DNA of 64,000 nucleotides from Siphonodentalium dalli (lineage: Eukaryota > Mollusca > Scaphopoda > Gadilida > Siphonodentaliidae), in NCBI GenBank assembly GCA_032622095.1, contig CP136065.1, positions 203,804,618-203,868,617 of the forward strand. The letters run 5' to 3'. The notes beneath the pieces are model-generated. The model was not told the origin of the DNA. It worked only from the letters and a program-made list of their open reading frames with translations, and did no database searches. Position numbers and translations under genes: made by a program. Positions within the stretch are counted from its first letter, which is position 1. Each line of letters starts with the position of its first letter. This document shows, piece by piece, positions 1 through 64,000 of this stretch.

Positions 1-675
1 CTTTTGAGGCAGGTACCCACCTCGAAAATACTGTCCGGTTAGTCCTGTACACCCCGGAATTTAGTTGCAATCCACCAGACCCGGCGGACAGTTTTTGTTG
101 TTCAATCAAGAGTCGAAATGGATTAGTTGGTTGGCTGCCTTTCGTTAACAGTGGCACGTTTTTGGGCAACTGCTTTTCTGTTGCAACTATAGTATACTGA
201 TCATTGCAAGTTTAGTTACCGAGTACAGTTTTTCGTGTAAGGTCATTAACCAAAGAATCATTTATGGAAATATTGTTAGACAAGAATATTACAATGCCCT
301 CCATGACCAAGGCCGTAGCAACAGGATTGTTTTGATGGTGGGAGGTGTAGATGTATTTTCCAATAGTTTGATATTTCAGCCAGTATATAGCGTGAAATTT
401 GATACTTAAAAAACAATTAAAATTCGATTAATTTCAGAAAAAAACAAATCGGGACCCATGGCTGTTCTTTTTCATTATGGCCACTTTCGGGACCCACCAC
501 CCGAGTTTTGATTACGATTGTATAAAGTTTTAACTACATTTTTCGGGTATATATATACACCCCTTTATTTTTATGTTTTAAACTACAGTCACCCACTCAT
601 ATTTCGGAGAATTTTCGCTAATATTACATATTATAGCATAGCCATAAAATATGCAGATGTTTATTTCCATTTCTA

Positions 676-1546
676 TGAGAGGCAAATTCACATTTCATAA
701 TTAATTTCAGTTAAGCAATAGCACTTAAGCATAATTATTTGCGATTAAGCGCAATTCATGGTTATACTGTATGTAACTATGTACCCCTGGTGAATAAATA
801 GGTGTATCTATAACTAAACCTGAACTCATATTGACATATCACCTCCTTGTTTTCATTGCTTTGGATAGTTGGGATTGTGAACTTGCCTAAATTCTTTATC
901 AAAATGGGTGACTCGCGACAGTATTACCTTCTGTTTTAGTCGAGTCGAGGAACCAACCCATCAAAGCTTAAGTGTGATCAGATATCGATTATTGAAGTTT
1001 GTTATTTCAATGGATTGCTGCCCAGAAACACGCTGTGAAAAGGGTGGTTTCGGTCAAAATTGCGGATGAAGATGGATAACTCTAAAACAAGTGGTAATAC
1101 AGTAAAATTTCGTGATACTTTAGTAATTATACGGCCATATTTTGTTGAACAAAATGTTTATAAATCACACGTTTTTTTGAAATTTGATACCATAGTTGAC
1201 AGTGGGCAGCATTATTTTTTGCAGTTAATCGATTCTGATAATTAAAGCTTATTTTGAAGAAATATTGTTGTTGTTGTATCTTTATAATATGGGTCTCTCT
1301 GATCGGATTGAGGACCTTTAGTTTAAATTAGCCAAATGCAGATACACCCGGTCATGCTAATAGTTAGGTTATATGGGTAGTTACACTTACTCTCAAGCAA
1401 CTCATAGCGCTTAATCGCAATTAATTGCACTTAAGCGCAATTCATTTCAATTATATATGCGCAAATGCCATATGTGTGCTTCAGCGCAATATGTGGTATA
1501 TATGCGCTTAAGCGCAATTCATTAATAAATGTGAATTTGACCTCCC
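676..1546. repeat. Inverted repeats rich in TTAAGCGCAA motifs
   Basis: The segments at about 676-760 and 1,385-1,546 are imperfect inverted copies of each other. Both carry several TTAAGCGCAATTCA-like motifs and the phrase AAATGTGAATTTG (or its complement). They could be subterminal repeats of a MITE or of the larger element around them. No clear target duplication was found. The small open frames here show no recognisable protein. Confidence 0.45.
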
Positions 1547-2276
1547 ATACAGTTAATTTTTTGTCTATATATATGAACGAGTAGGGTCTGTCTGCATGTC
1601 TTCTGTCCGCTTAAATTTGAATATATATGCGACCGTTTGCGTTAAAAACTTCCCAACCAAATTATCCAGTGTGTGAATCAATGTGGAAACAATTAATTAT
1701 GGCGCGATTTGAATACAATAGGACAAAAATCACGTGCCTATATAATTACAAAAGTAACTTGCATCTGGTTCCACATTCAGTTGTACGCTATAGATTGGAA
1801 TTTTACCCGCTATATACATGTAGGAAACACAACACTTCTACATTAATGGACAGCCAAGGTGGGATTAAGAATACAACAACTCGAAAGAACACTGGAGTTT
1901 CCCTGATGATGTTTCTATTCTCTATATCAACCGAGAGTACCAATATTTCGTATAGTATTGTATAGTATAGTATTGTATAGTATTTTATTATAAATAATTT
2001 TTATTTTTTATTTTCAATCATTTTATTTTCAAACATTCATTCGGGTGTTGTAAAATCCCATCGTCGATTGCCTCAGCGAAGCCGCAAGCCTTTGCCTCAC
2101 AGTGGTTACACATATGAAGGCAGGCATGCGATCCTCTCGTCAGTAGCACCTGGAATTATAAAATAATATCGCTTAGTGGACTTGAACTGCTGTACACCTT
2201 GAGCTGTACACCCTTCCGACTGTATGTTTTAGTCGCCTCCTCACTATTGTTTTAACCATTGCTGAATATTGAAAAC

Positions 2277-3320
2277 TAGAGGTGCCACGATTATTTATTT
2301 TGATAATCGATAATCGGTCGTCAATAATCGACTATAATCGATTAATCGTACCTAATAACATAAGTGGAATTATTCCATAATATGGCCTATTGGCTGCGTG
2401 CTGGTTAACTGCACTGTTGCTGGTTGCTTGAGGCTTGCGGCTTATGTAATTATTACGTTAATAAAGTGCATGATAAACCACTGTTAATGAACACAATGAA
2501 TTCAATATCAGCACAGTTCGCGGCGAGTTTATGGTTATAATATTTGTGAGTTCATTAGAACGAACGTAACGATTAATTTGAGTGTTATGAAAAGCCAAAC
2601 ATACAAACAATATAAAAGTAGGAATGCACGATGGATGGCCGGTGGTTCCTAAAACAAGGAAACTATAAATTTCATCAAACTTCCAGAGTGTGGATAACAA
2701 TCACAAAGGTGTGCCCCCACCCGCAAATTGCAGTTAAGTATTTGATAATATGGAGTTTCATTCAGCATTCACATCATGATGTGCGATAACCTGTACTAGT
2801 AACATCTAAGTATACGTATGCAAACAAAGTATACTCGCAAATGACATCGCGGAGAACATCGCTGACTAAATGCCGTAGGTTCCCTGGTTTTCAGGGAATG
2901 TTAATCAACTTCCCATTGGTCCAATCAGATTCAAGGCGAGTGCATTCAGTTCATTGAACACGGTGACAGTCTGCTCATTTCAAAGACATAGTGCCACCTT
3001 TCAAGTATAAATATACAATGACATCGCCATAAGTTCAAAGCTGCAGTGCCGCCAATTTGTAGAATATACAACGACCCGAATAGTAACCATATCGCATCAA
3101 CAAATGAACTGTCTACTGTTTGCAACATAAGTTAGTAGTACTCATGTTTTCGGAATCTCATTTATTCGCCAGCAAAGGTTGTTAACCCTTCGGGTGTAGA
3201 TTAATATGTGTAAAACAAACATCGAAATAAATAATGCAGATTAATCGACGATGGAAATGGTAATCGATTATCGGCTTTATCAACGGTTCATCGATTATAC
3301 GATTAATCGTGGCACTCCTA
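2277..3320. mobile_element. Non-autonomous hAT-type transposon (MITE), 1,044 bp
   Basis: The ends read TAGAGGTGCCACGATTA and TAATCGTGGCACTCCTA, imperfect terminal inverted repeats with TCGATTAATCG-type subterminal motifs. The element is flanked by a perfect 8-bp duplication, TTGAAAAC, at 2,269-2,276 and 3,321-3,328. An 8-bp duplication with TAGNG-like ends is the hallmark of hAT elements. No transposase frame is present, so it must have been moved in trans. Confidence 0.88.
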
Positions 3321-3328
3321 TTGAAAAC

Positions 3329-3975
3329 AATAATTTTCTAAGTCGAAAAATGTCATATAACTCCACACAAAAAGGTCTGACATATTTCATAATCATATAT
3401 GTTCGCATGTTCCCATGGTACTAAATATATATATGCCAAGCCAAAACAAAACAAATAACCGCAAAACTTAGGAATAAAAACTCGGAAAATTGCATCCACG
3501 AAAGGACGAACAAGCTGCTTCCTGTATAACCCCACAAGTTGTGGGCCACAACTCTTTGCGAGTGTATAATCAAATATAAAGGGTAAAAATCGGCACACCG
3601 CTGCATTTTTCTGAAAAAAGTTGGATGTAAATAAAAAAATTTTATGTCGGACTTCCGAGAGTGATGACAAGTCAGAGTTAACAATATGACATACATCAAA
3701 AGTTATATGTTTACCAAACATGTACTTCGTAGTCGGATTTCAGTTACAGGTTACAGTTCAGTTATATATATAAGTCACCGCCTGGATGTTATGTTGTACC
3801 AGGAGACATATACAACATTATGAACACCCAGAACCATTGTGGCCACGCAAAAGTCAAATGAAACGCCCATCATCTGCGGCAAAATTGCTTTTTCGACCAG
3901 AAATTGAAGATGGCAGATCTCAGCAAAATCACGACTAAGCGGACAGATTTTTTACAACTAATGATTAAATTTTTC
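3329..3975. other. No gene recognised
   Basis: AT-rich DNA between the hAT MITE and the right inverted end of the 4-kb element. Overlapping minus-strand open frames of about 90-120 codons occur but resemble no family I recognise and have no supporting context. Confidence 0.5.
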
Positions 3976-4021
3976 GGGACTAACCGGACAGTATTTTCGA
4001 GGTGGGTACCTACATCAAAAG

Positions 4022-4467
4022 ATGAAAATTGGAATTTTGAGACAGTCCGTGAAAATACTCAAAAGATGCGTTTGTGGGGGGAAAACAGGCCTTTCGATCG
4101 GTGTATAGGTTGTTGCGACAGTTGTCTGCGATGAATGTGAAAAGTATGATTTTCTGGGATATTTTGGGGAAGAAATCGTCTCGCGGCGATGATTAAATGA
4201 CATTTTTTCCGCGATCGAACAATGGCAACTGACTTAAATTGATCGTTGGTGTCCGAACATTAGCGAAGAAATATTCACTCACCTTCAGTTGGTCAGATAT
4301 GGTATCCAAGCGTTTATTTTCCCAAAAAAACGTCAAAAAATGTCAACAAATATTTGTCGACAGATATTTCTCCACCTCGAAATCTGCGACTTCCCGTTTT
4401 GGTTCGTGTCCGTTGATCCACTGTGTGGGCTCGACCAAAGCATAGCGACCCTGTTCGCTGCCAGGGG
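4022..4467. other. Unassigned DNA with a short coding-like stretch
   Basis: No complete gene is seen. On the minus strand a stretch at about 4,350-4,467 stays open for roughly 35 codons, ending against the U2 fragment at 4,468. I cannot match it to a family. It may be the remains of whatever was joined to the U2 sequence. Confidence 0.35.
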
Positions 4468-4495
4468 GAACAGATACTACACTTTGATCTTAGCC
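4468..4495 (-). pseudogene. 28-nt U2 snRNA target-site fragment
   Basis: On the minus strand this reads GGCTAAGATCAAAGTGTAGT followed by ATCTGTTC: the U2 region around the branch-site recognition sequence, with one extra A. It spans both LINE insertion points without a poly(A) tail. One edge is fused to a truncated family A ORF1 (4,496-4,824), the other to unrelated DNA. Confidence 0.85.
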
Positions 4496-4824
4496 GCACG
4501 CCCTTAATCCTTGGACCACAAAATCCTGGTTTATGTGGAACGGCAACCACATCACTCTCACTGTAAACTTCCGCTGCCAGAAAGGTTGGAAATTCACACT
4601 GATTCCGGTAGTTGAATCCACTATCGGGACCGCACACAGCCCAGCCTGGTAGTAGTCAAAGTCCGCCTGCTATGTAAAGACGAGGTACTGGACCTTACTC
4701 AGATCTACAGCTTCCTTCAGCAAGGCCATCAGGATTTGTCCGTTCACATGTCCACGATTCTTTCCATATACATTCAACTGGAGGGTCTATTCTAGACCCT
4801 ATCCTCCATCACATCGTCCACCAT
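4496..4824 (-). pseudogene. Family A' LINE ORF1, 5' remnant
   Basis: The minus strand from the ATG at 4,824 encodes a divergent copy of the ORF1 N-terminus seen at 11,470-12,036: MEDRV near the start, then, near the end, a stretch like the KxTVKIMWVPYHVN block of the better copies (here KFTVRVMWLPFHIN). A TAG follows MEDRV and further damage is visible. The frame is cut off at GLRACG, where the 28-nt U2 fragment begins. ORF1 proteins of this clade are RNA-binding nucleocapsid-like proteins. This piece cannot make one. Confidence 0.75.
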
Positions 4825-4898
4825 GGATACGTCCCTGGCGGAACACAATAAAACAATAACCAATCAAAATAAGTAGGTCACACTAGCAAAATTATCAA

Positions 4899-4925
4899 GA
4901 TCTAGCCAAAAGGCCGAGAAGCGAT
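4899..4925 (-). pseudogene. U2 snRNA 5'-end fragment (copy 1)
   Basis: The minus strand reads ATCGCTTCTCGGCCTTTTGG then CTAGATC, the first ~27 nt of U2 snRNA (canonical CTAAGATC lacks one A here). It sits directly upstream of the 5' end of the LINE remnant, as in the other insertions. Unlike the others, the DNA upstream of this copy (from 4,926) does not match the conserved U2 spacer. Confidence 0.88.
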
Positions 4926-5504
4926 ACCAGTTTAGGTTTTCAATTCCAGGTCACTGTTCAAATCCACGACAGGAAATGGTTTGAATTAAACGCGCTTTAT
5001 TATTACCATGTATATATAAGTACAATAACAACAACACACTTTATACTTGCGTTTTGTTAGCTATATGTTTTCCCATAACACCACTAATAAATTTCACTAC
5101 ATGGAAATTGGCCCGAATATAGGGTGCAACAGACTGCGTACGTAATATCATAAATGGAAAGACCATTACTTCATGTACGAAAATTGAAATTCGCAGCTGG
5201 ATCATGAGATAAGTATACGTATCAATATAAATAAATAAAGGTAGAGCTACACTACCATGCGAGAAATCAAAACAGCCGGGTAACGGTAGAACGCACATAC
5301 CAGGCGAAACAAGAGCACACGCGCAACCACGCAGAGGTAGAACGAACCTAACATGCGGAACACGCATATCAATAACCGGGGTCAAACCACTCGCACTAGC
5401 CGAAATCCAGGGACGTTCCGAGGTCGGGTGGGGGTCGCAGTAGAAAGGCCATAATTCGGTTAGAAAATCCGGTCGTTGTATATACATAGTGTGTTAGATT
5501 AAGA

Positions 5505-7190
5505 TTTAGGAAGAGATATCCGGTGGAACCCCCTCCTGCGCGAGACTGGGGGTGCCGGACACGGCACTGTTCCTGGCGTCCAAATTCGCTCTTTAACTCA
5601 TTGTCGGTAGCGAAACCGCACTGGTCGTTCGGCTGACCCATAGCGTCGGAGACGGCATCACTATCGGGATGCTTGTCCTCACTAAAAACATTAAACTCTG
5701 GTGCCTCCTTAACCACATATTTGGCGGAGCGTGGGTCCTCCTCGATCTCGTCATGCGAACTGCGCGTTTGCTTCCGGAGCGAAGAAAGGTCACCACTGGC
5801 ATCCATTTTTCCCCCTTCCGGAACGACGACAACTTTTGGCGTAGTGTCCACTTCTGGTTCTACATTTGCGTCCTTGGCCTCGGGGCCCCTGTGCTGGGAC
5901 CTCGGGCTGTGTGTGCTGTGTGGCAGCAGCAGACTTCTGTACTGAAGCCAACTTTAACACCTCGCTCTATTCTGCTGTCTTGTCCATGTACTGGGGGTGG
6001 CGTTTAGGACCTACTCCCCCGTTCCCACTACGCATGGGGCAGCTGGGATCACTGCGGACGTGCCCCTCCCGCCAGTCGACATAAATTTCAACTCAGTATA
6101 TCATCTGAGTCGATCAGGACTGGCCGGAAAGCTATTTCCAGACATTGGGGATATACCAGGAAATTCCTTGTTTTGATTGGAAGCGGTACCAGAAACCGCT
6201 AACCCTGATTGGCTAACCGATAACAGCTGCACGTGTCCCGTAAAAATAGCTCAGGTGTCATCTGTATACAGCGAACGCAATAGTCGTTTAACTCAGTCAT
6301 GTGGCACTGATTTAAAGTTAGTTTTAATAGTCGTATTGATTTTGACCAGCTGCTTTATTAAAGAAAAACACTTTTGGCAAATGGCATGATTCTGATCGGC
6401 GGCGAAATAACTGATGCCGATATTCAGTGTTCTGTACTAGTAAATATCTGCCTCTCGTAACATTCCAATACAACCGCATAAATTATTCCTTATTTGGAAC
6501 GTATGTGACATCAGTATGATGTCACGATATTGGGGGAAGCCCATTGTTCTGGAAATGGGTTTTTACATGAATTCGTGTCGACGTAATATTATAATTATTA
6601 CGGAGATGTTTACGTCGACTGCCCTCCCGCTAACACAGAGGCGGCCGCCCTGGCACTGTTATAAGCATCTTCATGCCATTTTGGAGTTCTACCACGTCGG
6701 GAATGCTATTAAAACGCAGCGGATCACTAACAAATGTTACACGCTTAACCCCGGTCCCGATACCGTCGCCATCCTTCTCCTCAACTACGTCCACACTTTC
6801 GCCAAAACGGTCGAAATAACGCCCCCGGAAACTGTCCTTGACATACAAGGGCAGCCAGTGTACTTTCACAATGAACTTCTGGCGGGATTGCGGGTAAAAG
6901 TCATACAAATGGTCATTGCGCCTTGACCTAGTGGCCCCAATGTTGTTAAGTGTGGCAGGCCTGGCGTCGGAAGTAGAATCTTTAACACAATATCGTCCAT
7001 TTACCAGAGGACTCAATTAAGGAAATGGATTATGTCCCTGCGCGAAGCGCGCTTCCCCGTGCAACTAACCCGTGTGCAGCAACCTAACATATCTTGGCTA
7101 ATTAGATATAATGGTATTATCTCTTTCTTTGTTGTCATCTTGATCGTGATTAGAACTGATCTGATAACTACAGGGGTGACCGGAGACTAC
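5505..7190 (-). pseudogene. Family B ORF1 (gag-like), broken
   Basis: Homologous to the ORF1 of the other B copies. The N-terminal segment (about 7,020-7,190) has the RRDVVDFL-like motif. The middle (6,630-7,016) contains the block NNIGATRS...HLYDFYP and VKVHWLPLYVKDSF, and the C-terminal part (5,505-5,851) is acidic and lysine-rich. A 549-bp DNA element splits the protein just before its CCHC zinc knuckle, and a deletion near 7,020 joins the N-terminal part out of register. ORF1 would coat LINE RNA; this copy cannot be translated whole. Confidence 0.75.
6073..6621. mobile_element. 549-bp MITE with 9-bp target duplication, Mutator-like
   Basis: The terminal inverted repeats are CAGTCGACATAAA and TTTACGTCGACTG (13 bp, one mismatch). 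The flanks are a 9-bp duplication CCCTCCCGC at 6,064-6,072 and 6,622-6,630. The empty site is visible in the homologous B copy at about 54,330, which confirms the insertion. A 9-bp duplication suits Mutator-like elements; Merlin is an alternative. No transposase is encoded. Confidence 0.85.
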
Positions 7191-7333
7191 CCTTGCAGCT
7201 GGGTAATGTCCAGCAGGTAGCCAGCCGTTCCGGAACCCCTGAAACGTTTGTAAATACACAAAAGCCCCCGTCGAGTCCCTCCCTGGCTTGTATAGCTGGT
7301 CACATAAAGATCATTTCCAGGGTACACACAGGG

Positions 7334-8436
7334 TAGTGCTGTGCGTCGGATCCGACATGAACCCAAAATCCGATCCGACAGCATTTTTGAAAATCCGAAT
7401 CCGATGGCTATTTTGAATCCGATCCGAATCCGAAATCCGATGTCAATTTTGAATCCGAATCCGATGTGTATCGCTAAATCCGATCCAAAATCCGACCTGA
7501 ATCCGCAACATATAAATTGCAAATAGTGTGACATCGTGTAAAATGTGTGTCTCAACATCAAACTTTTGTTGCTGAGGTCAAGGGATGGGTCATTGGGGTG
7601 AAGGGGGACTATAGAGTGCACTACTCAGTGTAGAGTGTAGACGCATATAAGAAAAGTTTAACGGGATGATCGGGATTGGGGATTCGGGAATCTGGAACTT
7701 TGTCCTAACTTACATGTACCTAAGTGGCAGTACTGTAAGTGTAAGACACTATGTAGTAAGTACAGTGTAAGTGACATAGTGGTACGAAGTTACGAACTAA
7801 CAAAACATCTGTACTCTGTACTCTAGTCTGTACTGCTCTGTAATTTAAGTTGATGGAGTCTGGAACGACTGGACGGATTGGTGTATGTAGTCTGTAGTAC
7901 TTGTACTGTAGTACTATCAAAACTATGTATGTATTTTTTATGTAATAAGTACGAAACGGTCATACTATATTCATCCGAAGTTCGAATTAATATAGTATAA
8001 TAGTATATACAATTATACATAGCCTACTTAATAAGTAGGCTATGTATAATTGTATATATTCAGTTCTGAGAAAATGTGTTTTCACGGAATCGTGACGTCA
8101 GATTTCCTAGAAATTTCGTCTGACCTTGACACACTAAGATGGCAGTAAGAGTAGCCTACATTTATATAGGCCCTACGTTTAATCTGAGACTCTTGAGACT
8201 GAGTTAAAAACTTAGAATCCAAGTTATCCACCCCATAAATGTAACATGATGGAGATTGGTTTGTACGGTCCGATCCAGACGATCCAAATCCGACAGCATT
8301 TTTGAAAATCCGTCTCCGAATCCGAATCAGACGACAATTCTGGATCCGATCCGGATCCGAATCAGATTTTTTAAACATTGTAAATCCGATACGAATCCGA
8401 TCGGATTCGGATTATCGGATCCGACGCACAGCACTA
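7334..8436. mobile_element. hAT-like MITE with TAGTGCTGTGCGTCGGATCC ends, 1,103 bp
   Basis: The ends TAGTGCTGTGCGTCGGATCC and its complement form terminal inverted repeats. Many short ATCCGA/CCGAAT repeats lie inside both ends. The homologous B sequence at about 61,615 lacks the insertion. TAGNG ends suggest hAT, but the 8-bp flanks do not match well, so the superfamily is tentative. The centre holds GTAC-rich simple sequence and a perfect 55-bp palindrome. No transposase is seen. Confidence 0.75.
8004..8058. repeat. Perfect 55-bp palindrome
   Basis: Two 27-nt arms containing ATACATAGCCTACTTA and its complement, separated by one base. It lies inside the MITE at 7,334-8,436 and would form a cruciform or hairpin. 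Confidence 0.9.
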
Positions 8437-8666
8437 ACAGAACACGGGAGTCCGAGAAAGAGCCCTAGGTGGGCTCCCCGAGATGTTACGCTTGTTAGGC
8501 AACTCGCAGAGCACCGAAGAGATGCATTGGATGCATAGCAGAGCTCCTTTGTCAGATATGAGAATCTGCCTTGGGACAGTGGCCTGTAATTTTGTTTAAG
8601 GCACTGATGTCACTTTAAGACTTTTAAACAACTCGACCAATTGGCTAGAAACAACCGACCTTTGTG

Positions 8667-8676
8667 GAACAGATAC
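8667..8676 (-). other. 10-nt U2 remnant between two LINEs
   Basis: The minus strand reads GTATCTGTTC, matching U2 immediately 3' of the family B insertion point. It joins the poly(A) tail of the element at 8,677 to the 5' end of copy B1, and is best read as the target duplication of B1. Confidence 0.8.
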
Positions 8677-9069
8677 TTTTTTTTATATATATAAAAGAAC
8701 TCCGTATACCGGTCTAAGGCCCGAGGGCACAAGACCGGGACCACTCCGAGGACTCGTCAACATCATGGTCCTCCTGGACCCATCGTGATATTGGGCAATG
8801 CCTCTTTTCTTGGGCTTGATGTTAAGCCTTCTTTTGTGGGCGCAATGCCTCTTCTCGAGTCATCTTTTTCTGCTTTGTGATGTCTTTTCAAAGCGACCTT
8901 GTATATTTTATCAAGGATTTTGTTAAAATGTATACATTAATACATTTATAAAAACTGACCTTTATAGTCTGTTATGAGGTCACGAATGACTACAATATAA
9001 AGAAAAATTATATAAGTAACAAGACATATACTGTCAGTTGTCATCGGATACTTTTGATGTGGCTATGAA

Positions 9070-9744
9070 TGTATCGTGAAGTTGCGTGCGCAAAGCTGCA
9101 ATTTGTTCTGAGTAATTACCGGGATTGAGTTTTTCCGCTGAACAAAGATTAAAATATTGTCGTTCAAGACTGCGTATAGTAGATTTTTGTTAAAAAGAAA
9201 GCTGTTGACTATGTGAAGTGATAAAGGACTTCACCTGCCCCTTGACCCCCTCCCACCATTCGGACGTGACGGCAGAGGCGGTCACACCCGACATGAGAGA
9301 AAACCAAAAGGAGACCAAGTCCTTCTGGAAAGTGCTATCGTGTAAAGTTTTAGCATTTGCTTTCCAGTAACCGCGTCCGAAAGATCGACAATTAAATTTC
9401 TTTATACGGAACAAAACGGCATCATGATCCGATAAACAGCCGGACTCGGAAACGTAGAAACGGTCGATCCGAGAAGCACTACTTCCCCCGAGTCCAGGTA
9501 TATTTAAATGAGGAGATATTTGGATAGCAGCACCGCGGGCAGTGTTGGTACCATATGAATAAAAACCTTTCATGTCAAGAGTAGCATTTAAAGATAACGC
9601 ATCTAGTTGGCCTAAAATATGCGTTTCTTGCAAAAATATAATATCAATCGATTGGAAGCGAACAAGCATTTTCAACATGCGCTGTTTTTTTGTACTGCCC
9701 AGTCCATTGCAGTTAAGGGACGCAATGTGTAAGTTCGCCATCAT
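9070..9744 (-). pseudogene. Family A ORF2 N-terminus (APE endonuclease), deleted
   Basis: Starts MMANLHIASLNCNG, the usual beginning of the endonuclease, with LQETHI (metal-binding Glu) and SDHD (catalytic Asp-His). Compared with the copy at 39,364-40,209 it has lost about 110 residues between SPHLNI and SASRIDRFY, including the GGDFNF motif; the loss leaves the frame open. Homology stops near 9,070, where the B-type tail begins, so the reverse transcriptase is absent. The endonuclease would be inactive. Confidence 0.82.
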
Positions 9745-9745
9745 G

Positions 9746-10449
9746 CTAGTAATTTAAGGGAAAGGATACCACAGCAACATCGGCGAAACTAAATAAACAA
9801 ATAAAAATAATAAGGAGCGTTTGGTGAACGCGGACAACAACTCGGTCGACCGATGAACCGCAGCGTACCGCTGCACATCAGCCGACAAAGAAGGCCCCCG
9901 CACTAACCAAAACAAACTGACAGAAGAGAGCAGGGTCACCAAGTGCTGTACACTCGGATGACCCAATGCAAATAAAGACGGAAAACCAAGAAAGTGCGGA
10001 TAGCATAGCGACAAACGCGATCGATCAGAAAACAGTCTAAAACGGCCGCAATCTGTTCGACCGCACTCGTCGAAACTCCACCCACACACAATGGAGATTA
10101 AAGTAAAAAAGTGACAGAGCGACAACGACACCGGTCAGTCAGCGAACAGCGGATTACCGGTGTACGATAAACTAAAGAGACGAAATACAATAACATTGAG
10201 TGGACAACACAGCGACATACCCGATCGAGCAGAAAACAGCCTAAATCGGCCGTAATCTGATCCACCTGGCACGTCGATACGCTGTCCACCCAGAACAATA
10301 GAAAAGAAAATAACTTCGCCAAAACACTGGCGAATCGAAGGGGACGGTCCGGGGTCGGGGTGGGGGTGGTTGTAGATATAAGAACGTCTGAAAACACAAA
10401 TTCTTGAGTCGTTGGAACAGCCATGAATGTTAGTGTGCTGACGTCACAG
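9746..10449 (-). other. Family A inter-ORF region
   Basis: About 0.7 kb between ORF1 and ORF2, homologous to 40,210-40,978. Open frames here are low-complexity and not conserved as protein. It contains an ATAAGGAGCGTTT variant of a motif shared with other repeats in the window. Confidence 0.6.
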
Positions 10450-11361
10450 AATCCCCGTCAGACATGATGCCCTCCTCGTCCGGCATAGCTGTAATGTCCG
10501 CAATATTCGGCTGGTGATGCCGCCAGCTCCTCCACTGTCGCAGTGGAGATGGGCTCCACTGGAGGGACTGGAGGGGAAGGCTTATCCCCCTGTTTTGCAA
10601 CAGGGGTAGCTCCCTTCGGACTAACAGGGGTGGTGTCCCCCTGCTGCTGGTCGGCTTATCCCCCTGTTATCCCCCTGTTTTGCAACAGGGGTGGCTTCCG
10701 GTGCACGAATACCCAACTGGTCTGCTGACAGCTGTAGCACTTCCCGAATGTCTTCATGTGGTGTGCCACCACTGAGCGCCGCATCATTACTGCTCCTCGG
10801 TGGGGGCTGCCATCTGGTTCCGGAAACGAGATTACGCTCCTTCAGGCGCTGCTCCACCCTCCTGGGGCACAACTCCCACTTCCTCGTGTGGCCCACTTCC
10901 CGACACGCAAAACATAGCGGTCGCCTCCCACTGATGATGATGGGAATAAATTGTCCTCCGTTGAATAGGGCATGGAATCTATTGCCTATTGCGATTGACA
11001 GTCATGTGCACTACCTTGGTCCCAGTTGTCACACTACTACCGCCTACATAAGCCCGGTCATCTCTGATCTCATGATCTCCCTTTGAAAAAATGGCCTGAA
11101 CCTCATGCCCACACCGGCCTCAGTAAAATCCAACGATCTGGTGAACTGGTAGGTATCCATGCACTCGATGTGGTCAAATGTTAAATACCACGTATCCGGT
11201 CGGGATAGACGAAAAAGCGCGTCTACGCGTGTCAGATCAAAATCTTCTTTCAACAAATCGCCCATCTTTTCCATTGTCATCTTAAAGCGGCTTGGCCCAT
11301 CTTGTGTAATCTCCAGCGTCCTAGCCGCCAATATTTCCTCATAGAGGCCTCCGTCAGCCAT
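10450..11361 (-). pseudogene. Family A ORF1, broken
   Basis: The ATG at 11,361 gives MADGGLYEEILAARTLEI. The N-terminal ~100 residues (MGDLLKEDFDLTRVDALFRL, WYLTFDHI) match the ORF1 at 40,979-42,314. Frameshifts follow, then a zinc-knuckle segment with GHTRKWELCPRRVEQ near 10,850. The C-terminal half repeats a short PVAKQGDN-type unit, as in the sister copy. Probably an RNA-binding nucleocapsid-like protein; it is not translatable as one chain. Confidence 0.75.
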
Positions 11362-11437
11362 GGTGACGTGCCTGGCAGACGGTACAAAAAACACAATTGA
11401 CCAATCAAATAATTAGGTCATGAGACACAAATCAAGG

Positions 11438-11453
11438 ATCATTGCCAAAAGGC
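11438..11453 (-). other. Degenerate U2 5' remnant
   Basis: The minus strand contains GCCTTTTGGC followed by AATGATC, matching U2 nucleotides around 12-27 imperfectly. It lies exactly where a U2 5' end is expected, just upstream of the family A ORF1 leader, and is fused to the interior of another ORF1. Confidence 0.6.
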
Positions 11454-12107
11454 ACAATGGTGAAGAGCGATTGTGGCCTAAGCCACGACAAGAAAAGCAC
11501 ATCCTCGGCCTCCCCGGGATAACCACGGGACAAAATCCCCACTTCCCGTAATTTAGAGAGAAGGGGATCAGGTCGAGACTTCTCGGGGACACGGACATCT
11601 CCACCTGGATGTCCCCCGTACAGTATCTGTATCCGTTGATAACGTTGGTAGAATCCTTCACAGACAAAATCTTCCCATAGGGGCGCAGTGCCCCTAACAC
11701 AAATTCCCTGTTTACATGGTACGGCACCCACATGATCTTCACCGTCGTCTTCCTCTCCCAAAACGGCTGGAAATTTACGGTAAACTTCATAGTGCCACCA
11801 TCAACAGGCATGGCACAAAGTCCAGCTTGATAAAAGTCAAAGTCCTCCTGCGCCGAAAAAACCAAGTACCATACACCGAACCGCTCCATCCTGTATAGTG
11901 CCTGGATTTTCGACAGGTCCAGTACATCTTTCAACGTGGCCATCAAGATCTGCCCAGTCACCAGCCTGCGACTCTCTCCCCGAACATGCATCTGCAGTGT
12001 GCGCGCAACACGATCCTCCATAATGTCGGCCGCCATGGCTCCGTCCCTGGCGGACAAACAAAAACAAAGGGCCAATCAAAGAAATAGGTCACCTTAATTA
12101 AATCAAC
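11454..12107 (-). mobile_element. Family A' LINE 5' fragment
   Basis: Contains only the 5' leader and the first two thirds of an ORF1 nearly identical to that at 48,010-48,711. It is bounded upstream by a U2 5' end (12,108-12,135) and downstream by a second U2 remnant. This fits loss of the element body by recombination between neighbouring U2 units. Confidence 0.75.
11470..12036 (-). pseudogene. Family A' ORF1 (gag-like), truncated at the zinc knuckle
   Basis: I take the ATG at 12,036 (MAADIMEDRVARTLQMHV) because sister copies start similarly; the open frame also reaches an earlier ATG at 12,075. The ~190 residues include FGVWYLVFSAQEDFDFYQ, KTTVKIMWVPYHVNREF and the knuckle CFSCRGLGHNRSSPLC (CX2CX4HX6C). 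Right after the knuckle the frame runs into U2-derived sequence and stops. It is therefore an ORF1 without its C-terminal tail. An RNA-chaperone/nucleocapsid role is inferred from the clade. Confidence 0.8.
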
Positions 12108-12135
12108 GATCTTTGCCAAAAGGCCGAGAAACGAT
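12108..12135 (-). pseudogene. U2 snRNA 5'-end fragment (copy 2)
   Basis: The minus strand reads ATCGTTTCTCGGCCTTTTGG then CAAAGATC. It differs from consensus at the fifth base or so (ATCGC to ATCGT) and where CTAAG has become CAAAG. The U2-type spacer and promoter lie directly upstream (12,136 onward), and the LINE leader directly downstream. Confidence 0.93.
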
Positions 12136-12674
12136 GCCGATTTTTCGCGAAAATTGGGCCATTCAGCAGAAACCGTCGAGAAAATGGACATGAATCCTGA
12201 AAAAGAAAGAAATATGCATGAGAAGCGAAGATGGCGAAATTCCGGTGTTTTGCATGAAGCATGTGTTCGGATTTTGTTACAATTTAGAATAAACACGAGA
12301 ATTTCATCATTTTTTTCGCGACTCCATTTGAGACGTACGACGTACGTTCTTCTGACTCTATTTAATACTGTACTGTTGATCCATTATAAGCTCATCGAGT
12401 CGTGCAAACCAAAATGTTGCGAAAGATGCTGAATGTCACGAAATCTGAACCTTACTTTTTTGCAATAGTTTTCTTTGCATTTGTGAAATAACGTCAAGGG
12501 TGATTTAGAATAAACGTTGTTCATTGTAATATGAATGCAATGCAAACGCTCTTTATCAACAATGTGTGGTATCTGTTCTTATCAGCATGACATCTAAACA
12601 TTCCAAATGAAACTCTTCCATGTCAGAAGGTACAGAGAAGTTGGAGGGGGGGAACTAATTTTAGATTATTTAAG
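12136..12674 (-). repeat. U2 array intergenic spacer, copy 1
   Basis: 539 bp between the start of one U2 and the 3' end of the next. It is homologous along its length to 42,425-43,004 and 48,768-49,349, but has lost about 40 bp near 12,185. It carries the upstream promoter region at its left end, and an AACGCTCTTTAT motif at 12,545-12,556. No other snRNA gene is recognised in it. Confidence 0.9.
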
Positions 12675-12831
12675 AACGGGCCGATCCCGGAGGTACTGCA
12701 ATACCGGGTCAACCCGTGGCGAGGTTAGAGCAAGCTCTAGGCCACTCGCCTACAGTAAAAAATCAGTTTAATATCGAAGTCCCCATTTGGGGACGTATCA
12801 GATATTAAGCTGATAAGAACAGATACTACAC
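12675..12831 (-). pseudogene. U2 snRNA 3' part (copy 2), split by a LINE
   Basis: The minus strand starts GTGTAGTATCTGTTCTTATC directly after a LINE poly(A) tail and runs to the conserved 3' end with GGTATTGCAGTACCTCCGGG. The branch-site recognition bases GTAGTA and the hairpin GTCCCCAAATGGGGAC are intact. The Sm site reads ATTTTTTA rather than the ATTTTTGA of the other two copies. U2 pairs with the intron branch point in the spliceosome; this copy lacks its first ~30 nt. Confidence 0.95.
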
Positions 12832-13269
12832 TTTTTTTTTTTTTTATAATACGAAATAATAATACAGGTTTTACAAATAATAACGATGACAAAAATACAA
12901 ATACAGAATAATACGGTGAAATAACGTAATAATTGGGAAGCTGGCTAACTGCCAGCACCGTACATGCCCCCGCTCCGATTAAAAACAGACGAGTCTGCGA
13001 TATCACAGGTTTGGAGCGAGGGCGAGAGAGCAAAAACGAGTTGGGGGATAATTCTTACCCACCCAACTCCCCACGAAGATAAAGACAAAAATACAATACA
13101 GAGTTACCCATCCCACGCCGCAGAGACGATAAGCGTCCTGCGACTTAGGATGGATAACTCCACGGAAAAGTTAAATGTCAATAGAGTTATCGGAAATCTT
13201 CTTCTTAAAGGTACTTATACTTATCAGAATGTAAATTCCACTTTGTCGTTCGAAACGCGACAGATATCA

Positions 13270-14930
13270 GCCGTTACCAGCCAGTATCTGTCGAATTCCG
13301 AACTGTGGAGGCGCTCGTGATCAACGAGTATGCGAATACGCAACCGATTAAGATAATCAACAATAAGTTTTTGTGGGCGAGTGGGGCCTTTCCGAAATTT
13401 GGCCTCGTTACGAAAATACCAAATGGTGCTAATTGCTTCTGTGAGAAGAACGAGAATAGTGGCTTTGTGATGCCTGTCAAGATTTATGGGTAACTGTAAA
13501 AAGCGGACTGTTTTGGCGAGAGGTCAAATGACTGTTCTGGGCGTTATGTTATTGACCCACTGAAATATAAGTCGCCATAAAGGTTGGACCTCGGCGCAAA
13601 AACAAAATAAATGTTCGTGAGATTCATCTTCTGCACGACAAAGAGGGCATACTTTATAACGTAAGATTTATAAATGATGAAGGAGTTGATTATGTAAATT
13701 GTTCTAAGTCGTGCCAAAGTGAATAAGGGGATATTTGTTAATTACAATAGGGGGCTTGACAATTGCACTTAGAAAGTCCAAGTAAAATTGTTTCGTAGTG
13801 AAACCATCAAAATTAAAGTCTGGACGGATTTTTAAATATTTTCTAAGGGCCACCATTACCTTGGTATAAAAAGGGGGTGGTTGTTCTGAACAATGGGGAA
13901 TTAAATTAGAACCAAATTCAGGCCTAAAACGGACCAGCGATAGACTTATCCAATATGTGACAAAACAACCCCATCTGATATTGGGGAATTTCATGAATCT
14001 CTGCAGATGTTGCATGAAAAATGCGTCAAGTTTGGACGGAATATGAGAAAGCCCGGTCCCTCCCCGCAGTTTGCTTTCGCAAACCGTGAGGCGGGACAGG
14101 GGTTCCTGCTTATTCTCCCAAATAAATTTATGCATCTTTGAATTAAAGGAACATAGATATGCAGCAGACAAAGGGATGACAGAACAGTAATACCAGATTT
14201 TCGACAGGGCATAAGTATTAACAAGGACGGTACGGGAGAAGGGGGTCAGTTTACGATCAAATGAATTTTGGAGTACACCAGAAAATTTAGAAAGAAGATT
14301 GTGAAAATGACCATCAAGTGTAATATTATTTCCATATTGAATTCCAAGAAGTTTTTGATGCGGGACCCAGCGTAAGCCATGTGGCTTGTCAGTGCGATCC
14401 CTCCAAGAGCCTAAAAATATTCCGGCTGATTTGTTCAGATTTAATTTAGCGCCGGATTTCCTTACCAAAAAGGGCGCAGTTAGATAATATATGTTCAATG
14501 GAGTTGTCATTAGTGACTATCGTGGTGACATCATCCGCATACGCAGCTAGCTTTATCGGTTCAGTGGAACACTGAACCGACAAACCCAAAATCTGCGTAT
14601 CCGAACGGAATTTAATCAAAAGGGGCTCTAAACAGAGGACGTACAATAGTGGGGAAATACTGCATCCTTGGCGTACTGATCGCGTGACGGGGAAAAGTTC
14701 AGAAATAAACTGATTCACAATAACAGACGAAGTGATGTCACTGTAAAAAAGTCTAATCCATGAAATAAATTTGGGGCCGAACCCATATGCCGAAAGGGCA
14801 CGAAAAAGATAAATATGATCTACTCGATCAAAGGCTTTAGCTTGATCGAGGGAAATAAGGGCGCACCTAATATTTTTATGATTAACATAGTCAATGAGAT
14901 TCCGCAATAAATGGGCATTATCCAAAATTA
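13270..14930 (-). pseudogene. Family A ORF2, C-terminal half (reverse transcriptase, zinc finger)
   Basis: Contains reverse transcriptase palm motifs SLDQAKAFDRVDH, RQGCSISPLLYVLCLEP and the catalytic YADD box (AAYADDV), then the thumb and long C-terminal region (FLGSWRDRTDKPHGL, QRFMKFPNIRWGCFVTYW). Near 13,600-13,655 a C-terminal zinc finger appears as CPLCR...HEHLFCFC, typical of this clade. It is broken by a frameshift near 14,480 and by the deletion that removes the endonuclease. It cannot yield an active enzyme. Confidence 0.85.
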
Positions 14931-15336
14931 GAGTTCACCGTCATGTTGACTAATTTAGTTCCATTAGCCACACTGCTCCCTCCCATATAGCTCGTGTCGT
15001 CACGAATCGAGTGGATCTGCGTAGTTGCCCAACACCCTGGAATAAATGTCTGATCGAAGAAAAAACGGTACCCACAAAAGTTTCACAACTATTTCCTTCG
15101 TAAAAAAAGGCTGAAATGACATTCCGATCCCGTCATCTGGAAACTCCAGCGTCCTGAGAAATTCCAAGGTATCCATGTACTATACATGACTGAACGTCCA
15201 CCAAGGTCATATCAAAGTCTTTCTTAAGCAAATCTCCCATCTTCTCTGTGGTCATCCAGTATTTGTTCACTCCGTCCACCTTAATTTCCACGGTCCTGGC
15301 CGCCCTAAACTCATCGTAGAGCCCGTCAGCCGCCAT
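14931..15336 (-). pseudogene. Family A ORF1 N-terminal fragment
   Basis: The ATG at 15,336 gives MAADGLYDEFRAARTVEIKV, matching the ORF1 start at 42,314. After about 60 residues (MGDLLKKDFDMTLVD) the frame breaks, and the homology continues in other frames to the deletion junction with ORF2 at about 14,930. Confidence 0.78.
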
Positions 15337-15410
15337 AGCTGCATCCCTGACTGGCGGGAAAAACTAGATCAATTAGCGAAAGTAGGTCACTTAATCAATC
15401 ACGTCAGAAA

Positions 15411-15445
15411 TCACTTTGAACTGAGCCAAAAGGCCGAGAAGCGAT
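15411..15445 (-). pseudogene. U2 snRNA 5'-end fragment (copy 3) with target duplication
   Basis: The minus strand reads ATCGCTTCTCGGCCTTTTGG, then a slightly altered CTCAGTTCAAAGTG. Past base 30 it continues into an AAGTG...TCTGA-like sequence that resembles the AAGTGTAGTATCTG target, so part of the target duplication is retained on the LINE 5' side. Confidence 0.9.
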
Positions 15446-15547
15446 GCCGATTTTTCGCGAAAAAAATCGGGCCATTCAGCAGGAACCGTCGAGAAAATGG
15501 TTTTAATAAAAGGTGTGTCGTCATCAAATCCCAGGAATCGACATGAA
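15446..15547 (-). promoter_or_regulatory. U2 snRNA upstream promoter region
   Basis: About 100 bp upstream of U2 copy 3 is conserved with the other units: a near-palindrome (CCGATTTTT-CGCG-AAAAATCGG type) at positions -2 to -28, then GGTTCCTGCTGAATGG-like and CATTTTCTCGACGG sequence where a proximal sequence element is expected (about -40 to -60). Homology to the spacer stops near 15,547, so the array ends here. The PSE assignment is by position only. Confidence 0.6.
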
Positions 15548-15591
15548 ATATAAAAAAAAATGGCAAAGTAACGCCGGTTTACGGTACTAGT

Positions 15592-15906
15592 ACAGACTTT
15601 TCAAGGATCACTATTTCAGAAACACTAAATGTCCAGTCTCTAAGTCATTATACAGGAGGACCTTTTGTGAAAATTATAATTTACCTTTTCACCAACCACA
15701 AAAGGATCCATGTGTAGTCTGCACAGAAAACGCCGAAAATGACAAATCTCTCCATGTTGTGACATTCGATTTGGAATCAGTCTTGACAACTCCATGTTGT
15801 AACCGCCTTGTCTTCAAGGATTCCATGGAACCTGAAACCTTGCAGGAACTTCGAGCATTGTGGTTTAATCGTCATGTTTTTAATATCCCAACGGTTCTTG
15901 ATAGCT
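15592..15906 (+). pseudogene. Transposase-like protein remnant
   Basis: One plus-strand frame stays open for about 100 codons without a start: HYFRNTKCPVSKSLYRRTFC, then PFHQPQKDPCVVCTEN, then HVVTFDLESVLTTPCC, ending at TGA. I recall the pattern (YF..CPVS..LY..FCE, P.KD.C..C, then V.T.DL..VL..P) from a widespread family of uncharacterised, probably transposon-derived proteins in invertebrates. The usual continuation after TPCC is lost, so this looks like a decayed exon or element. Family assignment is tentative. Confidence 0.45.
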
Positions 15907-16281
15907 GAAAGGATTCTTGGCTGCAAACGTACTTTATTCATGGAAATTACTTTAGATATGTACTTTGCATGTGCTTATGGAATCCCAAAGGTGGATGAAT
16001 TAAGGTGTTATGGTAATTACGGGAAAGAAGAAGAAAACGCAATCGGTATTCAAACTAAACGATAAAATATTAAAGAGTTGTGAACAATTTTCATACCATG
16101 GACTGTTGTTCACTTCAAATGGAAAATTTAAACTCGCACAGGAAAACTAGTCGGTAAATGACATCTTTTCAATACATGTTTGCCTAGGTAAACATTTCTT
16201 TATTGTTTATGTATACATTGAAATACATAATTATCCAATGAAAAATTCACAATCTATATTGTATATATATATTTTATGTAA

Positions 16282-16839
16282 TTCATCTTGCATACTGCTC
16301 ATAGTGTTTATGTTAACAAAGAATCTGAATATGCTGTTACTTTAGCTGCTATAAAGGAGGATGCAGGGTTGATAGAGGGACACAGGCTCTGCTCAGCAGG
16401 AAAACTTATGTTTCTGTTGTCACAGGATGCAATTTTGGCTATGCCTGAGCTTCCAGATGTTATTCCGGTCATCGCTGATATGATAGAGACCATTCTCAAC
16501 CAACCAGGGACAATCGATCCCGATCCTTCTCTGCTCATTGGGTTAGCTTTTTATGCTGCGAACTTGTGTGTCTTGGTCCAGAAGAAGTATGAAACAGATT
16601 CTGCAGTCTCTGATATCATAGACCCTGAGAAAACTGTTATTGAATTTGGTAGAGTTGTTCAGAGAATCAATGAAGACTGCAATCAGACAGAAAAAATTGT
16701 TGATAATGTAGCGAATTGTACTCGAGGGGTATATAGAAACTACAGTTTTATTTCTCTTTTAATGGGAGGACCGTTAATCAAGAATAGAATTATGGGGTTC
16801 ATTGTTACCATTGACTCGCCAAGCGATGGAACTCCATAA
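16282..16839 (+). CDS. Unassigned 180-codon open frame, possible exon
   Basis: The frame is open from 16,282 to a TAA at 16,837-16,839. It has no good initiator ATG near its beginning, and an AG at 16,302-16,303 could be a splice acceptor, so it would be an internal or last exon. The product has ordinary amino-acid composition, with stretches such as LCSAGKLMFLLSQDAI, ELPDVIPVIADMIETI and IGLAFYAANLCVLV, then KNRIMGFIVTI. It contains no motif I recognise. It is the most protein-like sequence in the window outside the mobile elements, but host-gene status is unproven. Confidence 0.35.
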   Translation, partial: FILHTAHSVYVNKESEYAVTLAAIKEDAGLIEGHRLCSAGKLMFLLSQDAILAMPELPDVIPVIADMIETILNQPGTIDPDPSLLIGLAFYAANLCVLVQKKYETDSAVSDIIDPEKTVIEFGRVVQRINEDCNQTEKIVDNVANCTRGVYRNYSFISLLMGGPLIKNRIMGFIVTIDSPSDGTP

Positions 16840-17176
16840 TTGTGAATAACTTGGAGTCAGTTATAAGCCCAAAACTTTTTATGTGTGGTGAACTAAATTT
16901 AATTAAGACTAATTATACTCATTGTGCAAAAAAAAACCATGTGTCATTTAATATAGATCAACTTATACATTAACTTAAGATAAAAAAAAATGCAATCAAA
17001 GTATGACCTATTCCCAGTCGTGACATAAGTCCAAGTCAAAACTTTTGCTGTGACCCCACTCGGAATAAGTTAAGATTATTCTATGAATGTAAATATCGGA
17101 TTCAGAAATATAGTTTCAATCTGCTAATAGCAAAGAGAAACAAGCAGCTAAAGGAAAGGGACTGATACATGAGTAC
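16840..17176. other. No gene recognised
   Basis: AT-rich flank between the open frame and the tandem repeats; nothing identifiable. Confidence 0.5.
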
Positions 17177-17361
17177 GTAAAACATTTTCATAACAACTAC
17201 CCCCTTAATGAATGCTAATACATTACTATAAGCAAACAGTTTCATTATAATAACTACCCCCTTAATGAATACTAATACATTACTATAAGCAAACATTTTC
17301 ATTATAATAACTACCCCCTTAATGAATGCTAATACATTACTATAAGCAAACAGTTTCATTA
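17177..17361. repeat. About 62-bp tandem repeat, three copies
   Basis: Units containing TAACTACCCCCTTAATGAAT followed by TACATTACTATAAGCAAACA repeat three times. One further partial unit reappears at 20,029 on the far side of the next element, showing that element landed inside the array. Confidence 0.9.
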
Positions 17362-20028
17362 TACCCCCCCGCAACGAAGTTAGGGGGTGTATACTGGAGT
17401 CAGCTTGTCCGTCCGTCCGTCCGTCCGTGGACACAAATTTGTCCAGAGTTTTTCTCAGTCGTTTTTTGATCAATTGCCGTGAAACTTGGCACAGACTTCA
17501 ACCACCATGGGAACCTGTGCACCTGCGATTATGACGTCTGTCGGACTTTTTTTGGTGGAGTTATGCCCCCTTTTTCGACTTAGAAAATGTTCGCAACATG
17601 TATACTTTTGTCAGAGCTTTTATTCCTACATTTTTCGGTCAATTTTTTAAAAACGTGGCACAGATATTTAGTACCATGGGAACTTGTGCACCTGCGATTA
17701 TGACGTTTGTCCGTCATTTTTTGGGGGAGTTATCCTCCTTTTTTGACTTAGAAACTTTTTTTGCAACATGCATAATTTTGTCTGAGCTTTTATTCCTACA
17801 TTTTTCGGTCAATGTTTTTTAATCTTGGCACTGATATTTAGTACCATGGGAACCTGTGCACCTGCGATTATGACGTCTGTTAGTGTTGAAACGATTAATC
17901 GACTAATCGAAATCGACGCGATTATTAAATTAGTCGATTCCGAAATCGGCTAGTCGACTAGTCGGAACACACCCACCACCATCATGCCATCGCGAAAGCA
18001 GTGCCGTTGCAGAATTACTGGACAATTTAAACAATCAGGCTATCGAAATACACAATCACAATTAGCTTGTTAAAGCCTTCTTTGTTGTCCCTTTGATGCG
18101 ATAACTGCTTTCAGTACTTGGTGGTCATGCATGAGCGCGAAACCCAATGACCTCAACTCAATGTATTTGTCGGTGCCGCGGCGGCTTATTCTTTGAAGTT
18201 GAGACGGCCGGCTTTGATAATCAACTTCAAAGAATCAGCGACCTTGTCTATTTCGGCGTGACGGAATTGATCTGAGTGATAACTGGTCAACGTATTTGCA
18301 GGTGTGCAGGACTCAACTTCAATCAAGTTAGTTGCGAGGTGACATTATTAAGTTTTAAGTTTAATAACAAGTCCAATATATTATAGTTTATTGAAGCACT
18401 ATGTCAGTAATACCTTTAAAGTTTATTTGTAAAATTGTGTGATATTTTTTACAACCACCACATTCATCAACTGACACATGGGTGAGCGTATACGATCGCA
18501 CGTTCTAGATATATTGTATTATAGATATAAATATAAAGCCAACCCGCGGTCGGCCATGCTATGCATCGAATAGCGTCGCGTATTTCGAATTAAACTGGCG
18601 AGTCACTTCGGAAATCCCACGTCGTTTATGGGCTGTGTTTGTGAAAAATTACAATGTATTTTAGCACCTCAAACTTAAATCCTTCGCGGAATTGGGCGGT
18701 GACAAAGCTGTTCCCAGAAACGTAATCTGGATGACGCAAATTCCTGGAATCGGGGCTAAATATAGAACTTACGACATCGCATTGAAATGTACTATTAACA
18801 TCGCCGGTCTGCGCAGTTTTATTTCTGAAACTGACACGATCGATTGTGTATTCGGGGATTCGCGAGTAAAATTGTATATATTGTATATATATTTACAATG
18901 TACCGTGCACGAGAGACAATTATGTACGCGATCAAATCAAACAGTGAAAACACGTGCGTTTTGGCGGGAAAATGACTGTCCGTGATTAAGCTATGTCATA
19001 TCGTGACCTTGCAATGAATACAAGGAACAACATTATGTACGCAATGCATGGCCCATTTTTAATATATGCGGACTCTATATATACAGGGAACTTTACCACA
19101 TTCCGTGTCCGATATATGTACATGACATCTGCGAGCATAAAAGGCTTGTACGCACTACAGCTGTTATAGTATTATAACATTTATTTTGTAACTTTTGTTT
19201 GACTCTGTCGGTGATGAAGTTTGTTTCTCAAAATATCTTGCATTTCTTCATGTACGCCCGTTTGTGAAGTCAATCGGTGACAAGCACACTGGGCAAGTTC
19301 GAAAACAACGATGTTCGATTGTATGTAAGAACCGGTACGGCCCGGTAGACCATACCATATCAATTTTAAAGGAACATTTTTACACAAAACATAGAATAAT
19401 GCACCGGTTTCTGATTGTTGCACGCGCTTCCACTCCGTAATCCGTAGCATCTCCGCGATCGATCAGGTGTTTGTCACCACCGTTTAGATACATACATCAA
19501 CTGGATGGTAATTTGATTGTCATAAAACATCATATACCTGGGACAAATTAATAACCTATTAACCTTCAGTGATATTAAGCCAAATAATCATGGCAAATAG
19601 TGTTAAATCACGTCTTGCTTTGCGTTCGAAAATGCAAAGTTGGTTACTGGTACTCAAAACAAACGGCAAATTATATACGTATATGAGCACAAAACGGTAA
19701 GTTTCGGAAGGGGTCCGACTAGTCGACTAGTAGTCGATTCCCTCTGGCGACTAGTCGATTCCTCAAAACCACTAATCGTTTCAACACTAACGTCTGTCCA
19801 ACATTTTGTGTGTGGAGTTATTCCCCTTTTTCGACTTAATTTTGTCCAAGCTTTATTCCTACATTTTTCGGTCAATAGGTTTAAGATTAGGGTTATGGTT
19901 GTACACCTGCAATGGGAATTGTTACTTTATTATTTTAACTAAATGTTTACTGACATGTGAAACATTTTAGTATTTTAAAAACAGGGGGGTATCCGTAGTC
20001 CCATTTGGACAGTCACACCTCTAGTTAT
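17362..20028. mobile_element. Repeat element with (GTCC)n and 177-bp internal repeats
   Basis: It begins near TACCCCCCCGCAACGAAGTT with a GTCCGTCC run at 17,408-17,432. It contains roughly three and a half units of about 175 bp holding CATGGGAACCTGTGCACCTG and TTCCTACATTTTTCGGTCAA. It ends near GGGGGGTATCCGTAG...CCTCTAG. TTATA or a similar short repeat flanks it in the 62-bp array. No protein is encoded, and the family is unknown to me. A hAT-type element (17,881-19,789) sits inside it. Confidence 0.6.
17881..19789. mobile_element. Non-autonomous hAT transposon, 1,909 bp
   Basis: The ends TAGTGTTGAAACGATTAATC and the inverted copy (TAATCGTTTCAACACTA) are flanked by a perfect 8-bp duplication ACGTCTGT at 17,873-17,880 and 19,790-19,797. 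Subterminal TCGACTAGTCG motifs occur at both ends. Inside are a TTCTTTGAAGTTGA hairpin near 18,190-18,235 and a short open frame at 18,692-18,985 without a recognisable domain. No transposase is seen. Confidence 0.92.
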
Positions 20029-20214
20029 AATAACTACCCCCTTAATGAAATCACCGACATATGTTTTTCATATGTGCAGTGATTTTGTTTGAAACCCAAA
20101 AGGATGTATCTATTCCTCACAATATCAGGCAGTGAAAACTCTATAAACATCGGTCAAAGCAAGAGGACCAAACTCGCCAGTTATATACCAGCATTAATGG
20201 ACCATGATATAATA

Positions 20215-21150
20215 CTCTCGTGTCTGGAATAAACGTGCATGCACGTTTATTAAATTTCGGAAGATTTTCCACCCTGCACGAAGCTTATTCCAGTCTGCAC
20301 GTTTATTTAATTTTGTGTATTGTGTCTATTGTGATTTTGGAAGACAGGTCTTGACAGGCGATTTTGTTTTCCCCCACAACAAATCTTGATCGAGTGTTTA
20401 TAAAATCTCTGCACGGTACTAGTAAGTGTCAACAGAATAGTAATATTGTTGACAGGGAGCCGATTGAATGAGTCAAAGTTCCGCGGGACTCCCGAAACAC
20501 CGGTGCCGGTGGGAACATGGATTTAAAACATGCAGAGTGCAATGCTCTCGATTACAAATACATTTGCAGTATTTTTGAAGAAAAATCACGCAGCAATTCA
20601 GAGCTTGCTATGAATTACCACGGGGATTAAATTCCAATCCTAATCGGTATATATAATCTGCAGCCATGCCCATGTGCCGTGTGAAGGACCAAAACAAATC
20701 AATATGCAGGAACCGGGATTCCGCTATAAATTAACCAATGGAAGTATGCATTTGTACCGCGCGCACATACGTCATACAGAAAAATCGATAACCACGTGTC
20801 GGAATCCTGTGAGCCACGTGACACTACGTCATTATGTAGATATGACCTTAGCAATGCAATCCAGGGGGGTAATCCAAATTGTGCTATTAAATTTGCTAAT
20901 ACCGACCAGCTATCGGTGTATTGCTAATGAACATATGATTGTTCGCAGTACCGGGATTTTGTATCGCATATTGCCATGTGAAACCGGCCAATTTGCTAAT
21001 TAAATTATATTAACACAATTTTGATATCCTGTATTTCCATAAAAATTTCCACCCTGCACTTATATTCAAGTCTGCACTTATATTAATTCTGGTCGGTTTT
21101 TCCACCCTGCACTTATATTCCAGACTGCACTTTTATTCCAGACACGAGAG
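20215..21150. mobile_element. MITE with TA target duplication, 936 bp
   Basis: The inverted ends are CTCTCGTGTCTGGAATAAA and TTTATTCCAGACACGAGAG, flanked by TA at 20,213-20,214 and 21,151-21,152. Subterminal phrases TTTCCACCCTGCAC and TTCCAGTCTGCAC recur at both ends. The TA duplication suggests Tc1/mariner-type mobilisation. The single 109-codon frame inside (20,674-21,003) has no recognisable domain. Confidence 0.82.
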
Positions 21151-21226
21151 TACAGAGTGTCATGTTTATTTGAGTCAGTCGAACTCTTCAGTATAATCTG
21201 TCATGTATGAAACCCAGGGCAAGAAT

Positions 21227-21650
21227 ACGTATACAGAGACGCATTTGAATAAGAGTTATTTACTGTTTGGAAAATCAACAACAACAATAAAGAGCGTTGT
21301 TTCAGTAAGTTAGTAAACCTCGACCATATAGTCTGACAATTGTGACAAACGAACGTCGGATTACGTTTACAGAGAAACATTTGAACAAGAGTTATTTACT
21401 GTTTGGAAAATCAACAACAATAAAGAGCATTGTCTCAGTAAGGTAGTAAGCCTCGAAAATATAGTTTCATAATTGTGTCAAACAACGTCGGACTACGTAT
21501 ACAGAGAAACATTTGAACAAGAGTTATTTACTGTTTGGAAAATCAACAACAATAAAGAGCGTTTTCTCAGTAAGTTAGTAAACCTTGACAATATAGTCTG
21601 ACAATTGTGACAAACGAACGTCGGATTACGTTTACAGAGAATCTTTAAAC
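21227..21650. repeat. About 133-bp tandem satellite, three-plus copies
   Basis: Units beginning ACGTATACAGAGAAACATTT repeat at about 21,227, 21,363, 21,495 and 21,627. Each full unit includes AGAGTTATTTACTGTTTGG and an AATAAAGAGCGTT-type motif. Confidence 0.93.
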
Positions 21651-24394
21651 ACATAAAACTATGGTGAACCCATCGGGAATAAATCAGTGAACAAAATTCC
21701 TGGAGTTGGTCCGGTACTGACAAACAGATTCGAGAGTAAATGGATTACAAAAGCTTACCAAGTTGTAGGAACTTACCAAGCTGAGGTGGAAAAAAAACTA
21801 TGCTCATTTCAAAGATTGCACATTTCCTCTACACGAAAACAACTGAGCGTGGAATCTAATTGAGCCAATTAGAAACATCATACAAGTTTATTTGACATAA
21901 AATTTATCATAATTCCACAACTGCCCGCTATTATCTTGGCTAAATTTTGGGGCCGTATTTACCGAACCATACCATACCGGACAGAAATGACATTTTTTCA
22001 AATGCTCGTGGCTCGCTCCACACACGATTTTCGATACTTCCGGTATATGTTATTTCGGCGGGACGCGAAATTTCCCAACGATAATGTAAACAGAAATTGA
22101 GGGTAATTCTATTTGAGAAAATTAGAAACATCATCTCATCCACATTACTTGACATATTATATAGACTCATCGCATCCTTTCGTTTGAGTGATATATCGCT
22201 CTTTAACAACAAATGTCAGAAAGGGGTGACAAAGCCGACCCGTCCATTAAATTCAATTTTCCACATCTCTGTACTCATCGTAGTTGGTCTATTCCATCAG
22301 ATTTTTATAAACTAAATAAAATAACAAACTAAAGAATACTGGCATGCAATAATAATGACCTTAAGAGAGAATAGAGGTGCTTGTGCAGAGAGTATAGTTG
22401 CCAGACAACGCCGATGAGTACAGTAAATTTACATTTGGTTCTCAACAGACAATGTTTTTGAGGAATTATGTGATGAGTCGAAATTCTCGAATGAACAAAT
22501 TTATCTACATGGTTTCAGCATTTGTTTGACGGTATGCGCAAGTGACATGAATTGGCAATTTGATGCCGACGCCCTACACTAGTCCAAGAATAGTCATTCC
22601 GTGTCCAAGTGTCGCGACGATATTCCGTTCCCCATACGCTCGGACCGAATATATACTTGACACGTGTTAGAAATTTATACTAACAATGCCCAATCTAGAG
22701 GTTTATGCCAGATATACATTGGTGAATAGTGTACACAATGAATATAGTGTAATATTATTATCGCGTTTGTGACGGATATGAATATCAACTAAATCAGGGA
22801 ATTATTTCAATATCTGAATATATTCAGACAAAAATCAGCTTGGTAAATTAACTCGGTCGAATCATGGCAACATCAACACCAATTTAAAAAATATTCTCAT
22901 CTCCCCCATACCTCACAGAATAATTGCCACCCCCACCCCCCTAAATAGAAAAATTAGCAAAACATACCTTCAGTCGTTGGAAATTCGAATCAAACTAAAC
23001 TCCTATCCATTTTCACAACGTTATATAGGCCGGCCAAATTGACCATTGACCAATTACGATTATTTCCATTCACTCGATTTTCACGAGGTCACTCACTGAG
23101 TGAACGCCATGCTTTACACAAAGACTTCGTTCTGACCGAGTGCGCATTCACCCGCGAATTAGCCATAATTGGTAAATTGTCCATTGGTGCTCTCGTGTTC
23201 GCAAATTAAGGTCACACTCAATTTAACAATACGATGCAAAAAAATTAAAGAGACTATTACCTTTCCGATTTAATGCGATAACCCATGTTTAAAGAGCCTT
23301 CACTGATTTAAAATATGATTGATACAAAGTATAATTGTTACACCATTTAGTGTGAGTTGATTGCTTCTCGGCAAACCGGTCCTGATTTTCATGCTTTAAT
23401 TATCTCATTTACGCCATTCCGATCGATACATGGCCATTTCAATTAGCAAGCATATTTGAAGCAATGAACACTCATACTGAGTTGCAGTCTGGGTGAACGT
23501 CGACTCTATATTTGAAATATAGAGTCTGGAGCTTATGTAGCCAAAACCATTTCTATTCAGCGAAGAGCTTCCCCAAAATGACGTCACGGATTTTAAAAAA
23601 TACATCGATGATTGACAGGTGTCCCCACGTGTTATTTGTTGTGCTTCGCAATAGTAATGGCCTGTGTCGCGACATCAAATTACAGCAGATAATATTTGTC
23701 GTGTGTGCGACTAGTCTTTTTCGGGAGATGAACTCGCTGCATCCGAGAGCAAAAAATAAGGTCGTCATCAAAAATGATGCTTTAGAACTATTTAAAAGCA
23801 TAAAATTAAGTCATTTCCTCGGTGTTAACTTTCAGATGACTTTTTTACGACAAATAATTTGATTTGCAAACCATGGTACAATAAAGTAAATCAAATACAC
23901 GGACGCGAGTGAGTTCTATTTATATTTATGGGAGGCCAAGTTGGTACCATGCGCAGGCCTATCTATCAGGTCTAGCACATCCTTCAAATTAATCCGAATC
24001 GTACCGAATATATAATTTCGAAGCCATTGTTTCTGTCTGTTGTATTTGCAAGCATCGCTTTCGATCGGAGAAATTCCGCTCTGTTACTATATTTAGAGGT
24101 GACATTATGGGAGTCTCCGCCCACTGATTATTAACCCATACGGTTTCATTGGACGGAAAATAATTTACGCAATCAATCCGATTACGGAATCCCGAGGACT
24201 TGGAAATGAGATATCGATGTTATCCATCAGACCTTATATTCAATGTTGTAATGAATATTTAGGTATGAGTTTACTCAGACTGACCGAGTTGGTACCTCCA
24301 TAAATTTTATACATATAATTATTTTGTTTACCTCATTTATGATGACAATGGCCATTCCCAATCCTTTGGCTATTCTCATGTCGGATTTAGGGAA
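21651..24394. other. No gene recognised
   Basis: About 2.7 kb of AT-rich DNA. I see only short features, such as a 25-bp palindrome (GACTCTATATTT and its complement) near 23,501-23,525. Overlapping open frames at 23,512-23,862 lie on both strands and look like chance frames. Confidence 0.5.
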
Positions 24395-25730
24395 CTTCTA
24401 TAGTAGAGCGGACAAACTCAAAAAGCTCACTAGAAGTAGGAGTTTAGTCCATCGGCACCACACTCGGGCTTGTGATATATCATTTTGAAGGTTATGACAT
24501 TCCGCATCGGGTAGGACCCGGTCTGAAATATACAAATGATGCAAAAGATGATTTTTAGCTGATTAAGTGCCAAAATTCAGCAAAATTCCCTGTTTTTGTA
24601 AAATTCGGCAAAATGAGAAATAAAAGTATAAAAACGCGAATATTTTGGGCTAAAATATTGTAGTCTATATACCTGTAGATATTTACTATGATAGTGGTAC
24701 GATTTCTCTGATATAACGAAGATTTTTTTTAGATTTATTGTAAAAATAGACAAAACAGCTCAATTTTTCATTTTTTTTGCCTCACTTAATGGGCGATAGT
24801 TCAATATTGTTTTGACCAAGGATATCGTATATAGTCTAGAAAAGTGCGGATATATATACCGCATACGACAATATGCTGCATATGTCATCATATTTAACAC
24901 GTGATGTGTTATGTAAGATTATTTCACCCCTCACCCCAAAATTCAGCAAAAAGTCACCGTTTTAGGGAAATTCGGCACAAATGAATACACAAGCACAGGT
25001 ATTCGGGATATGTTTGTGCTACGATATAGCAGGTTACACACTTACAAATACGAAGTAATGAAATGCCATGATTGCGGTGATAGATGTAAAAATTTCTTAA
25101 ATTTACGTGGAAAATAGACAAAAAATCATTCATTTTCAGTTGTTTCGCCCCTCTTAATAGGCGTTTATTCAGTATTGCATTGAATGGAGATCCCGTATAT
25201 AATATAGAAACTTGTGGAAATATATACTGCATATGTTTGTAGGATAAGGATGTCATTCTTTGCCATATATGATATGTGGTGGTAGATTGTGTCACCCCCC
25301 ACCCCAAAATTCAGAAGAAACAATCAGTTTTAGAAATTTCGTTATGGCAGAATACAAAAGCACAAATCCGATTATTTTGTGCTATTATATTGAACTCTAC
25401 CCACTTCGAGATATACATTATGATAACGCCATGGTATCATTTACAGATGGCAACATTTCGGAGTTTTCTGATGAAAGTAGACCGAAAATCGTGAAATATA
25501 AACTTGTTTGCCCCTCTATACATGGGTGATAATTCAATTCCCTCTGATACACATTTCGCTGCACGTTTGACACAAAACCTCTAAACGGTTATTTGATGGT
25601 GTACGTGCAAGCGGAATGGTCATGTGAGTTAGATGATTTCGTTGGTAATGTCAACACACGTTACAAGTTACATGTACTGTGGCTGAACCTGGTTATTAAC
25701 AATCACTAAACCTCCCAATACGTATAATGT

Positions 25731-25896
25731 TATATAAGGATTAACTGTCATGTGGACTGTTTTTATGGAGATGTAACGGTGAGGTAAGTGGACATAACTT
25801 GTGTAAAACCCGAAGGGTTTTACATACAAGTTATGTCCACTTACCTCACCGTTACATCTCCATAAAAATAGTCCACATGACAGTTAATCCTTATAT
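25731..25896. repeat. 166-bp near-perfect palindrome
   Basis: Arms of about 80 bp, containing AACTGTCATGTGGACTGTTT and GGTGAGGTAAGTGGACATAA with their complements, meet at ACCCGAAGGGT. It lies in the loop of the foldback element and may be a separate small insertion. Confidence 0.93.
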
Positions 25897-26914
25897 TTAT
25901 ATACATTTAGCGAAAAAGCCACTTTTGTAAATATATTTTAATCGAAAAGTGTATCGTGACAAGATCAGCCCAAAATACCCAATAGCACCCTTGGCAAAAG
26001 TTAATAGGAACAATTTCTTTTCATGTTGAAACCCGATGATGTATTAAGTCAATCATGCGCGAGTCAAAATGCGCCCAAAGCATTACGCGTTCGTCTTTCC
26101 AAACCTAATGACGTATCGATGGTGTTATTAGCTTGGTGTTATGAGGCGTTCCGCATTCACCGAGAAATAACTGCAACTAGCCACGTGGGCGCGGACCAAT
26201 CAGAATGCTGGATTTAGTGATGACAACACTTAGTGTGTAAATATACAACTGTGAAGCTATATTATGCGAAGTAAACATATACAATGATGTAATTTCTTCA
26301 ACTCAAGTAACTATCAAATGCTTCAGCTTGATAAGGTATGTGTATAATGCATAAATGTGTATATGAATATTCTGTGTTTGTCTCATCTTTTAATGTATTG
26401 TATTGTTGGGCGATGGGTGCAATAATGTAACCAAACAAATGCGACAGAAGATGATACAATCCGAAAACATTCATATGCGTTATGTGTCTCCTCAACTCTT
26501 GAGAGTTTGTCCTGGATTATTGTTCAAAATGGAATTGAATTATCACCCATGTAGAGGGGCAAAACAAGTTTATATTTCACGATTTTCGGTCTACTTTCAT
26601 CAGAAAACTCCGAAATGTTGCCATCTGTAAATGATACCATGGCGTTATCATAATGTATATCTCGAAGTGGGTAGACTTCAATATAATAGCACAAAATAAT
26701 CGTAGTTGTGCTTTTGTATTCTGCCATAACGAAATTTCTAAAACTGATTTTTTTCTTCTGGATTTTGGGGTGGGGTGACACAATCTACCACCACATATCA
26801 TATATGGCAAAGAATGACATCCTTATCTTAGTCATATGCAGTATATATTTCCACAAGTTTCTATATTATATACGGGATCTCCATTCAATGCAATACTGAA
26901 TAATCGCCTATTAA

Positions 26915-28485
26915 CCCTTTGAACCCAGGCTCCCCACAACGATCGACACCCTGACCCTGGGCTCCCAGTGGTATTTTTTATATTGTGGCCAGTGTTTAGA
27001 TGTATGGTGTTGTTTATGTTCAAGTGGTGTCACATTTCTGAAACTTTAGATGTATGTTTCCCATGGACCACTGATTATTTTACGATCTGGTTACATTGCC
27101 ACGTGGTCACTCACTGGTAACGGTTGCTAGGCATCTACCCGATATTGAAAGTAAAATAGAATTATAGCTTTTACGGTTGTAATTCAGAAATGGCGTTTGA
27201 TGCAGTCAACACCCTATTGTGAAATTTGAGATATATCTGGCCAGAAGTCTGATCCTAACTTGTATTTAAGGGTAGCAACGGTTGCTAAGCAAATACCCCA
27301 AATGATCGAATGACACCATTGCCCTGTGAATCCAATTGTATTATGCCCCAATTTAGAGATTCTTGGCATGCACATGCTGATGGTTATGTTCAAATGGTGC
27401 TACAGGTCTGAAATTTTACAGGTATGTTCCCATGGGCCACTGTTTATTTATTTTAGAACGGTTTACTTTGCCACACGATCACTCCCTGGTAACGGTTTCT
27501 AAGCAACTACCTGGACTGAAAGTATAATGCAATTATAGTTTATAGCGTCGTATAATTCCGCACTAAGAAACGTCATTTTCTATGCAGTCAATACCCTATT
27601 GTGAAACTGGAGATACATCAGGTCAGAAGATTGAACCTACATGTAGTTTGTATTTAACGATACCAATGGTTGCTAAGCATATAGCCCAAGTGATCGAATG
27701 GCACCACTTCCCTGTGCATTCAATGGCATTACGTCCCGTTTTAGACATCGCCTATATGGCACGGTGATGGTCATGTTCAAATGGTGCCACGATTCTTAAA
27801 CTTTACATAATTGCTCAGTAATGCACGATTTGACCACGTGTTTGTAATGTGCACGCGCAGGTAGATCGTACTAGATGGTATTGTGACCATGCAACCCATT
27901 TCCACAGTACTACTCTGGTGCAATGTCAAAACGTGCAGCTGTATAACGCAAATTTATGTACTATGGAGATCCTTGATGTGATTGTATCATTTCACAAAAA
28001 TCCATACATTTATCATTTTATCCTATGCGCATGCGCGAAACAAATCGACTCAAATAAGAAACTGCGTGCGCCTTCCTCACATATGACAGAACACTGATTA
28101 TGTAGGCAATACTAATTTAAACCAAAAAGAGTGATCGAAATGGTGTCTTTCTACAATCATGCGAACCGCGCAACAATTTAGAGCTTTACCCGAATCGCTT
28201 CAAATAATGTATATACGTTTGTTGAATTCTGCGCTGTGCGCATGCGCATGTTTTTCTACCCCAACTAGTCGGCAACAAACTCATACACATGCACCCATGG
28301 CACTGCTGAAGTTCCTTAGGATCATTTACATAGATATAAGTGGATGTACCAATGGTTATAACATGTATACACATGCTACATAGGTATACATGATGTCACT
28401 GAATTCTGCTGGCCGCTTTTGCGGCCAGTCGGGTGTATGAACGTTTTCTGGCTGGCCGCTTTTGCGGCCAGTCGGGTTCAAAGGG
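26915..28485. mobile_element. piggyBac-like non-autonomous element, 1.57 kb
   Basis: The inverted ends CCCTTTGAACCC and GGGTTCAAAGGG are flanked by TTAA at 26,911-26,914 and 28,486-28,489, the piggyBac signature. Inside are about two and a half copies of a ~378-bp tandem unit (ATGTTCAAATGGTGCYAC, CTGGTAACGGTT) and, at the right end, two copies of GGCCGCTTTTGCGGCC-type hairpins. No transposase is present. Confidence 0.85.
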
Positions 28486-28846
28486 TTAAGAGGGGTGAAA
28501 CAACTGAAAATGAAGGATTTTTTGTCTATTTTCCACGTAAATTTAAGAAATTTTTACATCTATCACCGCAATCATGACATTTCATTACTTTGTATTTATA
28601 AGTGTGTAACCTGCTATATCGTAGCACAAACTTATCCCGAATACCTGTGCTTTTGTATTCATTTGTGCCGAAATTCCCTAAAACTGACTTTTTGCTGAAT
28701 TTTGGGGTGAGGGGTGAAATAATCTTACATAACACATCACGTGTTAAATATGATGACATATTCAGCATACTGTCGTATGCGGTATATATATCCACACTTT
28801 TCTAGACTATAAACGATATCCCTGGTCAAAACAATATTGATATATC

Positions 28847-30288
28847 CAGGGTTTCCGTTAGTACGGCTCAGCGTCCGTAGGACGGCCTCATTCCCCTCGC
28901 ATATTATCTGTTTGGTTCATACATATACCAAATGTCAGTCGCAATGTCGTAAACAATTCCGGTTACAACGGGAGTTCGGGTGTTAAATAGAATACTGGTG
29001 AAAAAGCGGGTCAAATAGCGACGTTAGATACAGCGTAATGCATGTCGCGGTAACATCAAAAAATGTCGGACTGCTGAATATGCATATTTTTGTGTACGGG
29101 ATGAAACTACTCATGCTCGAAAATCCCGTGATATCGTAGGATTACATAATTTGATCAAAGAACGCCGAATTTCTTAGTCGGGACATTTTTATGCACGGGA
29201 TTTTCATGAATGAAACTGCTCCTCTCCGAGATCCCGTGCTATCGTACGGTGGTACATAATAAATGGGTCCCCCTGCAGAGTCCATGAGGTATAGAACGGA
29301 GTTTTAGCCAACGTGTTATAAAATATAATTTGGCGGGAGATGTGAACACGTGCGTCGTTGATTGTGCTTGGGGACAACGCAACTATTATTTACCGTCCTT
29401 TGACATTATCTCCATATTGGGGAGGGGGTACGTATGTGTTTGTCTTTATCACCCATGTATGTAATATGGTTCAAATGAATGGTGTTGTTAACTTGTCACT
29501 ATGAATTCCCACTATAAAGACTGATTTCGGGACAGGTTCCGTTTTACTGTGAAATAAATCACGTTGGGATTTTGTTGACTATGCGCATAATAAGCAATTG
29601 CGGTCGTCAGTTTATGGACTAATATATAGAGACTAGTGAACAAGCTACGCGTTCCGAGTGAAAGATGTCCCTACCCACAGGTATTAGGCACAATTTTTGT
29701 TTTTAAATTTAATAAAAATCTCTTTTTATTAATTTTTTTTGGTGCCAAATACCTGTGTCGCTACCATTCGTATTTTGCCGCTATAAATAGCTCCTGCAGT
29801 ATGACGTCACAGCGCACAAATAGTTTTACGATTGACAGCGTATATCATGTCAGTTTCATTTTCACAGAAGCTGCTTGCAATTCTAGGAAATACTTTATTC
29901 AATTCTCCTTGCTATCTATTATTGGTCAATGCATAGATGTTTTGTAGTGTTTAGATTCATCGGAATCTTATTGTATAAATTTGTAAACAATAACTAGTAG
30001 CTTGTTCATTTATATATAATCTTCAATCAGACGGCAGTCTTATGTGCGTAATTAGTTGATTGATTATCTGGATACCATCAACAGAATTAATGCACCCACG
30101 GAAATGATTGACTTGCGTAATATATACGTAGCTTTGGTTGCTTTGTGAGACTCTTATGTGCAAGGAAATTGCTACTTTTCAGTGTCAAATAACAAAATTT
30201 TCGCCCGACGGGACGAACCATGGTCGTCCCGTCGCGTTATGTGTTTCCCCAATACGGACTCATTAATTTTCCCCTCGCGGAAACCCTG
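28847..30288. mobile_element. hAT-like non-autonomous element, 1.44 kb
   Basis: The ends are CAGGGTTTCCG and CGGAAACCCTG. It interrupts the right arm of the foldback element, and the flanks share ATATATC (7 bp, or 8 bp GATATATC if the terminal G is shared). CAGGG ends and a 7-8-bp duplication fit hAT. The interior has partly repeated phrases such as GTACGGGATGAAAC and GCACGGGATTTTC; no transposase is seen. Confidence 0.75.
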
Positions 30289-30690
30289 ATATATCGCCCA
30301 TTAAGTGAGGCAAAAAAAATTAAAAATTGCGCTGTTTTGTCTATTTTTACAATAAATCTAAAAAAAATCTTCGTTATATCAGAGAAATCGTACCACTATC
30401 ATAGTACATATCTAGAGGTATGTAGACTACAATATTTTAGCGCAAACTGTTCGCGTTTCTATACTTTTATTTCTCATTTTGCCAAATTTTACAAAAACAG
30501 GGATTTTTGCTGAATTTTGGCACTTAATCAGCTAAAAATCATCTTTTGCATCATCTGTATATTTCACACCGGGTCCTACCCGATGCGAAATGTCATAACC
30601 TTCAAAATGATGTATTACAAGCTTGTGTGGGGTCCCGATGGACTAAACTTTCTGAAATCTGTTCCGTCCGCTCCACTACTAGATGAAGGT

Positions 30691-33059
30691 TGTAGCTTGG
30701 TTCAGTTTGTCCTTTCTTTGAATCTTTTCTAGCTGGAAAGGGAGAGAGAAAGGGATACAACTAACATGTAATACGTTATCAGATTTGCCCCCACCCAACC
30801 CAATTTGGACAAAGGTCATTAAATATGTTGCATGAGGACAAGCCCATAATTCAACCATACCATTTAATAATTTTAACAAGTTTGGTCTCACATTTGTCAG
30901 TTTCTGAAACAATTTTAGATTTCAATTTCTTAATATGGCAACTCCTAACACTTTCCAACTAAATTGGGTCTATTAAACATGACTGGAGCTTCCTGACAAT
31001 GCATTCTCTTGCATATGGCATATAATAGAGAACATATGTTAGAAGCCATGTGTTTTGCTCTAATGATCATCAATATGTATGCATTGGTAGTAAAAAAAAA
31101 GGTAAATTTTAATTTTTTATATTTTTTTATTATAAATTTTTGTTTTTTTTCTCTCAAAATATCAATAAAGTTTTGCGTCCGCAGTTATTCATAGGGTCAG
31201 TCGATGTACGGAAAAGTAGTATCTTTTTCTTTTTTTGGCCTAACAGCTCAGTGGAGTGTTTCACATCAATTTGAATCGAAAAGTAATGCTTATACAAGAA
31301 ACATTCAGTAAAATTCCCCACCAGCATACAATGAGGAGTAGTCTGAATTTGTTTATTATTTTATTGCAGCATCAACATGATTATGCTTGGTAGCACCAGG
31401 GATCAAATACAGCCCCTTTCCCAGAACTATGATTTCAGTATGACGATCCTCAACATTTACTTAAAAATTTTACCAGTGGAAGAAAATTTTACCACAAGTG
31501 TGTTAAGTTTTAACAATGAGAGTGCCCCAGGCACCAAATCAGGATAAGGTAATCCCTGATCAATGTTCTTAACACGTACAATTGTAAACTTTATCCAAAA
31601 TGCCAGATATACAGAAAATGTTGTTTATTTAAATTAGAAAACTTATTGACCAGAGTTACGTCTCATATATTTCTATAGTCTAATTTACAAATTACCTCAT
31701 CAAATCATGGAGATCGAAGTTTAATGTGATAATGCATCTGGTCACTGGAGGTTTCACGCCGCATGATGCATCAGCATTTATTCCTCTGGCTGCCCCATTG
31801 GCAAGGTCAACTGCAAGTTGCCCAACATCTGCCATATTGCTTGGGTCATCTCAGAAGAAGGGCAGAGCCTGATTAGTTATGCAGGAATATCAATGTACAC
31901 CTGGAAATAGAACAAAACGAAATGGTCTTTTTCCCAATTGATGTAATATGCATATTTGTATTTAGCATTCCCAGCATTAGCAGTGCAAGAACTATTAATT
32001 TGAGGTTCACTCTGAATTGATTGCGCCAATAATATTATCTACGCATTTCAAAGCGCAACAGAACATTTTCGTTTGCATACTATAAAGCACATCCGGATGC
32101 AATAAAGGTCGATTTAGATGAACTGAGAAAAGCTCGAGCTGAGCATAATTTAAAATTCAGGCATGAAGGAGGATCGTAGATTGCCCCTTGCCGCGAATGC
32201 AGACATTGTAAACAGACTTTTAAGTCCTTCATTCATGTCAGAGCTAAATCACATTGAGATCGTCCACACAATAGAATGTGGTGATTATACAAATAGGAAA
32301 ACCAAATAGGAAAACCGAATATGGCGCCAAATTCAATTTCAATGCGCCTGGTCGAGTCCGCACACTTCAGTGTCCACCAGAGTCACTGAATCACGTGCTC
32401 TACAAGGAACAAACGTGATAGAATCGGGTGATCCACAGCGTTTAGCGTCAATTAGAATGTTCACGGATCATTCTGCCAAGGTTGGTTCGCTTTTTCAAAG
32501 CCATAAACAAGTCCGGGCTAAGAATAACACCCACGGAGCATACCCTCAATTAAAAAAAATTAATCGCGTGCTTTACAATAGATAACTTAGATTAGATTAA
32601 ATTAGATTATTTATTGGTAATGATACATTACATATCTATACAATTTGGGATCGAGTCAGTTAGATTAGTTTAGATTATAATATCTATATTCAAGTGGATG
32701 GACGAGATTAAAGGGTGGAGCTGAACTGATTTCCAGCTTCAACTGTGATAATGGCCTGATAACCAGTATGAACATAATACTGTGATGCCAGGAATACCAC
32801 TGATATCTGGAATGAATCGTCGAACAAGCTGAAGAAATAAAAACTTTTAATAAGTTTGAAAAGTTTAAGAACAAATACATTTGAAAAATGGCACAACTAA
32901 GGCATAGAACAAAATTTATTTCTATGTTGATAAGTTAAAAAATAAAAAATGTTAGTGGATAGTAGGAGAAGAAAGTTTCCCCCAGCCATTTGACTAGACA
33001 AGAAGTGCAGCACTTGTGGAATGAGCGCCCCTATTGAAGAAAAAGCGCCTGGGTATTCA
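30691..33059. other. No gene recognised; AT-rich with a short LINE-like tail
   Basis: No coding sequence is identified. At about 32,582-32,690 there is a short segment with TTAGATTAGATTAAATTAGA at one end, which resembles the microsatellite 3' tail of a CR1/L2-like LINE. A poly(A/T)-rich stretch lies at 31,090-31,155. Confidence 0.5.
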
Positions 33060-33117
33060 TCGCCATCATACCAACCTCCAAGGGACTATCAGGCGTTGAT
33101 CTGAGAAGAACAGTTAC
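33060..33117 (-). pseudogene. Degenerate U2-like target fragment
   Basis: The minus strand next to the LINE tail reads GTAACTGTTCTTCTCAG, close to U2 GTATCTGTTCTTATCAG. Weaker similarity extends some 25 bases further (...GATAGTCCC). The position relative to the poly(A) tail is the same as in other B insertions. The rest of U2 is not recognisable. Confidence 0.6.
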
Positions 33118-33400
33118 TTTTTTCTTTTTTTAAAGGAACTCCGTTAACCGGTCTAATGTGCTTGGGCTCAAAACTGGGATTAGTCCAATGACTGGTCAAC
33201 ATCATGGTCCTCCTGGACCCATCTTGTATCAGTGGGCTCTTGGCCTCTCCTTGGGCTTAATAAATTAGCAATCTTTTGTGGGCACTGTGCCTCCTTTGGG
33301 TTGTACCGGTATCTCACCTTCCGGTATTTCTAAGGGTTTTTATTTTTTTTATTTAAAATAAAATGTATATAATAGATTTTATTATAAACTAATTTTTGAT

Positions 33401-34250
33401 AGTTGTGTCTGAACTTTGTCTAAATTGTTGGTGATGGACCAAAGTTCTAATTACATGGAAGATTACATTATTTCCGACATTGAATACAAACAGGGCGAGA
33501 GACTAAGAGGGGTCAAAGAAAGATAGCTCACCGTCTGTATTCAGTGTGGTCCGTTTAGCTGTGTCGTATTCGTTGGGCGTTGTCTGTGGTCATTATCAAT
33601 GATAGCAGATAAAGTGATGACAGATGAAGTAGTTGGATTCTGCCAACCGTCCTAAACAAGATCCGAAGTCAATGTCGACTTGCTTCCTTGATGATCAAAC
33701 CACGAGAGATTCCTGTATTTCTACGCGCCACGATATGCGGCCATTTTCACTGATGTCGTGACCTTTCACGTGATCTTTCACAACAACAAAACTCAACAAA
33801 TACATGTGCACAGTCCATGTGTTTTTTTGTACTTCAACATACACCACACTCCTCCCCGTTCCATTCTTTTTAATGGTGGAATATCCTAAAAGATTTTTGT
33901 GTTGACTTTGTTGAACTCAAGACGCCGTTTGACATGCAAAATAAATAAATGTAGGCTGCATTCTCTGGGACGCCTACTATCCCTCAGGAATACACGATTT
34001 CCGGACAGGCACTGATAACAAGCTGCATTATATTGGGACGCTTGCTATCCCTTAAGTCTCTGAAAGTCCCTAGAAGTTCCAGAGATAAAATTTTAGTTTA
34101 GTTTCCAGAAATGTCATACGGTGGGTGTGGAATCCATTATCTGGGGCTTTCACTGCCCCGGTCGGATTTCTGCAGTCATTCCAGCTTATCCAGGGCGCGC
34201 ACATTTCCGGATGTTGTCTCACAGATGTGGTGGAGCGACACCCTGCAATT
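33401..34250. other. Unassigned DNA between LINE tail and endonuclease remnant
   Basis: This stretch replaces the reverse transcriptase region of copy B2. It contains two related phrases (GGGACGCCTACTATCCCT near 33,969 and GGGACGCTTGCTATCCCTT near 34,037) but no recognisable coding sequence. Confidence 0.45.
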
Positions 34251-34255
34251 TATGG

Positions 34256-35799
34256 CTACTGCAGCAGCTGTTTCTCCCCCAAATGAAGGAGTGGTTGATT
34301 TCCCCGCCCGAAGTAAGGGGCGTCCATTTCGATTAACAGTCTGTCATCTGGAACTGCGCATAAGGCAAGTCGTTGGTCGGAACCTTTGTCGGGAATCCGA
34401 AGTATATATTGGGACAAGTTAGCCATTGAGCCACGGAAGATTTTAGCTTGATCCCACCAGGACGGAGTAATGATGGCCGCTTCGGCGTAATTATTCCAAA
34501 ATGTGCGAAACTGTTTGTTAAACGTTTCGTCCTGGAGGAGGGTCTCATTAAATTTCCAGTAGCCCTGTCCTATAGTGATCTTAAACGGGGTCTTGATCGA
34601 AAGATGCACATAGTCGTGGTCCGAAACAGGACAGGGCTCAATATCACAGTACAAAATATCATCTAGATGGCGCTCAGATAAGTAAAACCGATCCAAGCGA
34701 CATCCTACCGACTTACTGTGCCATGTCGTGGCCAAAAGATTAGGATGCAAATGGCGGTAGATGTCTTTAAAGACACGGTTGGCCTTGGCGGTAGGTATCC
34801 TGTGAAAATATCTCCACCCGTCAAAAACCGCCACAAACAGAAAGAACATCAAAATGTAGATATACTTTGTCCGTATACAAATAATATATATCGCATAAAC
34901 AGTATGTTATGGTCATATGTTTGACCATTGTTATGTAAACAAAAGCATAAAAAGTAACTTTTCTGGTGTTTGTTTATATTATGATGGTTAACATAAAGAG
35001 CGTTCTTTGTTGGTGAATACCTGATATGGAACTAATAAAGAGCGTTTATGTCATTTGTGTGTGATTAGCCAGTAGCATTGTGCTGTCTTCTGTAACACGA
35101 TCAGGCTCTTGCTTAGGTAAAATATAGTAGGTCTTTATGATAACATGCTGTTTACGCGATGGTCATGGTATATATGAACGGAACTGTATGCGTTTTAGTG
35201 TTTTTCTGTTTACGGTGTTTGGAACAAATATGAATATTTTCGACAATTAAGGCCGCACATGCCTTTAAGAGTGAAATCACTGCATAATTTGCCTATTTCT
35301 TCAGAACCGCCCGTGCCATAAATAGGATTACCTCCCACTTTGTCAAGGCTCGGTTCCTTGATGCAATTGAAATCCCACCCCAAATAGTGAAATGCCGACC
35401 AGGAAATAAATGACTTAGTCCTTTGAAATATTCTATCCGTTCTTCCTTATCATTGGGTGCATAGGAATTGATGAGGCGGAATTTGGAACCATGCACCACG
35501 ATGTCGACTGAGACGAGTCTGCCATCAACACCGCTGTGCATCATTCCAACCGTCGCACCAAGACCCTGTGAAATGCAAATTCCGACCCCCCGACTCCGGT
35601 TGGAGCCAAAAGACCAGAAACACTCACCTCCCCATTCTTGTTTCACCTTCTCAGTAAGGGATGCCGAATCTATATGAGTTTCCTGCAAACATAGAACATC
35701 TGCATGTTTATCTCGACAGTAGCCAAATACAGACCGTGTCCTCACCGGGTCACGGAATCCGTTCGCATTGAGCGTCAAGACATGTAATGACCTAGCCAT
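34256..35799 (-). pseudogene. Family B ORF2, endonuclease portion, interrupted
   Basis: The ATG at 35,799 starts MARSLHVLTLNANGF, followed by LQETHI (catalytic Glu region), FRLINSYAPND and a damaged GGDFN motif (WGGIS). A 472-bp insertion (34,833-35,304) interrupts it. Beyond the insertion come CRLDRFYLSERHLDD, PVSDHDYVHL (catalytic Asp-His) and GQGYWKFNETLLQDE, then disrupted sequence. The reverse transcriptase is absent. An APE-type endonuclease of this kind would nick the U2 target; this copy is dead. Confidence 0.82.
34833..35304. mobile_element. 472-bp insertion in the ORF2 endonuclease
   Basis: Homology to the intact B endonuclease stops and resumes across this block, and AACCGCC occurs at both edges (34,826-34,832 and 35,305-35,311). 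No clear inverted ends are seen. It carries two copies of ATAAAGAGCGTT (34,993-35,004 and 35,035-35,046). Confidence 0.6.
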
Positions 35800-36213
35800 T
35801 AATGGGCGCTGGATGTGCTACCAACCTACGCCCACCCAATGGCCAGGCTCTAAAAATAAAACGCTCTCTGCGAACGAACTCCGCAACACGGGACTTCACA
35901 GAAAGCGAAACATCAGAGTACACATCCATATACCAAAGCAAGACCACCCCATGAAGGTTGCAATTACCTGGCTATGAAACACTCCATGCTCAAGATACGT
36001 ACCTTTGACACCACCAAGCAGCACGCGACTAAAGTACATATAAATATGAAAATAACACAAAACAATAGTAAGAACCGGGGTCAGACCCCTCGATGAAAGA
36101 ATGAATCGGAGACGGTCGTTGGTCGAGTGAGAGCCGCAGAAGAAAAGCCGTGAATCGAGCGACGTAAGCCGGGTCGAAATTATCCAGATTATCAAGAAAC
36201 CAAATCGAAAGAG

Positions 36214-37195
36214 TCATGATGGGTCCCCTGGGGGAGGGGGGTCGCCATCCGCGTTTGGTGTTGGCGGTACCATCAAATCATCGATTGTTTCGTCGAGTAA
36301 TGACCGATGATCGTTTATCATCGCTTGTGACTGCGATTCCTGGAAATCCTCATCTGAATCCAAATCCAAAGAAAGGTTAACCGAATCACTACCAGAGGGC
36401 GCGGTAACGTCTTCCCCTGGCTGGTTCACAACGGTCTCATCCATCCCTTCTGCAGGGTGTGACGAGCCTACTTTCTAGGTCGCGGTGGTACATCCGGTGA
36501 CTGCGGATCACGATTAGAAACAACAACAACATTGGCATCAACCGGTGGAGACACCTGTGGTCGTTTGTCCGATACTGTGCTGATTCCCGAAGATGCGGAC
36601 GCTGCCGCGGGAGCACCCGAAGCCTTCTGTGAAGACCTGGGTTGTGCTGCAGCGGAAGCGTACGAATTTACGCGAACTTTACTGCCTGCGAAAACCCGTC
36701 GCTCGGGGCATTCCGGAGAATTCCGTACATGGTCCCGTCGGCCACATCTTAGACACTTTGGCGGTTTGCCCATTACCGTTACAAGCATTCTCAACCCGTC
36801 GGCCACATCTTAGACACTTTGGCGGTTTGCCCATTACCGTTACAAGCATTCTCAAAACTATTTTTGAAAGTATGCCGGTAATCAGTGAACCCGCACTGTG
36901 AAGTGCTGTTCGGCCACAGGCACGAAAGAGAAACGCACATCCGTAGTGCCAAAAGCGTTTTGCCCAGGCTGTTTACAGCTTGGGTCGTTTTATCGTTCTC
37001 AGACACTATGATGTATTGTTTGTTATTCTCATTCTTGCTGATTGAGCGAACGCTCTTTATGTCGATGCCCTTGCTCTTTAAGAGTTCAATTACATCTTTT
37101 CTGGTACCTTTCCCGTACACACTCACCTGGGTTGTATGTTGATAGTCTTCCTGGTTTATGTAGCGTGGAGCACACCTCCCCTGAATCGTCGTCAT
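36214..37195 (-). pseudogene. Family B ORF1 (gag-like), broken
   Basis: The ATG at 37,195 gives an N-terminal domain with TQVSVYGKGTRKDVIELLKS and KQYIIVSENDKTT. The frame then shifts. The zinc knuckle CLRCGRRDHVRNSPEC (CX2CX4HX6C) lies near 36,715-36,765, followed by a Ser/Ala/Pro-rich stretch and an acidic C-terminus (SLDLDSDEDFQE). A 61-bp tandem duplication covers the sequence just before the knuckle, and the domain VKVHWLPLYVKDSF of other copies is missing. Likely an RNA-binding protein in its intact form. Confidence 0.8.
36734..36855. repeat. 61-bp tandem duplication inside ORF1
   Basis: CCCGTCGGCCACATCTTAGA and the following bases to CATTCTCAA occur twice in a row, virtually identical, so the duplication is recent. 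It disrupts the ORF1 zinc-knuckle region. Confidence 0.95.
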
Positions 37196-37662
37196 AATGA
37201 TGGTGAACTAGACTGAACTGTATACCTACTGGAGTAACCAAGAGCGCCCCTTGCAGCTGGGTAATTCCAGCAGGTAGCCGTCGCCTTGGTACTCCAGTAA
37301 CTTTGACTTGCCTCACTTGGCCTTCCCTGGTTCGACAAACTGGATCACTTTTGGATCATTTCCAGTCGTACCACAGAGAGAATCCGAGTGAGGTCGCGGG
37401 GTGTCAGAGAAAGAAGCAAAAGGAAGCCCTGAGAAAATTAAGCCGCTTTGGCTCTCAGGGCGACCAAACTGGTTGCATCGGATACAAAGCACAACAGCTA
37501 AGTATCGCAGAAAAAGAAGAGGCACTTCTTTGTCAGGCTCAAGGGCCCACCTTGCGACAATGGCCCGAGAGCACTGATGCCACTTTAAGCAATTAAACTT
37601 CTCTTGGCGGGTGGAGGGGTGCAATACCCACACTAACCTGATGGCTGACTAAGATCGTGAAG

Positions 37663-37674
37663 CATTTACCACAC
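37663..37674 (-). other. 12-nt U2-like remnant between two LINEs
   Basis: The minus strand reads GTGTGGTAAATG, similar to U2 GTGTAGTATCTG. It separates the poly(A) tail of the family A copy (37,675) from the 5' end of copy B2. Confidence 0.55.
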
Positions 37675-38075
37675 TTTTTTTTTTTTATAAAAAGTTTTAT
37701 TCAGATAATACGAAATAATAATACAGGTTTTACAAATAATAACGATGACAGAAATACAAATACAGAATAATACGGCGAAATAACGAAATAAATGGAAAGC
37801 TGGCTAACTGCCAGCACCGTACATGCCCCCGCTCCGGTTAAAAACAGACGAGTCTGCGATATCACAGGTTTGGAGCGAGGGCGAGAGAGCAAAAACGAGT
37901 TGGGGGATAAATCTTACCCACCCAACTCCCCACGAAGATAAAGACAAAAATACAATACAGAGTTACCCATCCCACGCCGCAGAGACGATAAGCGTCCTGC
38001 GACTTAGGATGGATAACTCCACGGAAAAGTTAAATGTCAATAGAGTTATCGGAAATCTTCTTCTTAAAGGTACTT

Positions 38076-40209
38076 TAGGTCTTTAAGGTCATTAGTGACT
38101 ATCGTGGTGACATCATCCGCATACGCAGCTAGCTTTATCGGTTCAGTGGAACACTGAACCGACAAACCCAAAATCTGCGTATCCGAACGGAATTTAATCA
38201 GAAGGGGCTCTAAACAAGAGGACGTACAACAGTGGGGAAATACTGCATCCTTGGCGTACTGATCGCGTGACGGGAAAAAGGTCAGAAATAAACTGATTTA
38301 CAATAACAGACGAAGTGATGTTATTGTAAAAAAGTTTAATCCATGAAATAAATTTGGGGCCGAACCCATATGCCGAAAGGGCACGAAAAAGATAAATGTG
38401 ATCAACCCGATCGAAAGCTTTAGCTTGATCGAGGGAAATGAGGGCGCACCTAATATTTTTATGATTAACATAATCGATGAGATTCCGCAATAAATGGGCA
38501 TTATCCAAAATTGACCTTCCGGGAACGCCACAAGTTTGGTCAGAATGCACTAAAGTGCCAACGACGTCCCGGAGGCGGTTTGTGAAAATTTTCGAAAGAA
38601 TTTTATAGTCATAATTCAGTAGACTGATAGGGCGATAATTTGAAACGAGTTCGGGGTGCTGGGGGTCTTTCAAAAGTAAAACAATAAGGGACTGTCGCTG
38701 CGAAGCTGACAGCTGACCTGAAATAAAACAATTATTGTATAAATTTTGTAGTGTGGGCGCGATGTAATCAAGGAATGTAAAATAAAATTCCTTGCCCAAC
38801 CCATCACTACCCGGAGACTTATTGTTCTTCATTTGCGATACCGCAGTTTTAATTTCATCTATGGATATAGGGGCTTCGCATAAAGTTTGGTCAGAAGACG
38901 ATAGTTGGGGCAAGTCAGTCAAAAATTCTGAACAAGCAGAATTATCAATTGGCTCAGCAGAGAAAAGGTGAGAATAAAATTCCCTAAATTGAGTTAAAAT
39001 ATCACGAGAATCTGTGTAGGTATGATCATCTACAGTAACAGATTTAATAGTTTTACTGGAACCACGATGATTCTCCATCCGATGGAAGTGCGGGGAAGTG
39101 GATTCCTGAGAATCCAACTCCCGCGCACGAGATCGGATGAAGGACCCGTGTTCCAGCTCCAAATATAAATCGTGAAGTTGCGTGCGCAAAGCTGTAATTT
39201 GTTCTGAATAATTACCAGGATTGAGTTTTTCCGCTGAGCAAAGTTCAAAATATTGTCGTTCAAGACTGCGTATCATAGATTTATGCGAAAAAGAAAGCCG
39301 TTTGCTATGTGAAGTTATAAAGGACTTCACCTGCCCCTTGACCCCCCTCCCACCATTCGGACGTCACGTGACGGCAGAGGCGGTCACGCCCGACGTGAGA
39401 GAAGACCAAAAGGAGACAAAGTCCTTCTGGAAAGTGCTATCGCGTAAAGTTTTAGCATTTGCTTTCCAGTAACCGCGTCCGAAAGATTGACAATTAAATT
39501 TCTTTATGCGGAACGAAACGGCATCATGATCCGACAAACAGTCTACAATTTGTTTAAATGAAGAAACAGAAGATAACAAGGACTCGGAGACGTAGAACCG
39601 GTCGATCCGAGAAGCGCTACCTCCCCGAGTCCAGGTATACTGTGTTGCTGTGGGTTCGAGATGGCGAAATATATCTTTCAAATGATAATTAGTCCGAATT
39701 GTAGCCCATTTCCGGGACACAGGGAGGACCCGGTCGTGACCAATCCGATCGAGCGATACGTCATCGACAAAATTGAAATCGCCCCCGACAATGGTCGGAC
39801 GCACAGAGACCAAGTGGGGTACCACCCGATCGAAAAAGTCACGACGAGGCCCCCCGCTGTCGTTAGGACCATAAACATTAATTAGCCGAAGTGGTTGATC
39901 ATCAAAAATTATGTCAAGAACGACCATGCGTCCATCTGTGTCAAAAAACTGCTTAGTAACTTCAATATTTAAATGAGGAGATATGAGGATAGCAGCACCA
40001 CGGGCAGTGTTGGTACCGTAGGAATAAAAACCTTTCATGTCAAGTGTAGCATTTAAAGATAACGCATCTAGCTGGCCCAAAATATGCGTTTCTTGCAAAA
40101 ATATGATGTCGATCGATTGGAAGCGAATAAGCATTTTCAACATGCGCTGTTTTTGTGTACTGCTCAGCCCATTGCAGTTAAGGGACGCTATGTGTAAATT
40201 CGCCATCAT
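38076..40209 (-). pseudogene. Family A ORF2 (APE endonuclease and partial reverse transcriptase)
   Basis: The ATG at 40,209 starts MMANLHIASLNCNGLSS. The endonuclease motifs LQETHIL, VGGDFNFVDDVSLDRIGHDR, RIDRFYVSES and LSDHDAVSF are all present. A 5-bp insertion near 39,360 (CGTCACGTGACG where sister copies have CGTGACG) shifts the frame. The reverse transcriptase then reads NNKSPGSDGLGKEFYFTF, NYRPISLLNYDYKILSK, SLDQAKAFDRVDH and SVRQGCSISPLLYVL before a frameshift. YADD-region sequence persists at about 38,115 but the thumb and zinc finger are deleted. It would target U2 if intact. Confidence 0.9.
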
Positions 40210-40978
40210 GCTAGCAATTTAAGGGAAAAAAGACCACAGCAACAGCAGCGAAACTAAATAAACGAATAAAAATAATAAAGAGCGTTTGGTGAACTCGGTC
40301 GACCGGTGAACCGCGGCGTACCGCTGCACACCAGCCGACAAAGAAGGCCCCCGCGCTAACCAAAACAAACTGACAGAAGAGTGCAGGGTCACCGAGTGCT
40401 GTACACTCGGATGACCCAATGCAAATAAGGACGGAAAATCAAGAAGGTGCGGATGGCATAGCGACAAACGCGATCGATCAGAAAACAGTCTAAAACGGCC
40501 GTAATCTGGTCGACCGCACTCGCCGATATACCACCCACACACAATGCAGATTAAAGTAAACAAAGAGACAGCGCGACAACCACGCCGGTCAGTCAGCGAA
40601 CAGCGGATTACCGGTGTACGAGAACCGCCCGGCGAAGTCGACGCTCTGTCAACAATGCATAAGAGTGCAGGGTCACCGAGTGCGATAATACACTCTGGTG
40701 ACCAAGCACTAAAGCGACAGAATAAAATAACGTTGAGCGGACAACGCAGCGACATACCCGATCGAGCAGAAAACAGCCTAAATCGGCCGTAATCTGATCG
40801 ACCTGGCACGTCGATACGCTGTCCACCCAGAACAATAGAAAATAAAAGTACTTCGCCAAAACACTGGCGAATAGAAGGGAAATCAGGGACGGTCCGTGGT
40901 CGGGGTGGGGATTGTTGTAGAAAAAAGAAAAATTCCGGGTACACAGTTCCAAGAATAGTTGTATTAACATTTGGTGAA
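40210..40978 (-). other. Family A inter-ORF region
   Basis: About 0.77 kb between ORF1 and ORF2, homologous to 9,746-10,449 and 46,984-47,380. It holds two diverged copies of a segment containing TCTAAAACGGCCGTAATCTG-like sequence (near 40,490 and 40,780) and an ATAAAGAGCGTT motif at 40,275-40,286. The open frames on it are not conserved. Confidence 0.6.
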
Positions 40979-42314
40979 TCACATCTCCGACATCTCCGAC
41001 ATCACCGAATCATGGTCTGAAGGACCACCCTCCTCATCCGGTCCAGCATTCACGTCTGCCAATGTCTTCTTGTATGTCTCTCTTGATTTGTTGGACGATG
41101 TCGATGCGGATCTCTTCAGGGGGTTCGGCGTCCCTGACGTGTCCATGGTAGGAAACTGTCCATGGTAGTGACGCACTGTCGGAGAGTCCAAAATCAGAGG
41201 CCTGGACGGCAGCCTGGGTCGCGGTAGACAAATCTACCGGACCAGGGCCGACCTGGCTGGCCTCCCGGGAGGGAGGGAGCGCATCAACAGGGTGCGAGGC
41301 ACCCTGCTCGGAATCAAGGGATTCCGTGACCACAGTGACTACCCCCAGTGTCGCGGAGGAAGGCTCCGCCGGAGGGACTGAGGTGGGAGGCTTATCCCCC
41401 TGTTTCACAGTAGAGTCCTCTACTGGAGTGACAGGGGTCGCTCCCAACTTACCAACAGGGGTGACGTCCCCCTGCTGCTGGTCGGTTATCGAAACCGCCA
41501 GCTCCTCCCGTGTCGCAGTGGATTCCATCTCCACTGGAGGGACCAGAGGGGAAGACTTATCCCCCTGTTTTGCAACAGGGGTTGCTTCCTTCGCAAGCAC
41601 AACAAACTCGTTTTCTCCGATCTGTATCGAAGATCCACTGAGCGCCTCAGCATAACTCAACCTCGGTGGGGGGTGCCTTCTAGTGCCAGAAATGACGTCA
41701 CGTTCCTTCATTCTCTGCTCCACCCTCTTGGGACAGAGCTCCCAGGTCCGGGTGTGCCCCACTCCCCGGCAGGCGAAGCACAAAGGCGGTCTACCTTTGA
41801 TTACGATAGGGATAAACTGTCCATTTGATGTGTCGATTGAATACGGCATTAAATCGATGCGGTTACTATTGACAGTCATATGAACCAATTTGGTGCCATT
41901 GGCCACGCTGCGTCCCTTCACGTAACTTGTGTCATCCCGAATGGAGTGAATCTGGCCATAGTTCCCCAGGACACGAGAATAGACATCGGATCTAATGAAG
42001 AACGGAACTCATAACAGCTTGATCACAATTTCCTTCTTAAAAAACGGGGATAGCTGCATCCCAATGCCAGCCTCCGGAAACTCCAAAGTGCGAATTAACT
42101 CATAAGTGACCATGTGCTGGATGTGGTCAAAGGTAAGATACCACGTGGTGGGCCGTGAAAGTCTGAACAAAGCATCCACCACGCCCATATCGATCTCCGT
42201 TCCGAGCAGGTCGCCCATCTTCTCGGTAGTCATCCTATACTTGTTTGCACCGTCGACTTTAATCTCGATGGTGCGCGCCGCAAGAAACTCATCATAGAGC
42301 CCGTCAGTCGCCAT
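40979..42314 (-). pseudogene. Family A ORF1 (gag-like), one nonsense codon
   Basis: The ATG at 42,314 gives MATDGLYDEFLAARTIEIKV. The first ~100 residues include MGDLLGTEIDMGVVDALFRL. A TGA at about 42,006-42,008 replaces a Trp codon (sister copies read LLWVPFF). The rest is readable downstream: the knuckle CFACRGVGHTRTWELC (CX2CX4HX6C), a repeated KQGDK/PP-rich region, and a C-terminus ending near 40,979 after an apparent frame change around 41,100. Otherwise well preserved. The role is RNA binding in the LINE ribonucleoprotein, inferred from the clade. Confidence 0.85.
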
Positions 42315-42383
42315 AGCTGCGTCCCTGACTGACGGGAAAAACTGGATTAATCAGTGAAAGTAGGTCATGATAATTAATCAAGT

Positions 42384-42424
42384 CAGATACACACTTTGAC
42401 TTAGTCAAAAAGCCGAGAAGCGAT
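42384..42424 (-). pseudogene. U2 snRNA 5'-end fragment (copy 4) with target duplication
   Basis: The minus strand reads ATCGCTTCTCGGCTTTTTGA then CTAAGTCAAAGTGTGTATCTG. It therefore runs through the LINE insertion point and includes a GTGTGTATCTG copy of the target, while GTGTAGTATCTG reappears beyond the poly(A) side of family A insertions. This is the clearest target duplication of the family. Confidence 0.93.
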
Positions 42425-42530
42425 GCCGATTTTTCGCGAAAAAAAATCGGGCCATTCAGCAGGAACCGTCGAGAAAATGTTTTTAATAAAAGGTGTGTCG
42501 TCATCAAATCCCAGGAATCGACATGAATCC
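42425..42530 (-). promoter_or_regulatory. U2 snRNA promoter region
   Basis: Immediately upstream of the U2 start is a near-palindrome CCCGATTTTTTTTCGCGAAA then AATCGG (-2 to -28), then TTCCTGCTGAATGG and CATTTTCTCGACGG at about -30 to -60, where animal snRNA genes carry the proximal sequence element. All four linked units share it; the 12,136 copy has a damaged palindrome. PSE identity is by position, not by consensus match. Confidence 0.6.
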
Positions 42531-43004
42531 TGAAAAAGAAAGAAATATGCATGAGAAGCGAAAATGGCGAAATTCCGGTGTTTTGCATGAAGCACGTGTT
42601 CGCATTTTGTTACAATTTAGAATAAACACAAAAATTTCGTCATTTTTTTCGTGACTCCATTTGAGACGTACCACGTACGTTCTTCTGACTCTATTTAACA
42701 CTACTGTTGATCCATTATAAGCTCATCGAGTCGTGCAAACCAAAATGTTGCGAAAGATGCTGAATGTCGCAAAATCTGAACCTGACTTTTTTGCAATAGT
42801 TTTCTTTGCATTTGTGAAATTACGTTAAGGGTGATTTAGAATAAACGTTGTTCATTGTAATATGAATGCAATGCAAACGCTCTTTATCAACAATGTGTGG
42901 TATCTGTTCTTATCAGCATGACATCTAAACATTCCAAATGAAACTCTGTTCCATATGAGAAGGTACAGAGAGGTTGGAGGGGCAACTAATTTTAGATTAT
43001 TTAA
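42425..43004 (-). repeat. U2 array intergenic spacer, copy 2
   Basis: 580 bp joining U2 copy 4 to the 3' end of the next U2. It is nearly identical to 48,768-49,349. The U2-proximal ~100 bp holds the promoter; an AACGCTCTTTAT motif lies at 42,876-42,887, some 120 bp downstream of the neighbouring U2 3' end. No additional RNA gene is recognised. Confidence 0.93.
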
Positions 43005-43162
43005 GAATGGGCCGATCCCGGAGGTACTGCAATACCGGGCCAACCCGTGGCGAGGTTAGAGCAAGCTCTAGGCCACTCGCTTACAGTCAAAAATCAGTTT
43101 AATATCGAAGTCCCCATTTGGGGACGTATCAGATATTAAGCTGATAAGAACAGATACTACAC
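43005..43162 (-). pseudogene. U2 snRNA 3' part (copy 4 neighbour), split by a LINE
   Basis: The minus strand starts GTGTAGTATCTGTTCTTATC after a LINE poly(A) tail and runs to CCTCCGGGATCGGCCCATTC. The branch-site recognition sequence, the GTCCCCAAATGGGGAC hairpin and a standard Sm site (ATTTTTG) are intact. The first ~30 nt are 5.6 kb away at 48,740-48,767. Confidence 0.96.
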
Positions 43163-43526
43163 TTTTTTTGTTTTAATTAGTTTATTCGATGATACTAAAG
43201 ATTACATGGATATACATGGATACAAGGTAACAGTTACATAAGAGTACAGTAATATAATGAAAGGAATGCAAAGCTGGCAATCTGCCAGCACTGTACCGGT
43301 CCCCGCTCCGAATAAAAACAGACGAATCTGCGGTATCACAGGTTGGAGCGGAGACCTTACAAACAAAACAAGTTTGGTAATAAATATTACCCACCCAACT
43401 CCCCTCGAAAAATTGTTGGATAGAGTTACCGATCCCGCATCTCGGAGACACAAAGTTCTCCGCGATGCAGGAAGGATAACTCCAACGAATCCGACGAAAA
43501 GAAGGCCGACTATAGAGTGCTCGGTA

Positions 43527-46500
43527 TTAGAAATTAAAGGTAACCTTGTTGTCGGCCGAAATTTGACAGATATCATCCGTGACCGTCCAATACCTGTCAA
43601 AGTCCGGCCGAGATAGGCGACAGAAATCCGCTAAAATGCGAATCCTGAGCCGATTCAAAAAGTTAACAAATAATGTGTTCACATGCGTGCTACCTTTGTG
43701 AAATTTGGCCTCGTTCCTGAGGTACCAAATGGCGCTAATGGATTCCGTAATAAGGACCAATGTAACTGCACGATGGTGTCTACTGATGTTGGTAGGAAGT
43801 TGTAAAAACCGGATAGTTGCACATACATGCCGAATTTCAGTATTGGGATTGAAATTATTAACCCACATGAATATCAGACGCCATAGTAACTGAATATTTG
43901 GACAAAAGCAGAATAAATGTTCAATTGTTTCAATTTCCTTCTTGCATAAGGGGCATAATTTATAGGTTGTCATATGGAAGGAATGTAACAGATAATTCAC
44001 TGGCAGAATTTCATGGATGACACGCCAGGTGTCCTTACGACCGTGAGGTCCTATAAATGAATGGTGTAAATTGGACCAAGTTTTGGCAAAATCAATTGTA
44101 GGATATCTGTTAATGATGCGTGGCGGATGAATAATTTTTTAAAGAAACCCTTGATAAAAAACCTTACATGAAATATCATTACATGAAAGATTTGGTTTTA
44201 TTGCCAAGTATATTTTCAAGGCTTTAAGAACGCTGGCATAAAATGGTGGTGGCAATTCCGAAGAATGGGGTATCAAATTTGAACCAAATTCTGGACGAAA
44301 TTTACTGAGGGAATGACCGATCCAATATTTAACGAAACATCCCCAGCGGACATCTGGAAACATAATTAACCGTTGCAAGTGCCTCATGTAAAAGGCATTC
44401 AGCTTGCTAGGGATGTGAGAAAGTCCTGTTCCGCCACTCAGTTTATCGTGATAAACTGCTTGGCGGGCCAAAGGGTAATTGTGGGAAGGTAATTCCCACA
44501 AAAAGTTAAACATTTTAGAATCAAAATACTTATTGTATGCACGGGATAATGGGATGATGGAGCAATAATACCACAATTTCGATAATGCAAAGGTATTAAT
44601 AAGCGTGGTTCGATTAAATGGTGACAATTTTCTGTCAAAAGCATTGCGTAATACACTGGAAATTTTTTGGAGCAAGTTATGGAAAGGACCATCCAAAGAT
44701 ATGTCATTAACAAACTGAACTCCAACAATTTTCTGATGTGGAACCCATTGTATGTTAAACGGTTTGTCTGTGCGACCGCGCCAAGAACCCAGAAAAATAC
44801 CAGCTGATTTCTGTAAATTTAATTTCGAGCCAGAGGCCTTACCGAATAAAGTGCATAATAAAAGTAATTTAGCCACTGAGCTAGTTGTAGTAACCACTGC
44901 GGTGACGTCGTCCGCATACGCAGCGAGCTTCACCGGTTCAAACACTGAACCTGATAATCCTACAATCTCCGTATCCGAACGAAGCCGCTGCAAAAAGGGT
45001 TCTAAACAGAGAACATATAAGAGCGGGGATATGCTGCATCCCTGTCTCAGAGCGTGTCGCGGGAAAGGGGTCCGAAATGAATTGATTAACAATCACAGAA
45101 GAAGTAACATCTGTATAAAATAGTCTGACCCAAGAAATAAATTTAGGGCCGAAACCAAAAGCCTGTAATGTCCGAAATAAGTATGTGTGATCAACTCTAT
45201 CAAAAGCTTTCGCTTGATCTAAGCTAATAAAAGCGCATGGAATATTCTTTTGGTTGACCACGTTACGTAATAAATGAGCATTGTCAAGAATGGTGCGCCC
45301 CGGAACACCACAAGTTTGATCCGGGTGCACCAAACTTGCAATGACATTCCGTAAACGGTTCGCAAATATTTTGGACAAAATTTTATAGTCATAATTCAAT
45401 AGGCTGATGGGACGATAATTAGAAACTAATTCAGGATGATTGGGGTCTTTGAGAAGTAAAATAATAACGGACTGTCTTTGTGACTTTGTTAAACTGCCAG
45501 AATTAAAACAGTTATTGTATAACTGAAGAAGTGTCGGTGAAATCAAATCCAAAAATGTATAATAAAATTGACGGCCTAAACCGTCATCACCAGGTGATTT
45601 ATTATTTTTCATGTCAGACACTGAAGTTTTTATTTCCTCGATAGTTATGGGAGCATCGCATAAGGCAGAGTCAGTTGCAGATAAATTGGGTAAATCAGTG
45701 AGAAAAGTATCACAAATTGTGTCATCAATTTGCTCAACTGAAAATAATTGTTCATAAAAATCCTTAAAGTGATGAAGAATATCTTCAGATTTAGTATAAG
45801 TATGGTTGTCAACAATGACAGAAGAAATGTCCTTTTTAGAGCCACGGTGATGCTCCATCCGATGAAAGTGCGGGGAAGTGGATTCCTGAGAATCCAACTC
45901 CCGCGCACGAGATCGGAGGAAGGACCCACGTTCCATATCTAAATACAAGTCATGTAATTTTTTACGAATCGCTTTAATTTGATCAGCATAATTACCAGGA
46001 TTAAATTTTTCAGCTGAACATAAGGAAAAGTATTGATTTTCTAAATCCCTAATGACTGATTTTTTCTGGAAAGATAACCTCTTACTGTGAGAAATGATAA
46101 AGGATTTTATCTGCATTTTGACCCTCTCCCACCAATCAGGCGTGACGGCATCAGCAGTCACACCTGAAGTGAGAGAGGACCAAAACGAGAGAAAAGTCTT
46201 CTGAAAAGATAAATCTGAAAAAGTATTGCAATTCGCCTTCCAATAACCGCGTCCTGTGGACTGGCATTGTAATTGCTGAGTTTGAAAGACGATAATGTCA
46301 TGATCAGAAATCCCGGAAACAATTTGACGGAAAGAATGAATTGATGGTAATAATGTAGCAGTTGCATAAAACCGATCGAGTCTAGAAAAACTAGTACCCC
46401 TACTCCAAGTATATTTAATCTCATTGGGATTTAAAGTACGAAATACATCTTTCAACTGATAAGTGTCTTTGATTTTATCCCATTTACGGGCTACCGCGAG

Positions 46501-46983
46501 GACCCTATCGTGACCAATCCGATCGAGCAAAACGCTGTCTACAAAATTATAATCGCCCCCGATAATAATCGGACGCTTAGATACCAAATGCGGAATTACT
46601 CGATCGAAGAAATCACGACGGGGTCCGCCGCTATCATTTGGCGCATAAATATTAATTAGGTGCAAAGGTTGATTATCTAGTGTAACATCTAAAACCACCA
46701 TACATCCATCAGTATCAAAAAAGCACTTGTCAATAGACAGCTCTAAATGTTTAGAAATAAGAATGGCTGTGCCACGGGCTGTGTCAGTTCCAAATGACCA
46801 ATAACCGTCCACATCTAAAGAAGCATTTACAGATGAGGATTCAAGTTGTCCGGAAATGTGTGTTTCTTGAAGAAATAAAATATGTAAAGATTTCATGTGA
46901 ATCAGCATTTTAAGAATGCGTTGTTTCCGTTGACAGCTAAGGCCATTACAATTGAAGGATGCAAAATTAACAGGCGCCATCAT
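43527..46983 (-). pseudogene. Family A' ORF2: APE endonuclease, reverse transcriptase, zinc finger
   Basis: About 1,150 codons from the ATG at 46,983. Residues ~1-230 are the endonuclease: LQETHIS, GGDYNFVDS, RLDRFYAT, SDHDIIVF. Residues ~440-700 are the reverse transcriptase: NNKSPGDDGLGRQFY, NYRPISLLNYDYKILSK, SLDQAKAFDRVDH, RQGCSISPLLYVL and AAYADDVTAV (catalytic YADD). The C-terminal finger is CPLCKKEIETIEHLFCFC. Only two lesions are evident: a frameshift near 45,060-45,085 (before RQGCSIS) and a TAA near 44,139. Intact relatives nick U2 DNA and prime cDNA synthesis there, by inference from the insertion sites. Confidence 0.92.
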
Positions 46984-47306
46984 GACGGTTAATTTTGAGC
47001 GCGACGGTACTACAGCTCGATCTAGATGGACACAACAATACTACAATAAAACCAAACAAAAAGACAGCGCGAAGACAATGCCGGTCGACCAACGAACAGC
47101 GGATTATCGCTGAACGGCGGCCGTCCGGCAAAGTCGACGCACTGTCAACAAACCCTAAGAGTGCAGGGTCACAGAGTGCAATGCACTCTGGTGACCAAGC
47201 ACTCGGAAGGCACAGTGAAATAACACTGAACGGACAGCACAGCGACAAACTCGACCGAGCGGAGAAAAGCCTAATACGGCTGTAATCTGATCGATCGGGT
47301 CCGGCT

Positions 47307-48711
47307 CTACACTGTCCGCACAGAACAAAGAAAAATAAAAACACAAAGAATAAACCTCCACCAAAACACTGGTGGATGAGTGCAAGTCCAGGGACGTTCC
47401 GCGTTCGGGTTGGGGGTCGATGAAGAATAGAGAATGTCCGTATAAGAAAAGTCAGTCACGTACTCCTCGTCGGTCCTGTTGTTGAGGTCGGCGTAGTTTC
47501 GCTTGTAGTCGGTGAGGTCGTCGGGAGGTCGTCGGGAGGTCACGGGAGGTCTCGTGTCCATGTCCGAAAACATACTTGGAGAATCCGGAAGGAATGGATT
47601 CAGGAGGTCTTCCTGTGTCGCGGTGGATAAATCCACCGGAGGGACAGGGACTTCCTCTGAATCTGCCTTCTGCTTCTCAGCAGTGGTGTCCACCACTGCT
47701 GACTCCACAGAAGGGAGCGCACAAACAGGAGCGATGTCGCCTTCGCCCTGCTCTCCGGCATTGAGGGATGCCAGGATGAAATCCATTACCTCCCTCGCCA
47801 TCATGGAGGAAGGCTCCTCCAGAGGGGACGAGGGCGGGCTTATCCCCCTGGTTCGCACCAGGGGGCGCTCCTAGCAACAACGACTGAGGCTGCAGCTCCG
47901 GCGGGGGGTCCCGCGGAACCTCCTGACCAGGAGTTGTCTCGCCATACGAAGCCAATAACTCCCCCGCCATCACGGAGGTGACCACCTCCGGAGAGGACGA
48001 GGGGGAGGCTTACTCCCTTGCCCCACAGTAGAGTCCTCTACTGCAGGAACAAGGGGTGCTCCCAGTGACGCCATAGAAACTCTTGAACCGACAGCAGCGG
48101 CGTACGTCTTCGGTGGGTTCCTCAGGACCCCCGAGGGGTTCTCCCGTTCCTCTGCTGCACGGCACTCGGCCGCCACACGGTTCGGTCACCCCGGTGAAGA
48201 GCGATCGACAAGAAAAGCACATCCTCGGCCTCCCCGGGATAACCACGGGACAAAATCCCCACTTCCCGTAATTTAGAAAGAAGGGGATCAGGTCGAGACT
48301 TCTCGGGGACACGGACATCTCCACCTGGATGTCCCCCGTACAGTATCTGTGTCCGTCGATAACGTTGGTAGAATCCTTCACAGACAAAATCTTCCCATAG
48401 GGGCGCAGTGCCCCTAACACAAATTCCCTGTTTACATGGTACGGCACCCACATGATCTTCACCGTCGTCTTCCTCTCCCAAAACGGCTGGAAATTTACGG
48501 TAAACCGCATAGTGCCACCGTCCACAGGCATGGCACAAAGTCCTGCCTGATAAAAGTCAAAGTCCGCCTGAGACGAAAACACCAAGTACCATATCCCGAA
48601 ACGTTCCATCCTGTATAGTGCCTGGATTTTCGACAGGTCCAGTACATCTTTCAACGCGGCCATCAAGATCTGCCCAGTCACCAGCCCGCGACTCTCTCCC
48701 CGAACATGCAT
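47307..48711 (-). pseudogene. Family A' ORF1 (gag-like), start lost
   Basis: The frame 48,010-48,711 encodes MHVRGESRGLVTGQ, WYLVFSSQADFDFYQ, KTTVKIMWVPYHVNREF and CFSCRSL. The knuckle is interrupted where an insertion/rearrangement follows CFSC. Later frames (47,677-48,176 and 47,307-47,858) carry the PP/Gly-rich C-terminal part and an acidic tail. The native start and leader are missing through the 89-bp deletion just upstream, so the visible ATG is internal. The first 200 residues are almost identical to 11,470-12,036. Confidence 0.85.
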
Positions 48712-48739
48712 CTGCAGTGCGCACCTTAATTAAATCAAC

Positions 48740-48767
48740 GATCTTTGCCAAAAGGCCGAGAAGCGAT
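48740..48767 (-). pseudogene. U2 snRNA 5'-end fragment (copy 5)
   Basis: The minus strand reads ATCGCTTCTCGGCCTTTTGG then CAAAGATC. It is followed directly by the LINE leader (GTTGATTTAATTAAGGTG), with no target duplication kept. Confidence 0.95.
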
Positions 48768-48870
48768 GCCGATTTTTCGCGAAAAAAAATCGGGCCTTTC
48801 AGCAGGAACCGTCGAGAAAATGGTTTTAATAAAAGGTGTGTCGTCATCAAATCCCAGGAATCGACATGAA
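48768..48870 (-). promoter_or_regulatory. U2 snRNA promoter region
   Basis: Same arrangement as at 42,425: CGATTTTTTTTCGCGAAAAA then TCGG next to the start, and the GTTCCTGCTGAAAGG and TTTTCTCGACGG blocks upstream. Confidence 0.6.
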
Positions 48871-49349
48871 TCCTGAAAAAGAAATAAATATGCATGAGAA
48901 GCGAAAATAGAGAAATTCCGGTGTTTTGCATGAAGCATGTGTTCGGATTTTGTTAACATTTAGAATAAACACAAGAATTTCGTCATTTTTTTCGTGACTC
49001 CATTTGAGACGTACGACGTACGTTCTTCTGACTCTATTTAATACTGTACTGTTGATCCATTATAAGCTCATCGAGTCGTGCAAACCAAAATGTTGCGAAA
49101 GATGCTGAATGTCGCGAAATCTGAACCTTACTTTTTTGCAATAGTTTGCTTTGCATTTGTGAAATTACGTTAAGGGTGATTTAGAATAAACGTTGTTCAT
49201 TGTAATATGAATGCAATGCAAACGCTCTTTATCAACAATGTGTGGTATCTGTTCTTATCAGCATGACATCTAAACATTCCAAATGAAACTCTGTTCCATA
49301 TCAGAAGGTACAGAGATGTTGGAGGGGCAACTAATTTTAGATTATTTAA
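48768..49349 (-). repeat. U2 array intergenic spacer, copy 3
   Basis: 582 bp, nearly identical to 42,425-43,004. It has the same promoter-proximal palindrome (48,768-48,795) and AACGCTCTTTAT at 49,221-49,232. Confidence 0.93.
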
Positions 49350-49502
49350 GAATGGGCCGATCCCGGAGGTACTGCAATACCGGGCCAACCCGTGGCGAGG
49401 TTAGAGCAAGCTCTAGGCCACTCGCCTACAGTCAAAAATCAGTTTAATATCGAAGTCCCCATTTGGGGACGTATCAGATATTAAGCTGATAAGAACAGAT
49501 AC
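49350..49502 (-). pseudogene. U2 snRNA 3' part (copy 5 neighbour), split by a family B LINE
   Basis: The minus strand starts GTATCTGTTCTTATCAG after the poly(A) tail, five bases further into U2 than at the family A sites, so the branch-site recognition GTAGTA is itself cut. The Sm site ATTTTTG and the 3' stem-loops are intact. Confidence 0.96.
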
Positions 49503-49829
49503 TTTTTTCTTTTATTTTCTATAAAAGACTCAGAAATCCGGTTGTGAGACGCCAGGGTACGAAACCGGGACTGATCGCGAACCAGTCTATCGATCACAGT
49601 CCTTTTGGACCCTCCTGTTATTCTGGACTTTTGAAAAAGTCATTTCTTTGGGTCATCTTTTAAATATATTGTATTTTTTCTCGGGATTGGTATTTTTTGT
49701 CCCATATATATTTTTTGTATCTGATTTTTATTGCATAAAAATGTTACGAGATTGAATCGATTGGTGACAGTAGGTAAGCGGCCGAAACCACTCGCCCGAT
49801 ATAGCAGTACATATAAACAAACAATATAA

Positions 49830-52800
49830 TCAAAACCGGAATACTATTTCATTCAGTGTGGTTGGATCAATGAGAGTCACCGGGAGCCTCGCGTGATCAA
49901 CCAAAATCCTACCTTTGAGGCAAGCTGAAAAGTAGGACTTCAGGTCATCACGTGTGTATAATTTCGAGTCATGTTTAATGATGTTTCGGACAGTCCAGAC
50001 GACGAAGCGATACTGACCCAGAAGGGCCAACACCGTCGAAGTCCGGACCCCCGAGAGGTCCTTCAGGGACGGGTGAACCCCGAAAATAACCAAGTCAGTT
50101 GTGAAATCGATTGGCCTGCCTGCCTTCTCCAGCAATGAAGTCAGAAAAGCTCGCAGTGGCCGAACGAAAGCACAATTGCCAAAGAGATGTAAAATGGACT
50201 CCCTTCGTGTGCAAAATGCACATTCCGGGTCACGAGAAATTCCCAGCACATATAAACGTAAATTGGTCAGAATACGCTGGTGATAAACTAACCAATTGAA
50301 TCCTCTGTGAAGAGGTTCGATGAACCGATCGAGATTGGCCCTCCACACGGCAGCGAAACTGATGTGGGGATAGGCAAGCGCGATCGGACAAAGAAGGTTG
50401 CCGTATACTTTTGTCATTAAATGATCGTAAAGCTGCTTAGTGGTCGCCGAAGACCAGTCAATGCCATCATTTTCTACCCTTTTATAAATATCAAGGCATT
50501 CTCTGTAAAATGTAGGCATGGTCAGAGAACGCGGGTAGAGGTTCGAGGAAAGAGCAGGGTTGTAAGGACATGCCTAGCCAATAGCGCGCGAAATAAAACC
50601 ATTTGCTCTCTGAAGTGAGTATAATTTTGCGGACATGGACCAGCTTCAGCGATTGAAGCTTTACATCAATGTTGACTGTGGTAAGACCACCCCTTTCGGG
50701 ACACTGATATAAAACGTCACGCTTTACTGGCTCCATCTCGCGGCCCCATATAAATTTAAACATGCGGCGTTGAATGAGTGTGAGGTAATGTTGGGGCATT
50801 GTCGAAACTTGGCCGATATACCATAGCTTAGAAAGAGCGAGAACATTCGAAATCAGAGATTTGCCGAAATACGACAACTTCCGGGAAGTCCAAAGGTCAA
50901 AGGTCTTGAGGACCTTCGTCACTATGGCATTCCAGGAGTCGTCCGTGGTGAGTGTCCGGCCATAGAAAACACCTAGTAATTTTTCGACCCCATCCGGCCA
51001 CGAAATGCCAAAGGCATGATCATTGGAAACCCGAAAGTGACCGAAGGCAATGCCCTTGGTTTTCAGTTTGTTAAGTTGTGCGCCGAATGAGCGGCCGAAA
51101 AAGTCCGCCCAATATAAAAACCGTCCAACCGAATGCTCAGTGGAACAGAAACAAGTGGAGTCATCTGCATATAGGGACATTTTCACTTGCTCCGCTGAAC
51201 CGGGAATGGGAACCCCGATTATAGATTTGTCTGCCCGAACTCTAATTGCCAAAGGTTCGATGCACAAGACGTAAAGCAGGGGAGATAACGAACAGCCTTG
51301 TCGGACAGACCTAGTAATTTAAAATGGATCGGAGATGTGTCCATTAACTACGACAGAGCTGCGTACATTGCTGTACAGCAGCCTGACCCAATTAATGAAC
51401 ATAGGTCCGAAACCATAAGCTTCCAAACAACGGAACAGCCACTTGTGCTCCACTCGATCAAAAGCTTTCTTTTGGTCCAAAGAAACGAAAGCGAGGGGCA
51501 AACGCTTTTGATCGATGTAATCAATTATATTTCGGTACAGATGCAAATTATCTGTGATTGAACGACCTGGGACAGAGCAAGTTTGGTCGGGGTGAACAAC
51601 ATCGCCGATAACTCTACTCAGTCTGGTAGCTAGAGATTTGGACAGGATTTTATAATCCAAGTTCAACAAGGAAATGGGCTGCCAAAACGAGAGCTGGTCC
51701 TTTTTTTGGCGGTCTTTACACAGTAATATGACGTAGCCCAGTCGTTGCGAATATGATAATACACCCGATTTGTATGACAAGTTATATAATATAGATAGTG
51801 CAAAATCGGACCGAATAAGTCAAAAAATTCCAGATAGAAACCGCGGGTAAGGCCATCGGGGCCGGGGGATTTGCCAGCCTGCATTCGACCGAGAGATTCT
51901 CGAATCTCCTCCAGACTGACGTCACCCTCACACTAGCTAGCCCGCTCCGCAGACAATATCGGGACAGAACCTAAAAGGTCGTCGATTGCACCATCGTCAG
52001 TAGGTTCACTTCGATATAGGTCAGAGTAAAATTGCCGAGAATACTGCAAAATGGACTCACTGGTGTCATGCGTTGCATTGCCGTCACATAATTTAGTGAT
52101 CAATTTATCTTCGGAATTTTTCGATTCCTTCATGTAAAAATAGCGTGACGGTTGCTCACTACAGTCGAGGATTTCCGCCCGAGAACGTATGATCGACCCC
52201 TGCTGTAAGGTCGCATTTAACTTTTTGATTTGTTCTTTCACAGCAGATAATTCCATGAGGTAATCGCCCGGCGACAACCGCTCACAGTGTAATAATACCT
52301 GGAATTGCTTTTCTAACAGGCAAATAGCGCTACGTTTAATTTTTTATTTCGTTTTAGAATGCGCGACACAAAATTTTCGAAGATCAAGTTTGGCTTGATC
52401 CCACCAGGACGAATTAATGGTGGCCGAATCAACGTAACTAGTCCAAAACATGCGTAATTGTTGTTGAAACGGCTTGTCCTGGAGGAGAGAGTCATTAAAT
52501 TTCCAATAACCCTGACCGATTTTAATTTTGAGCACTGGCTTTAAGCGAAGATGCCCGTAATCATGGTCGGAAACGGGACAGGGTACTATTTTGCAATTCC
52601 GGACATCATCTAGATGCCGTTCAGAAAGATAAAATCGATCCAAACGACAAGCCACTTCCGTGTTACGCCATGTGGTGGCCAAAATATTAGGATGTAAAAG
52701 GCGGTATACGTCTTTAAGAGAAAAACCAGTTGTAATTTTTTCCACTTCTTCCGAACCCGCCGAACCAAGTTTTGGATTACCTCCCTTATCAATTCTCGGG

Positions 52801-53246
52801 TTTCTGACACAATTAAAGTCACCTCCCCAAATAGTACAATGTCTGCCAGGAAAAAGATGACACAGGTTCAAGAAGTATTCTTTGCGATCTTCCTCACCGT
52901 TTGGTGCATAGGAATTGATGAGGCGGAAAGTGGAACCGTGCAAAGCGATGTCAACAGAGACGTATCTGCCATTGACATCCCGATCCACTATCCCTACCGT
53001 CGCAGCAAGTCCAGGTGAAATGAGAATTCCGACCCCACGGCTCCGGGTGGAACCGAAAGACCAGAAACACTCACCCCCCCATTCAAGTTTCACTTTGGTT
53101 GCAAAAAGCGCCGTGTCCACATGAGTTTCTTGCAAGAATAAAATATCAACGTGTGTGCGCTTGCAATAGTCGAAAACAGAGTGCCGGGCCTTCGGCTCGC
53201 GGAACCCATTCGCATTGAGCGTTAAGACGTGAAATGACCTAGCCAT
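49830..53246 (-). pseudogene. Family B ORF2: APE endonuclease, reverse transcriptase, zinc finger
   Basis: About 1,140 codons from the ATG at 53,246 (MARSFHVLTLNANGF). The endonuclease has LQETHVD, GGDFNCVRNPRID, CRLDRFYLSE and PVSDHDYGHL. The reverse transcriptase has GKSPGPDGLTRGFY, LNLDYKILSKSLATRLS, SLDQKKAFDRVEH and SLYADDSTCF (catalytic YADD). The C-terminal finger is CAFCTRRESILHLFGNC near 50,235. Frameshifts and stops break it at roughly 52,330, 51,900, 51,700, 51,310 and 50,510. It is much more decayed than the A' copy, so this insertion is probably older. Confidence 0.9.
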
Positions 53247-53794
53247 GGTGGGATGCCCGAAGAGTGACCAACATGCACCCAACCAACAGCCAGGTGCTAA
53301 AAAAAAAGAACGCTCAGCACAAACAAATTCCGCGACCCGGGGCCCGACAGCGAAATTTGATCGTGAAACCGAAATGTAGGTACGCATCACTATATGGAAA
53401 TTCGCCCGGATATATGGTGCAACAGACTGCGTACGCAATATCATAAATGGAAAGACCATTGCTTTAAGTACGAAAATGGAAATTCGCAGCGAGATCATGA
53501 GGAAAGTATACATATCAAGATAAATAAATAAAAGTAGAGCTCCACTACCATGCGAGAAACAGCCGGGTAACGGTAGAACGCACCTACCAGGCAAAACAAG
53601 AACACGCGCAACCACGCAGAGGTAGAACGAACCTACCATGCGGAACACGCATAAGAATAACCGGGGTCAAGCCCCTCGCACAAGCCGAAATCCAGGGACG
53701 GTCCGAGGTCGAGTGGGGGTCGCAGTAGAGAAGTCATAATCGAAATAGAAAATCCGGTCGTTGTGTATACATATTATATATGTGGGTGTTTTAG
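53247..53794 (-). other. Family B inter-ORF region
   Basis: About 0.55 kb between ORF1 and ORF2, homologous to 5,096-5,500. An open frame runs through it into ORF2 (to 53,648), but its sequence is low-complexity and hydrophobic, and I do not regard it as conserved protein. Confidence 0.6.
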
Positions 53795-54718
53795 ATTAAG
53801 ACGAGATGTCCGGTGGAACCCCCACCTTCGCTGGGGTGGGGTTGCCAGACACGGTACTGCCTTTGTTCGTGGCGTCTAAACTCGCGCACTTATCTTTTAG
53901 CTCGGGGTCGGTAGCGAAACCGGACTGTCTGGGTTCTCCTCCGCGCTATAACTATCGAAACCCGGCCCTTTAACTAACTGCTTGGCGGTGCGTGGTTCCT
54001 CCTCGGTACTGTTTTCCGAAACGCAATTTACGCTTCCGGAGCGAAGAAAGATCCGCGCTTGCGTCCATTTGCTCACCTTCCGGGTCAACGATGACGACTT
54101 CCGGTGTTGTCTGTACTTCCGGTTCGGAATTCGCGTCCTGAGCCGCGGGCCCCTCTAATGGGACCTCGGGCTGTGAGTTCTTAGCGGCAGCGGACGACTT
54201 CTGTGCTGAAGCCGCCTTCAAAACTGCGCTCCATTCAGCCGCTTTGTTCAAAAGAAGATGGGGTGTCGCTTAGGGCCTACCCCCGCGTTCCCACTACGCA
54301 TGGGGCAGCTCGGGTCACTACGGACGTGCCCCTCCCGCTGACATCTCAAACACTGAGGCGGCCGCCCTGGAACGTTAATGAGCATTTTCATTCCGTTCTG
54401 AAGTTCGACCACGTCCGGAATACTGTTAAAACGGAGCGGGTCACTGACAAAGGTCACGCGCTTAACACCCGTACCTATACCGTCGACGTCCCTGTCTTTC
54501 ACCACTTCCACATTCTCACCAAACCTGCCGAAATACCGTCCCAAGAAACTGTCCTTGACGTACAAGGGTAGCCAATGTACTTTGACTACAAATTTCTGTC
54601 GGTTGGCCGGGTAGAAATCAAAGAGATGGTCGCGTTTTGACCTGGTGGCCCCAATGTTATTAAGGGTGGCGGCAGAATTTGTGTCTTTGCACAAGATGGT
54701 CCACTTACCAGAGGACTC
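53795..54718 (-). pseudogene. Family B ORF1 (gag-like), split by another LINE
   Basis: The central domain (54,248-54,718) reads NNIGATRSKRDHLFDFYP, VKVHWLPLYVKDSFLGRY and GVKRVTFVSDPLRFNSIPDV, then the knuckle CLRCQREGHVRSDPSC (CX2CX4HX6C). A frameshift near 54,250 leads to an Ala/Glu-rich C-terminus (ASADLSSLRKRKLRFG). The N-terminus with TQVSCSGKRATRRDVVDFL is 6.5 kb away at 61,262-61,440 because of the nested insertion. Confidence 0.82.
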
Positions 54719-55073
54719 ATTTGATGATAGAATAGAATAGAATATACTTTATTCAGCAATGTATATAATTAATTAATGTAAACAAAATATTTTATAACAT
54801 ATAACAATATACATTACAGGGAGGTTGCATGACCATACGGTCGTCTTCCTGCTACCTCCCATGGAAATTATAAATTCTTTTCTGACTCCAGCTCCTTGAC
54901 CATACAATCTATTATGACTCAGCTCCTTGACCATACAATCTATTATTCATTTGTTGGAGATATTTCATAATCTTATACTATAATGTATGTAGAAGTAAAA
55001 GGTAAAGATTCTGCATTTACACATACTATTAAATATAGTTTTATATTTATGGTGTATTGGCTAGTATATTGAC

Positions 55074-55190
55074 TGATGAGATAGACATCATTTACAATAA
55101 ATAAATAAATAAATTTAATAAATATGCTTTAATAAATAAATTTAATAAATATGCTTTAATAAATATGCTTCAATAAATATGCTTTAATGG
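55074..55190. repeat. AATAAATATGCTTT short tandem repeats
   Basis: Low-complexity repeats of TTTAATAAATATGC units in the LINE 3' region. Confidence 0.85.
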
Positions 55191-55273
55191 ATATGGAAAT
55201 GGAGATTGTTAATCTACATTAAGATTAATGTTGAGATTAATGTTATTCAATGTTAATCAAAGTTAAGCCTTAA

Positions 55274-55665
55274 CCCTTTACCCAACAAACCGGCCAAAAC
55301 CGGCCAAATAAAGCTTCAACAGCCTAAAATATCTTGGGTCTGTCTCAATAGAACCATACAAATATGGATATCATTGGAACCGGCTCCTTGACCACATTGT
55401 GATAGTTACAGTTATGCCCTGTGCCAATGCATTCTGTTATATATGCGAGTCGACCATAGGTCGCCTCGCATATATAAGAGAATGCATTGGGCTAAAAAAA
55501 ATATTTTTTTAACACTTTTTACCATTTTTTCTTACATTCTTTAACAATTTTATAATTTTTAATGTGTTAAGCCAATGCATTCTCTTATATATGCGAGACG
55601 ACCTATGGTCGACTCGCATATATAAGAGAATGCATTGGCACAGGGCCCTTCTGTTGGGTAAAGGG
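55274..55665. mobile_element. piggyBac-like MITE, 392 bp
   Basis: The inverted ends CCCTTTACCCAACA and TGTTGGGTAAAGGG are flanked by TTAA at 55,270-55,273 and 55,666-55,669. Two large inverted hairpins (CCAATGCATTCT...TATATGCGAG type) lie inside. The ends resemble those of the element at 26,915 (CCCTTTGAACCC). It is inserted three bases downstream of the LINE ORF stop codon. Confidence 0.92.
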
Positions 55666-55671
55666 TTAAGG

Positions 55672-58600
55672 TTAATCCATGACACCTGGATAACAATCCT
55701 GACAATACAAATTTTTACATTGGACCTTATCTAGATATGATTCAAGTTGTTCCTGCATAAGATGTCTTTTGAAATTAGAACGTGGTAAAATGGATCTCAA
55801 GGACACATCAACGATTCTCCACCGTTTTGGAAAATTGTGTAGCGGAAGCCTATCACTGAATGCAGTTCTAGACATAGTTTCATATATAGTACCACTTTGC
55901 CTAGTTATTGTGTTTGGGTTATTGATTATATGATAAGTGTCCAGAAGCGGAAAGGGTAAAATATTATTTGATCAATCGTGCATATACTGACAATCCTTAA
56001 TTTGTACAAATCAATAGCTTTTAGTATATTACTTTGCTTAAAAAGTGGTTCAGTGTGACTGTTGTATCTTGCATTATTAATAACTCGGATTGCTCTTTTC
56101 TGTAACACTATTAACTTATTGAACAAATGTGAATTACCCCATATTTCAATTCCATACATTAAGTGGCTCTGAATAAGAGAATGGTACAGCATACGCATAC
56201 TTTTTAGTGGAAGAATTTTCTTTACTCTGTTCATTGCATATAAAGCTCTCGATATTCTTGTTGAGCCCACTGCCACATGATGTTTAAATGATAAATGTTC
56301 ATCAATATTGATACCAAGAAATTTGAATGATTTGTCTGCACAGTTGTTGCCAATTCTGTCTATTGGATGGTTATCTATTATAAGATGATGGTTGTTACAG
56401 TTATATTTACCACCAGCTGGCTGAAATAGTATATATTTTGTTTTCTTTGTATTCAATGAAAGTTTATTAGCCTTACACCAGTTACTTAGTTGATTCAACT
56501 GAATGTTAGTATATCTGAAAAGACGTTGAATATCAGAATGAGAAGAGTAAACGGTTGTGTCATCTGCGAATGAAAGCAGAGACAGTTTGGTACTTCTATA
56601 CATATCATTCACATATATTAAAAACAGTATGGGTCCAAGCACTGATCCTTGAGGAACCCCGGTATTTAATTGAATCTTTGATGACACTATCCCATCTAAA
56701 TCTACATATTGCATTCTGTTTTCTAAATAGCTTTGAAACCATCTTTTAACGTTGCCTCTGACTCCATAATATTCTAATTTTGTTAAAAGTATATCATGAT
56801 TAATGGTATCAAAAGCTTTAGAGAAATCAATGAATGTTGCTAGTGTACAATCCTTAGTTTTCTTATCATTGTGTGATGCTACATCATTTAGAAGTCTAAT
56901 GATGGGATGAGTAGTAGAACGATTTTTATGGAAACCGTATTGATCTTGATAAAATTTATCATTGAAATACTCTGTCAATCGCCCACAAACTACCTTCTCT
57001 AGGATTTTTGAAAAAATTGGAAGTATGCTAATTGGCCTGTAATTTTCTAGAGCATTGTTTTCGTTGGATTTAAACAAAGGAATAACTCTTGCTACTTTCA
57101 TTCCAGTGGGAACTACACCTTCCTCCATGGATAAATTAATGATGTGACATAATGGTACAGCTATCTCATTGACAGTTTTCTTTAATAGATTTGCAGTTAT
57201 TTCATTACTGTCCTTGCTTGTTTTATTTTTCATTTTGCCTATGACCCCATTCAATTCCTCTGGTGTTGTTGGTCTCAAAAACATACTATTTGTAGAAGGT
57301 TCCTTTAAATAGCTAGTAAAATCAGGAATTTAATTTGTTTCAATTTTATCTGACTCGCGAGTGCCAATATTAGAAAAGTATTCACTAAAAGCTTCAGCTA
57401 TTTGGCTTCTATTATTTACTTGTCTGTTATCAATATTAAAGCTCTGAGTTTTCTTCATATTGTTTTTATGGGTATTTAGAATGTTATCATAGTAGTCCCG
57501 TTTAATATATCTTTTAACACGATTAAAATGTCTGCAATAGCTTTTATAATTTTCTATGTTGATATCAGAGGGATCTTTTAATTTTTTTCGGTACAATTTC
57601 CCTTTTTCTAATGACGATGTCAAAAGTGCCCGTGTCATCCAAGGTTGTTTTTTTTATATTTCATTTGGATTTGGATTTCTCTCAATGGAAATGCTACCTC
57701 ATAAGCATTCATATAGATTTCCATAAATGCTTGATATGAGTTTTCAGAGTTAGTGGACTGCATTACTGCTTCATAATTTTCAGATGATAAAATTCGTTTG
57801 AAGCATGACATGTTATCATCTCCAAAACTACGTTGTAATTTTGTTTTATTTTTTTGTTTCACGGATGTTGAAACTTCTCGAAAGAATGTTCCAAAATGAT
57901 CGCTAACATCAGTTAAAATTATTCCTGTTTGAAATTCACAATTAGGGTCATTGGCAAATATTTTGGTCAATCAGAGTTGCCGAGTATGATGTGACTCTTG
58001 TAGGTCTAAGAATGGTTGGCATAAAGCCATCAGCAAATATGGCATCAATGAATTCATTTGTTTTACTATGTTGACCAAATTTCAAGAGGTCTATGTTGTA
58101 GTCTCCCATTAAAAAAGCCTTTTTGTGTTCAGAGTTAATTTTGCCCATGAGGTCTTTGATTGTTATGATACATTGATCTATATCAGCCTTCGGTTGAGTA
58201 TTAGGTCTGTATATGATGCCTACAATATACAATTTTTTATGTGGTTCAATAATTTCAACAAATAATGATTCGAAAATATGCGGAAGAAATACTGACAAGT
58301 CATCCATAATTTTATAATTCAAATCAGACCTAATATAAATTCCAATTCCACCCCTTGGGTCATCATCATCAGGTCTACATTTCCTCAGAAGTGGATGATA
58401 TCCATCTAGTGGGAAACTAATGTTGTCTGGTGTTCTAAATATTTCTGTTAATCCTATAAGACCAAATTTATTTGTGTTATTTTGTAGTTCATACATAAGT
58501 GTACTGAAAGCATCCCAATTAGAATTTAAGCTTTGACAGTTCAAGTTAAATAAAGAGACTTTACTTTTGATTTTAGAGAAAATACCATAGTAGTCATCTG

Positions 58601-58748
58601 GCGAGTAATATTTAGTTTGAGGCAATCCATTTATAGGGTTATCATTAAATTCTACTTGTTGATCATTGGTTTGTGTCTTATATACTTCTTTAAAGTCAAA
58701 TTTTACACTTGTTGCTATCTCATCAAGCCTAATAACCTGTTCAGCCAT
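55672..58748 (-). pseudogene. LINE ORF2: endonuclease and reverse transcriptase, CR1/L2-like
   Basis: About 1,025 codons from the ATG at 58,748. The endonuclease (57,948 to about 58,560) has FNLNCQSLNSNWDAF, LTEIFRTPDNI, GGIGIYIRSDLNYKI, FLMGDYNIDLLK and a final region TSYSATLIDQN. The reverse transcriptase has NYRPISILPIFSKILEKVV, TFIDFSKAFDTINHDIL, GVPQGSVLGPILFLIYVNDM and LLSFADDTTVYSS (FADD box). The C-terminus ends KNLYCQDCYPG. Lesions: frameshifts near 57,960, 57,637 (a T8 run) and 55,930, and a TAA near 57,330. The target is not U2. Confidence 0.9.
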
Positions 58749-59080
58749 TATTGAAAAAATACAAAATACAAAAATACAAAAAAGTGAGTACTAGTAAATG
58801 CAGATCATATGAAAAGGCAGCAGTTATGATCTGTTTAATGGTAAGAGAGTTAATAGCAATATCATAATAATTAATAAACATTTCAAATGAGCCCAGAGTC
58901 AGAAAATCAACATAGAATATAATGAAAAAAAACAACATTTGGTATCCCACCATACATGTATGTTGCGTAAAACGCACCATATATCCTTTTACTCCAACCC
59001 AGAATTCAGCGAACAGTGAAGTATGCTAATTATAACACAGGCATCTGGAAAATTCCTCCACCCAACAGTACTGAACCATT

Positions 59081-59895
59081 AATGGTTCAGCACTCTTAGA
59101 AAGAAAAACAAATCCAGATGCCTGTGAATTATATATGTATAGTATAGTATAACTGACTATAAATAAACTCTATATCTAAATTAACATTATGAATGACTGA
59201 AAGTGAATGACTGAAAGTGAGACGTGCACCACTCAGAGATAACATGTACATGTATATTGTCTATCTGGAAATGGTTTAATTAAAAATGTTATTATTATTT
59301 CAACACCCGGTGCACTTCAATGATTTCTATCTCTACTGTCTTTCTAAATTAATATGTCAGAAAGAAATTAATACTTAAAAAGTGAGATGGTGCACTCCAC
59401 AAATGATATAAGTAAAAATGTTTGTTATTCAGGATACAAGTTTGATATTTCAAATTTGTTACCATTACATGTATGTACTTTATTACATGACACACAGGCA
59501 CATAGTACGGCAACACACTTGGACAAAATGACATCCCCACAATCGAGATGCCACTTTGACCCCGCCCACCATCGGCCTACTACCATGTTCATAAAACATT
59601 TATTAGGCTCTTTAATAATTAATATGTCATTATTATACTGTATGAGTTAATCATACAAATACATGATTTAAATAATAAGTCTTCATTCTTAAAATTATAT
59701 TCTGTAGATGTTTTAGTTACATATATGTGTATGGTTCTCAGAGGGGGCGGGTGCTGGCTGCTGAGTAAAAGATTAATATTAACAACTTAAAAAATAATAG
59801 TTGATTATCAGATATGAGATACTAGTACCGTACGTTGATAACTAATATCCAATATGAAATATTATCAATTGAATACAACTTTTTCACCCTACACT
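59081..59895. other. No gene recognised
   Basis: AT-rich sequence with no recognisable coding region. A short hairpin (ACTGAACCATTAATGGTTCAG-type) lies near 59,070-59,090. Confidence 0.5.
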
Positions 59896-60828
59896 TTAGT
59901 CCCAGTCTTCTTGTACTAAAACCAGCTAAGATATTGGGATGGCGATTTGCTGTTTTTAGTCCCAGCCCGCTTGCATACCAATCCTATCACACGAGTTACG
60001 CCCACGATCTGTGGCGGGAATCTGTGGTGTATTTTACTCGATTTACCTAATGAATCAATACATGATGCTATATACATCGGAAAGAGAGACATATTATGGT
60101 CATAATGGTGTATAATAATCTAACTTTCATGTTAAATTACGCATAGAATATTCCGGTTGATTGTCACCAACATCGCTGTTTTTTCTGTTTGTTTACTTAA
60201 CTGAAAGCCGAACTCAGGTTCCGAAGAACTTCGGCATTGTCCGGTGTTTGTTTTGGCCGAGACGAATTTCGATACAAACAAAATGGCGGCCCCCATGTCA
60301 TTGTGTTTACACTGTTTTAAACTGTGAGATGGTTATAATTCCCGTAATTTATTTAATGTATTACATTTATATCTTCAATATGTATTTAATCTATATAATA
60401 ATTTATTTATTGTCACGTATAATTACGATTACAATGGAGAATTCATCGTGCGTGGTTGATTGAAAATCTACGGAATATTTTCACCGGAAAATGCCGAACG
60501 CAGTTCGCAAGGTCAACTGAGTTCGCATACTTTAAAAAATATGTAAACACTGCGGCAAAAGTTTCTTTTCACATTAAATTACCGCTTTCAATTCACAACC
60601 GATGTGGGTTTCAGATCAAATAGCATGTCTTCTGCGGAAACTATCCGTTTATTGTAGCAATTGTGATATTTTATTTCATATAATTGTGGTTTTATTTGAG
60701 CGGGTCACTAACGATTAACTCGTGTCAAAGGAGACCATGGGCCTGGAACTCGGACTAAAGACCGGCACCTCCATCCCAATATCTTAGCCGGTTTTAGTAC
60801 GAGAAGACTTGGACTACCTACACTTGTG
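59896..60828. mobile_element. MITE-like element with ~70-bp inverted ends
   Basis: The end near 59,896 (CACTTTAGTCCCAGTCTTCT, TACTAAAACCAGCTAAGATA) is matched in inverted form at 60,750-60,828 (TATCTTAGCCGGTTTTAGTA, AGAAGACTTGGACTA). Similar sequence of about 22 bp (ATTATCAATTGAATACAA) flanks both sides. No transposase is seen. The superfamily is unknown. Confidence 0.65.
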
Positions 60829-61261
60829 AATATTATCAATCGAATACAATAATTGTCAGTAATACTAATAGTTGATAAGATACATGTACATGTACCTGTA
60901 CTAGTACCGAATGTTGATAATTAATATATATATATATATTATCATTCCAATATATCAATGAACTTTTTTCATCCCAGACTTGTACAGCATATTGCCATAC
61001 TGTGCACACAAAAAAAAACTTATATTATCAAAAAGTCATATCTGAGGCCAAGAAGCCCTCGTTTGTATAAATCTATGATATTTATTTTGTCTTCGTTAAA
61101 TTAATTTGGAAAAAATTCTGGGTACAGTAATATTACCAGCTTGCCAAGACCCCGAACCCTTCAAGTGTGTTGAACTAAGCTCCTGAAAAGGAAGGGAATT
61201 CCATATTTATTTCATTATGATAATATATAACGTCAGAATTTAATATCAAAAGTACATGTAC
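60829..61261. other. No gene recognised
   Basis: AT-rich; part of it (about 60,880-60,975) is a direct, diverged copy of 59,810-59,890 just left of the MITE-like element. Confidence 0.5.
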
Positions 61262-61875
61262 ACCATCAGTGTTATCCACAATGATACTGAAAGAACATCC
61301 TTAATAGGCACGTCCTGCTCCTTTAAGAAGTCAACCACGTCCCTGCGCGTAGCGCGCTTCCCTGAACAACTCACCTGTGTGCAGCAACTAAGTGTGTCCT
61401 GACTAATGAGAAATAGAGGTATGACCTCCTTCTTATGCCGCCATCGTGATGTCTAGACTGGTACCTACAGGGGTGACAGGAAGCGACCCTTGCAGCTGGG
61501 TAATGTCCAGCAGGTAGCCAGCCGTAACGTTCGTAACAACACAAAAGCCCCCGTCGAGTCCCTCCCTGGCTCGTATACCTGGTCACATTACGATCATTTC
61601 CAGGATACACACAGGGTGGGTCAAGACAGAGCGCGAGATGCCGAGAAAGAGCCCTAGGTGGGCCCCTCGCGATGTTACGCTGATTAGGCAACACGAGGGG
61701 CACCGAAGAGATGCATTGGATGCATAGCAGAGCTATGCACCACAGAAAAAAGAAGTGGCGCTCCTTTGTCAGATTCAAGAATCTGCCTTGGGACAGTGGC
61801 CTGTAAGGCACTGATGTCACTTTAAGATAGCAAGACAACTCGACCAATTGGCTAGAGCAACCGACTAAGACCGTG
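61262..61875 (-). mobile_element. 5' end of LINE B3 (leader and ORF1 N-terminus)
   Basis: The minus strand encodes TQVSCSGKRATRRDVVDFLK then VPIKDVLSVSLW (61,270-61,370), homologous to the ORF1 N-terminus at 37,080-37,195. The leader up to 61,875 matches 8,437-8,666 and 7,200-7,333. It completes the copy interrupted at 54,718. Confidence 0.85.
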
Positions 61876-61880
61876 AATAC
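61876..61880 (-). other. 5-nt U2-like remnant between two LINEs
   Basis: GTATT on the minus strand between the poly(A) tail of the next LINE and the B3 leader, in the place where GTATC of the U2 target stands in the 8,667 junction. It is too short to identify alone; inferred from position. Confidence 0.4.
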
Positions 61881-62221
61881 TTTTGTTTTTTTTATAAAAT
61901 AAATACTAAAAATGGTTAAAACTACCAAACACAAGGAGCATAAAAGTTCCTAATAAATATGAGAAAAACCGGAAGCGGCAAAAGTTGTAGGAACATAACT
62001 TTTTAATTTAACTTTCATAGCTAACTTAAGAAACTTTGAAAGAGAAATGAAAAATAATATTAACCACTTTAAACTTTCACAGTGCACTCCCAATGTGAGA
62101 GAAAAAGAATGGATAATTGAAAAAAGAAAACGTATTTAAATCTAGTTCAGAACTAGTACAAAATTATATTTTTTTGTAATTTTTATATTTTTACGGTTTA
62201 CTGATTAAGCAAATACATATT

Positions 62222-63712
62222 ACTGTAATGCACTACCCTGAAGGCAGACGAAGGAATATATAAGGGAATCACAGAAGGATTTATCAGAGGGCGATATTTG
62301 AGGTAAATCAGTTAGAAATTCCGAACAAGCGGAGTCATCAATGGCTTCAACAGTAAAAAGGTCTGAATAAAATTCCCGAAATTTGGTTAAAATATCATGA
62401 GAATCGGTGTAAGTATTGTCATTTACGGTAACCACGATGATGCTCCATCCGATGGAAGTGCGAAGAAGTGGATTCCTGAGAATCCAACTCCCGCGCACGA
62501 CATCGGATGAAGGACCCGCGTTCCAGTTCCAAATATAAGTCGTGGAGCTTTTGGCGCAATGCCGCAATCTGCTCAGAATAATTACCCGGATTAAATTTTT
62601 CCAAAGTGCATAAGTTAAAATACTGCTGTTCCATATTACGAATAACTGATTTATGGGAATTGGAAAGCCGTTTGCTGTGAGTAATTATGAAGGACTTTAT
62701 CTTCCCTTTGATCCCCTCCCACCAATCGGACGTGACGGCATCAGCGGCCACGCCCGACGTGAGAGAAGACCAAAAGGGGAGAAAGTCCTCCTGAAAAGTT
62801 TCATCTTGAACAGTTTTCACATTAGCTTTCCAATATCCACGCCCGAAAGATTGACAGTTGAACTTTTTGATAGTAAAAGATATGGCGTCCCGTGCTCCAG
62901 TTCCAAATATAATTCATGGAGCTTTTGGCGCAATGCCGAGATTTGCTCTGAATAATTTCCGGGATTAAATTTTTCCATTGTACATAAATTAAAATACTGC
63001 TGTTCGAGATCACGGATTACGGATTTATTGGAATTGGAAAGCCGTTTGCTATGAGTAATTACGAAGGACTTTATCTTCTTCTTGATCCCCTCCCACCAAT
63101 CAGACGTGACCGCATCAGCGGCCACGCCCGACGTGAGAGAAGACCAAAAAGAGAGAAGGGCCTCCTGAAAAGTTTCATCGCGTTGCTGTGGGTTCCTGTT
63201 GACGAAATACATCTTTGAGTTGAAATTTGTCACGTAAATTTGCCCACTTCCGGGACACAGGAAGGACCCGGTCATGACCAATTCGATCGAGCGACACATC
63301 ATCCACGAAATTAAAATCTCCCCGATAATAATCGGGCGAATACAAACCAAATGAGGTATCACTCGATCGAAAAAGTCACAACGGGGTCCACCGCTATTAT
63401 TAGGGGCATAAACATTAATGAGGCGAAGTAATTGGTCATCGAGTAAAATATCCAATACGACCATGCAGCCGTCGGTATCATAAAAGAATTTGTCAATCTG
63501 AATATCTAAATGAGGAGAAATTAAAATAGCCGCACCACGGGCTGAATTCGTACCATAAGAGTAAAAGCCCTTCATATCAAGATTAGAATTAAGTGAGTCG
63601 GCTTCAAGTTTGCCTAAAATGTGAGTCTCTTGTAAAAATATAATGTCGATTGAATTGAAACGAACAAGCATTTTCAAAAGGCGCTGTTTCTGAGAACTGC
63701 CCAGGCCATTGC
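62222..63712 (-). pseudogene. A-type ORF2 endonuclease with internal duplication
   Basis: Readable motifs are KMLVRFNSIDIIFLQETHIL, GSNSARGAAI-like sequence, FDRVIPHLV and the linker TSDWWEGIKKKIKSF. The segment from DETFQE to LELE is present twice, at about 62,890-63,180 and 62,530-62,830, with the two copies clearly diverged. The N-terminal MMANLHIASLNC and start codon are replaced by inter-ORF sequence at about 63,712. The block with GGDFNF is frameshifted and the SDHD block is missing. Non-functional. Confidence 0.8.
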
Positions 63713-64000
63713 GGACACAAAGAAAAATAACACTGAGTGGCCAGCGCGGCGACAAACTCGATCGCGCAGAGAACAGCCTAAATCGGCCGTAATCTGAGCG
63801 ATCGCGAATGTCGACACACTGTCCACCCACAACAATACATACATAAAAACACATAAAGAGAAATCCAGGGACGGTCCAAGTTCGGGGTGGGGGTCGTTGG
63901 AGAAAACACAAAGTCCGGTTGAACAGGTCCACAGGTCGAGAAATAGTTCGTTGTGTCTTCATGAAGAGTTATTCCAAGGACGGCGACACCATCGAAAGCC
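63713..64000 (-). other. A-type inter-ORF region at the window end
   Basis: Homologous to 40,735-40,920 and 47,220-47,400 (CTAAATCGGCCGTAATCTGA). The element presumably continues beyond the window into ORF1. Confidence 0.65.

Follow-up and report, generated by a model that had tools for sequence, protein, structure and literature searches.

A U2 snRNA gene array in which LINEs interrupt copy after copy raises the questions of how functional U2 is supplied and how such LINEs persist on a low-copy target. The array lies in a stretch of 64,000 bp (C5:203,804,618-203,868,617, hereafter the window) of the 2.2-Gb genome. Rfam RF00004 matched three places in the window (12671-12863, 138.9 bits; 43002-43202, 130.9 bits; 49347-49537, 125 bits), all above the gathering score of 46, and blast with a U2 unit delimited the true U2 3′ parts as nt 29-192, nt 29-192, and nt 36-192, respectively, with 97.9-98.4% identity over U2 and a short 3′ flank. 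In addition, blast located five U2 5′ ends of 28 to ~43 nt (4925, 12135, 15445, 42424, and 48767), and every 3′ part and 5′ end was on the minus strand and joined to LINEs of the L1 group carrying an APE endonuclease and a reverse transcriptase (RT). Three full spacers, 513-554 bp by blast ends, were mutually homologous. On these points the sequence-only reading, which had described three 3′ parts and five 5′ ends on one strand, homologous spacers of ~0.55 kb, and a U2 array split by several nested families of U2-inserting LINEs, was borne out.

The same reading had placed every LINE at one spot in U2, and this did not hold, as two insertion sites ~7 nt apart were found, namely site X (nt 28/29) and site Y (nt 35/36). 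After the LINE poly(A), U2 resumes at AAAGTGTAG (nt 29) in about 14 cases and at AGTATCTG (nt 36) in 6 cases, one of them in an intact array, with insertion positions accurate to 1-3 nt and the junction A possibly coming from the LINE tail. A young site-Y insertion has U2 nt 1-53 ahead and nt 36-192 behind, that is, a duplication of about 18 bp. Moreover, at ~8.67 kb in the window one Y element ends in poly(A), after which come a U2 strip and the start of another Y element, an arrangement read from the sequence as two Y insertions stacked within one U2. The features of the window, all on the minus strand, are as follows.

4468-4495, minus: U2 nt 19-46 within a LINE remnant, a piece of a dispersed U2-derived repeat
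4496-4898, minus: X-type LINE 5′ UTR and ORF1 start (4786-4493)
4899-4925, minus: U2 5′ end, nt 1-28 minus one base; type-A spacer remnant upstream (4926-5090)
5094-8677, minus: remnant (ORF1) of an older Y-type LINE; in front of it lie the 11-nt U2 strip AGTATCTGTTC (8667-8677) and the end, in poly(A), of the other Y element
12069-11452, minus: X-family ORF1, 90% amino acid identity to X1
12108-12135, minus: U2 5′ end, nt 1-28, then the X-family ORF1
12136-12670, minus: type-B spacer
12671-12834, minus: U2 3′ part, nt 29-192, site X junction (Rfam and blast)
12835-15411, minus: internally deleted X LINE, flanked by a U2 5′ end and, at 12834, the U2 3′ part; C-terminal part of ORF2 14928-13227, tail 13077-12902
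15412-15445, minus: U2 5′ end, nt 1-34, with the remnant of a type-B spacer 5′ of it (15446-15560)
33191-35892, minus: older Y-type LINE remnant ending in poly(A), then degraded U2 from nt 36 (about 33115-33082)
37761-42383, minus: X2 LINE; ORF1 42350-41003, ORF2 40218-38094, X-type 3′ tail to about 37761
42384-42424, minus: U2 5′ end, nt 1 to ~43, leader changed from nt 22 on
42425-43001, minus: type-B spacer including the U2 3′ flank and the sequence immediately 5′ of U2
43002-43165, minus: U2 3′ part, nt 29-192, site X junction (Rfam and blast)
43166-48739, minus: X1 LINE, 5′ region shortened; ORF1 48717-47427, ORF2 (APE and RT) 47040-43530 with a frameshift near 45050
48740-48767, minus: U2 5′ end, nt 1-28, then the X1 LINE (blast)
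48768-49346, minus: type-B spacer
49347-49503, minus: U2 3′ part, nt 36-192, site Y junction (Rfam and blast)
49504-61876, minus: Y LINE with its 5′ start near 61876; other sequence breaks into it at about 54730-61281
62268-63710, minus: X-family ORF2 remnant, upstream of the Y element

No U2 3′ part was found after the X2 LINE. The array had been taken to begin at 4468; its five 5′ ends stand, but 4468-4495 was ruled out as an array unit, for it continues into the U2-derived repeat, which is tandem elsewhere in the genome. Likewise, the homology of the spacers holds for the three full ones, all of type B, but the 5′ end at 4925 has a type-A remnant. Rfam also gave short U2 matches of 24 bits at 15381 and 11992; these, like the microRNA matches of the window, were under the gathering score and were discounted as evidence. 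Several side observations are recorded here. The U2-derived repeat comprises U2 nt 1-46, other sequence, and then U2-like GATACGTCCCC, and occurs both in tandem, with a period of about 340 bp, and dispersed (L064, C2:568 kb; L065, C2:221.239 Mb; L066, C4:20.628 Mb), and may be a U2-headed SINE or a satellite. Each full type-B spacer also contains, on the plus strand, an inverted copy of U2 nt 28-63 (86%; 12560-12595, 42891-42926, and 49236-49271), which covers the LINE target site. A near-perfect 109-bp inverted repeat at 25760-25868, with sub-threshold matches to several microRNA models, is probably a small DNA transposon.

The window lies within a split zone of ~1 Mb (C5:203.77-204.76 Mb), where the stretches read contained 34 U2 5′ ends, 22 U2 3′ parts, and no full-length U2. 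At a distance of ~0.5 Mb, an array of near-identical 920-bp units (C5:203.270-203.304 Mb) contained 27 U2 5′ ends, 25 of them in intact genes (Rfam 185.3 bits in 22 and 184.4 bits in 3) and 2 interrupted, and four further intact U2 copies were found (three on C6 and one on C9), these genome counts being lower bounds as only the best candidates were scored. The functional U2 supply, which the sequence-only reading had posed as a puzzle, is thus answered by the intact array on the same chromosome together with the copies on C6 and C9. Split-zone spacers were mostly of type B (about 30 longer copies, 87-98% identity), type A being that of the intact array, and a few U2 5′ fragments were found elsewhere in the genome. 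As separate observations, exactly 5,000 N lie inside the young Y insertion of the intact array (L032/L033, C5:203.29 Mb), representing a gap or a withheld stretch, and U2 copies with type-B-like upstream sequence and a replaced 3′ end occur beside a short satellite at L030 and C8:666-669 kb.

Part of the split zone may have grown through block duplication, since the L054 and L055 blocks are collinear over 8.2 kb at 93% and the order X1-spacer-X2 is repeated in the window, L054, and L055. These observations also favor the further-reaching explanation that the zone arose mainly by unequal crossing-over or duplication of occupied units, with few insertions; we consider it unlikely as a main cause, given that the collinear blocks differ in their 5′ leaders and 5′ UTRs, that numerous distinct 5′ UTRs and two 3′ sites are seen, and that two separate insertions are present in the intact array.

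As for the LINEs themselves, the ORF2 proteins of the X and Y families contain an APE endonuclease and an RT (PF03372 and PF00078, both over cut-off), and the full-length X1 ORF2 (1173 aa) also has a zf-RVT domain. Among solved proteins, the best match of X1 ORF2 was human LINE-1 ORF2p (E 1e-80), with R2 at 2e-25, supporting a placement of these LINEs in the L1 group on sequence similarity; the name Tx1 clade is taken from published descriptions only. Utopia, which the sequence-only reading had mentioned as a described U2-specific element, was rejected for the ORF2s read: these carry an APE endonuclease, and X1 ORF2 had no Pfam match to a restriction-like endonuclease, with an N-terminal APE instead. 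The Y LINE at 49504-61876 resembled the Y copy of the intact U2 array at about 95%, and all five Y 5′ ends found were in the C5 U2 region. In addition, a different non-LTR element with RT and endonuclease ORFs lies within this Y LINE (55926-58748, minus strand), and a related LINE with about 44% amino acid identity over ORF2 forms a head-to-tail array with a ~5.5-kb period at L072 (C5:111.43-111.65 Mb), where many ORF2 copies are near-identical and open.

Among the best candidates scored, all copies with at least 64% amino acid identity to the window X1 query mapped either to the C5 split zone or to C4:20.62-20.92 Mb, and the latter is an array of U1 genes with a 701-bp unit (Rfam U1, 136 bits). 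Here the LINE is inserted after U1 nt 38-41, and its poly(A) is followed by GGCGGTGG of U1. Seven of the eight ORF2 copies scored at C4 had no stop, with an open frame of 1173 aa, and the window X1 ORF2 showed 92.7-95.2% amino acid identity to the U1-resident copies; the U1 units mostly look uninterrupted at the LINE site. The U1-resident copies C4a and C4b had DNA identities of 97.1% to the window X1 and 98.1% to the U2-resident copy at L056 (body), compared with 90.3% to the U1-resident C4c, and in the tree they grouped with the L056 copy (support 99.4/90), separate from C4c and C4d (100/100). Therefore, one family resides in both U1 and U2, and its U1 residents are not one clade. The target motifs are similar, GATC-AAAG in U2 and GATCC-AAAAG in U1.

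The U1-resident copies start with CTCGGACCTTTTTGCTAGTTCAAAGTG or TTCTCGGACCTTTTTGCTAG, which match U2 nt 8-34 and 6-23, respectively; in shuffling, 0 of 20,000 scored as well for the longer form and 2-7 of 20,000 for the shorter. The retention of a U2 piece at the front end of U1-resident relatives suggests that these LINEs borrow the promoters of splicing-RNA genes. Outside U2, four Z-family copies begin with U2 nt 34-51 (two copies) or U2 nt 42-51 (two copies), and one of these, at C5:41.71 Mb, is flanked by duplicated ATTCCCAACATAAAT, a non-U2 sequence. The young Y copy in the intact array reads U2 nt 1-51, six bases ending in G, U2 nt 1-48, and then the LINE, the extra G of this single case fitting a reverse-transcribed cap. 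Across 35 U2 5′ ends, mismatches amounted to 1.8% at nt 1-21 and 21% at nt 22-28, with the step at nt 21/22, and the retrieval of these ends through a pattern in U2 nt 1-21 (up to 4 mismatches allowed) biases nt 1-21 towards conservation. The leader distance tracked the 5′ UTR distance (Mantel r 0.46, p 0.0002), compared with r 0.03 for U2 nt 1-20. Taken as sequence patterns, these results suggest that the U2 leader travels in the LINE RNA while nt 1-21 are supplied by each new target. Furthermore, C4a and C4c have a common leader and different bodies, and two U2 copies have a common 5′ UTR and different leaders; leader and body thus have partly different histories, and the 5′ ends undergo recombination or are made anew.

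It could be argued that both U1 and U2 have been homes of the X1 family for a long time, with no switch from U2 to U1. The scatter of U1-resident copies among U2-resident ones, rather than in one clade, favors such old dual use, and the two U1-resident groups may represent one old dual-target state rather than two moves. We nevertheless find long-standing dual use doubtful as a full account, as a U2-derived leader is present at every U1-resident 5′ end read in which the LINE start is preserved, and non-systematic inspection of U2-resident copies showed no U1-derived leader. The best reading of these sequences is that the X1 lineage moved between U2 and U1, and U2 to U1 is the direction we infer.

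A different objection is that these are ordinary U2-specific LINEs of the Keno type, driven by an internal promoter of their own, and that the 5′ U2 pieces are only target remnants and microhomology. In the account given in PMC4640811, which cites Kojima and Fujiwara 2004, Keno is a U2-specific LINE with an APE endonuclease found in several animals, and the U2-resident 5′ junctions, on their own, are readable in this way. This explanation appears improbable in the face of U2-derived leaders at LINE 5′ ends in U1 genes and non-U2 sites, that is, in targets without U2, and a 5′ UTR of only about 80-110 nt between U2 and ORF1 argues against an internal promoter. That the split genes are assembly artefacts is hardly credible. 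Arrays of near-identical units are difficult to assemble, and the young Y insertion includes a gap of 5,000 N, but the window and L054-L057 contain 0 N, and one and the same junction design recurs dozens of times, with different elements and with spacers and LINEs that have diverged, and therefore does not stem from one local mis-join.

The reading we prefer, with a probability of about 0.74, is that of a target-specific LINE system living on snRNA gene promoters. Several L1-group families with APE and RT insert 28-51 nt 3′ of the U2 start in sense orientation, leaving the U2 promoter and the first 21-51 nt intact ahead of a short 5′ UTR. RNA polymerase II would then start at U2 +1 and produce a capped U2-leader/LINE mRNA ending at the element's AATAAA and poly(A). 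During target-primed reverse transcription, the cDNA end could overlap the target's own U2 5′ end, so that nt 1-21 would come fresh from the target and the leader 3′ of nt 21 would be inherited. As the U2 part behind each insertion still contains the target sequence, the same gene can take up a second, stacked element. Selection and homogenisation would preserve the one 920-bp array, and an older LINE-occupied block would have become the ~1-Mb graveyard. The X1 family would also have entered U1 genes at the similar motif, with uninterrupted X1 copies now in U1. As a more specific proposal, to which we give slightly better than even odds, the lineage would move between U2 and U1 via chimeric RNAs, made from snRNA promoters and consisting of an snRNA leader and the LINE, with the former home recorded in the inherited leader and annealing of the cDNA to the snRNA 5′ end building the 5′ junction.

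Capture of an snRNA promoter would thus offer a sequence-level answer to how a LINE persists on a low-copy target, and where one snRNA array is filled or dead, another snRNA gene can house a near-identical element. With elements 97-98% identical in U1 and U2, target switching is testable inside one genome. Moreover, an essential gene array is here divided into two blocks on the same chromosome, one intact and homogenised, the other dead and filled with parasites.

With regard to known systems, LINEs that target U2 have been described before, as have arrays in which disrupted U2 genes exceed intact ones (PMC4640811). As of that paper, the listed inserters of snRNA genes were only Keno and Utopia (U2) and Dada (U1 and U6). 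Utopia is a U2-specific LINE with a restriction-like endonuclease, and in Phytophthora and Nasonia disrupted U2 genes outnumber intact ones (PMC4640811), so that on this point the window is less unusual than first claimed. Utopia and the present LINEs have in common the U2 target, several families per array, stacked insertions, and disrupted genes exceeding intact ones; they differ in endonuclease type, and U2 resumes at nt 39 in Phytophthora Utopia versus nt 29 or 36 here. Dada-U1 elements also insert in U1 genes but are DNA transposons with an unrelated mechanism (PMC8869645), unlike the LINE found here. Among the open-access papers searched, none described a LINE in U1, a LINE family shared by U1 and U2, the inheritance of snRNA leaders, or LINE transcripts from snRNA promoters. 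Keno, as far as its published description goes, resembles the present LINEs in having an APE endonuclease and inserting into U2 snRNA genes; judged by nt 39 of Phytophthora U2 for Utopia, the 3′ flank published as common to Keno and Utopia probably begins several nt downstream of site X and slightly downstream of site Y, and close relatives in U1 and inherited snRNA leaders set the present LINEs apart from Keno as described. R2 lives in 28S rRNA genes, and a ribozyme releases its RNA from the 28S transcript. The likeness to R2 would lie in a home in a tandem RNA gene and in the dependence on host-gene transcription proposed here, and the difference in the fate of the host sequence, as R2 RNA is ribozyme-cut whereas the host leader is apparently kept on the RNA in the present system.
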